In this document: piece after piece, positions 1 through 59,038 of the stretch
How positions within the stretch are numbered: position 1 is the stretch's first letter
Layout of the letters: every line of letters starts with the position of its first letter
Position numbers and translations under genes: made by a program
Source: Nonlabens sp.
Lineage (GTDB): Bacteria > Bacteroidota > Bacteroidia > Flavobacteriales > Flavobacteriaceae
DNA: 59,038 bases
Assembly (NCBI GenBank): GCA_020630715.1
Contig: JAHDIQ010000010.1
Coordinates: 1 to 59,038 of the forward strand
Direction: 5' to 3'
Notes under the pieces: generated by a model
The model's database searches: none
Seen by the model: only the letters and a program-made list of their open reading frames with translations
What the model was told of the DNA's origin: nothing

Positions 1-53
1 CTAAATATGCTTGCTGTAACTACTAACGCTAATAAATATTTTATTGTTTTCAT
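1..53 (-). CDS. SusD/RagB-like lipoprotein, 5' end only (partial)
   Basis: Only the first 17 codons are in the window. On the minus strand an ATG at 51-53 opens MKTIKYLLALVVTASIF, a lysine-rich start followed by a hydrophobic stretch as in a lipoprotein or Sec signal peptide. It begins 14 bases after the stop of the SusC-type gene, on the same strand. In Bacteroidota the gene directly after susC is almost always susD, the surface lipoprotein that lids the SusC channel and binds the glycan or peptide. The identity is therefore inferred from position; only the signal peptide is seen. Confidence 0.6.
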   Translation of the reverse strand, partial: MKTIKYLLALVVTASIF

Positions 54-67
54 TGTTTTTTTATTTT

Positions 68-3000
68 TTAAAGTCCTAGTTCAACACCAAAAGAAATAAT
101 TCTCGGAGTAGGGTAAAGACGTGATGTGTTACTTAAAGTTGATGCATCAAAACCTCTCCATTTAGAGATTGTAAATAAGTTCTCAGAGTTAACAAATACT
201 CTTAAACGATCAAGCTTGAACTTTTCTAAAGTTGCTCTATCAAAGTTGTATCCTATGTTTACAAATCGTAAACGCAGGTAGTCAGCCTCTCTTAAATAAC
301 GATCTGATGCATTGTCTAGGTTGTTAGCATCTAATGAAGGAATGTCCGTGATATCGCCTGGAGCACTCCATGCTCTTAGTAAATCGTTTGAAACGTTGAA
401 CTGTCCAATGTTATTTTGATTTTGGAAGATAGATAAGTTGTTATCAAATCGATCTAATCCTGTTGCAAAGTTAAATAACGTTTGTAAATAGAATCCTTTA
501 TAATCAATATCCATTGTGAAACCACCTGTAAATTCTGGTACTAAATTCTTACCAGACCATACTTGATCATTATCTTGACTAGGAGTCTCTGTTAGATTCC
601 CATTAGCATCTAAGAATAATGCATTACCGTTAGCTGGATTAACACCTGCATAGCGTACGGTGAAATATTCAAATAATTGTCCACCATCTCTACCAATCCC
701 AGGAATTTCACCTTCTTCATTAGGTAAGTCCTGTAATTCCGATCTGTTATGGTTAAAGTTACCACCTATGGAAAGATTTAATTTGTCACGATCTCCTAAA
801 GATTGTATGATATCGTAGCTTAAATCAAAATCAACACCACGATTAAACAAAGTACCTACATTAGCAGATTGAGTAAAACCACCAGTTCCTACTACACCAG
901 AAATACGGTTAGGTTGGAATAACTCATCTGCGCGTCTTACATAGTAATCTACCGCACCACGAAGTCTACCGTTTTGTAGTAACTCGAAATCAACACCTAT
1001 GTTAGTTTGAGTTACCTCTTCCCATTGTAATGATGGATTACCAAAACCATTAGGGAATAAAGAGTTAACTCCTCCATAACCACTACCAGTTCCGAAAGTG
1101 TCAAGAATTAAACTTGTAGGACTAAAAAACCCATCTCCATTTACATCTTGGTTACCTGTTACACCGTAAGATGCACGAAGTTTAAGAACTTTTACCCATG
1201 AAACATCATCCATGAATTTTTCCTTGTTCACATTCCATCTTCCTGAGAAAGAATAGAAAGTTCCCCATTTATTGTCCTCGATAAATCTATAAGAAGAGTC
1301 TCGTCTTAAAACGGCACCAAAACCAAAACGAGTATCATAATCATAGTCTAGAGCGGCAAAGTATGAGAACAAACCTCCATTTGATGCATCAGCATTAATG
1401 TTATCCACAAAGAAATCATTGTTAGGATTGTCATCCACAAATCCTGCACCATCACCTAGGGCAAATGTTCTAGGGTCTAAACCATTAGCAAAGAAACCTA
1501 TGTTTCTTCTGTGTTGCTTCAAGTACTCCGTAAAAAGACCTAAACCTATGGTATGCTTTTCATTAAAGGTATTATCATAACGTACAGAGGTCGTTTGATT
1601 GAATGCAAAAGTTCTATTGGAGTTTTGTTGCATAAATCCAGCTGTCGGGTTAGCACCACCACCGAATAACAATGCATTAAATGATTGTGATTGCTCTGCT
1701 CTAGTAAGGTATGTGTTAATAAAGTCAACACCAGTTACTGAGGCTACTGTAACATTTTTTGCAACTTCATAACTAGCGTCTATACTACCTAATATTCTAA
1801 CCTCTTCATCAAAACGGTCATAAGTACGTAACCTATCGATCATAAATAATGGAGTATTTCTGAAAAGTAGTGGAGCTAATAAGTCGGCACCGTTAGTGTA
1901 ATCATCTGGACTAAGATAAGGAACTGATTGGTATGCAGATAATACAAAGTTCCTGTTAATTCCGGAACCACCAATAGCATTAGGCTCATTAGATTTAGAA
2001 TAATTTACACTTAACTGCGAGTTAAATTTGAATTTCTCGTTTTCAGATTGAGTACTAAAGTTATTTCTAATGTTGAAACGTTTTAGATCTGATTGTACTA
2101 AAATACCTTCTTGGTCAAAATATCCTATACTAGTATACTGCGTTGATTTCTTTCCACCACTAGAAAGACTAACGGTTTGATTAGAAGTAAGTCCAGTATT
2201 AAAGAAATACTCTCTCCAGTTAGTGTTAGGCGCTGCTGCTATTTCGGCATCAGTTAATGGAGTACCACTATTGTCAAAACCACGTCCACCTACTCCTACA
2301 CCTCTATCTCTTTCAAGATTTAAAAGTTGTTGAGAGTTCATGATGTCATAATCATTACCTTGTAGGGTAGTATAAGACAATATAGAGTTAACACCTATTT
2401 TCAGAGGTTGATTAAACTCACCACGTCTTGTTTTAATAATAATCACACCATTCGTTCCACGATTTCCATAGATTGCTAGCGCTCCTGCATCCTTTAAAAC
2501 GGTTACAGACTCAACGTCTTGTGGGTTTAAACTACGGAAGTTGTCCTGATCAGCAAATGCACCATCAATAATGAATAACGGCTCAGAATCTCCATTAATG
2601 GAAGCGATACCGCGTATATTTACTGTAGAATTAGCTCCTGGCTGTCCAGATTGTGTAAAAACGTTAAGACCAGCAACTTGACCAGATAAGGTCTGTACAA
2701 TAGAGGCATTTGGTCTATTTTCTATTGTTTTACTGCTGATTGTTTTTGATGAAATGTTTGTGGTTTCTGGAGTTGCTGTACGATAACCAATGATGTTTAC
2801 TACATCAAGATCGCCTTCAAAAGCTACGTTTACCACAGTTTGATTCCCTACAGTTACCTCTTTAGTCTGATATCCAGCAAATGATATTTGTAGGATGTCT
2901 TCAGGTGAAGCTTGAATAGAGTAATTACCATCAAAATCAGTTGTAGTAGCGTTTGAACTACCTTTTACCAGGACTGTCGCTCCTAGGACAGGTTCTCCGG

Positions 3001-3100
3001 TTGGATCAGTTACCTTACCAGTAACCGTTTGCTGCGCAAATGCTATTTGCACCGCTAACGCTAGAAATAGCGTCAAAATTCCTTTCAATTTTGTTTTCAT
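68..3100 (-). CDS. SusC/RagA family TonB-dependent outer-membrane transporter
   Basis: About 1010 residues. TonB-driven importer of oligosaccharides or peptides across the outer membrane, working with a SusD lid. After a signal peptide ending in AFAQ comes a carboxypeptidase-regulatory-like beta domain (roughly residues 25-110), then the plug with the SusC hallmark around EPLFIIDGAF and the AIYGNRGTNGVIIIKTRRG stretch, then a long beta-barrel ending in a hydrophobic residue. The ATG at 3100 (MKTKLKG) is chosen over an upstream TTG at 3130 because it opens directly on the signal peptide and has an A-rich TAAATCTAAA leader. The Omp85-type gene lies 116 bases upstream on the same strand; a SusD-like start follows. 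The substrate cannot be told from sequence. Confidence 0.93.
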   Translation of the reverse strand: MKTKLKGILTLFLALAVQIAFAQQTVTGKVTDPTGEPVLGATVLVKGSSNATTTDFDGNYSIQASPEDILQISFAGYQTKEVTVGNQTVVNVAFEGDLDVVNIIGYRTATPETTNISSKTISSKTIENRPNASIVQTLSGQVAGLNVFTQSGQPGANSTVNIRGIASINGDSEPLFIIDGAFADQDNFRSLNPQDVESVTVLKDAGALAIYGNRGTNGVIIIKTRRGEFNQPLKIGVNSILSYTTLQGNDYDIMNSQQLLNLERDRGVGVGGRGFDNSGTPLTDAEIAAAPNTNWREYFFNTGLTSNQTVSLSSGGKKSTQYTSIGYFDQEGILVQSDLKRFNIRNNFSTQSENEKFKFNSQLSVNYSKSNEPNAIGGSGINRNFVLSAYQSVPYLSPDDYTNGADLLAPLLFRNTPLFMIDRLRTYDRFDEEVRILGSIDASYEVAKNVTVASVTGVDFINTYLTRAEQSQSFNALLFGGGANPTAGFMQQNSNRTFAFNQTTSVRYDNTFNEKHTIGLGLFTEYLKQHRRNIGFFANGLDPRTFALGDGAGFVDDNPNNDFFVDNINADASNGGLFSYFAALDYDYDTRFGFGAVLRRDSSYRFIEDNKWGTFYSFSGRWNVNKEKFMDDVSWVKVLKLRASYGVTGNQDVNGDGFFSPTSLILDTFGTGSGYGGVNSLFPNGFGNPSLQWEEVTQTNIGVDFELLQNGRLRGAVDYYVRRADELFQPNRISGVVGTGGFTQSANVGTLFNRGVDFDLSYDIIQSLGDRDKLNLSIGGNFNHNRSELQDLPNEEGEIPGIGRDGGQLFEYFTVRYAGVNPANGNALFLDANGNLTETPSQDNDQVWSGKNLVPEFTGGFTMDIDYKGFYLQTLFNFATGLDRFDNNLSIFQNQNNIGQFNVSNDLLRAWSAPGDITDIPSLDANNLDNASDRYLREADYLRLRFVNIGYNFDRATLEKFKLDRLRVFVNSENLFTISKWRGFDASTLSNTSRLYPTPRIISFGVELGL

Positions 3101-3216
3101 TTTAGATTTATTTGAATTAGCCAAAGCCAAAAGTCACAATTAATAGTTAATAAAACAACTTTTATTGTGCTTATTTTATGCTTAGAGCAATATTTTCTTA
3201 ACCTTATGGTAACATC

Positions 3217-4884
3217 TTAGAATCGAATGAGCAGGTTTAAATGAGCTATTGTGCTGGAAAAGTCCACTTTAGAGTTGTTAAATACACCATTAGCAATACT
3301 TAGTTTTAATAATCCAGCATTTGTTAAAATTCCAGTGCCAAAACCAAATGAATATAGGTTTTCTAGGTTTTTGGTGTTAAAATTCTCGAAATAGCCAGCA
3401 TCTACAATACTGTGAATGTAAATACCAGGAGATAATTCGATACGATATTCAGTATTTATACTACTAAAGAATGAAGTGTCTATGGCATTTTGATTAAATC
3501 CTCTGATGCTATTCAAACCACCTACCTGATAAAGTTCATTAAATATGCTGTTCTCTGTCTTCAAATAATTTAATCTACCTATCGCTAGGAATGATTGTTT
3601 TTCTGTAATTCTAAAATGTTTCAGTAATGTGGTTTTTATTCTTATTTGATAGTCGCTATCATTTGACAGTTCTCTGGATCCTATGTTTACGGTATTGCTT
3701 ACTAGAAATTGCTCTTGTTGTAAAGGACGGTTGTTTCTTCTTTCATGAATAAAGTTGAATCCTATTCCATTAAAATTATAATTTCTAGAGTTGGTGTTGT
3801 TTAAATCAGTTGCTGTGGAAGATGTGGATGTGTAATTCATTCCTATCTCTGTTAGATGGTTAGGTAGGTAAAAAAGACCAGCTTTTATTTGTGTGTTCTG
3901 GTAAGTGCTGTCTCTTCTTAATATTTCTAGATTTGATTGTAGTCCTATTTTGCTCTTTAATATATATGGTAATTTTAAATTAACGTTTAATCTAGTTTGA
4001 TCTTCGTTATCACCGCGATATATGATATGAAAGAGTTCACCTGTATTAAGGTTGTTTTGCAACAGTAGGTCTAGGTATCCATTTAGTTCTAGTGTTCCGT
4101 CTTGATTTGAATTGAATCCTATCATTCCATCCACGGTATTGTTGTTGGTTCGTTTTAAATAGGTGTAAAGAATCGTGCTGTCTTTCTTGAATAATAACTC
4201 TGGTTCTTTTACGACTTCTACAAAACTAAGTTCTCCTAATTTTTCTGTAATAGAATTAATGTTTTTCTGGTTAGCTTCTTTGTTTTTTCTAGTTATCGCC
4301 TTTAAATAGGTTTTTGGGAAATTAGGATATCCCTTTATGGCAATGCGGTCTATAGTTCGTAACGATCCTGCAGTAACTTCTATGGTGAGATGGACGGTGT
4401 CTGTTGGGTTAAAGATGAATTCAACTGGCTCCACTTTTGCCATGTTGTATCCTTGGTTGTTTAAGTAGTCCTTTAACTCAGTAAGTTGCTGTTGTAGTTG
4501 ATGAGCTGGTATGGTGTTTTTATTTCGCTTTCGCGAAAGCAAAATATCTAAAACCTCTTTGCTTTGATCATCTAAAGCAGTACTATTGATTTTTATATGT
4601 GTATATTTTTTCCCTAAATCAATTTCAGAACTGTAGGTTGAATCATTTAACCTTTGAAGAGGTTGTTCTAGTAGTCCAAAATATCCGTCACTTTTCAACT
4701 GATTTAAAATGCTGTCTTTTAACTCGATTAACTGCTTAAAGTTGCTAACGGTTTTCTTAGAGTAAAGAGAGTCTAATATTTGAGAGTGAGTGGAGTCTTT
4801 AGTGGTTACTTCCCACAATAATGATTGCCCGTTACTAACTACATGAAATAGTAGATATAAATATAGGACAATTAACTTTTTCAA
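3217..4884 (-). CDS. Omp85/TamA-like outer-membrane protein (POTRA + barrel)
   Basis: 555 residues with a signal peptide (MKKLIVLYLYLLFHVVSNGQ). The N-terminal half looks like POTRA modules (e.g. the segment around LRTIDRIAIKGYPNFPKTYL). The C-terminal half is a beta-barrel with the Omp85 signature GGLNSIRGFNQNA and a terminal phenylalanine. Family members insert or export outer-membrane proteins (BamA, TamA, FhaC types). It is shorter than BamA (about 800 residues) and has fewer POTRAs, so a TamA-like or two-partner role is more likely; which one is open. A copy of the dispersed palindrome at 4527-4540 is translated in frame as LSRKR. The gene diverges from the ribosomal superoperon. Confidence 0.8.
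   Translation of the reverse strand: MKKLIVLYLYLLFHVVSNGQSLLWEVTTKDSTHSQILDSLYSKKTVSNFKQLIELKDSILNQLKSDGYFGLLEQPLQRLNDSTYSSEIDLGKKYTHIKINSTALDDQSKEVLDILLSRKRNKNTIPAHQLQQQLTELKDYLNNQGYNMAKVEPVEFIFNPTDTVHLTIEVTAGSLRTIDRIAIKGYPNFPKTYLKAITRKNKEANQKNINSITEKLGELSFVEVVKEPELLFKKDSTILYTYLKRTNNNTVDGMIGFNSNQDGTLELNGYLDLLLQNNLNTGELFHIIYRGDNEDQTRLNVNLKLPYILKSKIGLQSNLEILRRDSTYQNTQIKAGLFYLPNHLTEIGMNYTSTSSTATDLNNTNSRNYNFNGIGFNFIHERRNNRPLQQEQFLVSNTVNIGSRELSNDSDYQIRIKTTLLKHFRITEKQSFLAIGRLNYLKTENSIFNELYQVGGLNSIRGFNQNAIDTSFFSSINTEYRIELSPGIYIHSIVDAGYFENFNTKNLENLYSFGFGTGILTNAGLLKLSIANGVFNNSKVDFSSTIAHLNLLIRF
4527..4540. repeat. Palindrome copy inside the Omp85-like gene
   Basis: Perfect GCTTTCGCGAAAGC, read in frame as LSRKR in the linker-like region between POTRA blocks. 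Confidence 0.8.
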
Positions 4885-4983
4885 AAAGGATGTGTATCTG
4901 CGGTTATTGAGGTATAAAGAACGTTCTAAATCTACTAAATCTTATGTATTTGAAAATTAATATGTAAATATTTGAAACTGAGG

Positions 4984-5014
4984 TTTGAATAAGTAGATTT
5001 TATTTATACCTTTG
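4984..5014 (+). promoter_or_regulatory. Promoter of the ribosomal superoperon
   Basis: TTTG at 4984-4987, then exactly 19 bases, then TACCTTTG at 5007-5014. This fits the known Bacteroidota sigma-ABfr consensus TTG-N19-TAnnTTTG in both boxes and in spacing. It lies 41 bases upstream of rpsL, in the gap between divergent genes. Confidence 0.8.
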
Positions 5015-5055
5015 CCGACCCTAAAATAGGGATTAATTTATTAGCGTAAAACAAT

Positions 5056-5430
5056 ATGCCAACGATTTCACAATTAGTACGTAAAGGAAGAGCCAAAATT
5101 ACCAAGAAGAGTAAATCGGCTGCTTTAGATTCTTGTCCTCAACGTCGTGGAGTATGTACGCGTGTTTACACCACTACACCTAAGAAGCCTAACTCTGCAA
5201 TGAGAAAGGTTGCTCGTGTACGTCTTACTAACGGTAAGGAAGTAAACGCCTACATCCCAGGAGAAGGTCACAATCTACAAGAGCACTCGATAGTATTGGT
5301 AAGAGGTGGAAGGGTAAAAGATTTGCCAGGAGTTAGATATCACATCGTGCGTGGCGCACTGGACACCGCAGGTGTTGCAGGTCGTACACAACGTAGATCT
5401 AAGTACGGTGCAAAACGCCCTAAGAAGTAA
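5056..5430 (+). CDS. rpsL: 30S ribosomal protein S12
   Basis: 124 residues, the normal length. S12 sits at the decoding centre of the small subunit and helps control accuracy. The conserved core [19 protein letters not shown] is present with the wild-type lysine at the streptomycin-sensitive position (TPKKPNSA), so no streptomycin-resistance change is seen there. First gene of the superoperon behind a consensus promoter, followed by rpsG after 66 bases. Confidence 0.98.
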
Positions 5431-5444
5431 ACAAATTTTAAGTG

Positions 5445-5465
5445 ATGTAGCTTTTACTACTACAT
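5445..5465 (+). other. Small inverted repeat in the rpsL-rpsG gap
   Basis: ATGTAG (5445-5450) pairs with CTACAT (5460-5465) across a nine-base loop; the flanks can add three further pairs after a mismatch. In many bacteria the str operon is controlled by S7 binding the intercistronic mRNA just before rpsG, so this could be such a site. Only the repeat is seen; the role is a guess. Confidence 0.3.
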
Positions 5466-5496
5466 GACTTTAATTAACAAACTCAATTAAGAAGAA

Positions 5497-5973
5497 ATGA
5501 GAAAAAGACAGGCAAAAAAACGTCCTATCCTTCCGGATCCACGTTTCAATGACCAGCTCGTGACTCGCTTTGTAAACATGATGATGTTGCACGGTAAAAA
5601 GTCAGTAGCGTTTAAATTATTCTATGATGCAATGGATATCGTAGAAGAAAAGAAAAATGATGACGAGAAAACGTCATTAGAAGTATGGAAAGATGCGTTA
5701 TCTAACGTAATGCCTCATGTAGAGGTACGCAGCCGTCGTGTAGGTGGTGCCACTTTTCAAATTCCTATGCAAATTCGTCCAGATAGAAAAATTTCTACTG
5801 CAATGAAATGGTTGATAGGTTACTCACGCAAGCGTAATGAGAAATCCTTTTCTCAAAAATTAGCTTCAGAGATTCTTGCAGCTGCTAAAGAAGAAGGTGC
5901 GGCAGTTAAGAAGAAAACGGATACACACAAAATGGCCGAGGCTAACAAAGCGTTCTCACACTTTAGATTCTAA
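5497..5973 (+). CDS. rpsG: 30S ribosomal protein S7
   Basis: 158 residues, usual length. S7 nucleates assembly of the 30S head and contacts E-site tRNA. Typical opening MRKRQAKKRPILPDPRF and the conserved VEVRSRRVGGATFQIP loop are present. Lies between rpsL and fusA, only three bases before the fusA start, the normal str-operon order. Confidence 0.98.
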   Translation: MRKRQAKKRPILPDPRFNDQLVTRFVNMMMLHGKKSVAFKLFYDAMDIVEEKKNDDEKTSLEVWKDALSNVMPHVEVRSRRVGGATFQIPMQIRPDRKISTAMKWLIGYSRKRNEKSFSQKLASEILAAAKEEGAAVKKKTDTHKMAEANKAFSHFRF

Positions 5974-5976
5974 AAC

Positions 5977-8103
5977 ATGGCTAGAGATTTAAAATACACA
6001 AGAAATATTGGTATTGCTGCACACATTGATGCAGGAAAAACCACAACCACAGAACGTATTCTTTTCTATACAGGTGTTTCTCACAAAATAGGTGAAGTAC
6101 ATGATGGGGCTTCTACTATGGACTGGATGGAGCAAGAGGCAGAGAGAGGTATTACAATTACATCTGCAGCTACAACTTGTACATGGCAATTTCCACAAGA
6201 AAATGGTGAGCCTACAAGTGATGCAAAAGGATATCACTTCAATATAATTGATACACCAGGTCACGTTGATTTTACAGTAGAAGTAAATAGATCATTACGT
6301 GTTCTTGATGGATTAGTATTCCTGTTTAGTGCTGTTGATGGTGTTGAGCCACAATCAGAAACTAACTGGAGACTTGCAGATAATTATAAAGTGCCACGTA
6401 TCGGTTTTGTAAATAAAATGGATCGTCAAGGTTCTAACTTTTTACAAGTTTGCCAGCAGGTGAAAGATATGTTGAAATCTAATGCTGTGCCTATCGTTTT
6501 AAACATAGGTGATGAGGCAGATTTTAAAGGTATCGTTGATCTTGTAAAGAATAGAGCAATTGTATGGCATGATGATAACTTCGGTTCTACTTTTGATGTA
6601 GTAGATATTCCTGAAGATATGAAAGACGAGGTGCGCAAGTACCGCGGTATGCTTATAGAAGAAGTGGCGTCCTATGATGAAAACCTTCTAGAAAAGTACA
6701 TGGAGGATGAAAACTCTATTACAGAGGAAGAAGTGCACGCTGCACTTAGAGCCGCTGTAATGGACATGGCTATTATACCTATGGTATGTGGTTCATCATT
6801 TAAAAATAAAGGTGTGCAATTCCTTTTAGATGCTGTATGTCGTTATTTGCCTTCTCCGCTAGATAGAGATAATATTGTAGGTACTGATCCTAATACAGGT
6901 GAAGAGATTACTCGTAAGCCTTCTGTAAATGATCCTTTTGCTGCTTTAGCATTTAAGATCGCTACAGATCCGTTTGTAGGTCGTCTAGCATTCTTCCGCG
7001 CTTATTCTGGAAGATTAGATGCAGGTTCGTACATACTGAATAATAGATCTGGTAAAAAGGAACGTATTTCACGTATTTACCAGATGCATTCAAATAAACA
7101 AAACGCTATCGACTTTATCGAGGCTGGAGATATAGGTGCAGCAGTAGGATTTAAGGACATCAAAACTGGAGACACGATGTCTGCAGAAAATGCCCCTATC
7201 GTACTAGAATCTATGGATTTCCCAGATCCGGTAATTGGTATCGCAGTTGAGCCTAAAACAAAGGCAGATGTGGATAAACTAGGTATGGCACTTTCTAAGT
7301 TGTCAGAAGAAGATCCTACTTTTACAGCACGTACTGATGAGGCTTCAGGTCAAACGATTATATCAGGAATGGGTGAACTTCACCTTGATATTATCGTGGA
7401 TCGTCTTAAGCGTGAGTTTAAGGTTGAAGTAAATCAAGGTCAGCCACAGGTTGAATACAAAGAGGCAATTACGCAAGCTGCAGACCACCGTGAGGTTTAT
7501 AAAAAGCAGTCGGGTGGACGTGGTAAATTTGCAGATATTGTATTTACTATTGAGCCAGCAGATGAAGGTGTTGAAGGTTTACAATTTGAATCTACAATTA
7601 AAGGTGGTAACGTTCCTAAGGAATTTATCCCTTCTATTGAAAAAGGATTTAAAGCCGCTATGGTAGCAGGACCACTTGCAGGTTACGAGGTAGATTCTAT
7701 GAAAGTGACATTAAAGGATGGATCATACCACGACGTGGATTCTGATCAATTATCCTTTGAGCTAGCGGCAAAGCTAGGTTTTAAAAACTCTGCAAAAGCG
7801 GCTAAGGCAGTAATAATGGAGCCTATTATGAAACTGGAGGTAATCACTCCTGAGGAAAATATGGGTGATATTGTAGGTGACTTAAACAGACGTAGAGGTC
7901 AAGTAAGTGATATGGGTGATAGAGCTGGGGCAAAAACAGTAAAGGCAACCGTGCCGTTATCAGAAATGTTCGGGTATGTTACTACACTTAGAACCTTGTC
8001 TTCTGGTAGAGCAACTTCTACAATGGAATTTTCACATTACGCAGAAACTCCTTCAAACATAAGTGAAGAAGTAATCGCTGCGGCTAATGGTTCAAACAAA
8101 TAA
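5977..8103 (+). CDS. fusA: Elongation factor G
   Basis: 708 residues. GTPase that drives translocation of tRNAs and mRNA on the ribosome. G1 motif AHIDAGKT at residues 15-22, G3 DTPGH at 92-96, G4 NKMD at 146-149, followed by domains II-V ending in the [18 protein letters not shown] region of domain V. Full length with no missing motif. It sits three bases after rpsG and 11 before rpsJ. Many Bacteroidota carry a second EF-G elsewhere; this one is the str-operon copy and so the likely housekeeping factor. Confidence 0.97.
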
Positions 8104-8114
8104 TATTTCAAACG

Positions 8115-8420
8115 ATGAGTCAAAAAATCAGAATAAAGTTAAAGTCATACGATTACATGCTGGTAGATAAGTCTGCTGAAAAAATTGTAAAGACCGTTAA
8201 GAGTACAGGTGCTGTTGTAACTGGGCCAATTCCATTACCTACACACAAGAAGATTTTTACAGTACTAAGATCGCCACACGTGAATAAGAAATCACGTGAG
8301 CAGTTTGAGCTTAGTTCTTATAAACGTCTTTTAGATATTTATAGTTCATCTAGTAAAACTATTGATGCATTAATGAAACTAGAATTACCTAGTGGTGTTG
8401 AAGTAGAGATTAAGGTTTAA
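8115..8420 (+). CDS. rpsJ: 30S ribosomal protein S10
   Basis: 101 residues. S10 is part of the 30S head and, as NusE, of antitermination complexes. The conserved VTGPIPLPT and [13 protein letters not shown] segments are present. It joins the str genes (fusA 11 bases upstream) to the S10 genes, but is separated from rplC by an 80-base gap that holds a long palindrome. Confidence 0.97.
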
Positions 8421-8440
8421 TTAGATTTAAAAACAATTTT

Positions 8441-8473
8441 GAATTACGCTTTCGCGAAAGCGTAATTCTTTTT
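8441..8473 (+). terminator. 28-bp perfect palindrome plus T run (possible terminator or attenuator) between rpsJ and rplC
   Basis: GAATTACGCTTTCG at 8441-8454 is followed without a spacer by its exact reverse complement to 8468, then TTTTT. As RNA it would fold into a long hairpin followed by U residues, as in an intrinsic terminator or attenuator, although a perfect palindrome has no built-in loop and about four central bases must open. It contains the dispersed 14-mer core of this genome (GCTTTCGCGAAAGC) in its longest perfect form in the window. It may reduce read-through from the str genes into the S10/spc genes; this is inference. Confidence 0.5.
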
Positions 8474-8500
8474 ATATAATAACAATTAATTACAATAATT

Positions 8501-9118
8501 ATGTCTGGGTTAATAGGAAGAAAAATCGGAATGACTAGCATCTATGACGAGAATGGTAAAAATATGCCATGTACGATCATTGAGGCAGGTCCTTGCGTTG
8601 TTACCCAAGTCAGAACTGAAGAAGTAGACGGTTATGAAGCGCTACAGCTAGGTTTCGATGACAAATCAGACAAGAATGCCTCTAAAGCGATCCAAGGTCA
8701 CTTTAAGAAAGCAGGTACTGGTGTCAAAAGAAAAGTAGCCGAATTCAAAGGTTTTGATGAGGAATACAAATTAGGAGATGCAGTAACAGTTGATATGTTC
8801 ACAGAAGGTGAGTTTGTTGATGTTTCTGGTACTTCAAAAGGTAAAGGTTTTCAAGGTGTTGTAAAACGTCATGGATTTGCTGGTGTAGGTCAAGCGACTC
8901 ACGGTCAGCACAACAGATTGAGAGCACCAGGATCGATAGGTGCCGCATCTTATCCAGCTCGTGTATTTAAAGGTATGCGTATGGCAGGACAGATGGGGAA
9001 CGAAAAAGTAAAAGTTCAAAATTTAAGAGTTCTTAAAGTGGTAGCAGATAAAAATTTGCTAGTAGTTAAAGGATGTGTTCCAGGGCACAAAAACTCTTAC
9101 GTAATCGTACAAAAGTAA
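8501..9118 (+). CDS. rplC: 50S ribosomal protein L3
   Basis: 205 residues. L3 is an early assembly protein near the peptidyl-transferase centre. The finger loop [20 protein letters not shown] with the usual glutamine/histidine cluster is present. First gene after the 8441 palindrome, so it may be the first gene of a separately controlled unit. Its stop TAA overlaps the rplD ATG by one base. Confidence 0.97.
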
Positions 9119-9747
9119 TGAAGGTATCAGTTATAGACATTAAAGGAAAAGAAACTGGTCGTCAGGTAGAGTTATCTGATAGCATTTTCGCAATTGAGCC
9201 TAATGAGCATGCGATCTATTTAGATGTGAAGCAATACTTAGCAAATCAACGTCAAGGTACTCATAAATCAAAGCAACGTGCAGAGATTGCAGGTAGTACA
9301 CGTAAGATTAAGAAACAAAAGGGAACTGGTACGGCTCGTGCAGGTTCTATTAAGTCTCCTGTATTTAGAGGTGGTGGACGTATTTTTGGTCCTGTACCTA
9401 GAGATTACTCCTTTAAACTTAATAAAGGACAGAAGCGTCTTGCACGTAAATCTGCTTTAAGTAAAAAGGTAGCAGAAGGTAATTTTCACGTAATAGAAGA
9501 TTTTAGTTTTGATGCACCTAAAACAAAGAATTTTATAGAGGTTTTAGAGTCTTTAGGACTTGATAATAAAAAATCTTTATTTGTGTTGGGTGGTTCAAAT
9601 AAAAATGTATATTTGTCTTCGCGAAATTTCAAGGGTTCTGAAGTAGTAACTAACTCAGAATTAAGCACTTATAAGATATTAAACGCTAATAATGTTGTTG
9701 TTTTAGAAGGATCGCTAGAAGGAATTCAAGAAACGTTAAGCAAATAG
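9118..9747 (+). CDS. rplD: 50S ribosomal protein L4
   Basis: 209 residues from the ATG at 9118 ([20 protein letters not shown]), chosen because it matches the family start and makes the coupled TAATG junction with rplC; an upstream in-frame start at 9073 would lie inside rplC. The conserved tunnel loop [19 protein letters not shown] is intact. L4 lines the exit tunnel. rplW follows after three bases. Confidence 0.96.
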
Positions 9748-9750
9748 GTT

Positions 9751-10041
9751 ATGAATATTTTAATAAAACCAGTTATTACTGAAAAAGCAACTAGCGAAAG
9801 TGAGTTGTTGAATCGTTACGGGTTTGAAGTATTGCCTAGTGCTAATAAGATTCAAATCAAAAACGCTGTAGAGCAAACATATGGTGTCACTGTTACAAAG
9901 GTGAGAACGATGAATGTTCGAGTAGAGCGTAAAGCGAAATATACAAAATCAGGGATGCAAGTTGGTAAAACAAAAGGAAGTAAAAAAGCTTTTGTACAAC
10001 TGCAAGATGGAGATACCATCGACCTTTATAGTAATTTATAA
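9751..10041 (+). CDS. rplW: 50S ribosomal protein L23
   Basis: 96 residues. L23 sits at the tunnel exit and docks trigger factor and SRP. The typical opening IKPVITEKAT and the basic loop KAKYTKSGMQVGKTKGSKKA are present. Ordinary S10-operon position between rplD and rplB. Confidence 0.97.
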   Translation: MNILIKPVITEKATSESELLNRYGFEVLPSANKIQIKNAVEQTYGVTVTKVRTMNVRVERKAKYTKSGMQVGKTKGSKKAFVQLQDGDTIDLYSNL

Positions 10042-10057
10042 ATAAGACCGACAAAAG

Positions 10058-10882
10058 ATGTCAGTAAGAAAATTAAAACCTGTAACTCCTGGACAGCGAT
10101 TTAGAGTTGTAAATGGCTACGATGCCATTACGACTGATAAGCCGGAGAAGAGTTTACTCGCTCCGAAAAAACGTTCAGGTGGTCGTAATGCAAGTGGTCG
10201 TATGACTATGCGTTACAAAGGTGGTGGACATAAGAAACGCTACCGTATAATCGATTTTAAAAGAGATAAGCACGGTGTTCCTGCAACTATTTCTACTATT
10301 GAGTATGATCCTAACAGAACTGCTTTTATCGCATTGGTAAATTACCAAGATGGTGAAAAGCGTTATGTGATTGCTCAAAATGGTATGAAAGTAGGGCAAA
10401 ACATTGTTTCTGGAGAAACAGTTGCTCCTGAAGTAGGTAATGCTATGAAGTTAGCAAATATTCCTTTAGGAAGTATTATTAGTTGTATTGAATTACATCC
10501 TGGACAAGGAGCGGTAATTGCACGTAGTGCTGGTTCCTTTGCGCAGTTAATGGCTAGGGATGGTAAGTATGCAACTGTTAAGATGCCATCAGGTGAAACA
10601 CGTTTGATGTTACAGGAGTGTTTGGCTACTATTGGTGCGGTGTCAAATAGTGATCATCAGCTAATTGTTGGTGGTAAGGCTGGTAGATCTAGATGGTTAG
10701 GTAGACGACCTAGAACAAGACCTGTTGCAATGAACCCAGTTGATCACCCTATGGGTGGTGGAGAAGGTCGCGCGTCAGGTGGTCATCCTAGATCTCGTAA
10801 TGGTATTCCTGCAAAAGGTTACCGTACGCGTGATGTAAATAAAGCAAGTACTCAATATATTATAGAACGTAGAAAGAAATAA
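10058..10882 (+). CDS. rplB: 50S ribosomal protein L2
   Basis: 274 residues. L2 is needed for subunit joining and peptidyl-transferase activity. The C-terminal block [20 protein letters not shown], with the conserved histidine, is intact, as is the RNA-binding core [22 protein letters not shown]. Two bases separate it from rpsS. Confidence 0.98.
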
Positions 10883-10884
10883 TT

Positions 10885-11163
10885 ATGGCTCGTTCACTGA
10901 AAAAAGGACCTTATGTTTTTCATAAGTTAGAAACAAAGGTGGCTCAAAATGTTGAGTCTGGTAAAAAGACAGTTATTAAAACTTGGTCTCGTGCCTCTAT
11001 GATCACTCCAGATTTTGTCGGTCAGACAATAGGAGTTCATAATGGTAAGCAGTTCATTCCAGTATATGTTACTGAGAATATGGTAGGACACAAATTAGGT
11101 GAATTTTCACCTACTCGTTCCTTCCGCGGACATGCAGGAGCTAAGAATAAAGGTAAAAAGTAA
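10885..11163 (+). CDS. rpsS: 30S ribosomal protein S19
   Basis: 92 residues. Binds the 30S head with S13. Family opening [11 protein letters not shown] and the [18 protein letters not shown] end block are present. Regular position between rplB and rplV. Confidence 0.98.
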
Positions 11164-11171
11164 TCTAAGCT

Positions 11172-11582
11172 ATGGGAGTTCGTAAAAAACAGATGGCTGA
11201 AAGGCTTAAAGAAGAAAGAAAGAGTGTAGCTTTTGCAAAACTTAATAATTGCCCAACTAGTCCTCGTAAGATGCGTTTAGTTGCTGATATTATTAGAGGT
11301 AAGAAGGTTGAGGATGCTTTAAATATTTTAAAGTTTTCTTCTAAAGAGGCTGCTCGTAGATTAGATAAGCTTGTCTTGTCGGCTGTGGCTAACTGGCAAG
11401 CGAAGAATGAGGATGCAGATGTTGCAGATGCAGGATTGTTTATTAAGGAAATCCGTGTGGATGGTGGTTCTATGTTAAAGAGACTTAGACCAGCACCACA
11501 AGGAAGAGCACATAGAATAAGAAAAAGATCAAACCACGTTACTGTTGTGTTAGGTCAAACTAATAATACACAGCTTAACTAA
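11172..11582 (+). CDS. rplV: 50S ribosomal protein L22
   Basis: 136 residues. L22 sends a beta-hairpin into the exit tunnel; the hairpin region [20 protein letters not shown] is intact, with no change of the macrolide-resistance deletion type seen. The N-terminus ([18 protein letters not shown]) is a little longer than in E. coli, as in other Bacteroidota. rpsC follows after seven bases. Confidence 0.96.
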
Positions 11583-11589
11583 CAAGGAT

Positions 11590-12300
11590 ATGGGACAAAA
11601 AACTAATCCGATTGGAAATCGTTTAGGAATCATCAGAGGTTGGGAATCTAACTGGTACGGTGGTAATGATTATGGTGATAAGCTTGCAGAGGATGATAAA
11701 ATACGAAAGTATATTCATGCACGTTTGTCAAAGGCTAGTGTTTCGCGTGTTATTATAGAGCGTACACTTAAACTTGTAACTGTTACAATTACAACAGCGA
11801 GACCAGGTATTATCATTGGTAAAGGTGGTCAAGAAGTTGACAAACTTAAAGAGGAGCTTAAAAATATTACTGGTAAGGATGTTCAAATAAACATTCACGA
11901 GATTAAGAGACCAGAATTAGATGCTCATTTAGTTGGTGCTAGCGTGGCACGTCAAATAGAGAATCGTATCTCTTACAGAAGAGCTATTAAAATGGCTATT
12001 GCTGCTGCTATGCGAATGAATGCTGAAGGTATCAAAATTCAGATTTCAGGTCGACTAAATGGTGCTGAGATGGCGCGTTCAGAGTCTTATAAGGACGGTC
12101 GTATTCCGCTTTCAACATTTAGAGCAGATATTGATTATGCTCTAGTGGAAGCTCACACTACTTATGGAAGATTGGGTGTGAAGGTATGGATCATGAAAGG
12201 TGAAGTTTATGGTAAGCGTGAGCTTTCTCCTTTGGTGGGATTATCTAAGAAATCAGGTAAATCAGAAGGTGGTAGAGGTAATCGCCGTCGTAGAAAATAA
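11590..12300 (+). CDS. rpsC: 30S ribosomal protein S3
   Basis: 236 residues. S3 lines the mRNA entry channel and contributes to mRNA helicase activity. The KH-domain loop [18 protein letters not shown] is present, as is the C-terminal domain [20 protein letters not shown] with an arginine-rich tail. rplP starts 12 bases later. Confidence 0.98.
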
Positions 12301-12312
12301 TATTAGTTAGAG

Positions 12313-12732
12313 ATGTTACAACCTAGAAAAACAAAATTTAGAAAGCAACAAAAAGGTCGTATGAAGGGTAATTCCGGACGCGGTAATCAGCTTGCTTATG
12401 GTACGTTTGGAATTAAGTCCATGGACTCTGACTTTATTAATTCAAGACAGATAGAGGCTGCGCGTATTGCTGCCACTAGATATATGAAGAGAGAAGGTTC
12501 CTTATGGATTAAAATATTTCCGGATAAACCTATTACAAAGAAGCCTTTAGAGGTTCGTATGGGTAAAGGAAAAGGTGCTGTTGAATATTGGGCGGCTGTT
12601 GTTAAACCAGGAAGAATACTTTTCGAAGTATCTGGTGTTCCAATGGAAACTGCAAAAGAGGCGTTGCGTCTTGCGGCTCAAAAATTACCTGTTAAAACAA
12701 AGTTTATTGTCGCTCGCGATTATCAAGAATAG
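12313..12732 (+). CDS. rplP: 50S ribosomal protein L16
   Basis: 139 residues. L16 is placed near the A-site tRNA. Family start [19 protein letters not shown] and the [12 protein letters not shown] block are present. Ordinary S10-operon neighbours rpsC and rpmC. Confidence 0.98.
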
Positions 12733-12741
12733 TAATTAGTT

Positions 12742-12924
12742 ATGAAGCAATCAGAGGTAAAAGGCTATTCAGCTACAGAATTAAAAGATCGTCTTGCAGA
12801 AGTTGAACAAACTTATGCAGATATGAGAAGAACACATATTGTTTCTCCTCTTGACAATCCATCTCAAATTAAGTCATTACGTAGGACTATTGCGCGTATT
12901 AAAACGGCTTTAAACAATCAGTAA
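12742..12924 (+). CDS. rpmC: 50S ribosomal protein L29
   Basis: 60 residues forming a helical hairpin at the tunnel exit near L23. The conserved LKDRLAEVEQTYADMRRTH and KSLRRTIARIKT segments are visible. Last gene before rpsQ, nine bases away. Confidence 0.95.
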   Translation: MKQSEVKGYSATELKDRLAEVEQTYADMRRTHIVSPLDNPSQIKSLRRTIARIKTALNNQ

Positions 12925-12933
12925 GTGGAAACT

Positions 12934-13191
12934 ATGGAAACTAGAAATTTAAGAAAGGAACGTATTGGTGTTGTAAGAAGCAGCAAAATGGATAAAAGTA
13001 TTGTGGTTGCTGAAGTTAAGAAACAAAAGCACCCTATGTATGGTAAGTTCGTTTTGAAAACTAAGAAGTATGTTGCTCATGATGAAAAGAATGAGTGTAA
13101 CGAAGGTGATACTGTAAGAATTATGGAAACCCGTCCGCTTAGTAAGTCAAAGAACTGGAGATTAGTAGAAATTTTAGAAAGAGCTAAGTAA
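12934..13191 (+). CDS. rpsQ: 30S ribosomal protein S17
   Basis: 85 residues from the ATG at 12934 ([14 protein letters not shown]). A GTG nine bases upstream (12925), right after the rpmC stop, is also in frame but less likely. S17 is a primary 16S rRNA binder with an OB fold; the [20 protein letters not shown] core is present. Its TAA overlaps the rplN ATG by one base, suggesting translational coupling. Confidence 0.95.
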
Positions 13192-13559
13192 TGTTACAAC
13201 AAGAATCAAGACTTAAAGTCGCTGATAATACTGGAGCCAAAGAAGTTCTGTGTATTAGAGTATTAGGTGGTACTAAGAGAAGGTATGCTTCTGTTGGTGA
13301 TAAAATGGTTGTTTCCGTTAAGGAAGCTACTCCTAATGGAAACATTAAAAAAGGTGCGGTTTCAACTGCGGTTGTTGTAAGAACTAAAAAAGAGGTACGT
13401 CGTCCGGACGGATCTTATATTAGATTTGATGATAACGCTTGTGTGCTACTTAATCCTAATTCAGAAATGAGAGGTACTCGTGTTTTCGGACCAGTCGCTC
13501 GAGAATTAAGAGATAAGCAGTTCATGAAAATTGTATCATTAGCTCCGGAAGTATTATAA
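13191..13559 (+). CDS. rplN: 50S ribosomal protein L14
   Basis: 122 residues, the family's standard length. L14 lies at the subunit interface and contacts 16S rRNA. Opening [18 protein letters not shown] and the [20 protein letters not shown] block are typical. Start overlaps the rpsQ stop. Confidence 0.98.
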
Positions 13560-13568
13560 TTTAGCATC

Positions 13569-13880
13569 ATGGTAAAGTTTAAAATTAAGACAGGAGATAA
13601 AGTGGTTGTTACTGCAGGAGAACACAAGGGTTCTGAAGGTAATGTTACCCGTATTTTCAAGGAAAAAAATAAAGCTATTGTAGAGGGCGTGAATATGGTT
13701 TCAAAGCATGAGAAGCCTAGCGCGACTAATCCTCAAGGTGGTATTAAAGAAATGGAAGCTGCAATTGATATTTCTAACTTATCTCTTTTAGATAGTAACG
13801 GAAAGGCTACGCGTGTAGGTTACCGTATGGAAGGTGATAAGAAGGTAAGATTTGCAAAATCAACAAACGAATTAATATAG
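13569..13880 (+). CDS. rplX: 50S ribosomal protein L24
   Basis: 103 residues. An assembly initiator protein with an N-terminal KOW motif ([20 protein letters not shown]). Followed two bases later by rplE. Confidence 0.97.
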
Positions 13881-13882
13881 TC

Positions 13883-14434
13883 ATGGCATATATCCCTAGA
13901 CTTAAAGCAGAATATAAGGAGCGTGTAGCTACTGCTTTAAAAGAAGAGTTCGGTTACAGCAATGTAATGGAGATTCCTAAATTACAGAAAATTGTTCTCA
14001 GTCGTGGTGTTGGTGCTGCGGTTGCGGACAAGAAGCTTATAGATTATGCTCTTGAGGAGTTAACTACGATTACTGGGCAAAAAGCAGTAGCAACAATTTC
14101 CAAAAAGGATGTTGCCTCTTTTAAGCTGAGAAAGGGTATGCCTATAGGTGTGAAAGTAACATTAAGAGGTGATCGTATGTTTGAATTCCTCGATCGTTTT
14201 GTTACCGTTGCTTTACCTCGTGTAAGAGATTTTCAAGGTATTAAAGCTACTGGTTTTGATGGAAGAGGTAATTATAACCTCGGTATTACAGAGCAGATTA
14301 TCTTTCCAGAAATCAATATTGATAAGGTAAACAAGATATCTGGAATGGATATTACATTTGTTACCAGTGCACAAACAGATAAAGAAGCAAAATCTTTGCT
14401 GGGTGAGCTAGGCTTACCTTTTAAAAAGGACTAA
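13883..14434 (+). CDS. rplE: 50S ribosomal protein L5
   Basis: 183 residues. Binds 5S rRNA in the central protuberance. Conserved blocks [19 protein letters not shown] and [11 protein letters not shown] are present. Three bases separate it from rpsN. Confidence 0.98.
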
Positions 14435-14437
14435 ATA

Positions 14438-14707
14438 ATGGCAAAAGAATCAATGAAGGCGCGTGAGCGCAAGCGTGAAGCATTAGTAGCAAAATATGCT
14501 GCAAAAAGAAAAGCTCTAAAGGATGCAGGTGATTATGAAGCTTTACAAAAGCTTCCTAAAAATGCGTCTCCAGTTAGAATGCATAATAGATGTAAGTTAA
14601 CTGGTCGTCCAAAAGGTTACATGAGACAATTTGGTTTATCACGTGTGATGTTCAGAGAAATGGCTAATAAAGGTTTAATACCTGGAGTAAAAAAAGCAAG
14701 TTGGTAA
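14438..14707 (+). CDS. rpsN: 30S ribosomal protein S14 (zinc-free long form)
   Basis: 89 residues, the length of the zinc-free E. coli-type S14. The zinc-binding form is about 61 residues with two CxxC pairs; here there is one cysteine only (C52 in [18 protein letters not shown]), so no metal site. S14 helps finish the 30S head. Confidence 0.96.
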
Positions 14708-14726
14708 GCAGCTTAAAGATATTATT

Positions 14727-15125
14727 ATGAATACAGATCCAATAGCAGATTACTTAACTAGAGTTAGAAATGCGGTACGTGCAAATCATCGTGTTGTAGA
14801 TATTCCTGCCTCTAAGTTAAAAAAGGAAATAACGAAAATACTTTTTGATCAAGGTTATATTTTAAGCTATAAGTTCGAGGAACTTACTGCTCAGGATAAT
14901 ATTAAGATCGCTTTAAAATATGATCGTGATACTAAAGAATCAGTAATTAAAGATATTCAGCGGTTGAGTAAGCCAGGACTTCGTAAATACGCAGGTGCTA
15001 CAGAGTTACCTCGTATCTTGAACGGTCTGGGAGTCGCTATCGTTTCAACTAGTAAAGGCGTTATGACAGATAAACAAGCTCGTGCTGAGAATGTAGGTGG
15101 AGAGGTTTTATGTTATGTTTACTAA
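14727..15125 (+). CDS. rpsH: 30S ribosomal protein S8
   Basis: 132 residues. Binds the central domain of 16S rRNA and in many bacteria represses the spc operon. Opening MNTDPIADYLTRVRNA and the C-terminal block GVAIVSTSKGVMTDKQAR are typical. Confidence 0.97.
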   Translation: MNTDPIADYLTRVRNAVRANHRVVDIPASKLKKEITKILFDQGYILSYKFEELTAQDNIKIALKYDRDTKESVIKDIQRLSKPGLRKYAGATELPRILNGLGVAIVSTSKGVMTDKQARAENVGGEVLCYVY

Positions 15126-15135
15126 ATATTAAGTT

Positions 15136-15678
15136 ATGTCAAGAATAGGAAATAACCCAATTACTATCCCTGCAGGTGTTACTGTGAAGGTTGAAGATAG
15201 TTTAGTTCATGTTGAAGGTAAACTAGGTAAGTTGTCTCAACAATATTCCGATGTGTTAATAGAGGTTGAAGGTTCTGATATAATGGTTAAAAGACCTTCA
15301 GATTCCAAAGATCACCGTGCTAAGCATGGATTGTATCGTTCGCTTTTATCTAATATGGTAACTGGTGTTTCAGAAGGATGGACCAAGGAGTTGGAATTAG
15401 TTGGTGTAGGTTACAGAGCTTCTAATCAAGGACAGAAATTAGATCTTGCGTTAGGTTACTCTCATAATATAGTTTTAAACATTGCTCCAGAGGTAAAAGT
15501 TGAAACAATATCCGAAAAAGGTAAAAACCCAATTGTTAAGTTAACTTCTTTTGATAAGCAGTTAGTTGGTCAGGTTGCCGCAAAAATACGTGGATTTAGA
15601 AAGCCTGAACCGTACAAAGGAAAAGGTGTTAAGTTTGTAGGTGAGGAATTAAGAAGAAAAGCTGGTAAATCAGCATAA
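15136..15678 (+). CDS. rplF: 50S ribosomal protein L6
   Basis: 180 residues with the two duplicated L6 domains. The family signature near the end, PEPYKGKGVKFVGEELRRKAGK, is present in full. L6 lies at the base of the L7/L12 stalk near the sarcin-ricin loop. Confidence 0.98.
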   Translation: MSRIGNNPITIPAGVTVKVEDSLVHVEGKLGKLSQQYSDVLIEVEGSDIMVKRPSDSKDHRAKHGLYRSLLSNMVTGVSEGWTKELELVGVGYRASNQGQKLDLALGYSHNIVLNIAPEVKVETISEKGKNPIVKLTSFDKQLVGQVAAKIRGFRKPEPYKGKGVKFVGEELRRKAGKSA

Positions 15679-15690
15679 TTTATAGTTATT

Positions 15691-16038
15691 ATGGCATTTT
15701 CAAAGTCAGAGAGAAGAAATAAAATTCGCAGAAGAATACGTAAAACCGTTTCGGGCACTAGTACTCGTCCACGTTTGTCAGTATTTAGAAGTAATAAGGA
15801 GATCTATGCTCAAGTTATTAATGACGTAGATGGAGTAACTATTGCTTCAGCTTCATCACGAGACTTAAAAGCTTCAGGTTCTAAAGCTGATGTTGCAAAG
15901 GAAGTTGGTAAAGCGGTTGCCGAAAAGGCAAAAGCTGCAGGTGTTGAGACTGTTTCCTTCGATAGAGGAGGTTACCTATATCATGGACGCGTTCTTTCGT
16001 TAGCAAACGGTGCTAGAGAAGCAGGATTAAACTTTTAA
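15691..16038 (+). CDS. rplR: 50S ribosomal protein L18
   Basis: 115 residues. Carries 5S rRNA into the central protuberance with L5. [20 protein letters not shown] and the C-terminal [20 protein letters not shown] block are typical. Confidence 0.98.
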
Positions 16039-16055
16039 TTAGAAACATTTAAGTA

Positions 16056-16580
16056 ATGTATCAAAAATATAAAAACGTAGAAACAGTAAAGCCAAGCGGT
16101 CTTGAGCTAAAAGATCGTCTAGTAGGCGTTCAACGTGTGACTAAAGTAACAAAAGGAGGTCGTGCATTCGGTTTTTCTGCAATTACAGTTGTTGGTGATG
16201 AGAACGGAGTTGTAGGTCATGGTTTGGGTAAATCTAAAGAAGTATCTGAAGCAATAGCGAAGGCTGTTGAAGACGCTAAGAAGAATTTAGTTAGAATTCC
16301 ATTGATCAATGGATCTATTCCTCATGAACAAAAAGGTAAATTCGGTGGTGCAAGAGTACTATTGATGCCTGCTTCAACGGGTACAGGAGTTATTGCAGGT
16401 GGTGCAATTCGTGCGGTATTAGAGGCTGTAGGCGTGCATGATGTGCTGTCAAAGAATCAGGGATCATCTAATCCACACAATGTTGTTAAAGCTACTTTTG
16501 ATGCATTGTTACAATTACGTAGCGCGCATACAATTGCTAAGCAGCGTGGCGTTTCTTTAGACAAAGTATTTAACGGTTAA
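16056..16580 (+). CDS. rpsE: 30S ribosomal protein S5
   Basis: 174 residues. Involved in decoding fidelity and mRNA unwinding at the entry channel. The dsRBD-like N-terminal domain and the loop [20 protein letters not shown] are intact, with [20 protein letters not shown] further on. Followed by rpmD after 11 bases. Confidence 0.98.
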
Positions 16581-16591
16581 TAATAGTTATT

Positions 16592-16771
16592 ATGTCAAAA
16601 GTTAGAGTTAAGAAAATCAAGAGTGCTATTAATAAGCCGTTAAGACAAAAGCGTACTTTACAAGCGCTTGGTCTTCGAAAGATAAATCAGGTGGTAGAGC
16701 ACGATGATAATGAGGTTATCAATGGTATGATAGCAAAAGTTCAACATTTAGTCTCTGTAGAGAGGTCTTAA
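16592..16771 (+). CDS. rpmD: 50S ribosomal protein L30
   Basis: 59 residues (MSKVRVKKIKSAINKPLRQK...), running from an ATG at 16592 to TAA at 16769-16771. Its length, the basic opening, the QALGLRKINQVVEHDDN core and the place between rpsE and rplO identify L30. Confidence 0.95.
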   Translation: MSKVRVKKIKSAINKPLRQKRTLQALGLRKINQVVEHDDNEVINGMIAKVQHLVSVERS

Positions 16772-16781
16772 AAATATAAAG

Positions 16782-17234
16782 ATGAGTTTACATAATCTTA
16801 AACCTGCTTCAGGTTCAGTAAAAACTGCTGGTAAAGTAATAGGTCGTGGACAAGGTTCCGGTAAAGGTGGTACTGCAACTCGTGGTCACAAAGGTGCTAA
16901 GTCTAGATCTGGTTACTCTAAGAAAATAGGTTTTGAAGGTGGTCAAATGCCTTTGCAACGTCGTGTTCCTAAGTTTGGTTTTAAAAATATCAATAGAAAG
17001 GATTATGCAGGTGTAAATCTTGATGTAATTCAGGAATATCACACTGCAGGTCGTTTGTCAGATAACATTACAATTGATAACCTTATCGAGGAGCGTTTAG
17101 TTGGTAAAAATGATTTGGTTAAAATACTAGGTAGAGGTGAAATTAACGCTTCAGTTACTATTACGGCTCATAAATTTACCGCTTCCGCGAAAGCTGCTAT
17201 CGAGAAGGTTGGCGGCCAAGCTCAAACTGTTTAA
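16782..17234 (+). CDS. rplO: 50S ribosomal protein L15
   Basis: 150 residues. Late-assembly protein with the usual glycine/basic N-terminal tail (GRGQGSGKGGTATRGHKGAK) followed by the globular domain. Near the end, GCTTCCGCGAAAGC at 17181-17194 differs by one base from the dispersed palindrome core, read as ASAKA; in such a conserved gene this may be chance. secY follows after nine bases. Confidence 0.97.
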   Translation: MSLHNLKPASGSVKTAGKVIGRGQGSGKGGTATRGHKGAKSRSGYSKKIGFEGGQMPLQRRVPKFGFKNINRKDYAGVNLDVIQEYHTAGRLSDNITIDNLIEERLVGKNDLVKILGRGEINASVTITAHKFTASAKAAIEKVGGQAQTV

Positions 17235-17243
17235 ATTTTACGG

Positions 17244-18572
17244 ATGAAATTAATCGATACATTAAAAAACATCTGGAATATAGAGGAACTGAAAGATCGT
17301 ATTATTATGACCTTCAGTTTACTGTTAGTGTACCGTTTTGGTGCGCAGGTAGTATTGCCTGGAATTGATTCTAGTCAATTACAATCATTCAGTGACAACT
17401 TCACTGGAGGTATTGGAGGTTTGTTAAACGCTTTTACAGGAGGTGCCTTTTCAAGTGCATCGGTATTTGCCTTAGGTATCATGCCTTATATCTCAGCTAG
17501 TATTGTAGTTCAGTTAATGGGTATCGCTATTCCTTATCTACAGAAGTTACAGAAAGAAGGTGAGTCAGGAAGAAGAAAGATCAATCAAATTACCAGATGG
17601 TTAACAATAGGTATTTGTTTGATACAAGCCCCTTCTTACCTACTTAGTTTGAAATCTCTAGGTGTGCCAGATTCGGCATTTATCTATGGTATGGGATTAG
17701 ATTTTATCGTTCCTTCCGTTATCATTTTAGTTACAGGTTGTGTTTTTGCAATGTGGCTTGGTGAGAAGATTACAGATAAAGGTATAGGTAATGGTATATC
17801 GTTGTTGATAATGGTAGGTATTATTGCTACTCTACCTCAAGCGGTTCTTCAGGAAGTGTATGCACGACTAGAGACTGGTGGAATCATGTTAGTATTAATC
17901 GAATTTGTGGTTTGGTTTGTTGTTATTCTTGCCTGTGTTATGTTAGTAATGGCAGTTAGAAAGATTCCTGTACAGTATGCAAGAAGGGCGGCATCTGGCG
18001 GTTACGAAAAAAATGTATTTGGTGCAAGACAGTTTATTCCATTAAAATTAAATGCTAGCGGCGTTATGCCTATCATTTTTGCACAAGCAATTATGTTTGT
18101 CCCTGCGGCATTAGGTAGTCTCGATACGTCATGGGCCTCATGGGTTCAAACAGAGTTTAGTAACATATTTGGTTTTTGGTATAATTTAGTCTTTGCGTTA
18201 CTAATTATTGTATTTACTTATTTCTATACGGCAATCACAGTACCTACTAACAAAATGGCAGATGACCTTAAGCGAAGTGGTGGTTTTATTCCTGGTATTC
18301 GTCCTGGAACCGAAACATCAGAATATTTAGATCGTATTATGTCACAAATAACGCTACCGGGTTCTATATTTTTAGCATTAGTAGCTATTTTCCCAGCATT
18401 TGCATCTCTTATGGGTATCACACAAGCGTGGGCTCTGTTTTATGGAGGAACTTCGTTATTGATTATGGTTGGTGTAGCGATAGATACAATGCAACAAATT
18501 AATTCCTATTTACTAAATCGTCATTATGATGGTTTAATTAAGTCAGGTAAAAATAGAAAAGCAGTAGCATAA
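17244..18572 (+). CDS. secY: Protein translocase subunit SecY
   Basis: 442 residues, about ten membrane helices. SecY is the channel of the SecYEG translocon for export and membrane insertion. Typical blocks include [14 protein letters not shown] (helix 2), [14 protein letters not shown] and [20 protein letters not shown]-like cytoplasmic loop residues. It lies in the spc operon as in most bacteria, but adk and map, which often follow, are absent here; infA starts one base later. Confidence 0.97.
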
Positions 18573-18573
18573 T

Positions 18574-18789
18574 ATGGCAAAGCAACCAGCAATAGAACAA
18601 GACGGTTCGATAATAGAAGCATTGTCTAATGCAATGTTTAGAGTAGAGTTAGAAAATGGTCACGTAGTGACTGCACATATATCAGGTAAGATGCGTATGC
18701 ATTACATTAAGCTTCTTCCTGGAGATAAAGTTAAACTAGAAATGAGTCCTTACGATCTATCGAAAGCAAGGATTACTTATAGATACTAA
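18574..18789 (+). CDS. infA: Translation initiation factor IF-1
   Basis: 71 residues, an OB fold that blocks the A site during initiation. [20 protein letters not shown] and the [19 protein letters not shown] core are standard. One base after secY and two before rpmJ, a tight translational cluster. Confidence 0.97.
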
Positions 18790-18791
18790 TT

Positions 18792-18908
18792 ATGAAAGTA
18801 AGAGCATCAATTAAAAAGAGAAGTGCAGATTGCAAAATTGTACGTCGCAAAGGACGTCTTTATGTAATCAACAAGAAGAATCCTAAATTTAAACAAAGAC
18901 AAGGTTAA
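18792..18908 (+). CDS. rpmJ: 50S ribosomal protein L36, zinc-free form
   Basis: 38 residues from ATG 18792 to TAA 18906-18908 ([20 protein letters not shown]...KFKQRQG). The zinc-ribbon form carries Cys11, Cys14, Cys27 and His33; here the residues are Ser11, Cys14, Asn27 and Phe33, so three of four ligands are gone and no zinc should bind. Lies between infA and rpsM, the usual place. Confidence 0.95.
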
Positions 18909-18911
18909 GCT

Positions 18912-19286
18912 ATGGCTAGAATTGCAGGGGTAGATATACCTAAGAATAAAAGAGGAGAAGTTGCATTGACTTACATCTATGGTGTTGGTCGTAGTCGTGC
19001 TAAGCACATCTTGACTTCTACAGGAGTAGGTTTGGATAAAAAAGTAATCGAATGGAACGATGATGAAATCGGTAAAATTCGTGCTGCGGTAGGTAATTAT
19101 ACTATTGAAGGTGAGCTTCGTTCTGAAACTTCACTTAATATCAAACGTTTGATGGATATAGGTTGTTACCGTGGTATCCGTCATAGATCTGGTCTTCCGT
19201 TGAGAGGTCAGCGTACTAAGAATAATTCTCGTACTCGTAAGGGTAAACGTAAGACTGTTGCTAACAAAAAGAAAGCAACTAAATAA
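18912..19286 (+). CDS. rpsM: 30S ribosomal protein S13
   Basis: 124 residues. Forms bridges to the large subunit and touches P-site tRNA. Opening [20 protein letters not shown] and the [20 protein letters not shown] block, with a basic tail, are typical. First gene of the alpha block. Confidence 0.98.
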
Positions 19287-19298
19287 TAAGTAACTGAT

Positions 19299-19688
19299 AT
19301 GGCAAAGTCTAAAACAGTAGCAAAAAAACGTAAGGTAATCGTTGAATCGGTTGGAGAGGCACATATCTCTTCGTCTTTTAACAATATCCTAATATCCCTG
19401 ACTAATAAAAAGGGTGAAGTTATATCATGGTCATCTGCAGGTAAGATGGGTTTCCGTGGTTCTAAAAAGAACACTCCTTATGCAGCACAGCTTGCTGCAG
19501 AGGATGCTTGTAAAGTAGCTCATGAAGCTGGTCTTCGTAAGGTAAAAGCATATGTTAAAGGTCCTGGAAATGGACGTGAAAGTGCTATTCGTAGTATTCA
19601 CAATGCAGGAATTGAAGTAACAGAGATTATTGATGTTACTCCTTTACCGCACAACGGTTGTAGACCACCAAAGCGTCGTAGAGTATAA
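19299..19688 (+). CDS. rpsK: 30S ribosomal protein S11
   Basis: 129 residues. Platform protein near the mRNA exit site. Conserved blocks [38 protein letters not shown] and the C-terminal [15 protein letters not shown] are present. An 86-base gap follows, wide for this operon. Confidence 0.98.
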
Positions 19689-19774
19689 TCTTAATTATTA
19701 ATCATAGTAAACTATTAGATTGTCGAAGGATATAGACCTGAATTCACAATACGTTTACTTATAAATTTTGTAAA

Positions 19775-20380
19775 ATGGCAAGATATAGAGGTCCTAAGGC
19801 AAAAATCGCTCGTAGATTTAGAGAACCGATTTTTGGCCCTAGTAAAGCACTGGAGAAGAAAAATTATCCTCCAGGTATGCACGGTAACGCAAGACGCCGT
19901 GGAAAGGAATCTGAATATGCAGTTCAGTTAAAAGAAAAGCAAAAGGCTAAATACACCTATGGTATTCTAGAACGTCAGTTCCGTTTGATGTTTGACAAGG
20001 CTGTAAGAAGCACTGGAATTACTGGTGAGGTTCTTTTACAACTTTGTGAATCCCGTTTAGATAACGTTGTATATCGTATGGGAATTGCAAGAACACGTCG
20101 TGGTGCAAGACAATTAGTCTCTCACAGACACATTACTGTAAATGGACAGTTAGTGAACATCCCATCTTATCAATTGAAAGCAGGTGATGAAGTAGCAGTT
20201 CGTGAGAAGTCTAAGTCCTTAACAGCTATCGATGACGCATTATCAAGTAATGAGCACGTTTACGATTTCATTACGTTTAATAAAAGTAGTATGTCTGGTT
20301 CATTTGTAAGTGTTCCGGAAAGAATGCAGATCCCTGAAAATATCAAGGAGCAGTTGATCGTAGAATTGTACTCTAAATAA
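19775..20380 (+). CDS. rpsD: 30S ribosomal protein S4
   Basis: 201 residues. Primary 16S rRNA binder, and repressor of the alpha operon in several bacteria. Contains the S4 RNA-binding domain ([20 protein letters not shown], then [19 protein letters not shown]). The 86 bases before it (19689-19774) are AT-rich and could hold a regulatory leader or internal promoter, but I see no clear hairpin or promoter there. Confidence 0.97.
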
Positions 20381-20402
20381 TAACAACCCACAAACTAAGC
20401 AT

Positions 20403-21395
20403 ATGGCAATATTAAATTTCCAAAAGCCGGATAAAGTAATCATGATTGATTCTACTGATTTTGAAGGTAAGTTTGAATTCAGACCTTTAGAACCAGGTTA
20501 TGGTCTTACAGTGGGGAATGCTCTACGTAGAGTATTATTATCTTCTTTAGAAGGTTTTGCAATTACTTCTATTCGCGTAGAAGGAGTTGACCATGAGTTT
20601 TCTACCATCAAAGGTGTTGTAGAAGATGTAACAGAAATGATACTTAACTTCAAGCAAGTACGTTTTAGACGTCAAATTGATGAAGTAGATAGTGAAGTAG
20701 TAAACGTATCTTTCTCTGGAAAGAGTGCTTTTACCGCTGGAGACATGCAAAAATACATTTCGGGTTTCCAAGTATTGAATCCGGAATTAGTAATCTGTAA
20801 TACAGAGTCTGATATCAACATCAATCTTGAGCTAACCATTGAAAAAGGAAGAGGTTATGTTCCTGCAGAAGAGAATAAGAATAGCAACGCTGCGATAGGT
20901 ACTATTGCAATAGATTCTATTTTTACTCCTATAAAAAATGTTAAGTATAGTATTGAAAATTACCGTGTAGAGCAAAAAACTGATTATGAAAAATTAGTTT
21001 TTGAAATCTCAACTGATGGTAGTATTCATCCTAAACTTGCATTGACTGAAGCTGCTAAAACATTAATCCATCACTTCATGCTATTTAGTGATGAGCGTAT
21101 TACTTTAGAAGCAGATGAGATTGCACAAACTGAAACTTATGACGAAGAAAGTCTTCACATGAGACAGTTGCTTAAGACTAAACTTGTAGACATGGAACTA
21201 TCCGTGCGTGCATTGAATTGTCTTAAAGCTGCAGAGGTAGAAACTTTAGGAGACTTAGTTTCTTATAATAAGAATGATCTAATGAAATTTAGAAACTTCG
21301 GTAAGAAGTCCTTAACAGAGCTAGAGGAACTAGTGAATGTGAAAGGTCTAAATTTCGGTATGGATTTATCAAAATATAAACTTGACCGTGACTAG
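20403..21395 (+). CDS. rpoA: DNA-directed RNA polymerase subunit alpha
   Basis: 330 residues. N-terminal assembly domain (about 1-230, with [20 protein letters not shown]) dimerises and scaffolds beta and beta'. The C-terminal domain (about 250-330: [20 protein letters not shown] and [13 protein letters not shown]) contacts DNA and activators. Complete, between rpsD and rplQ as usual. Confidence 0.98.
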
Positions 21396-21421
21396 ATTTA
21401 TCTAGTTCAAAAAATATAACA

Positions 21422-21892
21422 ATGAGACACGGAAAGAAATTTAATCATTTAGGTAGAAAAACAGCTCACCGTAAGGCGATGCTTGCAAATATGGCTTGTT
21501 CTCTTATTGAGCACAAACGTATCAACACTACCGTTGCAAAGGCAAAAGCTGTTAAGCAGTTTGTAGAGCCGCTAATAACAAAATCTAAAGAAGATACTAC
21601 TCATAATAGACGTCAGGTATTCTCTAAATTAAGAAGTAAAGAAGCTGTAACAGAATTGTTCAGAGAAGTTTCTTCTAAAGTAGGAGACCGTCCAGGTGGT
21701 TACACTAGAATTATCAAATTAGGTAATCGTCTAGGAGATAACGCTGATATGGCGATGATAGAGCTAGTAGATTTTAATGAATTGTACAATGCTAATGGAA
21801 CTAAGAAGAAAACAACTCGTCGTAGTAGACGTGGTGGAAGTAAATCTTCTGATACTCCTGTTGCACCAGTAGCGACTAATGAAGAAGAGTAA
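21422..21892 (+). CDS. rplQ: 50S ribosomal protein L17
   Basis: 156 residues. The conserved L17 core ([20 protein letters not shown] ... [22 protein letters not shown] in parts) fills about 120 residues. Beyond it is a low-complexity tail rich in Lys/Arg then Ser, Pro and Glu ([17 protein letters not shown], ending NEEE), a common extension in Bacteroidota. Last gene of the superoperon, followed by a strong terminator. Confidence 0.97.
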
Positions 21893-21913
21893 AATCTTTA
21901 ACAAGATGTAGAT

Positions 21914-21950
21914 AAAAGGATCAATGCAGGCGCATTGATCCTTTTTTTTT
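21914..21950 (+). terminator. Terminator of the ribosomal superoperon
   Basis: Perfect 14-bp stem: AAAAGGATCAATGC (21914-21927), loop AGGC, reverse complement to 21945, then a run of T to 21950. Lies 22 bases after the rplQ stop. Confidence 0.9.
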
Positions 21951-21954
21951 GAAT

Positions 21955-21962
21955 TATTTTTG
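21955..21962 (+). promoter_or_regulatory. Possible -7 box for carA-eno
   Basis: TATTTTTG fits the TAnnTTTG box of Bacteroidota and lies 18 bases before the carA start. A TTG at 21935-21937 gives a 17-base spacer, two short of the ideal, and overlaps the terminator stem. Plausible but not strong. Confidence 0.4.
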
Positions 21963-21979
21963 ATAAACTCAAATGGAGT

Positions 21980-24381
<2,402 letters not shown>

Positions 24382-24407
24382 ATTATAGGTAATACTATTT
24401 TTTTAGA

Positions 24408-24429
24408 TCACGCTTTCGCGAAAGCGTGA
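24408..24429. repeat. Dispersed palindrome copy (22 bp perfect)
   Basis: TCACGCTTTCG followed by its exact reverse complement, 27 bases after the eno stop. Contains the 14-mer core repeated through the window. No T run follows, so terminator activity is less likely than for the separate hairpin at 24456. Confidence 0.85.
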
Positions 24430-24455
24430 CCCGAAAAAGCTATATTACTACACCT

Positions 24456-24497
24456 TAAAAAAAGCGTTTTTATAGACCTCTATAGAAGCGCTTTTTT
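24456..24497 (+). terminator. Likely terminator of carA-eno
   Basis: An imperfect hairpin: an A-run with AAGCG and a TATAG arm pair with CTATAG and GCGCTTTTTT, with a bulge, ending in six T. Follows the eno stop and the palindrome. Confidence 0.6.
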
Positions 24498-24639
24498 AGG
24501 TTTAAAACTCAAAGTAGGATTTTTATTAAAGATTATTCCTAAATTATCTTAATACGGTGAAATATTGTAGTTAGGTTAACTGTTAATTAACGATTCGTGA
24601 TGTATTTTAGCATGAAACAATATAAATACTCAGAAAAAC

Positions 24640-25926
24640 ATGTCAGATAAGGCAATATTAGAAATTGACGGGAATAAATATGAATTTCCTATCATCACTG
24701 GTACAGAAAATGAAAAGGCGATAGATATAAAAGCCTTAAGAGGAGCAACAGGTGGAATCACCACCATTGATCCAGGATATAAGAATACAGGTAGCTGTGA
24801 AAGCGCGATCACATTCTTAAATGGTGAAGAAGGAATTCTAAGATACCGTGGTTATTCTATTGAAGAATTAGCAGATAAAGCAGATTTTCTAGAAGTAGCT
24901 TATTTGTTGATTTTTGGTGAGTTGCCTACGCAAGCACAACTTGATAAGTTTCATGGAGACATAAAAGCACATTCACATGTGGATGAAGATGTGAAGAAAA
25001 TCTTAGACGGTTTCCCTAAGAGTGCGCATCCTATGGGCGTACTATCTTCTTTAACCAGTGCATTAATTGCTTTTAATCCATCATCTGTTAATACAGATAG
25101 TGAAGAAGACATGTATCAAGCAATTGTGAAAATAATGGGTAAATTCCCAGTATTAGTAGCATGGGCTTTACGTAAACGTGAAGGACAACCACTAGATTAT
25201 GGTGATGATAGTTTAGGTTATGTAGACAACATCCTAAAAATGATGTTTAAAAAACCTAATGCTGATTATGTTGTTGATCCTGTAGTTTCAAATGCTTTAG
25301 ATAAATTATTAATCCTGCATGCAGATCATGAGCAAAATTGCTCCACGTCTACTGTACGCATTGTAGGTTCATCACATGCCGGACTTTTTGCAAGTCTAAG
25401 CGCTGGAATAAATGCATTATGGGGACCACTCCATGGCGGTGCAAATCAGGCAGTACTAGAAATGCTTGAAGCTATTAAAGAGGATGGTGGTGATACTAAA
25501 AGGTATATGGCAAAGGCCAAGGATAAAAATGATCCGTTCCGTTTAATGGGCTTCGGTCATAGAGTGTATAAAAACTTTGATCCACGTGCTAAGATTATTA
25601 AAGTAGCCGCAGATGAAGTGCTTAATGCTCTAGGCGTAGATGACCCTATTCTTGATATAGCAAAAGGATTAGAAAAAGAAGCGCTAGAAGATCCTTACTT
25701 TGTTGATCGTAAATTATATCCTAACGTAGATTTTTATTCAGGTATCATTTACCGTGCAATGGGTATTCCTGTAGAAATGTTTACAGTAATGTTTGCATTA
25801 GGACGTTTACCAGGATGGATTGCACAATGGAAAGAAATGCGCAACCGCAAAGAACCTATAGGTCGTCCACGTCAGGTGTACACAGGTGAAAATCACAGAG
25901 CGTTTAAAGCGGTTACAGAACGTTAA
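24640..25926 (+). CDS. gltA: Citrate synthase
   Basis: 428 residues, type II (hexameric, gram-negative-like) length. Joins oxaloacetate and acetyl-CoA to citrate at the entry of the TCA cycle. Catalytic histidines are visible in LWGPLHGGANQAV and GFGHRVYKNFDPRAK, with the aspartate in the later EDPYFVDRKLYPNVDFYSG region. The upstream gap (24498-24639) is AT-rich; I see a weak TATTTTAG box near 24602 but no matching -33. A strong terminator follows. Confidence 0.97.
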   Translation: MSDKAILEIDGNKYEFPIITGTENEKAIDIKALRGATGGITTIDPGYKNTGSCESAITFLNGEEGILRYRGYSIEELADKADFLEVAYLLIFGELPTQAQLDKFHGDIKAHSHVDEDVKKILDGFPKSAHPMGVLSSLTSALIAFNPSSVNTDSEEDMYQAIVKIMGKFPVLVAWALRKREGQPLDYGDDSLGYVDNILKMMFKKPNADYVVDPVVSNALDKLLILHADHEQNCSTSTVRIVGSSHAGLFASLSAGINALWGPLHGGANQAVLEMLEAIKEDGGDTKRYMAKAKDKNDPFRLMGFGHRVYKNFDPRAKIIKVAADEVLNALGVDDPILDIAKGLEKEALEDPYFVDRKLYPNVDFYSGIIYRAMGIPVEMFTVMFALGRLPGWIAQWKEMRNRKEPIGRPRQVYTGENHRAFKAVTER

Positions 25927-25945
25927 TAAAACAATAGTTTTCAAT

Positions 25946-25977
25946 AAAAAACCTCACTATCACAGTGAGGTTTTTTT
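25946..25977 (+). terminator. Terminator after gltA
   Basis: Perfect 13-bp stem AAAAAACCTCACT (25946-25958), loop ATCAC, reverse complement, T run. The next gene starts 14 bases later, so its promoter probably overlaps this region or lies inside gltA. Confidence 0.88.
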
Positions 25978-25990
25978 ATAACTTTGAAGT

Positions 25991-26905
25991 ATGAAGTCAC
26001 TAAAATTAAATCTACATAATGAGACCTCACGTTTACGTGCAGTCATTATAGGAACAGCGACTAGTAATGGTGCTATCCCAAAACTAGAAGAGGCTTATGA
26101 TCCAAAATCTAGAAAACATATAGCTGCTGGAACCTATCCTAAAAATGAGGATATGATTCTAGAGATGGCTCATCTAGCGGCGGCATTAGTTAAGCATGAT
26201 GTAGATGTATATCAGCCGGTTCAGATTCAGGATTATAACCAGATTTTTACTCGCGATATAGGTTTTGTAATAGGTGACACTTTTGTAAGATCTAATATTT
26301 TACCAGATCGTGAGCAGGAAATTGTAGCCATTAAACACATTCTAGATAAAATGCATAATGTGATTAAACCACCAGAAGAAGTTCATATAGAAGGTGGCGA
26401 TGTCATGCTACATAATGATTATATACTAGTAGGAACTTATAGAGGCGATGATTATCCGGATTATATAACTGCAAGAACTAATGCAGTTGCGGTTCAATGG
26501 TTACAAGAAAAATTCCCTAGCAAAAAAGTAAAAAGTTTTAACCTAAGAAAGAACAACTTAGATCCTTATGAAAATGCATTACACTTAGATTGTTGCTTTC
26601 AGCCTGTAGGAACTGATAAATGTATTATTCATAAAAATGGATTTCTAGAGGAAGAAGAATATCAATGGTTAGTCGATCGATTTGGTAGTGATAATTGTTT
26701 TGAAATTACTAAGGAAGAAATGTATCACATGAATTCTAATATTTTCTCTATCGCACCAGATGTTGTTATTTCAGAGCGTGGTTTTACCAGATTAAATGAC
26801 TGGTTACGCAGTCATCATATTACTGTAGAGGAAATTCCGTATTCAGAAATAGCAAAGCAAGAAGGTCTATTAAGATGTTCTACACTACCATTAATTAGAG
26901 ATTAA
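25991..26905 (+). CDS. Amidinotransferase-fold hydrolase (arginine/dimethylarginine type)
   Basis: 304 residues of the guanidino-group-modifying superfamily (arginine deiminase, dimethylarginine hydrolase, amidinotransferase). Motifs: FTRDIGFVIGD, EGGDVM, HLDCCFQPVG and, near the end, the nucleophile cysteine in RCSTLPLIRD. These give the Cys/His/acidic catalytic set of the family. Likely acts on a guanidino compound such as arginine or a methylated arginine; the exact substrate cannot be read. Next to a second, CtlX-like member 44 bases downstream, suggesting a shared pathway. Confidence 0.82.
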   Translation: MKSLKLNLHNETSRLRAVIIGTATSNGAIPKLEEAYDPKSRKHIAAGTYPKNEDMILEMAHLAAALVKHDVDVYQPVQIQDYNQIFTRDIGFVIGDTFVRSNILPDREQEIVAIKHILDKMHNVIKPPEEVHIEGGDVMLHNDYILVGTYRGDDYPDYITARTNAVAVQWLQEKFPSKKVKSFNLRKNNLDPYENALHLDCCFQPVGTDKCIIHKNGFLEEEEYQWLVDRFGSDNCFEITKEEMYHMNSNIFSIAPDVVISERGFTRLNDWLRSHHITVEEIPYSEIAKQEGLLRCSTLPLIRD

Positions 26906-26916
26906 TTTATGAAATT

Positions 26917-26932
26917 CGCTTTCGCGAAAGCG
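26917..26932. repeat. Dispersed palindrome copy before ctlX
   Basis: CGCTTTCGCGAAAGCG, perfect over 16 bp, lying in the 29-44 base gap between the two hydrolase genes and just upstream of the ctlX start, where it could form an mRNA hairpin close to the ribosome landing site. Confidence 0.85.
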
Positions 26933-26949
26933 TAATGATATTATCCCAG

Positions 26950-27891
26950 ATGAAACAAATTACAGATACCGTTTTTATGGTGCGTCCTACACAGTTTAGA
27001 TTAAATGAACAAACTGCAGTAAATAATTATTATCAAGATACTGATGCAGATGAGCGTATTAAAAATAGTACCGCAAATGAAAAAGCACAGGCAGAGTTTG
27101 ATGCGTTTGCAACTGCATTAAAGGATGCTGGAATTAATGTGATTATTTTTAATGACGATGATGAGCACGATACGCCTGATTCTATATTTCCTAATAACTG
27201 GATTTCTACTCATGAGAATGGTGATGTAGCCTTATATCCTATGTTTGCCGTAAATCGTAGACTAGAACGCAGGCCTGAGGTGCTGGATCAATTAGAAAAA
27301 GATGGTTTTTACATTGAAAATATCATAGACTATACTGGTGCCGAGGATCAAGATGTATTTCTAGAAGGTACTGGTAGTTTACTGTTAGATCGTGTTAATC
27401 GTAAAGCTTACTGCTGTTTATCACCGCGTGCTCACGAAGAATTGTTTATTGAATTTTGCGAGGATTTTGAATTTACACCAGTGGTGTTTACAGCATACCA
27501 ATCTGTAGATGGTGAACGATTGCCTATCTATCATACTAACGTGATGATGGCACTAGGTGAAAATTATGCGGTGATATGCCTAGATAGCATTGATGATAAA
27601 TCAGAGCGTAAAAATGTGTTGAAACATCTTAAAGATGATGGCAAGGAAGTGATCACTATTACAGAGGCACAGGTAAATGCCTTTGCTGGTAATATGATGC
27701 AAGTACATAACGCATCAGGAGATCGTATTCTGGTGATGAGCGATCAGGCTTATCAATCACTTACTAGCGATCAGATTAAAAAATTAAAAGCTTACAATCA
27801 GATTTTACATCCATCTATTGAGATGATTGAAACCCTAGGTGGTGGATCAGTACGATGCATGATGGCCGAGGTTTTTCTGCCTAGAACGTAG
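26950..27891 (+). CDS. ctlX: Citrulline/arginine-type hydrolase, CtlX family
   Basis: 313 residues from ATG 26950 (MKQITDTVFMVRPTQFRLNE), chosen since the family starts this way; an in-frame ATG at 26935 directly behind the palindrome would add five residues. Motifs: TPDSIFPNNWIS, FLEGTGSLLLDR, IYHTNVMMALG and the terminal catalytic cysteine in GGGSVRCMMAEVFLP. CtlX was named for citrulline use in Francisella; members hydrolyse citrulline or related guanidino/ureido compounds. Its stop abuts the stop of the convergent CpeT-like gene with no bases between. Confidence 0.85.
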   Translation: MKQITDTVFMVRPTQFRLNEQTAVNNYYQDTDADERIKNSTANEKAQAEFDAFATALKDAGINVIIFNDDDEHDTPDSIFPNNWISTHENGDVALYPMFAVNRRLERRPEVLDQLEKDGFYIENIIDYTGAEDQDVFLEGTGSLLLDRVNRKAYCCLSPRAHEELFIEFCEDFEFTPVVFTAYQSVDGERLPIYHTNVMMALGENYAVICLDSIDDKSERKNVLKHLKDDGKEVITITEAQVNAFAGNMMQVHNASGDRILVMSDQAYQSLTSDQIKKLKAYNQILHPSIEMIETLGGGSVRCMMAEVFLPRT

Positions 27892-28530
27892 TTACTTTAA
27901 TTTTCTGAGTGAACCTTTCATAAAAACATAACCTCCTTTTTCTGCACCCCAAACTTGATTTCCGTCTGCGTCATAACCACGATCCCATGAGATAATCTGA
28001 TTCTGGTTCATGATCACTAGACTAGAAGCAAAACTAGCGCCTCTTAAACTACTAGAGCAGGTGTTTTTTCCGGTACTACCACGGTATTCATTAGGTCCAG
28101 TTTTCTTTAAAATCACTTCACAACCTTTACGGATTTCTAGATCAGTAGGTAATAAGTTTTTAAAAGCTTCAGGATTTTTGTATTTGCCATAAAATTCTTG
28201 TTCATCTGGTATGGTATACACTTCACTGGCGATTTCATTTTCATTTATTCTAGTTAATCGGTACATGCGTACTCGATATGGTTTGTCTTTTCTAGATGCT
28301 AGTGCTTGTTCTACATATAACCACTTGTCTTTACTAGATTCCCAGACTGGATGCATTTCAAGTGAAATATTATAATAGGTAGAGTCTTGCGAGGCCTGTA
28401 AACTACTATCATAGCTACCTTGCATCATTTGATACACGTTCTCTAGTTCTGGATCTTTTTCAACGATCTTTTGTTCCGTGGCACAAGCCACGAGTAGCGT
28501 TAATGCTATTGCGGTTAGTAGGTATTTCAT
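27892..28530 (-). CDS. CpcT/CpeT-like lipoprotein
   Basis: 212 residues. Lipobox LLVACAT gives a lipoprotein. The mature part has the CpcT/CpeT pattern: MMQGSYDSS, WLYVEQAL, PYRVRMYRL, a GCEVILKK strand, and SWDRGYDADGNQVWGAEKGG near the end. In cyanobacteria this fold attaches bilins to phycobiliproteins; in heterotrophic Bacteroidota, which lack them, a lipid-anchored version must do something else, perhaps bind a small hydrophobic ligand. Convergent with ctlX, stop codons abutting. Confidence 0.75.
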   Translation of the reverse strand: MKYLLTAIALTLLVACATEQKIVEKDPELENVYQMMQGSYDSSLQASQDSTYYNISLEMHPVWESSKDKWLYVEQALASRKDKPYRVRMYRLTRINENEIASEVYTIPDEQEFYGKYKNPEAFKNLLPTDLEIRKGCEVILKKTGPNEYRGSTGKNTCSSSLRGASFASSLVIMNQNQIISWDRGYDADGNQVWGAEKGGYVFMKGSLRKLK

Positions 28531-28604
28531 CATTTGCTTTTGCTGTTCAATTTAATGAAAATTAATGCATCAAACGATAAACAAAGGGATAATTCCTACA
28601 TTAA

Positions 28605-30035
28605 TTAATTCCCAGTCGCGATATGTCTTATCATTCCTGCAAAAATAAAATAGTGAAATGGCAACATACTGTACCAGTACAATCGTCCCCAAATACCTCG
28701 TGGTCTAAACGTTGCTGTTTGATGTACTACGCCTTCATCATCTATTTCAAATTCTAGCCAGGCTTCACCAGGTACTTTCATTTCGGCAAAAAGCAGTAGC
28801 CGTTTCTCATCCTTATCTGCTACTAATACTCGCCAGAAGTCTAATGAATCACCGGCATAAATCTTATCTGCATTAGTACGACCACGACGCAAGCCTACAC
28901 CGCCAAAAAGTTTATCCACATAACCTCGTATTTTCCATAAGAACGTGGCGTAGTAATAACCATTTTTTCCACCTATGGACCAGATGCGTTCTAGTGCTTC
29001 TTCTGGATTTGAGCTTTGTAGTTTTTGCGCGTCTTTAAGACAGCCATAGCTAGGTACTTGTTTATATTTATTAAGATTGCGTTTAAAAAATCGACCACTT
29101 ACCATACTGTCTTTCCAGCTACTGGCTACTTGATTTTGTTCAATTTTACTAAAAGCCATTTCTAGCGCTTCCTCATAAGTATACAATTCTATTCCTAATC
29201 TTGCGCCTAAATCATTCTCTCGTGCTACTACTTCTACAGCCATACTGTTGACTAGGTTTTGTGCCAGTTTATAAGAGGTACTGGTTACAAAATAAAGCCA
29301 ATAAGAACTCAACTTAGGTGTCATGACGGGAACGGTAAAAATGTATAATTTGATTTTACGCATTCGCGCATAACGCAACATCATGTCTTTATAAGTAAGC
29401 ACATCTTTTCCACCTATGTCGTAACTGTGATCATAACAATCTTCACGACCTAAAACACCTGTTAAGTAGCTCATAACATTGCGTATGGCAATAGGATGCG
29501 TTTTTGTATTTACCCATTTAGGTGTGATCATCACAGGTAGTTTCTCACATAAATCTCTTACGATTTCAAAGGACGAACTTCCGCTACCTACTATGATTCC
29601 AGCTCGTAGCACCGTAAGTGCACAATCTGCCTGATAAAGTAGTTCTTCAACACGCTTTCGCGAAAGCAAATGTTTACTCAACTTATCTTCATTCACGATC
29701 CCTGATAGGTAGATGATTTGCTTACATGATGTTTTATTGATGAGACTCACAAAATTTGTAGCACTTTCTGCCTCTAGACTATCAAAGCTTTCTGTACTGC
29801 TACTCATAGAATGAATCAGGTAGTAAGCGACATCGATATTTTGAGGTAGGTGAGTGGTGTCATAGATTTTTAAGAAGTCTATCTCCACAATCTCTATTTG
29901 CTCCTTAATCTCATCTGGTATGGATAATCGCGATGCACTGCGCACAGCACAAATTACTTCATGATCTTGCTTTAACAACTCATAAAGTAATCGTACGCCT
30001 ATATAACCGTTTGCACCGGTAAGTAATACTCTCAT
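28605..30035 (-). CDS. SDR-family NAD(P)-binding protein with DUF2867 domain
   Basis: 476 residues. N-terminal Rossmann fold opens MRVLLTGANGYIGVRLLYEL, the nucleotide-binding glycine motif of extended SDRs (NAD-dependent epimerase/NmrA-like). The C-terminal third (from about residue 330; FWRVLVADKDEKRLLLFAEM, FRPRGIWGRLYWYSMLPFHY) is DUF2867. The last 25 residues are hydrophobic. Function unknown; some such proteins are annotated as NAD(P)H-binding epimerases. A palindrome copy at 29654-29667 is translated in frame as LSRKR, in a loop of the Rossmann domain. Confidence 0.78.
   Translation of the reverse strand: MRVLLTGANGYIGVRLLYELLKQDHEVICAVRSASRLSIPDEIKEQIEIVEIDFLKIYDTTHLPQNIDVAYYLIHSMSSSTESFDSLEAESATNFVSLINKTSCKQIIYLSGIVNEDKLSKHLLSRKRVEELLYQADCALTVLRAGIIVGSGSSSFEIVRDLCEKLPVMITPKWVNTKTHPIAIRNVMSYLTGVLGREDCYDHSYDIGGKDVLTYKDMMLRYARMRKIKLYIFTVPVMTPKLSSYWLYFVTSTSYKLAQNLVNSMAVEVVARENDLGARLGIELYTYEEALEMAFSKIEQNQVASSWKDSMVSGRFFKRNLNKYKQVPSYGCLKDAQKLQSSNPEEALERIWSIGGKNGYYYATFLWKIRGYVDKLFGGVGLRRGRTNADKIYAGDSLDFWRVLVADKDEKRLLLFAEMKVPGEAWLEFEIDDEGVVHQTATFRPRGIWGRLYWYSMLPFHYFIFAGMIRHIATGN
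29654..29667. repeat. Palindrome copy inside the SDR-DUF2867 gene
   Basis: Perfect 14-mer core, read in frame as LSRKR. Confidence 0.8.
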
Positions 30036-30086
30036 GTTTTAAAGATAGCTATGATTCCTGCAAGAGGTTTAAAGAACTATGTTAAA

Positions 30087-30116
30087 ACAAAAAACGCAGT
30101 CGTTATGACTGCGTTT
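30087..30116 (-). terminator. Terminator of the ABC-peptidase operon
   Basis: AAACGCAGTC (30092-30101), loop GTTAT, GACTGCGTTT to 30116. Read on the minus strand the hairpin is followed by TTTTTTGTTTT, the expected order for transcription coming from the M1-fusion gene, which ends at 30138. Confidence 0.82.
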
Positions 30117-30137
30117 ATATTCTTTAAGAAAGATGGC

Positions 30138-33100
30138 TTAATCAGATGTCTCAGATTTAGCTGAAGATTTCTTTGCAGAAACCTTCTTTCGATTGTCTCT
30201 CAAGTTTCTATCTATTAATTTATGGAATGGATCTATTCCAACTTCGATAGGTTTTTCTTTAACAATAACGTCATGAGTTGACGAAATATCTGTGACTTTT
30301 ATTTTCTCTAAATACAGTACATTTTCATTTCCTGTTTCAGGATCCTCTTCACCTAAAACGCCTATCTCTATATAATCTGCTAATGGTAATGAAGAGATGG
30401 TATCTTTTTCTTTAACATATAGCAGGCTGTCTTGCGCCGTATCGCTGTAATCTTTTTTACCTTTTTTATAGCTACGGTATTTGCTTATTTGAGCATCAAT
30501 ATTCACGAGGTAATCACCATTAGGTAATTCAGTATATGATGCTTCATCGATCTTGTTGTCGTATAAGGTTATGGTTTCAAACATATCTTTTACAAGATAT
30601 TGTAATGAATCAGGTGTTACTGCTTTTAGGTCTTCAACAAATTCTGTAGATACCGGATAAGGAGCATCTTTGAATTGATATTTCTGTGCAAAACGTTTGG
30701 CTACGCCATTGAATACGTCTTCACCTATATAGTCGCTCATTGCGTATAGAACTACAGATCCTTTACGATAATGAATATACTGTTGATTTTCATTATACAT
30801 AAGTGGTTGTTCTTTAATTGTTTCACTTGTACGACCAGTGAGGTACTGATCCATATTGTCTTTTAGGAAACGACGCATCTGATACTTTCCATAAACACGT
30901 TCTAGAACCTTAAGTGAGCTGTATTCTGACATGCTTTCTGAAAGTAGGGTCATACCTTTAGCTTTTGCACCTATTACTTGATGTGCCCACCATTGATGCG
31001 CAAGCTCATGTGCTGTAATAGCTAGTGAGTAATCTACAGCATCTTTATCTTCATCATCCACATCTGCAATGAATCCTACACCTTCACTAAAAGGAATTGT
31101 ATTTGCAAATGCCTGTGCAAATGATCCAAACTGTTTAGGGAATTCGATAATACGTGCCTGTCTATGCTGGTACGGCGTGTATGCAGTACCAAAATAGTCT
31201 AATCCTTCCTTTAATCCTGTCATCATACGATCTAGGTTATAAGTGTGATCTGGATGATGATAGATTTCTAGATTTATACCGTTGTGAACCTCGCGCTTTA
31301 CTGCATATTCACCGCTCATGAATGAATAAAAGTTGAGCATTTTACTATCCATTTTATAATGGAAGTATTTACGACCATTTTTTTCCCATTCTTTGATTAA
31401 ATATCCAGGTGCAATAGCAATCTGATCTGGAGAGGTACTTAACGTCGCCTCAAAGTCAATCCAGTCACTATAACCACCTATGTAATTATTATCTCTAACT
31501 CCAGGTTTGTTTGGGTCTGGTAAACGGTCTTTAGGTGGTAGATTGTACTTTTCACGCACTTGTTGATTACGTAATTCTAAACCATCATTGTAACCTATAG
31601 AAGGGAATAACTGTCCTTGGTTTACAAAGGTCCCATTACTAACAATAGGTGAGTTATTATCTAGAAAGCGATTAGGTTTATTTTCTGTTGTGAATTTAAA
31701 TTCTAAGGTGTCTCCTGGTTGTAGCGCTTTTTCAAATGCATACATACGATAATCATACTCCTCGTTATCGTACACGATTTCAGCCTTGCGATCTAGTACA
31801 ATTTCAGTTGGATAATTAGTTAGACTTACGTGTAATGTGTCAATGGATACACTGTCCTTGTTTACCATTAAAAAGGTCGCACCAGCTTTAAAGTCCTTTG
31901 TCTCAGGAAACATATCCATAAAAGTATTCACGGCAACAATTCTAGGTTGAGGTAGGCCATTAAATTTCCCTAAATCCTTTTCAAAACTAACACGTAATTC
32001 TTCACGTTCTTTTCCGCTCATGCGCTCATTCCAAACATTGTTCACCGTCCAGGAATAGCTACCTATAGCAATAAACCCTAGTAAGCAAAAAATGCCAGTG
32101 ATAAGAATAGGTTTTGAAAATCTCGCTTTGGCGAAAGCGAAACGTTCTTTAACGTTAGTGCCCATTCCACGCCTATAAAATACAATTGCAAGTAATAATA
32201 AAATGACACCAAATAATATCCAGTATGTTCTAAACGTAAAGTAACGTGGTAATGCAGAACCGTAACCCATAAAATCAGATGGGCTAGGATTTCCTCCAGA
32301 ATTAAATTGGAAAATGGCTTGATCTACACCTAAAGCATCCTGTAACGATGGAATTGCAACAGCGATAACTAATAAAAGTACAAGTCCTAGCCACTTGTTT
32401 TTAATTAAGGTGTGAATTAAAAGTGCTAGACATATCCATGGCACATATCGCCAGATATTGATGATAAACCCTTGGAATAAATAGATATCTAATTGAAAGT
32501 CAAAGAAGCCATTTAACGCTTGATAAATAATACCGCAAAGAATTAGTAAGACTTGAAATACCGCAACCATAATTACTAGAGCGATAAACTTAGAACCTAT
32601 AAATACCCAGTTTTGGGTAGGTGTTACATCTACGATCTGATGCAGATGAGCTGCTTTTGCCCGATCCATCAAAAATCCGGAATAGAGATGAATTAAAAGA
32701 TAGGTGAATAATAAGATGTAGGTGGATGGTTCGGCTAACATTACCCATGTTTTAGGTAATAATGACGTGCTATAGATCATCGATGAAAATGACATCATAA
32801 CAAATGTAAGCGTAACAGCGAGCACACCTATGATAATAAAAGGCCATCCTTTTAGAATATATGCAGTATCACTTTTTGCGATTTGCCACATCGTTTTTAA
32901 TCTACCTACAAAAGAGAAATCTTGAGTAGCTACTGGCATAATCACTTTCTCAACAGAACTGATGTTCTTCTTAACAATTCGTTTTCCAGATTTTTTAAAG
33001 AAACTCCAACTAGCGGCGTTTTGAGCAAAATTGAATTTGAAGATAACACCTAGTAAAACCAGTAGTGAAATCCCGCACCACAATAAACGATTATATAAAA

Positions 33101-33827
33101 GTACACCACTGAAAGGGATCGTACGTTCATTTTGCTCAGCTGGAGTCCAATATTCTACAATATCTGTAAGAGCTACACTACCTCTCGGATCTAATAGTGT
33201 GTACCAGAAGCGGTCATCTACATCTACAGACATGTTTTGAGCAATTAATTGAAGAATAATTAATCCCAAAATGGTCATGAATCCTATATTCATATTACGC
33301 GTGAATACCACTATGGCAAATACAATTGCACTAAAGAAAATCACATTAGGAACAATGATTACCAAAAATGGTTGTACATAATTCCAAATATGAAATGGGC
33401 CTAAAAGTTCCTCATTAGCACCAGGTAGATAAGTTCCTATGATTAATCCTACCGCTAATGCTAGAAGAATCAGTAAATTAATTATGATACCAGCGCTGAA
33501 TTTTGCTAATAAATAATTAATTTTTGTTAAAGGGTAACTGTACAATACGTTAGACATATTGTTTTTAAAATCACGATAAATAGTGGCACCTGTTATAGAT
33601 GGAATCATCAAATAAGCAAGTATTGATAGTTCACTCAAAAGTCCCGTAATGGCAAGTGCACTGTTTAAATAAGTGTTACTTGTTACAGTAACGTTATCAG
33701 AACTAAAGACGCCTAGTGCTATTGCCATTATTAGAACTCCTAATCCTAGCATTATTCCGGCAAAAATGTAAAACAATGGTTTCTTAAACCACGTGTTTAT
33801 TTCGTGAGAGAAAATAGTTGAAAACAT
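30138..33827 (-). CDS. ABC-2 permease fused to M1-family aminopeptidase
   Basis: 1229 residues. The first about 590 residues hold two ABC-2-type membrane blocks of about six helices each (hydrophobic runs from residue 15 on), joined by a basic cytosolic linker. The rest is a large M1 metallopeptidase-like domain with the zinc site HELAH at 940-944 and a downstream glutamate in LLSES (964). The C-terminal tail is basic. Partner ATPase lies two bases upstream. Such fusions are widespread in Bacteroidota, with unknown substrate. A one-mismatch palindrome (32123-32140) is translated as FAFAKA at the end of the last helix region. Confidence 0.88.
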   Translation of the reverse strand: MFSTIFSHEINTWFKKPLFYIFAGIMLGLGVLIMAIALGVFSSDNVTVTSNTYLNSALAITGLLSELSILAYLMIPSITGATIYRDFKNNMSNVLYSYPLTKINYLLAKFSAGIIINLLILLALAVGLIIGTYLPGANEELLGPFHIWNYVQPFLVIIVPNVIFFSAIVFAIVVFTRNMNIGFMTILGLIILQLIAQNMSVDVDDRFWYTLLDPRGSVALTDIVEYWTPAEQNERTIPFSGVLLYNRLLWCGISLLVLLGVIFKFNFAQNAASWSFFKKSGKRIVKKNISSVEKVIMPVATQDFSFVGRLKTMWQIAKSDTAYILKGWPFIIIGVLAVTLTFVMMSFSSMIYSTSLLPKTWVMLAEPSTYILLFTYLLIHLYSGFLMDRAKAAHLHQIVDVTPTQNWVFIGSKFIALVIMVAVFQVLLILCGIIYQALNGFFDFQLDIYLFQGFIINIWRYVPWICLALLIHTLIKNKWLGLVLLLVIAVAIPSLQDALGVDQAIFQFNSGGNPSPSDFMGYGSALPRYFTFRTYWILFGVILLLLAIVFYRRGMGTNVKERFAFAKARFSKPILITGIFCLLGFIAIGSYSWTVNNVWNERMSGKEREELRVSFEKDLGKFNGLPQPRIVAVNTFMDMFPETKDFKAGATFLMVNKDSVSIDTLHVSLTNYPTEIVLDRKAEIVYDNEEYDYRMYAFEKALQPGDTLEFKFTTENKPNRFLDNNSPIVSNGTFVNQGQLFPSIGYNDGLELRNQQVREKYNLPPKDRLPDPNKPGVRDNNYIGGYSDWIDFEATLSTSPDQIAIAPGYLIKEWEKNGRKYFHYKMDSKMLNFYSFMSGEYAVKREVHNGINLEIYHHPDHTYNLDRMMTGLKEGLDYFGTAYTPYQHRQARIIEFPKQFGSFAQAFANTIPFSEGVGFIADVDDEDKDAVDYSLAITAHELAHQWWAHQVIGAKAKGMTLLSESMSEYSSLKVLERVYGKYQMRRFLKDNMDQYLTGRTSETIKEQPLMYNENQQYIHYRKGSVVLYAMSDYIGEDVFNGVAKRFAQKYQFKDAPYPVSTEFVEDLKAVTPDSLQYLVKDMFETITLYDNKIDEASYTELPNGDYLVNIDAQISKYRSYKKGKKDYSDTAQDSLLYVKEKDTISSLPLADYIEIGVLGEEDPETGNENVLYLEKIKVTDISSTHDVIVKEKPIEVGIDPFHKLIDRNLRDNRKKVSAKKSSAKSETSD
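32123..32140. repeat. Variant palindrome inside the ABC/M1 fusion gene
   Basis: TCGCTTTGGCGAAAGCGA, one central change, read in frame as FAFAKA. Confidence 0.7.
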
Positions 33828-33829
33828 GC

Positions 33830-34729
33830 TTATGCTATTTGAGATTCTACAGGAGATTCATTTCTGTTTAAAGTGGTAAAATACACGTCTTCCAGTGTAG
33901 GAGTAGCTTTTGTAAAAGCATCACCAGGACTTAGATCGCCGTAAACACGTACATTTAGCATGTTGTCTTCATTATATGCTGATGATATGACATGGAAATC
34001 ACGTTGTAATTCGTCAATTTTATCTCTTTCTACGGTGATGGTCCAGACCTTATCAGATAGCGCTGCGGTCATTTCTCGTGGTGTTGCTTGCGATAAGATT
34101 TTACCACCATTAAGAATTGCCATATCCGTACAAAGTTCTTTTACATCATCCACAATATGGGTTGAAAAAATTACGATATGATTTGTTCCAATTTCTCTTA
34201 ATACATTAAGGAAACGATGACGCTCTGCAGGATCTAATCCAGCAGTAGGTTCATCCACAATGATGAGTTTAGGATCGTTAAGTAATAATTGAGCAATACC
34301 AAAACGTTGTTTCATACCACCAGAATAACCAGCGACATACTTGTTGCGAACCTCACTTAAGTTAGTTACTTCTAGTGCTTTATCCACTATTTCATTACGC
34401 TCGCTTTTATTTGTAATACCTTTTAAACTAGCAAAATAATGCAGTAAATCATGCGCACTCATCTTAGGATACACGCCAAATTCCTGTGGTAAGTAACCTA
34501 GTGTTTTTCTAAACTCATTTTTGTTATTTAAAATATCTAAACCATCTAAATGTATCTCACCACTATCAGGAGATTGTAAGGTGGCGATGGTTCTCATCAT
34601 AGATGATTTTCCAGCACCATTAGGTCCTAGTAGACCAAACATTCCTGCCTGAATATCTATAGTAACATCATCTAGTGCTTTTACACCGTTTTTATAAGTT
34701 TTTGATACGTTTTTAAGACTTAGTAACAT
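33830..34729 (-). CDS. ABC transporter ATP-binding protein
   Basis: 299 residues. Walker A GPNGAGKSS, signature YSGGMKQRFG, Walker B LIIVDEPTAGLD and the switch histidine in IFSTHIVDD are all present. ABC-2 type exporters of this form energise the permease encoded immediately downstream (two-base gap), so the pair is one operon. Substrate unknown. Confidence 0.93.
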   Translation of the reverse strand: MLLSLKNVSKTYKNGVKALDDVTIDIQAGMFGLLGPNGAGKSSMMRTIATLQSPDSGEIHLDGLDILNNKNEFRKTLGYLPQEFGVYPKMSAHDLLHYFASLKGITNKSERNEIVDKALEVTNLSEVRNKYVAGYSGGMKQRFGIAQLLLNDPKLIIVDEPTAGLDPAERHRFLNVLREIGTNHIVIFSTHIVDDVKELCTDMAILNGGKILSQATPREMTAALSDKVWTITVERDKIDELQRDFHVISSAYNEDNMLNVRVYGDLSPGDAFTKATPTLEDVYFTTLNRNESPVESQIA

Positions 34730-34857
34730 GAGTTTATGGTTTGATTTGTTGTGTTAGACTAGGTGATGATGCATTTGTTACATGATCTCACCATAAAGAT
34801 GCAAAGCATCAGATTTATTTACTTATATCAAATATCGCAAATGGATAAATACGCTGT

Positions 34858-35955
34858 CTATTCCTCAGAATAAATCTCTATTGCTTGTGTGGCAATTCCA
34901 TTAAAATCAAATAGTGCCATATTTTCCCAGCTAGATCCTTCATTAGCACCATTAACAGCAATCCAGTCTGGTGCCCAGTAGCAAAAACCTATTCCTTTAT
35001 CATCAGGTAGGTTTTTTACAATATCATTTATTCGTTTTAGAAATGAATATTGTCCAGATATAGTGGCGCTGTAACCAGGTGCTAACTGGCTGGTAAGTCC
35101 TATGTTGTTATTTGTGTTATCATTCCAGTCTAGTGTGAATGGGTAAGATGTTTCTACAATAATTACTGGCTTGTCTTGATTTGCTGCAAATGATCTTAAA
35201 TCTGCTTCCATGATATCTAGATCATCACCATGCCACCATGGATAGTAGCTCAAGCCTACCAGATCATAAGGCACATTTCTATTATCCAGTTGCTCAAAAA
35301 AATAGGGAGCTGTAGAAATACCAGCATGATGAATCATGATTTTAGAATCTGGACTAATACTTTTAACGCCATTAATAGCGGATTGTGTAAGTTGCACGTA
35401 GTTATCCCAATTCTCATTTCCATTTTCATAGATAAGACCTAGTGGCCATAACATACCGTTATTAGTTTCATTACCTATTTGAACTAGTTGTGGCAACGTG
35501 TTTTGGTTTCTTAATTCTCTTAAAACGGTTGTGGTGTATTCTTCTAATTCTGTAGAAAGGTCGTTAATGTTTAAGGAACTCCATACGGCTGGAGTATCTT
35601 GACTTCCAGGATCTGCCCAAGTGTTTGAAAAATGAAAGCACAATAAAAAATCCATATTATGTTGCTGTGCAATCAATGCTTGCCTTTTTACATAGTTGAG
35701 GTTGTATTTCCCATCACTATTATTGATCCATAGTCGTATACGCATCAAGTTTGTGCCTTGATTAGAGAGATAGCCTACGACATTTGAAACTTCATTTCCT
35801 TGAGCATCTTTATAACTGGCGTTTTTTGCAAGTTGTTCTTCTAGGAATGATAGATCCATTCCTTTATAGTAAGTCGCATCTTCACTTGCCGAATTAGAAT
35901 CGTTATTAGTACAACTTACAATGGTAATAAGAAGAAATAAAATTAGATAGCGCAT
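34858..35955 (-). CDS. GH53 endo-beta-1,4-galactanase lipoprotein
   Basis: 365 residues. Lipobox at ITIVSC15 places it on a membrane, probably on the cell surface. Glycoside hydrolase family 53 hallmarks: NLMRIRLWINN, VQIGNETNNGMLWP with the acid/base Glu163, and IIVETSYPFT with the nucleophile Glu268. Enzymes of this family cut beta-1,4-galactan side chains of arabinogalactan and pectin, as found in algae and plants. It is not next to SusC/D genes or other glycosidases, so it is a lone hydrolase. Confidence 0.9.
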   Translation of the reverse strand: MRYLILFLLITIVSCTNNDSNSASEDATYYKGMDLSFLEEQLAKNASYKDAQGNEVSNVVGYLSNQGTNLMRIRLWINNSDGKYNLNYVKRQALIAQQHNMDFLLCFHFSNTWADPGSQDTPAVWSSLNINDLSTELEEYTTTVLRELRNQNTLPQLVQIGNETNNGMLWPLGLIYENGNENWDNYVQLTQSAINGVKSISPDSKIMIHHAGISTAPYFFEQLDNRNVPYDLVGLSYYPWWHGDDLDIMEADLRSFAANQDKPVIIVETSYPFTLDWNDNTNNNIGLTSQLAPGYSATISGQYSFLKRINDIVKNLPDDKGIGFCYWAPDWIAVNGANEGSSWENMALFDFNGIATQAIEIYSEE

Positions 35956-35975
35956 GTTACAAATATAGGTGCTAG

Positions 35976-36401
35976 CTATAGATCGTCCACATATTCAAAA
36001 CCTTGCTGATTTTTCTGATCTATGATTTTGTGAAAAAACTCATGAATCGCTTTGCGATCTGCTTTTACTTTTACAAAGTAATTGTCTTTGTAAATACTAT
36101 ATTCCTGCGCACGACCTTTGTATAAATTGAGTTTCCAGTAGGCGATAGGTAAGGCATAGGTTTCTAGTCTGGATCTAAACCGGACGATGATTCCTTTTGC
36201 ACGCAATTCGATATTACAAACATTAAGACTGTTATCCACATTTAAAAGATTATGAATCTGGATGCTACAGCTAGTGATATAGAGTTTAGGAGAACCAGAG
36301 CCTTTGAGTTTCCACCTTTCGCGTAAGCTTAAAACCTTTCCTACTTCATTTTTAATTAAACGCGTAGTTTCCGGATCGTTATATGAGACGTTGTACAGCA
36401 T
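35976..36401 (-). CDS. Conserved hypothetical protein, 141 residues
   Basis: Not recognised. It has no signal peptide or membrane segment and is basic, with a middle that looks beta-rich (SPKLYITSCSIQIHNLLNV, KGIIVRFRSRLETYALPIAY) and an acidic-helical end. Ends 20 bases before the GH53 start; divergent from argS (81-base gap). I would guess a small cytosolic protein of flavobacteria. Confidence 0.6.
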   Translation of the reverse strand: MLYNVSYNDPETTRLIKNEVGKVLSLRERWKLKGSGSPKLYITSCSIQIHNLLNVDNSLNVCNIELRAKGIIVRFRSRLETYALPIAYWKLNLYKGRAQEYSIYKDNYFVKVKADRKAIHEFFHKIIDQKNQQGFEYVDDL

Positions 36402-36455
36402 GTGGTAAAGTTAGTTTTCTTAGTCAGGTAAAGGCGTTAAGCCTTTCATAATCCT

Positions 36456-36463
36456 TATCTTTG
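36456..36463 (+). promoter_or_regulatory. -7 box of argS promoter
   Basis: TATCTTTG fits TAnnTTTG exactly, 19 bases before the argS ATG at 36483. I see no perfect TTG at the ideal spacing upstream. Confidence 0.5.
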
Positions 36464-36482
36464 CAAGCTTAAATTTGATATC

Positions 36483-38267
36483 ATGACGCTACATCACCAA
36501 CTGGTAGAAGCCGTAAAAACGGTAGTGAATAGTGAGTTTAATGTTGCATTAGAAAATGTAGAAATTACGCTTACGCGAAAAGATCAGAACGGTGATCTTA
36601 CCGTGATGGTATTTCCTATGTTACGTCAGATTAAAGGTAATCCAGCGGTTATAGGTGAGCAAATAGGTACACAACTACTCGCTACTAGCGACCTCATTTC
36701 TAGTTATGAGGTGATCAAAGGATTTTTGAACGTCACACTAGCAGACGCGGCGTTACTATCAGATTTTAATGCCATTTTACAAAACGATGCCTACGGTACC
36801 ACACCAGTGGATGAGAACGCACCAGGCGTAATGGTAGAGTACAGTTCACCTAATACAAATAAGCCGTTACACTTAGGACACATCCGTAATAATTTATTAG
36901 GTTATTCAGTAGCTCAAATTATTGCGGCAACAGGTCGTAAGGTTAATAAAACCCAGATTATTAACGATCGCGGTATTCATATCTGTAAATCCATGCTAGC
37001 GTGGCAAGAATATGGGAATGGTGAAACACCAGAATCTACTGGTTTAAAAGGCGATAAGTTAGTTGGTAATTACTACGTGAAATTTGACCAGCAGTATAAA
37101 AAAGAAATTGCTGATTTAATAGCTACTGGTAAAACAGAAGATGAAGCAAAAAAAGAAGCTCTATCGATTATCGCAGCCCAACAAATGTTGCGTAAATGGG
37201 AACAAGGCGATGATGAGGTTGTAGCGTTATGGAAAAAAATGAACAGTTGGGTTTATGACGGTTTTGAAACCACCTATAAAAACCTAGGTGTTAATTTTGA
37301 TAGTTTGTATTATGAGAGTAATACTTATTTATTAGGTAAAGATGTCGTACAGCAAGGTTTAGAAAGTGGCGTTTTTTATCGTAAAGAAGATGGATCTGTA
37401 TGGATAGATCTTACAGATGATGGGCTGGATGAAAAAATCGTACTGCGCAGTGATGGAACGGCAGTTTACATGACTCAAGATATAGGAACAGCTATACAAC
37501 GTGTAAAAGATCACGATATTAACTCTATGGTATATACCGTAGGTAATGAGCAAGATTATCATTTTAAAGTATTGTTTTTAATCCTTAAGAAATTAGGATA
37601 CGATTGGGCAGCAAACCTGTATCACTTAAGCTACGGTATGGTTGAATTACCATCTGGGAAAATGAAATCTCGTGAAGGAACTGTAGTAGATGCAGATGAT
37701 CTCATGGAAGAAATGACCGCGACGGCTCGTGAAATTGCCCAAGAGCAAGGCAAGCTGGATGGCATGAATGATAATGATAAACAGCGTTTGTATAAAATGA
37801 TAGGTTTAGGAGCTTTGAAGTATTTCATGCTTAAAGTAGATCCTAAAAAGAGTATGATGTTTGATCCACAAGAATCTGTGGATTTTCAAGGAAATACAGG
37901 TCCATTTATCCAGTATGCACATGCACGTATTCAGTCGATTTTAAAGAAGTCTGGATATACTGATAAAGCTAGCAAGGTAGCCACAAATTTACCTTTAACA
38001 GATAAGGATAAAACCGTAATTAAAGTATTACAGCAATATCCAGAAGTACTGCAAAATGCTGCAAAAAATTACAGTCCAGCATTAGTCGCAAACTACATCT
38101 ATGATCTAGTAAAAGAATTCAATTCTTTCTATCAGAATGTGCCTAAAATTGTAGAGGAATCTGATGCCACGATGAAGCACTTTAGATTATCTCTATGCTA
38201 CAAAACTGCAACGGTCATTAAGCATGCGTGTTCACTACTAGGAATAGAAGTTCCAGAGCAGATGTAG
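36483..38267 (+). CDS. argS: Arginyl-tRNA synthetase
   Basis: 594 residues, class I. N-terminal Arg-specific additional domain, then the HIGH-like motif in SPNTNKPLHLGHIRNN, the KMSKS-equivalent in LPSGKMKSREGTVV and a C-terminal DALR anticodon-binding helical domain. Charges tRNA-Arg in the cytosol. A -7 box lies upstream; a hexamer tandem repeat begins seven bases after its stop. Confidence 0.97.
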   Translation: MTLHHQLVEAVKTVVNSEFNVALENVEITLTRKDQNGDLTVMVFPMLRQIKGNPAVIGEQIGTQLLATSDLISSYEVIKGFLNVTLADAALLSDFNAILQNDAYGTTPVDENAPGVMVEYSSPNTNKPLHLGHIRNNLLGYSVAQIIAATGRKVNKTQIINDRGIHICKSMLAWQEYGNGETPESTGLKGDKLVGNYYVKFDQQYKKEIADLIATGKTEDEAKKEALSIIAAQQMLRKWEQGDDEVVALWKKMNSWVYDGFETTYKNLGVNFDSLYYESNTYLLGKDVVQQGLESGVFYRKEDGSVWIDLTDDGLDEKIVLRSDGTAVYMTQDIGTAIQRVKDHDINSMVYTVGNEQDYHFKVLFLILKKLGYDWAANLYHLSYGMVELPSGKMKSREGTVVDADDLMEEMTATAREIAQEQGKLDGMNDNDKQRLYKMIGLGALKYFMLKVDPKKSMMFDPQESVDFQGNTGPFIQYAHARIQSILKKSGYTDKASKVATNLPLTDKDKTVIKVLQQYPEVLQNAAKNYSPALVANYIYDLVKEFNSFYQNVPKIVEESDATMKHFRLSLCYKTATVIKHACSLLGIEVPEQM

Positions 38268-38274
38268 TAGGATG

Positions 38275-38307
38275 AACTCGAACTCGAACTCGAACTCGAA
38301 CTCGAAA
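38275..38307. repeat. Short tandem repeat, five AACTCG units
   Basis: Five head-to-tail copies of AACTCG from 38275 to 38304, plus three bases, directly behind argS. Length variation of such a repeat between strains is likely. Confidence 0.9.
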
Positions 38308-38418
38308 TTTAGGAAGGTTTATACATTAGTGTTAGGGAAAAACTTTTGCATGCTTCTAAAACGTTGCATCGTCATTGCTAGTACAACCTAGTAATTTGCT
38401 ATTTATAAGTGATGCTCT

Positions 38419-38519
38419 AAAGTAATATCCAGCGATATTTCAATTCCAGTTCGAGCGGCAGTCGAGAACAATGTGAGAATAAAAAACACCATATCTCCAC
38501 TTACGCTCGATATTACTTT
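38419..38519. repeat. Long-spaced inverted repeat between argS and small-protein gene
   Basis: AAAGTAATATCCAGCG (38419-38434) is matched 15 of 16 by the reverse complement of 38504-38519, with a 69-base interior. The interior has no gene. It could be a remnant of a small non-autonomous mobile element or a structured RNA. Confidence 0.55.
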
Positions 38520-38559
38520 TTGATTGAAATGTAAATCACTGAAGTTTCTAGACTAATTC

Positions 38560-38730
38560 CTAAGCCTCGCGCAAGGCGTCCATCTTTTTACCTATTTCTT
38601 CTGCTTTTGCAAAAGCTGCATCTGCGGCAGATCTGTCAGAAGTAGAAAGCCTATGGAAATCTCCCATCAATTTTTTGTACTCCTCTTGTAATTTTTCTAA
38701 TTCTGTTTTTTTCTTAAATAATCCGAACAT
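38560..38730 (-). CDS. Lacal_2735-type small protein
   Basis: 56 residues from the ATG at 38730 (MFGLFKKKTELEKLQEEYKK), a start typical for this flavobacterial family; an upstream ATG at 38769 overlaps the neighbouring gene by one base. Highly charged, predicted two helices with coiled-coil character, no signal peptide. Function unknown. Confidence 0.7.
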   Translation of the reverse strand: MFGLFKKKTELEKLQEEYKKLMGDFHRLSTSDRSAADAAFAKAEEIGKKMDALREA

Positions 38731-38768
38731 AGCTTGTTTTATAGTGCAGTCGTTAAAATTAACAATCA

Positions 38769-39143
38769 TTACTTATCAAAACAACCTATGTGCCACAAGA
38801 TATTACTAGGATCATGCAAGAAGAACTCTTTTCCCCATTCATGATAAACCATTTCTTTTAGTTTTACATTAGGAAATTTACGAGTGAGATCTAATGATTT
38901 TAAAAAATCATAGTACTGCTTTGGATGGTCTACTTCTAAAAAGAGCATCGTATTATCAATCCAGTCTTTAACTGCATAATCTTGTAGATAAAACGATTGA
39001 CCATCCATAATGCATAAACTCATATTATGAGATAAAGTTTTTACCTCAAAACCGATAGTTTTATAAAAATCAATAGAAGATAAATAATCTGTTGCACCTA
39101 TAAACGGGCGAATAGATCTTACGTTAAGCTGTTCTTGTTTCAT
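38769..39143 (-). CDS. VOC/glyoxalase superfamily protein
   Basis: 124 residues from the ATG at 39143 (MKQEQLNVRSIRPFIGATDY). One VOC-fold module: paired strand-helix units with FYKTIGFEV, MLFLEVDHPKQYYDFLKSLD and a C-terminal FFLHDPSNILWHIGCF. Metal-binding residues of true glyoxalases cannot be confirmed, so enzymatic or antibiotic-binding role is open. Confidence 0.72.
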   Translation of the reverse strand: MKQEQLNVRSIRPFIGATDYLSSIDFYKTIGFEVKTLSHNMSLCIMDGQSFYLQDYAVKDWIDNTMLFLEVDHPKQYYDFLKSLDLTRKFPNVKLKEMVYHEWGKEFFLHDPSNILWHIGCFDK

Positions 39144-39249
39144 AATTACGCATAAAAACAAGTCATTAATTACACAAAACTGACAATTGTCATGTTCTAC
39201 GGTGTGCAATAGAAATACTTTAGCCCACAATTAGAAGAAACATTTTCTC

Positions 39250-40677
39250 GTGACTTATCTAAATGTATATCCTAACTGGAAACGGTTATCAAAAGACCGC
39301 ATAGATCAGAATATTCTAGAAGCGCTATCGCATAATATTAATTATTATGATAGCCCTAAAATGGGTGTGCCTGCATCACATTTAGATAAGCAAGAATTTG
39401 CTCCAGATTCTCAGGTATTAGAAGGATCTACCTATTTAAAAACACTCATTAATAATCCTAATCATATAGGTGTGCACACAGATACAGACCTGTCTGAACC
39501 TTATTTTGCAGGAACACAACGCCTAGAAGCACAAGTTATTAAAATCATAAGTGAGGATATTTTAAAAGCCCTACCAGATAGCGTGGATGGCTACGTATCA
39601 TCTGGTGGAACAGAAGGAAACATACAAGCGATTTGGGTCTATAGGAACTTGTTTAATGAAGTCCATCAACTTCATAAAGATTACAGCTCTATCGCAGTAT
39701 TGTGCAGTGAAGATGCACATTACAGCATGGATAAGGCAGCAAACCTATTAAATCTCACTATTACCAAAATCAAAGTAAATACAGATACTAGAGTCATTGA
39801 TTCAGACCATCTGGCGATAACGATAGAAGCTTTAGCATCGCAAGGAATTGATAAAATCATATTAGTGTGTAATATGATGACCACCATGTATGGATCTGTA
39901 GATCAACTAGATGATTACATGAGTGTATTAAATAATCATCCAGAATTTAAAGTGAAAGTTCATGTAGATGGTGCTTATGGTGGTTTTTTCTTACCGTTTA
40001 CGCATCCAGATCAACCACTTAATTTTAACGATTCACGTATTGATTCTTTCACATTAGATGCGCATAAAATGTTACAATCGCCTTATGGCACTGGGATTTT
40101 TGTCATACGTAAAGGTTTACTAAAATATAGTCTGACTGATAGTGCTCAATACGTCGCTGGTATGGACTGCACGCTAGTAGGTAGTCGTAGCGGTGCAAAT
40201 GCCATAAGTATTTATAAAATTTTAATGAATTACGGTCCTTATGACTGGGCAGAGCGCATGCTTGCACTTGCAGATCGTACGACTAGACTAAAAAACCAAT
40301 TATTGAATTGGAATGTGCGTTTAATTCATTTTGAAGGAAGCAATATTGTCGCCATCCATCATTCTTTTATCACGCCGGTTATAGCAACCACTTACGGTTT
40401 AGTACCAGATAATCATCACCATCCACAATGGTATAAAATCGTTGTGATGGATCATGTAAAAGGTGATAAGATCATGCAGTTTTTACAGGATTTTAAAGCT
40501 TCTCAACTAGAATTAGATCATCATAAGCAGGATGATGAAAACGATACCACTTTCCTACAGCAACACTTCGACAAGCTCAGTACATCGCATGTGCGGCACA
40601 GGCTTCTTTTTATGACGCTTTCGCGAAAGCGAAATCAAAAGAACGCGAAATCACTAGAACCCATTACTAAAAATTAA
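39250..40677 (+). CDS. Pyridoxal-phosphate decarboxylase (group II, GadB/Hdc-like)
   Basis: 475 residues; starts with GTG at 39250. PLP-dependent amino-acid decarboxylase fold: SGGTEGNIQAIW, HVDGAYGGF with the PLP aspartate, and the lysine in TLDAHKMLQSPYGTGIF. Substrate not decided by sequence (histidine, glutamate, tyrosine and others share the fold). The last 40 residues or so are odd: from about QQHFDKLSTSHVRHRLLF onwards the coding sequence appears to run into repeat DNA, ending with LSRKR from the palindrome at 40616-40631. The natural C-terminus may have been replaced. The MBL-rhodanese gene follows after four bases. Confidence 0.85.
   Translation: MTYLNVYPNWKRLSKDRIDQNILEALSHNINYYDSPKMGVPASHLDKQEFAPDSQVLEGSTYLKTLINNPNHIGVHTDTDLSEPYFAGTQRLEAQVIKIISEDILKALPDSVDGYVSSGGTEGNIQAIWVYRNLFNEVHQLHKDYSSIAVLCSEDAHYSMDKAANLLNLTITKIKVNTDTRVIDSDHLAITIEALASQGIDKIILVCNMMTTMYGSVDQLDDYMSVLNNHPEFKVKVHVDGAYGGFFLPFTHPDQPLNFNDSRIDSFTLDAHKMLQSPYGTGIFVIRKGLLKYSLTDSAQYVAGMDCTLVGSRSGANAISIYKILMNYGPYDWAERMLALADRTTRLKNQLLNWNVRLIHFEGSNIVAIHHSFITPVIATTYGLVPDNHHHPQWYKIVVMDHVKGDKIMQFLQDFKASQLELDHHKQDDENDTTFLQQHFDKLSTSHVRHRLLFMTLSRKRNQKNAKSLEPITKN
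40616..40631. repeat. Dispersed palindrome copy inside the PLP decarboxylase
   Basis: CGCTTTCGCGAAAGCG, perfect, read as LSRKR near the gene's 3' end. Preceded by CTTCGACAAGCTCAG at 40567, which also looks like a repeat-type sequence. Confidence 0.85.
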
Positions 40678-40681
40678 AGCC

Positions 40682-42097
40682 ATGAAAATTCAACAGATCT
40701 ACACAAATTGTCTTGCGCACGCAGCGTATTACGTAGAAAGTAATGGCGAGGTAGCCATTTTTGATCCTTTAAGAGAAGTGGCGCCATATCTAGAAATGGC
40801 AACCGCAAATAATGCCCAGATAAGGTATGTTTTTGAAACTCATTTTCATGCAGATTTTGTGAGTGGTCATCTGGATTTGCAACTTAAAACGGGTGCCCAA
40901 ATCATTTATGGACCTACAGCATCACCTTATTTTAATGCAGTTACTGCAACAGATGGACAGATTTTTAAATTAGGTGATGCAATGATTAAAGTCATTCATA
41001 CACCAGGTCATACCTTAGAAAGTACCTGCTTTTTACTTATAGATAAAAATGGAAAAGAGCAAGGTTTAATTACTGGTGATACGCTGTTCATAGGCGATGT
41101 AGGAAGACCAGACCTAGCACAACATGTAAAAGCAGATCTTACTCAAGAAAAACTAGCCAGAATGTTATACGATTCCTTAAGAGATAAAATCATGCCACTG
41201 GATGATGCGTTGATGATCTATCCTAATCACGGTGCTGGTAGTGCTTGTGGTAAAAAGATGAGTCAGAAACGTACAGATACCTTAGGAAATCAAAAGTTAC
41301 TTAATTATGCCTTACGGGCAGATATGACCAAGAGTGAATTTGTAAAAGAAGTCCTAGCAGGATTAGCACCACCACCATCATATTTCCCACAAAATGTCTT
41401 GCTTAATATGCAAGGATATGCTCATTTACATAAGATTTTAGAAACGGCATTAGTTGAATTAGAAGTGCGCGATTTTGTGATTACTGCGATTAAAAATAAA
41501 GCGGTAATTCTAGATACACGTAGTGCAAGTGATTATGCCCTAGCAGCTATTCCTGGTAGTGTGAATATAGGACTGGATGGCGCATTTGCTAGCTGGGTAG
41601 GAACTGTGATTCCTAAAATAGATACTCCTATTGTGTTAGTTTGTAATGAAGGTACGCAGGAAGAAGCTGTTACTAGATTAGCTCGAGTAGGATTTGACCA
41701 CTGTCTAGGTATTTTAAAAGGTGGTATGAATTCATGGATCAATTCTGACAGGCCGTTACGTAAAACCAGACGTATTGCACCAGATCAGTTTATTAATGAA
41801 TTGCGTAAACAAGGAATCACCTTACTAGATGTACGTAAGACCAGTGAGTTTCAATCACAGCACATTCCAGGTGCTATTCACATGCCGTTAAATCAACTAC
41901 AGGATGATGTAGTGACTTTAGATCCTAGTGGTAATTATCTGTTGTATTGTGTAGGTGGATATCGCAGTATGATAGCGGCTAGTATTCTTAAAAATCATAA
42001 GATTAAAAATGTAGAAGATGTCATAGGCGGAATAAATGCCTTAAAAAGTGAACATATCCCACTAACAGATTTTGTAGAACCTACCACATTACTATAA
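40682..42097 (+). CDS. MBL-fold hydrolase with two rhodanese domains
   Basis: 471 residues. N-terminal metallo-beta-lactamase domain of the persulfide dioxygenase/ETHE1 type: THFHADFVSGH (H54, H56, D58), HTPGHTLE, TGDTLFIGDVGRPDL and YPNHGAG. Then two rhodanese domains, about 260-360 (VCNEGTQEEAV with the active-site cysteine) and 365-470 (YCVGGYRSMIA). Such MBL-rhodanese fusions oxidise glutathione- or protein-bound persulfide and move sulfane sulfur. Followed one base later by a Cys-rich small gene. Confidence 0.88.
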   Translation: MKIQQIYTNCLAHAAYYVESNGEVAIFDPLREVAPYLEMATANNAQIRYVFETHFHADFVSGHLDLQLKTGAQIIYGPTASPYFNAVTATDGQIFKLGDAMIKVIHTPGHTLESTCFLLIDKNGKEQGLITGDTLFIGDVGRPDLAQHVKADLTQEKLARMLYDSLRDKIMPLDDALMIYPNHGAGSACGKKMSQKRTDTLGNQKLLNYALRADMTKSEFVKEVLAGLAPPPSYFPQNVLLNMQGYAHLHKILETALVELEVRDFVITAIKNKAVILDTRSASDYALAAIPGSVNIGLDGAFASWVGTVIPKIDTPIVLVCNEGTQEEAVTRLARVGFDHCLGILKGGMNSWINSDRPLRKTRRIAPDQFINELRKQGITLLDVRKTSEFQSQHIPGAIHMPLNQLQDDVVTLDPSGNYLLYCVGGYRSMIAASILKNHKIKNVEDVIGGINALKSEHIPLTDFVEPTTLL

Positions 42098-42098
42098 T

Positions 42099-42233
42099 AT
42101 GAATATTGATAAGAACACCTCAAAATGCATCAGCTGTACCTGTACAGGATGTCATAATTTTAAAGATAATGATGCTAAAGAAACCGCATTAAATCAGGAG
42201 CAAAGCGACCTGTCTAAAATTTCCAAGCAATAA
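42099..42233 (+). CDS. Small Cys-rich protein behind the MBL-rhodanese gene
   Basis: 44 residues from ATG 42099 to TAA 42231-42233. Sequence opens MNIDKNTSKCISCTCTGCHN: four cysteines and a histidine within ten residues (C10, C13, C15, C18, H19), a dense metal- or sulfur-binding pattern, followed by a hydrophilic tail. It starts one base after the MBL-rhodanese stop, so it is likely translated with it. Its end overlaps the convergent rlmF by 20 bases. The start, spacing and motif make it probably real; it may bind metal or carry sulfur. Confidence 0.6.
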   Translation: MNIDKNTSKCISCTCTGCHNFKDNDAKETALNQEQSDLSKISKQ

Positions 42234-43065
42234 ATCGGCTTTTTTTCTGGCCACTATTCATAGGAATAACTTGATGTGTCGCGCCTAGTTTGTTAAGTTG
42301 CTTTTCTAGTTTTGGTACGTTTTCTTTACGCGATATGAGACAGGTAAACCAGCCTACCTGTTTTTGAAAATCAACACTTTCTTTAATGAGTCGTTTTGCA
42401 AAAAGCGCCTCGCCACCATTGCACCATAATTCATGTGATTTACCCTTAAAGTTACGGTGGTATGAAACAGTACCTAAATTTGCATTTTTTCGTTTGTTTG
42501 CTTTGAAAGCTTCATTTTCACTACTATAAAACGGCGGATTACACATGGTGAAATCATAGAGTTCATTTGGTTTTATGATGTTCTTTAGTATTGATCCACG
42601 ATCAGATTGTAATCGTATTTCTAGATGTGATTTCTTGTGTGATTTAGGTAGAGAGATTTGTTCTTTTAAAGCTTTCGCAAAAGCGTAACTATCCTCATCC
42701 ACTTCACTACCTACCATTTTCCAGTTGAAAAGAGCAGTTCCTAATATCGGATAGATCATATTTGCTCCAGTACCGATGTCTAAACCTGTTTTATGATCTT
42801 TACCTACCAGATCTGCGATATGGAGTAAGTAGTCCACACGACTAGGTACTGGTGGTGATAAATATCCTTGAGGTAAGGTATAGTTTTCAACTCCATAATG
42901 CAGTTTTAACAACGCTGCGTTTAAGGCTAGCACCGCATCAGCATCAGAGAAATCAATACTGATCTGACCATCTTCTTTAGTAATAAAAAAAGGTTCTAGC
43001 GCTGGATAGCTTTGTGCTAGTTGCTGTAGGTCGTAACCGTGTTTGTGTGGATTGTTATCATGCAT
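42214..43065 (-). CDS. rlmF: 23S rRNA (adenine-1618-N6)-methyltransferase
   Basis: 283 residues from the ATG at 43065 (MHDNNPHKHGYDLQQL); a TTG nine bases upstream is rejected. SAM-binding motif DIGTGANMIYP, catalytic NPPF in FTMCNPPFYSSENEAF, as in the RlmF family. Methylates A1618 of 23S rRNA. A one-mismatch palindrome at 42671-42684 is read as AFAKA. Convergent with the Cys-rich gene. Confidence 0.93.
   Translation of the reverse strand: MHDNNPHKHGYDLQQLAQSYPALEPFFITKEDGQISIDFSDADAVLALNAALLKLHYGVENYTLPQGYLSPPVPSRVDYLLHIADLVGKDHKTGLDIGTGANMIYPILGTALFNWKMVGSEVDEDSYAFAKALKEQISLPKSHKKSHLEIRLQSDRGSILKNIIKPNELYDFTMCNPPFYSSENEAFKANKRKNANLGTVSYHRNFKGKSHELWCNGGEALFAKRLIKESVDFQKQVGWFTCLISRKENVPKLEKQLNKLGATHQVIPMNSGQKKSRFIAWKF
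42671..42684. repeat. Variant palindrome inside rlmF
   Basis: GCTTTCGCAAAAGC, one change from the core, read in frame as AFAKA. Confidence 0.65.
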
Positions 43066-43199
43066 AGATAGCAAAGATACGTAGAAGGTTTGGGCTGTTT
43101 TTTTTGATTCTCAGTAATCTAATCAACATCTATAATTCGGCATCAATAAACTCTGTATCTTAAGCACTAGTAGACTCATTTACACAAAAACTATTCAAC

Positions 43200-43207
43200 T
43201 ACCTTTG
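43200..43207 (+). promoter_or_regulatory. -7 box upstream of helicase
   Basis: TACCTTTG, exact TAnnTTTG, 14 bases before the ATG at 43222. No ideal TTG at 19 bases upstream was seen. Confidence 0.5.
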
Positions 43208-43221
43208 CAAAAAAATTACGA

Positions 43222-44571
43222 ATGAAACTATTTGAAGATCTTAATTTATCCACGCCATTGCGCAATGGATTGACAGATTTAGGATTTACAGAAATGACGC
43301 CTATTCAGGAGCAAGCATTTCCTGTAATTCTATCAGGTAGAGACATGATAGGAATTGCCCAAACTGGTACTGGTAAGACCTTAGGTTATATGTTACCGTT
43401 ATTGCATGAGTTGAAATATGCCACGCCTTTAGACCCTAGAATACTAGTTTTAGTTCCTACGCGTGAACTAGTAGTTCAGGTGGTAGAGCAAATTGAGAGT
43501 TATGCTTCTTATATCAATTTAAAAGTACTAGGTATTTACGGTGGTACCAATATCAATACTCAAAAACGTGCCGTTGCAGGTGGTGTAGATGTTCTAGTAG
43601 CAACGCCTGGAAGATTGTATGACTTAATCATCGCCCAAACGGTAAAACTAAAAACCTGTAAAAAGGTAGTTATTGATGAGGTGGATGTGATGCTGGATCT
43701 AGGTTTTAGATTTCAGCTTACTAATATATTTGATCACTTGCCTAAAAAGCGCCAAAACATCATGTTTAGTGCTACCATGACAGATCAGATTGAGGATTTT
43801 ATTAAAGAATATTTCTACAATCCAGATAAAGTTTCTGTAGCAGTTAGTGGTACACGATTAGAAAACATAGAGCAAACCTGCTATGCTGTTGAGAATTTTT
43901 ATACTAAAGCAAATCTCTTAAAACATCTTTTAAAAGATCCAGAGGAGTTTTCAAAAGTCCTTGTTTTTGCGGGTAATAAAAAAAGCGCAGACCGTTTACA
44001 GGAAGAACTGCTAGAAGAATACGGTGATGAGATCGCTGTAATTCATTCTAACAAAACTCAAAACTATAGATTGCGAAGTATAGAGCTATTTGATTCTGGT
44101 GAACGTCGCATTCTAATCGCAACAGATGTAATGGCACGTGGACTGGATCTAGATAAAGTATCTCATGTGATCAACATGGATACGCCAGCATTTGCAGAAA
44201 ATTATATGCACCGTATAGGTCGTAGTGGTAGAGCCCAAGAAAAAGGAAAGACCATTCTGTTCTACACTGAAAAAGAAAAAGAACACAAGATTGCGATAGA
44301 GCAATTAATGGATTACCAGATTCCTGAAATCACCTTTCCAGATGAAGTTGAAATTTCTAAACGCAAGACTCCTGAGGAAAAACCAGTGGTACGTGAACTA
44401 AATAATCCACATAAGATTATAGAAGAAGAACGTGGCGCGTCTTTTCACGAGAAGAAAGAAAAAAATCAAAAAACAAATCAAGGTGGTAGTTACCGCCGAG
44501 AGATTGCAAAGAAATATAAAAAGCCAAAAACGCGAGGTGATAAAAACGCAAACCGCAGGAAAAAACGTTAA
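43222..44571 (+). CDS. DEAD-box-type RNA helicase (DEVD variant)
   Basis: 449 residues. RecA-like domains with AQTGTGKT (46-53), PTREL (79-83), TPGR (128-131), motif II written DEVD (152-155) in place of DEAD, SAT, ARGLDL and HRIGRSGR. The C-terminal 90 residues are basic and low-complexity (KYKKPKTRGDKNANRRKKR), as in cold-adapted RNA helicases. Probably unwinds structured RNA in ribosome assembly or decay. Confidence 0.93.
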   Translation: MKLFEDLNLSTPLRNGLTDLGFTEMTPIQEQAFPVILSGRDMIGIAQTGTGKTLGYMLPLLHELKYATPLDPRILVLVPTRELVVQVVEQIESYASYINLKVLGIYGGTNINTQKRAVAGGVDVLVATPGRLYDLIIAQTVKLKTCKKVVIDEVDVMLDLGFRFQLTNIFDHLPKKRQNIMFSATMTDQIEDFIKEYFYNPDKVSVAVSGTRLENIEQTCYAVENFYTKANLLKHLLKDPEEFSKVLVFAGNKKSADRLQEELLEEYGDEIAVIHSNKTQNYRLRSIELFDSGERRILIATDVMARGLDLDKVSHVINMDTPAFAENYMHRIGRSGRAQEKGKTILFYTEKEKEHKIAIEQLMDYQIPEITFPDEVEISKRKTPEEKPVVRELNNPHKIIEEERGASFHEKKEKNQKTNQGGSYRREIAKKYKKPKTRGDKNANRRKKR

Positions 44572-44573
44572 TC

Positions 44574-44609
44574 AAAAAAGGCTGTGAAACTTAATTCACA
44601 GCCTTTTTT
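44574..44609. terminator. Shared terminator between helicase and DUF6263 gene
   Basis: Perfect 15-bp stem AAAAAAGGCTGTGAA (44574-44588), loop ACTTAA, reverse complement to 44609. A and T runs on both sides make it usable from both converging genes. Confidence 0.88.
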
Positions 44610-44628
44610 AATACCTAAGAAAAGAGAG

Positions 44629-45534
44629 TTATTTTCTTCCGTCCATTCTAGAAGTAGTTACGGTTTCCATCGACATCTTCATGTCTTCTGGTATGTTTGC
44701 ATTTGCTTTTATCGTAATATCTCCATTAAGACTTTGATTGATCACCGCTTCTGTAATCCATCCTGTAGCACGATTTATAGTGTAAGTGGCAGTTCTAGGA
44801 CCGCTTAAATTAATAATCGCATCCATGCCGTTTAAATTTGTCGTATTGTCTTCTGGGGTTTTTACGTCTGCTGTGCTGGAAATGACATAGGTTTTATCAG
44901 TAACGCTTTCTAGTTTGTTGATGGCGATAGTATCAAAATTACCTACACTATTAATCGTTAAACTTTGATTCCATGTATCACTCACATTTACATTTTGCGT
45001 TGGGAAAATAGCCGTAAGCATCTCATAACTTACTTTTTGTTTTTCTGCAGTCATTTCTGCTTTCATAGCACTTTCTACAGATAGTTTTTGCATTTCTGGC
45101 ATCTCCACACCATCCATTAAACCACTTAATTGTGCGTCTACGTTTATGGATAATAATTTACCATATTGATCCATAGTGACCTTAATAGGTTTATTTGACA
45201 TGTTTTTAAAGAGCGTATTCATACGATTACTCGCTGGTCCTTCTGATGACATACTCTCTGTCCCCATAGCCGACTTAGACTCATTTGACATTTTTTTAAT
45301 CACGATATCAATATGATATACGCCATCGATAATGTCTCTTACGATGTAATCTGCATCAGTAGTTATAACAGTAGTAACTTCTTGTGGGAAACCATTTATG
45401 ACTTGTTTTTGTTCTGAGATTACGGTTTGTTTTTGAGGATAAACACCATCTTTTTCCAGTTTGTAGACCAGATCATACTGTGCACTTGCAGTACAAATAA
45501 TAAAAAACCCTAGTAAAGTGAATAATTGTTTCAT
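44629..45534 (-). CDS. DUF6263 family secreted protein
   Basis: 301 residues from the ATG at 45534 (MKQLFTLLGFFIICTASAQY), chosen for the signal peptide; an upstream start at 45567 is rejected. The rest is beta-rich without cysteines, with repeated Met/Ser-rich stretches (MSNESKSAMGTESMSSEG) and the DUF6263-type end TYTINRATGWITEAVINQSL. Probably periplasmic or outer-membrane facing. Function unknown. Confidence 0.72.
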   Translation of the reverse strand: MKQLFTLLGFFIICTASAQYDLVYKLEKDGVYPQKQTVISEQKQVINGFPQEVTTVITTDADYIVRDIIDGVYHIDIVIKKMSNESKSAMGTESMSSEGPASNRMNTLFKNMSNKPIKVTMDQYGKLLSINVDAQLSGLMDGVEMPEMQKLSVESAMKAEMTAEKQKVSYEMLTAIFPTQNVNVSDTWNQSLTINSVGNFDTIAINKLESVTDKTYVISSTADVKTPEDNTTNLNGMDAIINLSGPRTATYTINRATGWITEAVINQSLNGDITIKANANIPEDMKMSMETVTTSRMDGRK

Positions 45535-45616
45535 CGGATAAATTTTGCCTAAGATACGCCAGATCATACTTGACTATTTGTTAAACTAGCATTAAAACAT
45601 CTGCAGATTAAAAAAC

Positions 45617-45624
45617 TATTTTTG
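45617..45624 (+). promoter_or_regulatory. -7 box of the T9SS cargo gene
   Basis: TATTTTTG at 45617-45624, exact TAnnTTTG, 26 bases before the TTG start of the next gene. No clear -33 box. Confidence 0.45.
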
Positions 45625-45650
45625 CAGCATTAATCTATTGACCGTTTTTT

Positions 45651-48263
45651 TTGAAAAAGTATTCCCTACTCATTCTTTTAGTTTTTTTGAATTTCGCTTT
45701 CGCGAAAGCGCAATCTGTAAACACTTCATACCTATGTCTAGCAAATGGAGATATCGTATTAGCAGATTTAGGTAATTGCACGAGTACGGTTGTGGCGACG
45801 TACACCTCATCGTTTTTTGATATCGCACAAGGTGATACAGATGACACTTTATACGGAATACGTAACGATGAACTATTTGAAATCAACGTAGTTACTGGAA
45901 ATGTAACCTCATTAGGGTTATTAAATATCATAGGGTTTACAGGTAATTTTAGAGTAGATTCGTTAGTAAAAGAATCTCCTGGAACCTTACTAGGTGTCCA
46001 CTCAGACGGATTAGGCGGATTATTCAGATTTGATGTTGCGTCCATGACAGCTACTTTTTTAGGAAATACAAACTTTTCCAGTGCTGGTGACTTAACATTT
46101 TTCAATGGAAATCTTTACCTAAGCGCAGATGGGAACGAACTAGTCCTTATTGATATAAACAATCCTTCAAATTCCTCACTAGTAGGGACGATTCCGGCTG
46201 TAGCTGGATTTAATAGTGTTTTTGGTGTGGTTACGATTATTACCGCAAATCCTTGCGCTACAAATCCCACGTTTGAGCTAGTAGCAACTGGTGGTAACGA
46301 TACTAGGTTTGTAGACATTATGACGGCTCAAACGACGGTAAATTGTAGTAACCTAGTGAGCTCAAATATCTTTGGCGCGGCAGAGGTAGCAAGTGATGTG
46401 ATATGCTCCATTGATCTAGAAATAGATGATAGTGGTGATTTAACGCCAGAATATTGTGGTAATGCTATAACAACTCTAACAACTACCCCAGATCCAGCCA
46501 CACCTCTAGGAGTTTATGCTTATGAATGGCGCATACAAGGACAACCTGGTGTCGTAGGAACAAGCGCTATTTTACCTATTAATATTAACGTAACTACCAC
46601 ATACGAATGTACCATCATAGATTCTGGTCGTGTAGCTCCAGATAATATTGCAACGGCTACTATTACGGTTGCCGTAAACCCTATCCCATCGTTGAACGCG
46701 ATTTCAAATGTTATTGCGCATTCCTTTTATACCTTACCAGTAGTTACTGGTACAAACATACCAGCAAACACAGCTTTTTACGATAATCCCGCGCATTCAG
46801 GAACACCGTGGAATACTGGCGATATGATTACACCATCAATGTTAGCTTCTAATCCTGCCACTATTTACGTGTATGGAATTGATGCGAGTGGTTGTGAATT
46901 GATAGAACAATTTGTTGTTGAATTTGTGGATGTACAAGTAACCATTTCTCCTGGTGGTATTCAAGATGTGTGTACAGGAGATATAGTAACGCTTACGGCA
47001 ACTCCAGTTCCTAATGCACCTTACGGAAGCTATACCTATAATTGGGATGATAGTCAAGGAACGGTTTTTCCTGATACAGCTACCATAACGGTAACCTTAA
47101 GTGCAGCCACAACAGTATCTGTAACGGTTAGCGATTCTGGTGTTGAGAATGGAACTGCAATGGGATTTGACATGACAGATTTTAATGTATTACCAGTCGT
47201 GGATATTACAGATCTCATGGATCAAAATGCAACTAGTAGTTTTACTTTTCCAGCAATTACAGGATCAGGACTGACAGGCACCCAGGCTTATTACACACAG
47301 CCTAATGGCATGGGAACTCCATACAATGCTGGTGATGTAGTTACAGCTTCAGATTTTACTGCCTTTCCAGTTACAATTTATATCTATGATGATAATGGTA
47401 GTTGTGATGATGAGGAATCTTTTTTACTAGATATTATAACACCACAACCATTAAACTTAGTTTTAACTAGTGATATGGATAACCTATGTCCAGAGGAATC
47501 AGTCACACTTACCGCTACAATAAATCCTTCAACAGCTCAAGGAACCTATAGTTATGAATGGTCTGTTCTAGGTAGTTCAAGTATCCTATCTATAAATGCA
47601 ATGGCAACAGTAATACCTAGCGCAACTACAACTTACGAATGTACTGTTACAGATAGTGGACTTGCTACAAATAATACCATCACAGAATCTATTATAATTA
47701 CGGTGGTTGCATCACCTGAAATAGATCCATTAGCAAATCAAAACGCTACAGGTAGTTTTACATTTCCAACGATTACAGGATTAAATTTAAGTGGTAATGA
47801 ACAGTTTTATACGCAGTCAGGTGGTCTAGGTAATGCATACCTAGCAGGAGATATGATTGATATTACAGAATTTAGTTCCTATCCAGTAACACTATATGTT
47901 TATGATATAAACATGTCTGGATGTGAAGATGAAATTAGCTTTGATTTGGAGATTAATCCAGTAGTCATCATTCCAGAACCAGAAGTGCCATTATTTATAA
48001 TTCCTGATTATGTGACTCCTAATAATGATGGTTTTAATGATTTCTGGGCCATTGAAGTAAATAGTGATGATATTGTGATACATAGTATTTATATCTTTGA
48101 TCGTTACGGTAAATTATTGAAGCAAATCGCTCCGGATGGTGTAGGATGGGATGCTACTTATCATAGTAATCCATTACCATCTAGTACATACTGGTATGTC
48201 ATCAATTATGAAAACGATGGCATGTCACAAGAATTGAGAGGCTTTTTTGCGGTAAAAAGATAG
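45651..48263 (+). CDS. T9SS type B cargo protein (gliding-motility C-terminal domain)
   Basis: 870 residues from a TTG start at 45651, which opens directly on a signal peptide (MKKYSLLILLVFLNFAFAKAQ). N-terminal about 200 residues are a propeller-like region; then three related modules of about 145 residues (GTYSYEWSV-type Ig folds alternating with FTFPxITG...YxYD units); then a linker and the C-terminal sorting domain from about residue 785 (YVTPNNDGFNDFW ... IYIFDRYGKLL ... GFFAVKR) that directs export by the type IX system. The palindrome at 45695-45710 encodes AFAKA at the presumed signal-peptidase site. Confidence 0.9.
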   Translation: MKKYSLLILLVFLNFAFAKAQSVNTSYLCLANGDIVLADLGNCTSTVVATYTSSFFDIAQGDTDDTLYGIRNDELFEINVVTGNVTSLGLLNIIGFTGNFRVDSLVKESPGTLLGVHSDGLGGLFRFDVASMTATFLGNTNFSSAGDLTFFNGNLYLSADGNELVLIDINNPSNSSLVGTIPAVAGFNSVFGVVTIITANPCATNPTFELVATGGNDTRFVDIMTAQTTVNCSNLVSSNIFGAAEVASDVICSIDLEIDDSGDLTPEYCGNAITTLTTTPDPATPLGVYAYEWRIQGQPGVVGTSAILPININVTTTYECTIIDSGRVAPDNIATATITVAVNPIPSLNAISNVIAHSFYTLPVVTGTNIPANTAFYDNPAHSGTPWNTGDMITPSMLASNPATIYVYGIDASGCELIEQFVVEFVDVQVTISPGGIQDVCTGDIVTLTATPVPNAPYGSYTYNWDDSQGTVFPDTATITVTLSAATTVSVTVSDSGVENGTAMGFDMTDFNVLPVVDITDLMDQNATSSFTFPAITGSGLTGTQAYYTQPNGMGTPYNAGDVVTASDFTAFPVTIYIYDDNGSCDDEESFLLDIITPQPLNLVLTSDMDNLCPEESVTLTATINPSTAQGTYSYEWSVLGSSSILSINAMATVIPSATTTYECTVTDSGLATNNTITESIIITVVASPEIDPLANQNATGSFTFPTITGLNLSGNEQFYTQSGGLGNAYLAGDMIDITEFSSYPVTLYVYDINMSGCEDEISFDLEINPVVIIPEPEVPLFIIPDYVTPNNDGFNDFWAIEVNSDDIVIHSIYIFDRYGKLLKQIAPDGVGWDATYHSNPLPSSTYWYVINYENDGMSQELRGFFAVKR
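45695..45710. repeat. Palindrome copy encoding a signal-peptide cleavage site
   Basis: CGCTTTCGCGAAAGCG in the frame GCT TTC GCG AAA GCG, giving A-F-A-K-A just before Q, the likely first mature residue. A-x-A is the classic signal peptidase I site. Confidence 0.85.
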
Positions 48264-48354
48264 CTAGGATTATTTTTGGCTCAGTTATTGAAAATATCGA
48301 TTTAACAAATAAAAAACAGCAAGTTCTTTATCTTGCACCACTTAAAATTATATC

Positions 48355-48843
48355 ATGAAAAAAATATTATTATTTGCTTTAGTAGCCTTAGGAAGCACAG
48401 TCGTTGCACAAACCGCTTATGTAGATACTGATTACTTAATGGCAAATATGCCAGAGGTTAAAGTCGCAGACCAAGAGATACAGACCTTTACTTCACAATT
48501 ACAAACAGAATTAACTGCCGCAGATGTTAATGCTAACAATGAATTTAATAACATTAAGCAACAGGCTCAAGATGCTAACATTACAGAAGAACAACGCGCA
48601 GAACTAGCTAGGAAAGCAGATGATTTACAAAAAGGATTACAACGCACGCAGAAGCTAGCAGAGATTCAATTAAGCACAGAACGTAACAAACTAATGAAAC
48701 CTATTTACGAGAAATTGAACGCTGCCATTCAAAAGGTAGCTAAGGATCGCGGTTATAAAATGGTTGTTTCTGTGAATGCAGTACTTTATGCAGAGGAAAG
48801 TCTAAATATTACAAAACTGGTTCAAACGGAATTAGGTTTCTAA
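48355..48843 (+). CDS. OmpH/Skp family periplasmic chaperone
   Basis: 162 residues. Signal peptide MKKILLFALVALGSTVVAQ, then the OmpH fold: short N-terminal strand (AYVDTDYLMANMPEV), long charged coiled-coil arms (about 45-120) and a C-terminal strand (YKMVVSVNAVLYAEESLNIT). Holds unfolded outer-membrane proteins in the periplasm, fitting a cell rich in SusC and Omp85 barrels. A terminator follows. Confidence 0.88.
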   Translation: MKKILLFALVALGSTVVAQTAYVDTDYLMANMPEVKVADQEIQTFTSQLQTELTAADVNANNEFNNIKQQAQDANITEEQRAELARKADDLQKGLQRTQKLAEIQLSTERNKLMKPIYEKLNAAIQKVAKDRGYKMVVSVNAVLYAEESLNITKLVQTELGF

Positions 48844-48871
48844 TTTGAAATCTTCAATTAGTTGAAAATTT

Positions 48872-48896
48872 AAAATCGCCTAAGGGCGATTTTTTT
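48872..48896 (+). terminator. Terminator after the OmpH gene
   Basis: AAAATCGCC, loop TAAG, GGCGATTTT and further T residues to 48896. Confidence 0.85.
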
Positions 48897-48935
48897 ATGA
48901 ACTCTCTTTATGTTTCGAGCTTTTAAAAATATCAC

Positions 48936-48949
48936 GCTTTCGCGAAAGC
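48936..48949. repeat. Dispersed palindrome copy in the OmpH-hppD gap
   Basis: Perfect 14-mer core, 40 bases beyond the terminator of the OmpH gene and 70 bases before the candidate leader ORF of hppD. Confidence 0.85.
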
Positions 48950-49018
48950 ATAATCTATCAACTTTCTACACAAAATAGTATCTTTACAATCAAGTCAACC
49001 TAAGCTATTATACCAAAG

Positions 49019-49069
49019 ATGATTCTTGTTAAATCTATTATTCTTCCTCATTACAGAGCCATGTGGTAA
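49019..49069 (+). CDS. Candidate 16-residue leader peptide before hppD
   Basis: ATG at 49019 to TAA at 49067-49069 encodes MILVKSIILPHYRAMW. It ends 48 bases before the likely hppD start. The last residues include His, Tyr and Trp, which would make it a plausible translation-sensing leader for a tyrosine-catabolic gene. Seen: the open frame and its position. Inferred: that it is translated and regulatory. Confidence 0.35.
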   Translation: MILVKSIILPHYRAMW

Positions 49070-49117
49070 GTGAATATTGACCTTACTAAATTCAATAAAC
49101 ACTCAAAAAAACAAATC

Positions 49118-50281
49118 ATGTCTAAAGAAATAAAAGATTTAAAAAACCTGGTAAACACAGAATATTCATTAAAAAAATTATTTGATGAGGCAGAGGATTT
49201 CCTGCCATTACTAGGAACAGACTACGTAGAATTATATGTAGGAAATGCAAAACAAGCGGCGCATTATTATAAAACGGCTTTTGGTTTTCAATCTCATGCT
49301 TATGCAGGATTAGAAACAGGTCGTAAAGACACCGTATCCTATGTTTTAAAACAGGGAAAAATACGGCTAGTACTTACTTCACCATTACAAAAAGGTGGTG
49401 ACGTAAATGATCATATTAACTTGCATGGCGACGGTGTAAAAGTAGTAGCTCTATGGGTTGAGGATGCACGCAGTGCATTTGAGGAAACCACAAAACGCGG
49501 TGCTAGACCTTATATGGAACCCGTTGTAGAAAAAGACGAGTATGGTGAGGTAGTACGTTCCGGGATTTACACTTATGGAGAAACGGTTCACATTTTTGTA
49601 GAACGTAAAAACTACAATGGTATCTTTTTACCAGGATATGAAAAATGGGAATCACATTATAATCCAGAACCGGTAGGTCTTAAATTTATAGATCACATGG
49701 TAGGAAATGTAGGATGGAATGAAATGAATACTTGGGTAAAATTTTATGCAGAAGTAATGGGATTTGCTCAAATTATATCATTTGCAGATGATGATATTGC
49801 TACAGATTACACTGCATTGATGAGCAAAGTGATGAGTAACGGTAATGGTCGTGTAAAATTCCCTATCAATGAACCAGCAAAAGGAAAGAAAAAATCTCAA
49901 ATAGAAGAATATATTGATTTTTATAATGGTCCTGGTGTACAGCATATAGCTGTTGCTACAGATGATATTGTTGCTACAGTAAGCGCCATGCGAGATCGTG
50001 GTGTAGAATTTCTATACGTACCAGAAACTTATTATGACGATATTCTGGAAAGAGTAGGAGAGATCGATGAAGATGTGGAGCTATTAAAGAAACACGGTAT
50101 TCTCATAGATCGCGATGATGAAGGCTACTTATTGCAGTTATTCACTAACAATGTTTTAGATCGTCCTACGATGTTTATAGAAGTGATACAACGTAAAGGA
50201 GCACAATCTTTTGGTGTTGGGAACTTCAAGGCGCTTTTTGAAGCAATAGAACGACAGCAAGCTAGACGTGGTACCCTTTAA
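49118..50281 (+). CDS. hppD: 4-hydroxyphenylpyruvate dioxygenase
   Basis: 387 residues from ATG 49118 (MSKEIKDLKNLVNTEYSLKK); a GTG at 49070 would give an unusual 16-residue extension. Two VOC-type halves; the C-terminal one binds iron through His in FIDHMVGNV, His in GVQHIAVAT and Glu in FIEVIQRKG. Converts 4-hydroxyphenylpyruvate to homogentisate in tyrosine breakdown. The homogentisate dioxygenase gene is not in the window. A short candidate leader precedes it. Confidence 0.95.
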   Translation: MSKEIKDLKNLVNTEYSLKKLFDEAEDFLPLLGTDYVELYVGNAKQAAHYYKTAFGFQSHAYAGLETGRKDTVSYVLKQGKIRLVLTSPLQKGGDVNDHINLHGDGVKVVALWVEDARSAFEETTKRGARPYMEPVVEKDEYGEVVRSGIYTYGETVHIFVERKNYNGIFLPGYEKWESHYNPEPVGLKFIDHMVGNVGWNEMNTWVKFYAEVMGFAQIISFADDDIATDYTALMSKVMSNGNGRVKFPINEPAKGKKKSQIEEYIDFYNGPGVQHIAVATDDIVATVSAMRDRGVEFLYVPETYYDDILERVGEIDEDVELLKKHGILIDRDDEGYLLQLFTNNVLDRPTMFIEVIQRKGAQSFGVGNFKALFEAIERQQARRGTL

Positions 50282-50378
50282 TCGATGGTAGTTCATCTAT
50301 TAGACGTTTATTGCTTACCGTTGATAGAATAATGATTTCGTTTTCAATAGATTAGTTTTTTTTAACTAGTAATGACCG

Positions 50379-50386
50379 TACTTTTA
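50379..50386 (+). promoter_or_regulatory. Possible -7 box
   Basis: TACTTTTA resembles TAnnTTTG with the last base changed, four bases before the ATG at 50391, which is very close to the start; the transcript would be nearly leaderless. Low confidence. Confidence 0.25.
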
Positions 50387-50390
50387 TCTT

Positions 50391-50798
50391 ATGAAACGTG
50401 TCAAAACGACTACAACGCATCCTATAGGATTTGAAAGTAATCATCTTTCAGACTATTTTTTATTTGAACATTATATGATTGTTCAAATGAAAGAAGGCGC
50501 TGCGGTACTTTCTGAAGATACATCCTTATTATCTGATGTGGTTAAAAAGCATTATGGTAAGAAAAAAGTAGTTTACATTGCTAATAGAGCGTTTAATTAT
50601 GCGGTAAGTCCTACTGCTTTTTTAGAAGCTTCTAATATTCCTAATCTAGTGGGAATGGCAATTGTTACAGATAAAGTTTTGAATCACGAGACCATACAGC
50701 TAGAACGTATGTTTTACCGTAAAGCATTCAACGTATGTGATAATGTAGAGGACGCCATTGTGTGGGCAAAATTGATCGTAGAAGAATACGAGAACTAA
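50391..50798 (+). CDS. Conserved hypothetical, STAS/SpoIIAA-like size
   Basis: 135 residues. No signal peptide or membrane span. Alternating hydrophobic strands and helices (MIVQMKEGAAVL, KKVVYIANRAFNYA, LVGMAIVT, CDNVEDAIVWAKLIVEEY) suggest a small alpha/beta fold resembling STAS or SpoIIAA-type proteins. Identity not established. It converges with the HMA-MauE gene, stop to stop two bases apart. Confidence 0.6.
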   Translation: MKRVKTTTTHPIGFESNHLSDYFLFEHYMIVQMKEGAAVLSEDTSLLSDVVKKHYGKKKVVYIANRAFNYAVSPTAFLEASNIPNLVGMAIVTDKVLNHETIQLERMFYRKAFNVCDNVEDAIVWAKLIVEEYEN

Positions 50799-50799
50799 T

Positions 50800-51531
50800 T
50801 TACATGGAGAAGAGGTAGGTCACTGCCATCACTATCATGATTCCATTTTCTATTATTGTAGCTTCGGTCATAGGAAGTTTTAATGCCGTACCTAAACAGG
50901 CACACTGAATACTTTTTTTAGATAGTAGTGTTTTTACAACACCAATAGTTGTAATTGATAATATCGCTATGGTTACCATTAAAGCAATTCTAATTTCAAA
51001 TCGCATTAAAAACATCAGTCCTAAAGCAGTTTCTATAAAAGGATAGACCCATCCATAGACAGGAATAGCTTTTGCCAGTGGATCATACATTTTAAAAGAT
51101 CCGGGAAATCCTTTTAAATCCAGCATTTTAAAAAAGCTAAATACAATTAAAAACAACCCCATAAAATCAAGCATTGCTCCATCCCAATTCTCTCTAGAAT
51201 AATTTAATAGTATGGTTGCAATGGTAATATATCCCAATATTAAAAATAGAGGCTTAAGTTGTTGAAATTTTGATAGCTGGTTTTCTTGAACCTTATCACT
51301 AACATGATCAAACACATTGCGCTGCTCTATAGCTTTCACATGGTATTTACTAGGTAAAGCAGTTTGTAATTCTTTAATATCTACAATACTATTGGATTGA
51401 ATTATAGCTTCTTCCTTCTCTAATGAAACTGTTGCACTATTAATAGACTTAACCGCATTTAAACGTTGTTCTACGTCGCTGCGACATCCGTTACAAGTCA
51501 TTCCAGATATGTGAAAGTGTTGATTCATCAT
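50800..51531 (-). CDS. HMA domain fused to a MauE/DoxX-like membrane domain
   Basis: 243 residues. Residues 1-70 are a heavy-metal-associated domain (GMTCNGC, C13 and C16). After a linker, four or five membrane helices form a MauE/DoxX-like module (from about 90), with a second cysteine motif C210-A-C212 (QCACLGTALKLPM) near the last helix. Probably takes metal or reducing power across the inner membrane in step with the HMA head. Starts four bases inside the end of the preceding lipoprotein gene (ATGA overlap), so it is translationally coupled. Confidence 0.85.
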   Translation of the reverse strand: MMNQHFHISGMTCNGCRSDVEQRLNAVKSINSATVSLEKEEAIIQSNSIVDIKELQTALPSKYHVKAIEQRNVFDHVSDKVQENQLSKFQQLKPLFLILGYITIATILLNYSRENWDGAMLDFMGLFLIVFSFFKMLDLKGFPGSFKMYDPLAKAIPVYGWVYPFIETALGLMFLMRFEIRIALMVTIAILSITTIGVVKTLLSKKSIQCACLGTALKLPMTEATIIENGIMIVMAVTYLFSM

Positions 51532-52232
51532 TGTGGTAAAGATATATATAGATCATAAGCTTGTAGATGATCTACGTGGCCAGCAATAATGGGATCATCA
51601 TCTGTTTTAAAGTGCATGTGTAAAAATGTACTATGATGGGTGAAAACAGCTTTGTGCTTTTCTGAATAGAAACCTAGAATCTTTACAGTCCTATTGTTGA
51701 TCAAACCATGTGCGCCAGATTCTTGATGTTTCTTGTGTGTATGTATAAGATCATTATCTGGCCAGTTAATCACATGCCATTTCATCTCTTTCACACTGCC
51801 TTCTAATAAAAAAGGAAACGGACGATTTACATCAATTCCTTTTTCTAATGCTATGGTTTTAATTTGTTGTTCTAGTTCCTGACTAGTAGAAAATGAATCT
51901 AGTAACTGTGGTGATGTCCATTCTTCTACCTGAGCATACACTAACAAGGATGCTTTATGATTTGTATCCTTTATTATATTAACATCATTACTGTTTTTAG
52001 TTTGACTTATAAATGAATCACCGTTAAATATTTGTATTTCACCTTTCAAATTTTCTATCGCTCCTAGAGCATATAGATGATCTTTAGGAATGGAATCTAG
52101 AGACACCGTTGCCTCTAGATTTCCACCCATAATATTTATTAAAGCGCCATGATGTTTCACTGTATAGCTGGATTTGTCTTGTAAACAACTACACAGTAAT
52201 AACATTAAAAACCCTAATATCGCTTTATTCAT
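51528..52232 (-). CDS. Acetolactate-decarboxylase-like lipoprotein
   Basis: 234 residues, lipobox LLLCSC (C16). The mature part follows the alpha-acetolactate decarboxylase pattern: HGALINIMGGNLEA, LGAIENLKGEIQIFNGDSF and, near the end, GFYSEKHKAVFTHH with the metal histidines in HMH (205-207) and GHVDH (218-222). Classical enzymes are cytosolic; this one is lipid-anchored and sits in a metal operon, so decarboxylation of acetolactate is doubtful and a metal-binding or different role is possible. Overlaps its neighbours by 4 and 8 bases. Confidence 0.72.
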   Translation of the reverse strand: MNKAILGFLMLLLCSCLQDKSSYTVKHHGALINIMGGNLEATVSLDSIPKDHLYALGAIENLKGEIQIFNGDSFISQTKNSNDVNIIKDTNHKASLLVYAQVEEWTSPQLLDSFSTSQELEQQIKTIALEKGIDVNRPFPFLLEGSVKEMKWHVINWPDNDLIHTHKKHQESGAHGLINNRTVKILGFYSEKHKAVFTHHSTFLHMHFKTDDDPIIAGHVDHLQAYDLYISLPQ

Positions 52233-53112
52233 TTGAACTGATTTTCTCTTTGAGCTGGTATCTTACTAATTCGCCCTTTTGATAGTTAGTGACGTATAGT
52301 ACATCATTACCTATGATCACATCTGTAGGCTTGTGAATTCCAGTTTCAAGGATTTGTTGCAACTTATGTTTTAGATTAAAAATCAGGATACGACTATTTT
52401 CAAAGTCTGTAATGAGAATTTCTTCATCTGTAACATATAATCCGGTTGCGGCGTTTATATTTTGATCTTCACCTATAAAAGATACTGCTTTTCCAGATTT
52501 GTCAAAAACGTGACCTCTATGATTATAAGCATCTGCAACATAAATGTAATCGCTAGTAAGTTGAACATCTGTAGGATAAGAAAGCTCTCCTAGCGCTTTA
52601 CCTTCTGTCCCTATAGATATCCATGCTTCGCCGTTATAATACAGGATTCTATTGTTGTAGAAATCTGCAATGGCGATTTCATTTTTGTAAACACTCACAC
52701 CAGCTGGTGCATCTAGAGAATCATTTAAAACCATATATGAAACATGGTTATCTCTCATTACGGCAATAGAATCTCTACCATATTCTGGTATAAAAAGTGC
52801 GCGTTCTTTTAATAGATCTGTGGTGATACCATCATCTGTAATTAAATAACTAGCCTCGCCAAAATCAATATGCATAGGTCTATTATAACCTTCCATCATT
52901 TGTAAGACTTCACCGCTATCACTTAGCTTAACAATACGATTATGGTCACCATCACTTAGGAAGATGTCATTTCCGTCTAGGGCAATACCTATAGGGTTAA
53001 TACCATCCAGGTCTATCGTTTTCTCAAATTGCCATTCCATAGGAATCGCTTCTTTCTCATTACAAGAGATCATTACAACAGCTGTTGCAATGATCATAAA
53101 AATCTTTTTCAT
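52225..53112 (-). CDS. NHL-repeat beta-propeller lipoprotein
   Basis: 295 residues from ATG 53112 (MKKIFMIIATAVVMISCNEK; lipobox cysteine 17); upstream starts are rejected. About six NHL-type blades with repeated xxxIAxDGNDIFLSDGDHNRI-like units (e.g. GIALDGNDIFLSDGDHNRIV, PTDVQLTSDYIYVADAYNHR). A lipid-anchored propeller often binds ligands or partners outside the inner membrane. Its start is one base from the stop of the double-HMA gene. Confidence 0.8.
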   Translation of the reverse strand: MKKIFMIIATAVVMISCNEKEAIPMEWQFEKTIDLDGINPIGIALDGNDIFLSDGDHNRIVKLSDSGEVLQMMEGYNRPMHIDFGEASYLITDDGITTDLLKERALFIPEYGRDSIAVMRDNHVSYMVLNDSLDAPAGVSVYKNEIAIADFYNNRILYYNGEAWISIGTEGKALGELSYPTDVQLTSDYIYVADAYNHRGHVFDKSGKAVSFIGEDQNINAATGLYVTDEEILITDFENSRILIFNLKHKLQQILETGIHKPTDVIIGNDVLYVTNYQKGELVRYQLKEKISSNE

Positions 53113-53113
53113 A

Positions 53114-53740
53114 TTAGTCTCTCTTGTATTTACAACATGCATGTAGGTTGTGATAAGCCTCATCTGTCGCACGAGAATCTTTTGTATCATGACCTACGTT
53201 TGCTGCGGCTTTTTGAATAAAATCTTTATTCGTGATTTCAGGATCATAAGCAACGGTAAGCATTTTACTATCCACATTCCATGATGCAGTTGCCACGCCA
53301 GGAACAGCGCTAGTTGCTTTTTCTATACGCGCTTTGCACATACCACACATACCGTTCACGTACAATTTATCTTCTTCAAGATCACCTAAGGCAATGTCTT
53401 CATTAGATTCATTATTTTCAATCGTTCCATCTGCTCTTGCGATGGTAGCTAGATTAGGTGTGTAACCAGCTTTGATAACTTGGTTAATCACATCTGTCAT
53501 CGATAAGTTTTTTTCTGACGGATAGGTAAATGAGAAGTCACCGGTTTCAATATCGATCGCGATATCTTTGATTCCTTTGAATTCTTTAAATTTTTTCTCT
53601 AATCCGTAAGCACAAAACGGACATCCTAATCCATCTACTTGTACTTCAAATTGATCTCTATCTTTTTTGTTTTGTGATTGGACTTGCGTGATGGCAAATA
53701 ATCCGATCACGATGCTTAAAATTATGGTTATATTTTTCAT
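53114..53740 (-). CDS. Secreted protein with two HMA domains
   Basis: 208 residues from ATG 53740 (MKNITIILSIVIGLFAITQV). After the signal peptide, HMA domain 1 (GLGCPFCAYG, C40 and C43) and HMA domain 2 (GMCGMCKAR, C132 and C135), each with a beta-alpha-beta-beta fold; the C-terminus adds HNLHACCKYKRD, a further Cys pair (202-203). Probably a periplasmic copper or other soft-metal chaperone, handing metal between neighbours in this operon. An inverted repeat lies just upstream of it. Confidence 0.85.
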   Translation of the reverse strand: MKNITIILSIVIGLFAITQVQSQNKKDRDQFEVQVDGLGCPFCAYGLEKKFKEFKGIKDIAIDIETGDFSFTYPSEKNLSMTDVINQVIKAGYTPNLATIARADGTIENNESNEDIALGDLEEDKLYVNGMCGMCKARIEKATSAVPGVATASWNVDSKMLTVAYDPEITNKDFIQKAAANVGHDTKDSRATDEAYHNLHACCKYKRD

Positions 53741-53754
53741 TGTTTTATATTTTT

Positions 53755-53801
53755 GGCGCAACACTCACGCCGGTTACTGTTTTCGGTGCAACTATTGCGC
53801 C
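53755..53801. promoter_or_regulatory. Inverted repeat upstream of the double-HMA gene
   Basis: GGCGCAA (53755-53761) and its reverse complement TTGCGCC (53795-53801) bracket the gap between the outer-membrane gene and the double-HMA gene. It could be an operator or an mRNA hairpin; no T run follows, so it is not a classic terminator. Confidence 0.4.
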
Positions 53802-53802
53802 G

Positions 53803-54567
53803 TTAAAATGTATATCGCGTTCCTAGGAACACACTGTAGTTTAATGCTCTACCAGCATCTATTTCTTGGATTAATGGCAATTGTACTGCTAGGTCAAAGG
53901 TGACTGTTTTAAGCGCGTATTGAATTCCTTGTGCATAGAGTAACTGGTACCAGTCACGCTCGTGCAACCATACACTATTGTATTCAAAATAGAGATTGAG
54001 CTGTTTGTTAGGATATTGCGGTTTTAATAGCGGTAGGCCGAATCCTAATTTTGCTCTAAACTCATCTAGCGTACCATCTGGCATCCAGTTGTAACCTATC
54101 TCTGTAGAGATACCATATTTTATGGTTTCATAACCAGTTACTACACCGTAATATCCAGCATAACGACCGGTCGCTATATCCATGACATCAATATCTGCGC
54201 CAGTAGGTAGGGTTTGCAATGTTTTTGCAACCATTCTGAAGGTTTTTGCCTTGCCATCCTTGCGGTAAAACTGATATTTACCCATAATTTTCATATCTGC
54301 TAGACCACTACCATTTACATCGTTAAGGCTGTAATTAGTGTAAGGTACATGTAAAGCTACTAGCATATTTGCGGTAGGCAAATAGTGCAGCATTACAGGT
54401 GTGTATAGAATAGTGCCACGCTCTGTATTTCTGATTTCTGTTAGGGTTTTCATAGTAAAACTTTTACCACCTAACATGATGGGCTTATCTGCCGTTATGG
54501 GAGGTCCTTGTGAGTACGCTTTCGCGAAAGCGAAAACCACAACAACCACATAAATAATATATTTCAT
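53803..54567 (-). CDS. Outer-membrane beta-barrel protein (transporter-like)
   Basis: 254 residues. Signal peptide MKYIIYVVVVVFAFAKAYSQ, where AFAKA comes from the palindrome at 54517-54532. The rest is an amphipathic beta-barrel with aromatic strand ends and a C-terminal TF, resembling the MetA-pathway/phenol-degradation barrel family. Located between HYC-type and HMA-type metal proteins, so it may move metal or its complexes across the outer membrane. Confidence 0.75.
   Translation of the reverse strand: MKYIIYVVVVVFAFAKAYSQGPPITADKPIMLGGKSFTMKTLTEIRNTERGTILYTPVMLHYLPTANMLVALHVPYTNYSLNDVNGSGLADMKIMGKYQFYRKDGKAKTFRMVAKTLQTLPTGADIDVMDIATGRYAGYYGVVTGYETIKYGISTEIGYNWMPDGTLDEFRAKLGFGLPLLKPQYPNKQLNLYFEYNSVWLHERDWYQLLYAQGIQYALKTVTFDLAVQLPLIQEIDAGRALNYSVFLGTRYTF
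54517..54532. repeat. Palindrome copy encoding a signal-peptide cleavage site
   Basis: CGCTTTCGCGAAAGCG translated as AFAKA within the signal peptide of the outer-membrane protein, followed by YSQ. Confidence 0.85.
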
Positions 54568-54633
54568 TTGTGTTTTTTAATAAAGTGAATACTATTGTTA
54601 AGCGCAATGCGCCATACGAAAAAGTGGACTTTA

Positions 54634-55044
54634 CTAAAGAAGAAAAGACTGGTGCATCACAGGTATGTCCTGAATGACCAGCGGTGGCGAGTAGGCAATA
54701 AAAGTGGAATGTTTATAATCATCGCCCGTGATTAAAACATTGAAGTTTAAAAAAGCTGTTGTTATCGCAACTGGTGCTTTGAAATGAAAGTCGTTCCAGG
54801 TCAATTTTAAATCGTCTTGGATTTTGATCACTTCTGTATGATCATTACAGCAGTTTGATTTTTTATCAAGTGCACATGCTGCCATGTCATTTGACATTTC
54901 CATACCGCAACCGTCTGATGGTAGGATAACAGAAACGTCTTTTAAAAATGGACCACAGAAATGCTTATGAACTGTAAAAGACATCGTAGAACATAGCACG
55001 AGTAGTGCTAATAATATTCCAGTACATCTTTTAATTAGTTCCAT
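54634..55044 (-). CDS. HYC_CC_PP-type metal-associated protein
   Basis: 136 residues. N-terminal hydrophobic segment, then the histidine/cysteine signature VHKHFCG (H26, H28, C30), C46, C57, the pair C65-C66 with H69 (NCCNDH) and the diproline near the end (YSPP). These make up the HYC_CC_PP pattern known from flavobacterial metal-resistance loci. Likely membrane-anchored or periplasmic copper binder. First gene of the six-gene minus-strand set. Confidence 0.8.
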   Translation of the reverse strand: MELIKRCTGILLALLVLCSTMSFTVHKHFCGPFLKDVSVILPSDGCGMEMSNDMAACALDKKSNCCNDHTEVIKIQDDLKLTWNDFHFKAPVAITTAFLNFNVLITGDDYKHSTFIAYSPPLVIQDIPVMHQSFLL

Positions 55045-55074
55045 AAAGCAAAGATAAGAAAGCCTATTTAAAAA

Positions 55075-55842
55075 TTAAGTTAAGTCTTTTAGGATACTAG
55101 AAGTGTCTAAAGCTCTACAAGCACTATCATAACCTATATCAAACATTTTTTGAAGTGATTTAAAGCTAAAAAGCCCATAATCGTACAATTTATCTGGTTC
55201 TATAAGAATATCGCAATCATGAAATTTTGCCCTATCCTTATCATATTGTCCTATGGCAAATGCTCTATTAGCAACATCATAGGATCGTTTTAATTTTTTA
55301 TCACCTAGGTATTCTACTTTATTGACGTAACTACCTATACGCAGGTCACAATCATCTAGGAGATCAACAGGGAAATTGTTAAGCACACCACCATCTACAT
55401 AGGTTTCGTTATTAAACTCTACCGGTGTAAATATACCTGGAAAGGCTGCGCTAGCTAGAATAGGATGATATAATTCACCGTGATCAAAAACCTTTAACTT
55501 CATGGTGTTAAGATTAGTAGCGGTGACTTGAAGCGATTTTTCTAGCGATTCAAAATAGTTTACAGGAATGTAATTTTTGATGTGATCTACAAAAACATCT
55601 GAATTTAAAAATCCTGCTCTTCTGAAAGCAAATTTTCTAGGGTCAAAAAGATTTGAGCTGGAGAAAAACGAGCTAATATCATCTACAGAATTCCCAGCGG
55701 CATACAGTGCACCTACTAATGCGCCAGCACTAGTACCTGCAACGCTATGTATGGTAATACCATATTCTTGTAACGCTTTAATAGCGCCAGCATGCGCTAT
55801 ACCTTTAGTACCACCACCAGAAAGAGCAAGTCCTATTTTCAT
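55075..55842 (-). CDS. Patatin-like phospholipase
   Basis: 255 residues. Oxyanion loop GGGTKG (9-14), nucleophile Ser38 in GTSAG (36-40), and catalytic Asp150 in VDGG. RssA-like length; no signal peptide. Cytosolic or membrane-associated lipid acyl hydrolase. Its start overlaps the stop of the small membrane gene by four bases (ATGA). Confidence 0.9.
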   Translation of the reverse strand: MKIGLALSGGGTKGIAHAGAIKALQEYGITIHSVAGTSAGALVGALYAAGNSVDDISSFFSSSNLFDPRKFAFRRAGFLNSDVFVDHIKNYIPVNYFESLEKSLQVTATNLNTMKLKVFDHGELYHPILASAAFPGIFTPVEFNNETYVDGGVLNNFPVDLLDDCDLRIGSYVNKVEYLGDKKLKRSYDVANRAFAIGQYDKDRAKFHDCDILIEPDKLYDYGLFSFKSLQKMFDIGYDSACRALDTSSILKDLT

Positions 55843-56081
55843 GATGTTTTTGTTTCTTCAGTAGTTGTTTTTTTAATAAATAGATAATAGAAATTTACGA
55901 GTAAAATGGCTGCATTTGTAATAATTACTGGAATACTATCTAGCATCACACCGTAAATTACAAAGAGAATACAACCTAAAGAATTGATAATTCTTAGGGT
56001 TCTAATATTTTTCATTAAAAATGCTAATAGAACTAACGCACTTGCTGCATATCCTATAAATTCTGTCAGGTTGATTTCCAT
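55839..56081 (-). CDS. Small three-helix membrane protein (CBU_0592/YgjV-like)
   Basis: 80 residues with about three membrane helices (FIGYAASALVLLAFLM, SLGCILFVIYGVML, VIITNAAILLVNFYYLF) and the KNIRTLRIIN turn typical of the CBU_0592-type family. Half-PQ-loop (SemiSWEET-like) topology is possible. Coupled by overlap to the patatin gene downstream. Function unknown. Confidence 0.68.
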   Translation of the reverse strand: MEINLTEFIGYAASALVLLAFLMKNIRTLRIINSLGCILFVIYGVMLDSIPVIITNAAILLVNFYYLFIKKTTTEETKTS

Positions 56082-56158
56082 GTGTAATTATTTCATGGCA
56101 AAAGTAGGTTAATTAATCAATTAGCCTTGATCACCTTTAAGGATATAATGACACGGTA

Positions 56159-57061
56159 TTATTTATTCAACTTGTGCATTACAAATACATGAGGGAAAGT
56201 AATGCCACCTAAAAAAGCAACAATAATTGTTAGAAATAGTGCCTCGTTATCCTTTAATAGATAATAAAGAATCGCTAGAAATACTATTGCTGCGATCCAG
56301 TATAATAAGGATGATTTTATATACCGTAATATCGTCTCACTATTAACATTACCGTACAAATGATGAATTTGGTTTTTCATGCTAGGAACACTATGCCATA
56401 ACACAAAATAAATCGCAAAACCCCAAACCAATGTGCTAGTTAAAAACAGCATATATATAATAAGGAGAAATAAAAACTCTATCAATAACCGTTGCCATCC
56501 TACTTTTCTTAACCTTATGATACCAGAGATTGCCGTTACGGTAACAAGAGATACAACGATCCAATAAGTGTGATCACTATTAAGAGGTGTCCATACCAGC
56601 TCATTAATTACAGGCAAACTGTCTATATGGTGTATATGAATTAAAGACATGATAATAAGGAGACCGTAACTTAAATAGAACAAGTAAGAAAGCAAACTAG
56701 CTTCAAACTCATAGGATTCAAAATGTTCCTGACCAAAATGGAATCCACTGACCATCATAAAAAGAACCAATACAACATCAGGTATTACAAAAAACATCCC
56801 GATTCCTAAAACCACAATAAGACTGTACTTAAAGATGAATCTTATAATCGATTTAATATCTGCCTTTTGATCTTTAAAAAATATAGAGACATCATTTGCA
56901 CCATGACTTACACCTATAGTTAACACTAGAAAGTAACCTATCAAATCTAATAGGCTATGTTCCATGATAAGACCCATAATTAACGCCATCAAATGAGCTA
57001 CAAGAATGTATTTATAGGTACGTATTTTAAGCAAACTTTTAATTTTGTTTAAAGTTAACAT
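56159..57061 (-). CDS. blh: Beta-carotene 15,15'-dioxygenase, Brp/Blh family
   Basis: About 300 residues, eight or so membrane helices. Starts at ATG 57061 (MLTLNKIKSLL); a GTG at 57076 could add five residues. Iron-binding histidine motifs of the Blh family are all visible: GVSHGANDVS, SGFHFGQEHFE, FVLWHSVPSMKNQ and GGITFPHVFVMHKL. Cleaves beta-carotene into retinal, the chromophore of proteorhodopsin. It faces the rhodopsin gene head to head across 61 bases, so both may share a regulatory region. Confidence 0.93.
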   Translation of the reverse strand: MLTLNKIKSLLKIRTYKYILVAHLMALIMGLIMEHSLLDLIGYFLVLTIGVSHGANDVSIFFKDQKADIKSIIRFIFKYSLIVVLGIGMFFVIPDVVLVLFMMVSGFHFGQEHFESYEFEASLLSYLFYLSYGLLIIMSLIHIHHIDSLPVINELVWTPLNSDHTYWIVVSLVTVTAISGIIRLRKVGWQRLLIEFLFLLIIYMLFLTSTLVWGFAIYFVLWHSVPSMKNQIHHLYGNVNSETILRYIKSSLLYWIAAIVFLAILYYLLKDNEALFLTIIVAFLGGITFPHVFVMHKLNK

Positions 57062-57122
57062 TATTTTATTAAACACTATTGTTTAAAGTTTTGTAAATTT
57101 AGCTGAACAAAAACTTTATATT

Positions 57123-57872
57123 ATGAAATTATTACTCTTAAACTTTATTGCAGAGGCTAAGCCTATGGCAGTAGATGACTATGTAGGATTTACATTCTTT
57201 GTAGGATGTATGGCAATGATGGCAGCAAGTGCCTTCTTTTTCCTATCGATGAACAGTTTTGATAAAAAGTGGCGCGTGTCCATTTTAGTATCAGGACTTA
57301 TTACCTTTATTGCAGCAGTGCATTATTTCTATATGCGCGACTATTGGGCAGCATTTGAAGACTCACCTACATTCTTTAGATATGTGGATTGGGTGCTAAC
57401 CGTGCCGTTAATGTGTGTTGAGTTCTACTTAATTTTAAGAGTAGCTGGCGCAAAAAAATCATTAATGTGGAAATTGATCTTCTGGTCAGTAGTGATGTTA
57501 GTAACTGGATACTTTGGAGAAGCAATCCATACTACAGGAGCTGGACCAGCTTTATGGGGACTTGCATCTGGTATCGCATATTTCATTATCGCTTACATGA
57601 TCTGGTTTGGAGAGGCAAAGAAACTTGCAGAAGCTGCTGGCGGACACGTACTAACAGCTCATAAAGCATTATGCTGGTTTGTATTAGTAGGATGGGCAAT
57701 TTACCCATTAGGCTACATGGCGGGAACAGAAGGATGGTATGATGGACTGTCCAGTCTAGGTCTTAACATGGATGTGATCTACAACATAGGTGATGCTGTG
57801 AATAAAATCGGTTTTGGACTTGTAGTGTACAACCTTGCGGTAAATGCTTCTAAAAATAAAGTAGAGGCGTAA
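57123..57872 (+). CDS. Proteorhodopsin, green-tuned proton pump
   Basis: 249 residues, seven helices. Helix C reads RYVDWVLTVPLMCVEF: proton acceptor Asp89, Thr93 and donor Glu100 form the D-T-E set of proton pumps (D97, T101, E108 in standard numbering). The tuning residue (standard 105) is Met97, as in green-absorbing flavobacterial forms. The acceptor partner His67 lies in VHYFYMRDYW, and the retinal lysine is Lys228 in DAVNKIGFG, with Asp224. Light-driven proton export gives energy in sunlit water. A terminator follows directly; blh lies divergently upstream. Confidence 0.96.
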   Translation: MKLLLLNFIAEAKPMAVDDYVGFTFFVGCMAMMAASAFFFLSMNSFDKKWRVSILVSGLITFIAAVHYFYMRDYWAAFEDSPTFFRYVDWVLTVPLMCVEFYLILRVAGAKKSLMWKLIFWSVVMLVTGYFGEAIHTTGAGPALWGLASGIAYFIIAYMIWFGEAKKLAEAAGGHVLTAHKALCWFVLVGWAIYPLGYMAGTEGWYDGLSSLGLNMDVIYNIGDAVNKIGFGLVVYNLAVNASKNKVEA

Positions 57873-57896
57873 GTATCAGTAATTTTATAGTAATAG

Positions 57897-57927
57897 AAAC
57901 CAGCTCATTTTGAGCTGGTTTTTTTGT
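57897..57927 (+). terminator. Terminator of the proteorhodopsin gene
   Basis: Perfect 11-bp stem AAACCAGCTCA (57897-57907), loop TTT, TGAGCTGGTTT, followed by T residues. Begins 24 bases after the stop, so the rhodopsin is a single-gene transcript. Confidence 0.88.
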
Positions 57928-58020
57928 TTTGAAGTATTTCGTTTTCGATCAATTGTTATAATTAGATCAAAACGACACTAGCTATTTAAAACTAGATACC
58001 TTTGATGATCAATCTAAATA

Positions 58021-58055
58021 AAAAAATGCCTTTCCTAAATGGAAAGGCATTTTTT
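58021..58055. terminator. Terminator, probably for the minus-strand lipoprotein gene
   Basis: Perfect 15-bp stem AAAAAATGCCTTTCC (58021-58035), loop TAAAT, reverse complement to 58055. Lies 30 bases past the stop of the 58085 gene; A and T runs on both sides allow use in both directions. Confidence 0.85.
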
Positions 58056-58084
58056 AAAATGGAGTATAAATAGTTTAAAGTAAC

Positions 58085-58603
58085 TTATAAAGCTTGTGCT
58101 GTTACAGTAAGTCTAAAAGTAAAAATAGCTGTTACTTCACCGTTTTGTGCTGGATCTTGAGCACCGTTAATAGAAACTGATAATTGATTTGTATTTCTTA
58201 ACGTAGATTCTAAAGCATTTAACTTAGAAGCACCCGTAAGCGCAAATTCTTCCATGCTTTGTGTATCTGCACTAAAATCATGTGTAAAAGGCCCGAATGT
58301 CTCACCAGCACCAGTAACAGTAGCTGTTCCTGTGGCATTTGCAGTTCCTACATAATTGCTTAGTCTATAAGAAGCATCTGTGATCTGTATTCCCTCGATA
58401 CGATCTAGATAAGGCTCAATATCACTATTTCCTGCAAAATCAATATTGATGGTTTCACTAAAAGTGGTGTTTTGATCAGAAAAATTGATGGTTACTTCCT
58501 CTGTAATGGTAGTGTTAAAATCTACTTCGGTTAACTCATCCAGTTCGTCACAACTTGTAAAGGCTATGAATGCAAGGCACACATATAATAATTTGGTTTT
58601 CAT
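58085..58603 (-). CDS. Hypothetical lipoprotein, beta-rich
   Basis: 172 residues from ATG 58603 (MKTKLLYVCLAFIAFTSCDE); earlier in-frame starts at 58621 and 58633 are possible. Lipobox FTSC puts the anchor cysteine at 18. The mature part is short, acidic and Thr/Asn-rich, with a likely single beta-sandwich (VTINFSDQNTTFSETINIDF ... GEVTAIFTFRLTVTAQAL). Not recognised beyond that. Confidence 0.6.
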   Translation of the reverse strand: MKTKLLYVCLAFIAFTSCDELDELTEVDFNTTITEEVTINFSDQNTTFSETINIDFAGNSDIEPYLDRIEGIQITDASYRLSNYVGTANATGTATVTGAGETFGPFTHDFSADTQSMEEFALTGASKLNALESTLRNTNQLSVSINGAQDPAQNGEVTAIFTFRLTVTAQAL

Positions 58604-58744
58604 AATAAATTGGTTTTTCATAATTCGTGGCAAAGATACTTATTTTATATCATTGGTAATCATGTAATTATAAATCTCATAAAAGCATCTTAGATCTTAT
58701 AAGGTTATAATCTTGGATTGTGAGAAAAAGAATTGGGTGGATTT

Positions 58745-58760
58745 CGCTTTCGCGAAAGCG
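58745..58760. repeat. Dispersed palindrome copy in the terminal gene-free region
   Basis: CGCTTTCGCGAAAGCG, perfect. Most of the rest of 58634-59038 has no gene; it also holds AAAGTCCA-C-TGGACTTT (58948-58964) and CCTGCC/GGCAGG flanking ATTAAC (59002-59019). Confidence 0.85.
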
Positions 58761-58947
58761 TAATTCATCATCATTTATACATAATGAATAGCTGATAATT
58801 GAAATCTATAGGCTTAGAATTAGTCTTGAATTGCTTTCAAATTACCTGTCAGAAAAAGTAGGTCATTGTCTTTTTATTGCACTTAAATGTTCTAAAATCC
58901 CATTTATACTTGTGAACGCCAGTGCACCAACTCGCTCCTCACTATGA

Positions 58948-59019
58948 AAAGTCCACTGGACTTTCCACTGTCGTTAGTTTGTATGAATTGCTTTCAGCCT
59001 GCCTGCCATTAACGGCAGG
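58948..59019. repeat. Two further short inverted repeats at the window end
   Basis: AAAGTCCACTGGACTTT (58948-58964) is a perfect odd palindrome; CCTGCC (59002-59007) and GGCAGG (59014-59019) form a hairpin. This gene-free stretch (58604-59038, over 400 bases) holds only these, the palindrome at 58745, and AT-rich sequence. It may belong to a repeat element that continues beyond the window. Confidence 0.6.
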
Positions 59020-59038
59020 TTATTTTATCTTTATTATG

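What the first reader, a model, noticed from the sequence alone, without database searches (positions are those of the whole stretch)
4527..58760. A short perfect palindrome family dispersed through genes and gaps, in only two reading frames
Seen: GCTTTCGCGAAAGC occurs exactly at 4527, 8448, 24412, 26918, 29654, 40617, 45696, 48936, 54518 and 58746, with one-change versions at 32125 and 42671. A given 14-mer is expected about 0.0002 times in 59 kb, so this is strong enrichment. Seven copies lie in genes and are read as AFAKA (4) or LSRKR (3), never as the third frame. Being its own reverse complement, it gives the same peptides whichever strand is coding. Inference: a mobile or conversion-spread palindrome, a protein-binding site, or a DNA-uptake/chromosome-organisation motif tolerated in coding sequence because two frames are harmless.
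Basis: partly seen in the sequence, partly recalled or inferred. Interest (0 to 1): 0.75.

Follow-up and report, generated by a model that had tools for sequence, protein, structure and literature searches.

The report
Genome-wide conserved palindrome in Nonlabens
A 14-letter mirror-symmetric DNA word occurs about 600 times, with few copies close together, in the genome of a marine bacterium (Nonlabens), and natural selection appears to keep it in place across the genus, which suggests that an unknown protein reads it as a mark over the whole chromosome.

Summary
GCTTTCGCGAAAGC is exact at all ten listed places and occurs 609 times in the 2.98-Mb genome; its reversed control 0 times. All 23 genus (Nonlabens) genomes searched, own included, carry 288-857 copies. 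Of 395 family genomes only four Nonlabens and two others (408, 857) are saturated; the other 389 have 0-19. "Only two reading frames" is wrong: 18 of 70 in-gene copies in a 564-kb sample use the third.

Aligned species keep the 14-mer in 438 of 692 comparisons, against 166 of 5,536 for flanking 14-mers. In-gene alignments show substitution, not insertion. Close pairs are rare, intergenic density is 5.7-fold higher, flanks extend the symmetry, and mirrored flank positions do not covary significantly, as for a homodimer-read duplex site rather than a hairpin.

Three saturated genomes lack C5, N6/N4 and D12 methyltransferase domains, unlike cyanobacterial HIP1. Two host phages have no site, but some phage contigs do. 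Best reading: a self-DNA recognition site for uptake/recombination; chromosome organisation is the main rival. The reading protein was not found.

The parts
4527..4540 (.). exact GCTTTCGCGAAAGC, inside the Omp85-like gene on the minus strand (LSRKR frame)
8448..8461 (.). exact copy, intergenic after the EF-G gene and a 101-aa ORF; flanks match the extended palindrome ATTACGC...GCGTAAT
17181..17194 (.). one-change copy GCTTCCGCGAAAGC, in a 150-aa ORF between the EF-G and enolase genes
24412..24425 (.). exact copy between enolase and citrate synthase; 17 of 19 Nonlabens regions (window included) have an exact copy 177-310 bases before the citrate synthase start
26918..26931 (.). exact copy between two DDAH-like genes; 16 of 19 aligned regions have a 14-base gap here (indel turnover)
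29654..29667 (.). exact copy in a gene with NAD(P)-binding and DUF2867 domains (LSRKR frame); exact in 15 of the 17 Nonlabens rows displayed, one-change in G011, four changes in G015
32125..32138 (.). one-change copy GCTTTGGCGAAAGC; exact in several relatives at the aligned place
40617..40630 (.). exact copy near the end of a PLP-decarboxylase-like gene (LSRKR frame)
42671..42684 (.). one-change copy GCTTTCGCAAAAGC, in an RNA-methyltransferase-like gene
45696..45709 (.). exact copy near the start of a gene with a CHU_C type IX secretion signal (AFAKA frame)
48936..48949 (.). exact copy, intergenic
54518..54531 (.). exact copy near the start of a 254-aa ORF without a Pfam match (AFAKA frame)
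58746..58759 (.). exact copy, intergenic, near the contig end

Best explanation
GCTTTCGCGAAAGC is the core of a longer symmetric site (about ATTWCGCTTTCGCGAAAGCGWAAT, with a C-poor, G/T-rich left flank and the mirror image on the right). The chromosomes of Nonlabens and of a few related Flavobacteriaceae carry about one site per 3-8 kb. Shown here: the density, the clade restriction in the genomes sampled, DNA-level conservation, substitution-type turnover in genes, rarity of close pairs, and no significant covariation between the two halves. Inferred: an unidentified homodimeric protein binds the duplex, reading each half-site separately. Inferred further, and committed to as most likely: the site works as a self-DNA mark in natural transformation or recombination, as DNA uptake sequences do. 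A fragment is preferred if it holds a site, so a second site close by adds little (rarity of close pairs), many positions serve (genes and gaps alike), and DNA acquired recently has not yet gathered sites.
For: 609 copies, control 0; 288-857 in 23 of 23 genus genomes. Conservation: 438 of 692 pairwise comparisons exact, against 166 of 5,536 flanking 14-mers (pairs share ancestry and are not independent). In coding DNA the alternatives displayed are ungapped substitutions, e.g. GCTTTCGCGAAAGC against GCTTTTGCAACTGC in the same codons. Close pairs are rare: on G000:C1 2 of 43 gaps are below 0.3 of the mean, 11.0 expected; on G001:C4 6 of 93, 23.9 expected. No trend by eye in 20 evenly spaced 20-kb samples of G006. 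The four longest gaps in the listed stretch of G001:C4, read as five pieces, hold a Wadjet (JetD) locus and an RHS-repeat gene, a secretin, an integrase-relaxase element, and an unannotated stretch just before citrate synthase like the empty stretch of the window. Phages P12024S and P12024L: 0 sites in 70.7 kb read, 14.5 expected at the density of G000. No significant half-site covariation summed over pairs 2-8. ComEC in 22 of 22 genomes tested. Riemerella columbina, of the same class, is reported to prefer its own DNA in transformation (PMC7965970, passages seen).
Against: No reading protein or receptor was found. ComEC is in site-poor genomes too. Known uptake sequences are not palindromes, and the author of PMC1939737 judges them not as evenly spaced as chromosome-compacting sites should be (passages). 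No paper in the library holds both 'Nonlabens' and 'natural transformation'. On G001:C4 the overall variation of gaps is not below random (CV 0.92 against 0.98, P 0.24), because of long empty stretches. G182 lacks the intergenic excess (4 of 37). Sites are not confined to cell DNA: 11 of 120 viral-contig stretches hold two or three copies, 16 of those 24 copies with the C and G that extend the site (10 of 109 in the single-copy stretches), and all five of these 11 that I looked at encode phage head, portal, terminase or tail proteins. A site useful inside the cell would explain that at least as well as an uptake signal. Rarity of close pairs would also follow from a chromosome-organising protein.
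Confidence: 0.36

Rival explanations
1. Chromosome-organisation site: a nucleoid-associated homodimer binds the spaced palindromes and shapes, anchors or partitions the chromosome.
For: A perfect palindrome without significant half-site covariation suits a homodimer; rarity of close pairs; no trend along the G006 chromosome by eye; no other saturated genome among 392 phylum genomes.
Against: No paralogue of a known organiser: ParB_N is present in 23 of 23 genomes tested, single copy in 20, and the aligned helix-turn-helix shows no change shared by all saturated lineages (G006 is missing from that alignment). No excess in one part of the G006 chromosome, unlike terminus or origin sites (recalled). 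Several phage contigs carry sites, which an organiser does not obviously predict.
Confidence: 0.27
2. Chi-like or nuclease-taming site: a palindromic mark that tempers the AddAB helicase-nuclease (or another nuclease) and favours recombination; it works from both directions and marks DNA as self inside the cell.
For: Density (204 per Mb in G000) is about that of Chi in E. coli (1008 in 4.64 Mb, PMC1939737 table). Each strand is G/T-rich on the 5' side of the word (keto 0.77 and 0.74 at 6-15 bases, 0.54-0.61 to 30) and C-poor to 30; G/T-rich surroundings favour RecA (recalled). RecC is absent in 31 of 31 and an AddAB-type PDDEXK nuclease present in 31 of 31 genomes. Some phages carry several sites, as a phage gaining protection would.
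Against: AddAB-type nucleases are equally present in site-poor genera. Known Chi words are 5-8 bases and not palindromes (recalled); a 14-base exact requirement has no precedent known to me. Two host phages carry no site.
Confidence: 0.17
3. HIP1-type site maintained through a methyltransferase, for instance by methyl-directed mismatch repair.
For: It is a highly iterated palindrome with substitution-type turnover in genes and TCGCGA at its centre; the class is tied to methyltransferases in cyanobacteria (PMC4390886: abstract, Discussion part 1 and found passages seen).
Against: C5 methylase domain in 10 of 18 saturated and 19 of 33 other genomes: no association. N6_N4 in 8 of 14 saturated and 3 of 9 others, D12 in 5 of 16 and 0 of 6. 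Of the 14 saturated genomes tested for all three, three (G009, G010, G022) lack all; G010 is one contig. Outside the word TCGCGA is at its expected frequency (45 against 47.8). N6_Mtase and type IIG families were not searched.
Confidence: 0.07
4. A mobile or copied element: the palindrome inserts, or whole copies are pasted by gene conversion.
For: Few one-change copies (21 against 107 exact in 564 kb); of 254 non-exact comparisons 212 have three or more changes or a gap and 38 one change; intergenic sites often align to gaps.
Against: The in-gene sites displayed align without indels to ordinary codons in relatives. Flanks differ between copies beyond about 20-30 bases. Selection on the exact word also yields few near-misses.
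Confidence: 0.05
5. RNA or single-strand hairpin function such as transcription termination.
For: The extended word folds as DNA into a 10-bp stem; sites are enriched between genes in three of four genomes; mirrored pairs 2 and 3 alone reach P 0.006 and 0.044 in G006, pair 3 P 0.035 in G000.
Against: Summed over pairs 2-8 there is no significant covariation (P 0.12, 0.12, 0.93). 70 of 107 G000 copies lie inside genes. Between convergent genes the density is low in G000 (0.39 per kb against about 1.1 between co-directional genes) and 0 in G196, though 1.54 in G006, within the range of its other gaps.
Confidence: 0.04

Closest known systems
HIP1 and alternate HIPs of cyanobacteria (GCGATCGC; PMC4390886)
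   Same: Highly iterated perfect palindrome over the whole genome, inside genes and gaps, clade-specific; function unsettled.
   Different: 14-bp core with a longer symmetric flank instead of about 6-8 bp; about 130-300 per Mb instead of 1000-2000; AT-richer; three saturated genomes lack the three methyltransferase domains searched; phylum Bacteroidota.
DNA uptake sequences of Pasteurellaceae and Neisseriaceae (PMC1939737, passages)
   Same: Hundreds to thousands of copies, over-dense between genes, even spacing reported (Karlin, as cited there), tolerated in genes.
   Different: Those words are not palindromes; no uptake bias or receptor known for Nonlabens.
Chi sites (E. coli GCTGGTGG)
   Same: Similar density; G/T-rich 5' side.
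   Different: Chi is short and read as a single strand (recalled, and a reference title in PMC1939737); one-change Chi words are far commoner than exact ones (8855 against 1008), here exact copies outnumber one-change copies 107 to 21.
parS / Noc-binding sites (recalled)
   Same: 14-16 bp perfect palindromes with TTTC...GAAA halves.
   Different: Two bases shorter between the halves; hundreds of copies; no second ParB shared by the saturated genomes.

Membership tests
HIP (highly iterated palindrome) class | Perfect palindrome strongly over-represented over the whole genome, in genes and gaps | tested here: met
   609 copies, control 0; genes and gaps
HIP (highly iterated palindrome) class | Every HIP genome has a methyltransferase predicted to recognise part of the word | tested here: not met
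   G009, G010, G022 lack C5, N6_N4 and D12 domains at E 0.001; other methylase families not searched
HIP (highly iterated palindrome) class | Gain and loss by substitution, not insertion (recalled) | tested here: met
   in-gene sites displayed; intergenic sites also turn over by indel
DNA uptake sequence | Preferential uptake of DNA that holds the word | not testable with these tools
   needs a transformation assay
DNA uptake sequence | Spacing more even than random and excess between genes | tested here: inconclusive
   close pairs rare in both stretches, whole-distribution CV low in G000:C1 but not in G001:C4; intergenic excess in G000, G006, G196 but not G182
DNA uptake sequence | Competence machinery in the genome | tested here: inconclusive
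   ComEC in 22 of 22, but in site-poor genomes too; pilins and receptor not searched
Chi site | Cognate RecBCD or AddAB present | tested here: met
   RecC 0 of 31, AddAB-type nuclease 31 of 31; whether it reads this word is untested
Chi site | Directional, non-palindromic word | tested here: not met
   the word is its own reverse complement
parS / Noc site | parS-like half-site spacing; ParB or Noc paralogue | tested here: not met
   half-sites two bases closer; no word within two changes of the recalled parS in 23 parB-domain loci of about 3.3 kb; ParB_N single in 20 of 23 genomes
REP / transposable palindrome | Gained by clean insertion, mostly between genes | tested here: not met
   ungapped substitution in the in-gene sites displayed; 70 of 107 copies inside genes

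The most novel reading that the evidence does not exclude
A methylation-independent, palindromic 'self' code in Bacteroidota: a dedicated homodimeric DNA-reading protein of Nonlabens and close kin recognises about 600 spaced 14-24 bp sites to tell own from foreign DNA (uptake, repair or defence), some phages of the clade have acquired the mark, and the proteome has been shaped to carry AFAKA, LSRKR and RFRES peptides at those places.
Probability: 0.3. Interest if true: 0.88.

Novelty: new variant of a known kind. Interest (0 to 1): 0.72.

Why it matters
The function of highly iterated palindromes is unsettled; the account read here (PMC4390886) ties them to methyltransferases. Here a longer palindrome is genome-wide and conserved at the DNA level in a clade where at least three genomes lack the three methylase domains searched, which would separate the two. 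The 14-bp word is long enough for a clean pull-down. It also gives a tracer of DNA that may have left this clade (metal-resistance islands in other genera) and of phages that may infect it.

Tried and rejected
Exclusion test (do neighbouring sites replace each other between species): the first version gave P 0.0000 below 1500 and 2000 bases but was an artefact, since orthologous sites had been split into separate clusters; the second mis-projected sites across gene-order changes and gave P 0.23, 0.09, 0.03, 0.18 and 0.50 below 1000, 1500, 2000, 2500 and 3000. In one search the panels 'L139 10362' and 'win 8773' are poorly aligned and are not used as evidence.

ParB/Noc rejected. C5, N6_N4 and D12 methylases: no association. 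Alternate palindromes in kin: among the 80 named loci, apart from this word in L025 and L027, only one palindrome passed the listing limits, the 10-mer TAAAATTTTA in L052, four copies.

Paper searches, judged from listings unless said: the 14-mer 0 papers; 'highly iterated palindrom' with 'Flavobacteri' 0; TTTCGCGAAA 10; Nonlabens with palindrom 7; 3 papers; 3; 12 of 37 listed. No title or abstract start in these described this word. Subscription papers are not held.

Rows dropped: L156 (9,874 N) left out of the G006 counts but not. Gap statistics come from 20-kb pieces and are biased against long gaps; the contiguous sets are the ones relied on.
Full report
What is there. The genome (G000, 2,978,537 bases, 17 contigs; the window is contig C9) holds 609 copies and none of the reversed control word; independent bases would give about 0.003. 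The genus is Nonlabens: genus-mate G015 has a contig of the same length as the public contig CANLKV010000004.1, named uncultured Nonlabens sp., and an identical citrate synthase.

Distribution. All 23 genus genomes searched, own included, carry 288 to 857 copies. In 395 family genomes (203 genera) only the four Nonlabens and two others, G182 with 408 and G196 with 857, are saturated; of the remaining 389, 83 have 1-19 copies and 306 none. A contig labelled Dokdonia sp. MAG-87 has 4 copies in 19 kb and groups with G196 and G182 in a citrate-synthase tree (one gene only; the relation of that group to Nonlabens is not resolved there). Among 392 genomes of the phylum no other saturated one appears; apart from G000 the maximum is 6.

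The extended site. In 78 copies from 404 kb of G000 the bases next to the 14-mer continue the symmetry: C at -1 in 87%, then A or T, T 76%, T 80%, A 74%; CGCTTTCGCGAAAGCG is complete in 58 of 78. Further out C is scarce (5-12% in the bins from -6 to -30) and G plus T exceed A plus C (0.77 and 0.74 at 6-15, 0.54-0.61 to 30), mirrored on the other side, near background beyond about 40. G006 and, more weakly, G182 show the same. Outside the sites TTCGCGAA occurs twice and TCGCGA at its expected frequency. Exact copies outnumber near-misses: 107 exact, 21 with one change, 10 with two in 564 kb. Summed over mirrored pairs 2-8 the flanks do not covary significantly within a copy (P 0.12, 0.12 and 0.93 in three genomes), although pair 2 (P 0.006) and pair 3 (P 0.044) do alone in G006 and pair 3 (P 0.035) in G000. 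So the symmetry looks more like two half-sites read separately than a base-paired stem.

Conservation, and substitution rather than insertion in genes. I fetched the 19-kb region around citrate synthase from 18 further Nonlabens genomes and from G182 and G196, aligned sites between pairs of these, the window and the Dokdonia-labelled contig, and kept 692 comparisons that span the site with about 100 bases on each side. The 14-mer is exact in 438 (63%); flanking 14-mers are identical in 166 of 5,536 (3.0%). The comparisons share ancestry, so these are proportions, not independent trials. At 29654 the word is exact in 15 of 17 displayed Nonlabens while surrounding codons vary; at the site homologous to L131:11575 some species have GAC GCT TTC GCG AAA GC and others GAT GCT TTT GCA ACT GC, with no gap. 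Intergenic sites do align to gaps (26918, 16 of 19). A rough equilibrium of 78 exact and 13 one-change copies would need a scaled selection of about 5.5 (last line; an order-of-magnitude figure).

Placement. Intergenic density is 0.77 per kb against 0.136 in genes in G000, 1.28 against 0.182 in G006, 1.53 against 0.187 in G196, but 0.15 against 0.13 in G182 (Fisher P 0.001 for G182 against the rest). In-gene frames are AFAKA 96, LSRKR 55, RFRES 40 over the four samples, so the 'two frames only' claim fails. On contiguous stretches close pairs are rare: G000:C1, 43 gaps, CV 0.45 against 0.97 for random placement, 2 gaps below 0.3 of the mean against 11.0; G001:C4, 93 gaps, 6 against 23.9, although its overall CV (0.92) is not unusual (P 0.24) because of long empty stretches. 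The four longest gaps of that G001 stretch were read as five pieces: one holds a JetD (Wadjet) gene and its neighbours and a gene with RHS repeats, one a secretin gene and two giant ORFs that I did not search, one an integrase and a relaxase, and one, not annotated, lies just before citrate synthase like the empty stretch of the window. Twenty evenly spaced 20-kb samples of the G006 chromosome hold 2-9 sites each without a trend by eye; the lowest is L156, half N.

Phages. Two phages of Nonlabens have no site in 70.7 kb (14.5 expected at the density of G000, P 5e-7). In these, 16 of 24 copies have the C and G that extend the site, against 10 of 109 in the single-copy stretches (L292 and L295 show the same flanks, so may be one phage). 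Of ten proteins searched from five of them, eight match phage-type families, among them portal, major head, terminase, head maturation protease and tail tape measure; each of the five has at least one. No DNA similarity at E 1e-20 to the saturated DNA that I hold was found, so their hosts are not known. Site-bearing phages therefore exist, which speaks for a use inside the cell, or for long residence as prophage, at least as much as for an uptake signal.

Candidate readers. C5 methylase domains occur in 10 of 18 saturated and 19 of 33 other genomes, N6_N4 in 8 of 14 and 3 of 9, D12 in 5 of 16 and 0 of 6; of the 14 saturated genomes tested for all, G009, G010 and G022 lack all three. ParB_N is in 23 of 23, single in 20, and the aligned helix-turn-helix (22 proteins; G006 missing) shows no change shared by all saturated lineages. 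RecC is in 0 of 31; an AddAB-type nuclease in 31 of 31. ComEC is in 22 of 22. None of these separates saturated from site-poor genomes.

Interpretation. A genome-wide, clade-restricted, DNA-level conserved, symmetric duplex site with few close pairs points to a dedicated homodimeric reader. Any function in which one site serves a few kilobases and a second adds little would give the rarity of close pairs: uptake, Chi-like action, or chromosome organisation. I still put uptake or recombination self-recognition first, because sites lie in genes of many kinds as well as in gaps, are missing from the acquired-looking islands read in G001, and because a relative of the same class prefers its own DNA in transformation (PMC7965970, passages). 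The palindromic form speaks as much for an organiser protein and the phage contigs for a mark used inside the cell, hence the divided confidence.

Comparison with the known. HIP1 is the closest kind (PMC4390886: abstract and outline, first part of the Discussion, found passages). Its methylase link is not met here for the families tested. Uptake sequences share density class, reported even spacing and tolerance in genes but are not palindromes (PMC1939737, found passages only). I therefore file it as a new variant of the highly iterated motif kind and not as a member of the HIP, uptake-sequence or Chi families.

Noticed in passing
L180-L185 (G305, G095, G090, G204, G107) and G157:C1: Site-poor genera carry small clusters of exact copies. 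Proteins searched in L183, L184 and L180 are mostly metal-resistance types (AcrB-type pump, outer-membrane efflux protein, multicopper oxidase, metal ATPases); L181, L182 and L185 match them in DNA at about 67-96% identity. A 933-base spacing recurs in G107, G090, G204, G095 and G157. They look like DNA from the saturated clade.
   Followed up: partly
L206, L220, L237, L271, L287 and six other viral-contig loci: Phage contigs with two or three copies and site-like flanks; portal, head, terminase and tail proteins in the five searched. Hosts unknown.
   Followed up: partly
window 8462-24411: About 16 kb between the EF-G region and the end of enolase, many small ORFs on one strand, read from position as the ribosomal-protein operons (only enolase annotated), without one exact copy; the longest gap in the first sample. 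The stretch before citrate synthase in G001 is also empty.
   Followed up: partly
L166-L179 (G182): G182 has 408 copies but no intergenic excess and more near-misses per exact copy than the other samples, as if intergenic sites were being lost first.
   Followed up: no
L361-L390 (AddB-type nuclease loci) and L347-L360 (parB-domain loci): Saturated genomes often carry one or two copies around these DNA-maintenance genes: 20 copies in 15 nuclease loci of about 3.8 kb, and a copy in 11 of 14 parB-domain loci. In most Nonlabens ParB proteins an LSRKQ/LSRKR-like peptide sits in the linker before the C-terminal domain.
   Followed up: no
L391-L393 (G001:C4:298001-352400): A JetD (Wadjet) defence locus near two giant genes, one with RHS repeats, and a second pair of giant ORFs of similar size near a secretin gene; no exact copies in the stretches read.
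   Followed up: no
window 57123-57872: Bacteriorhodopsin-like gene (Pfam Bac_rhodopsin) with an exact copy about 0.9 kb away.
   Followed up: no
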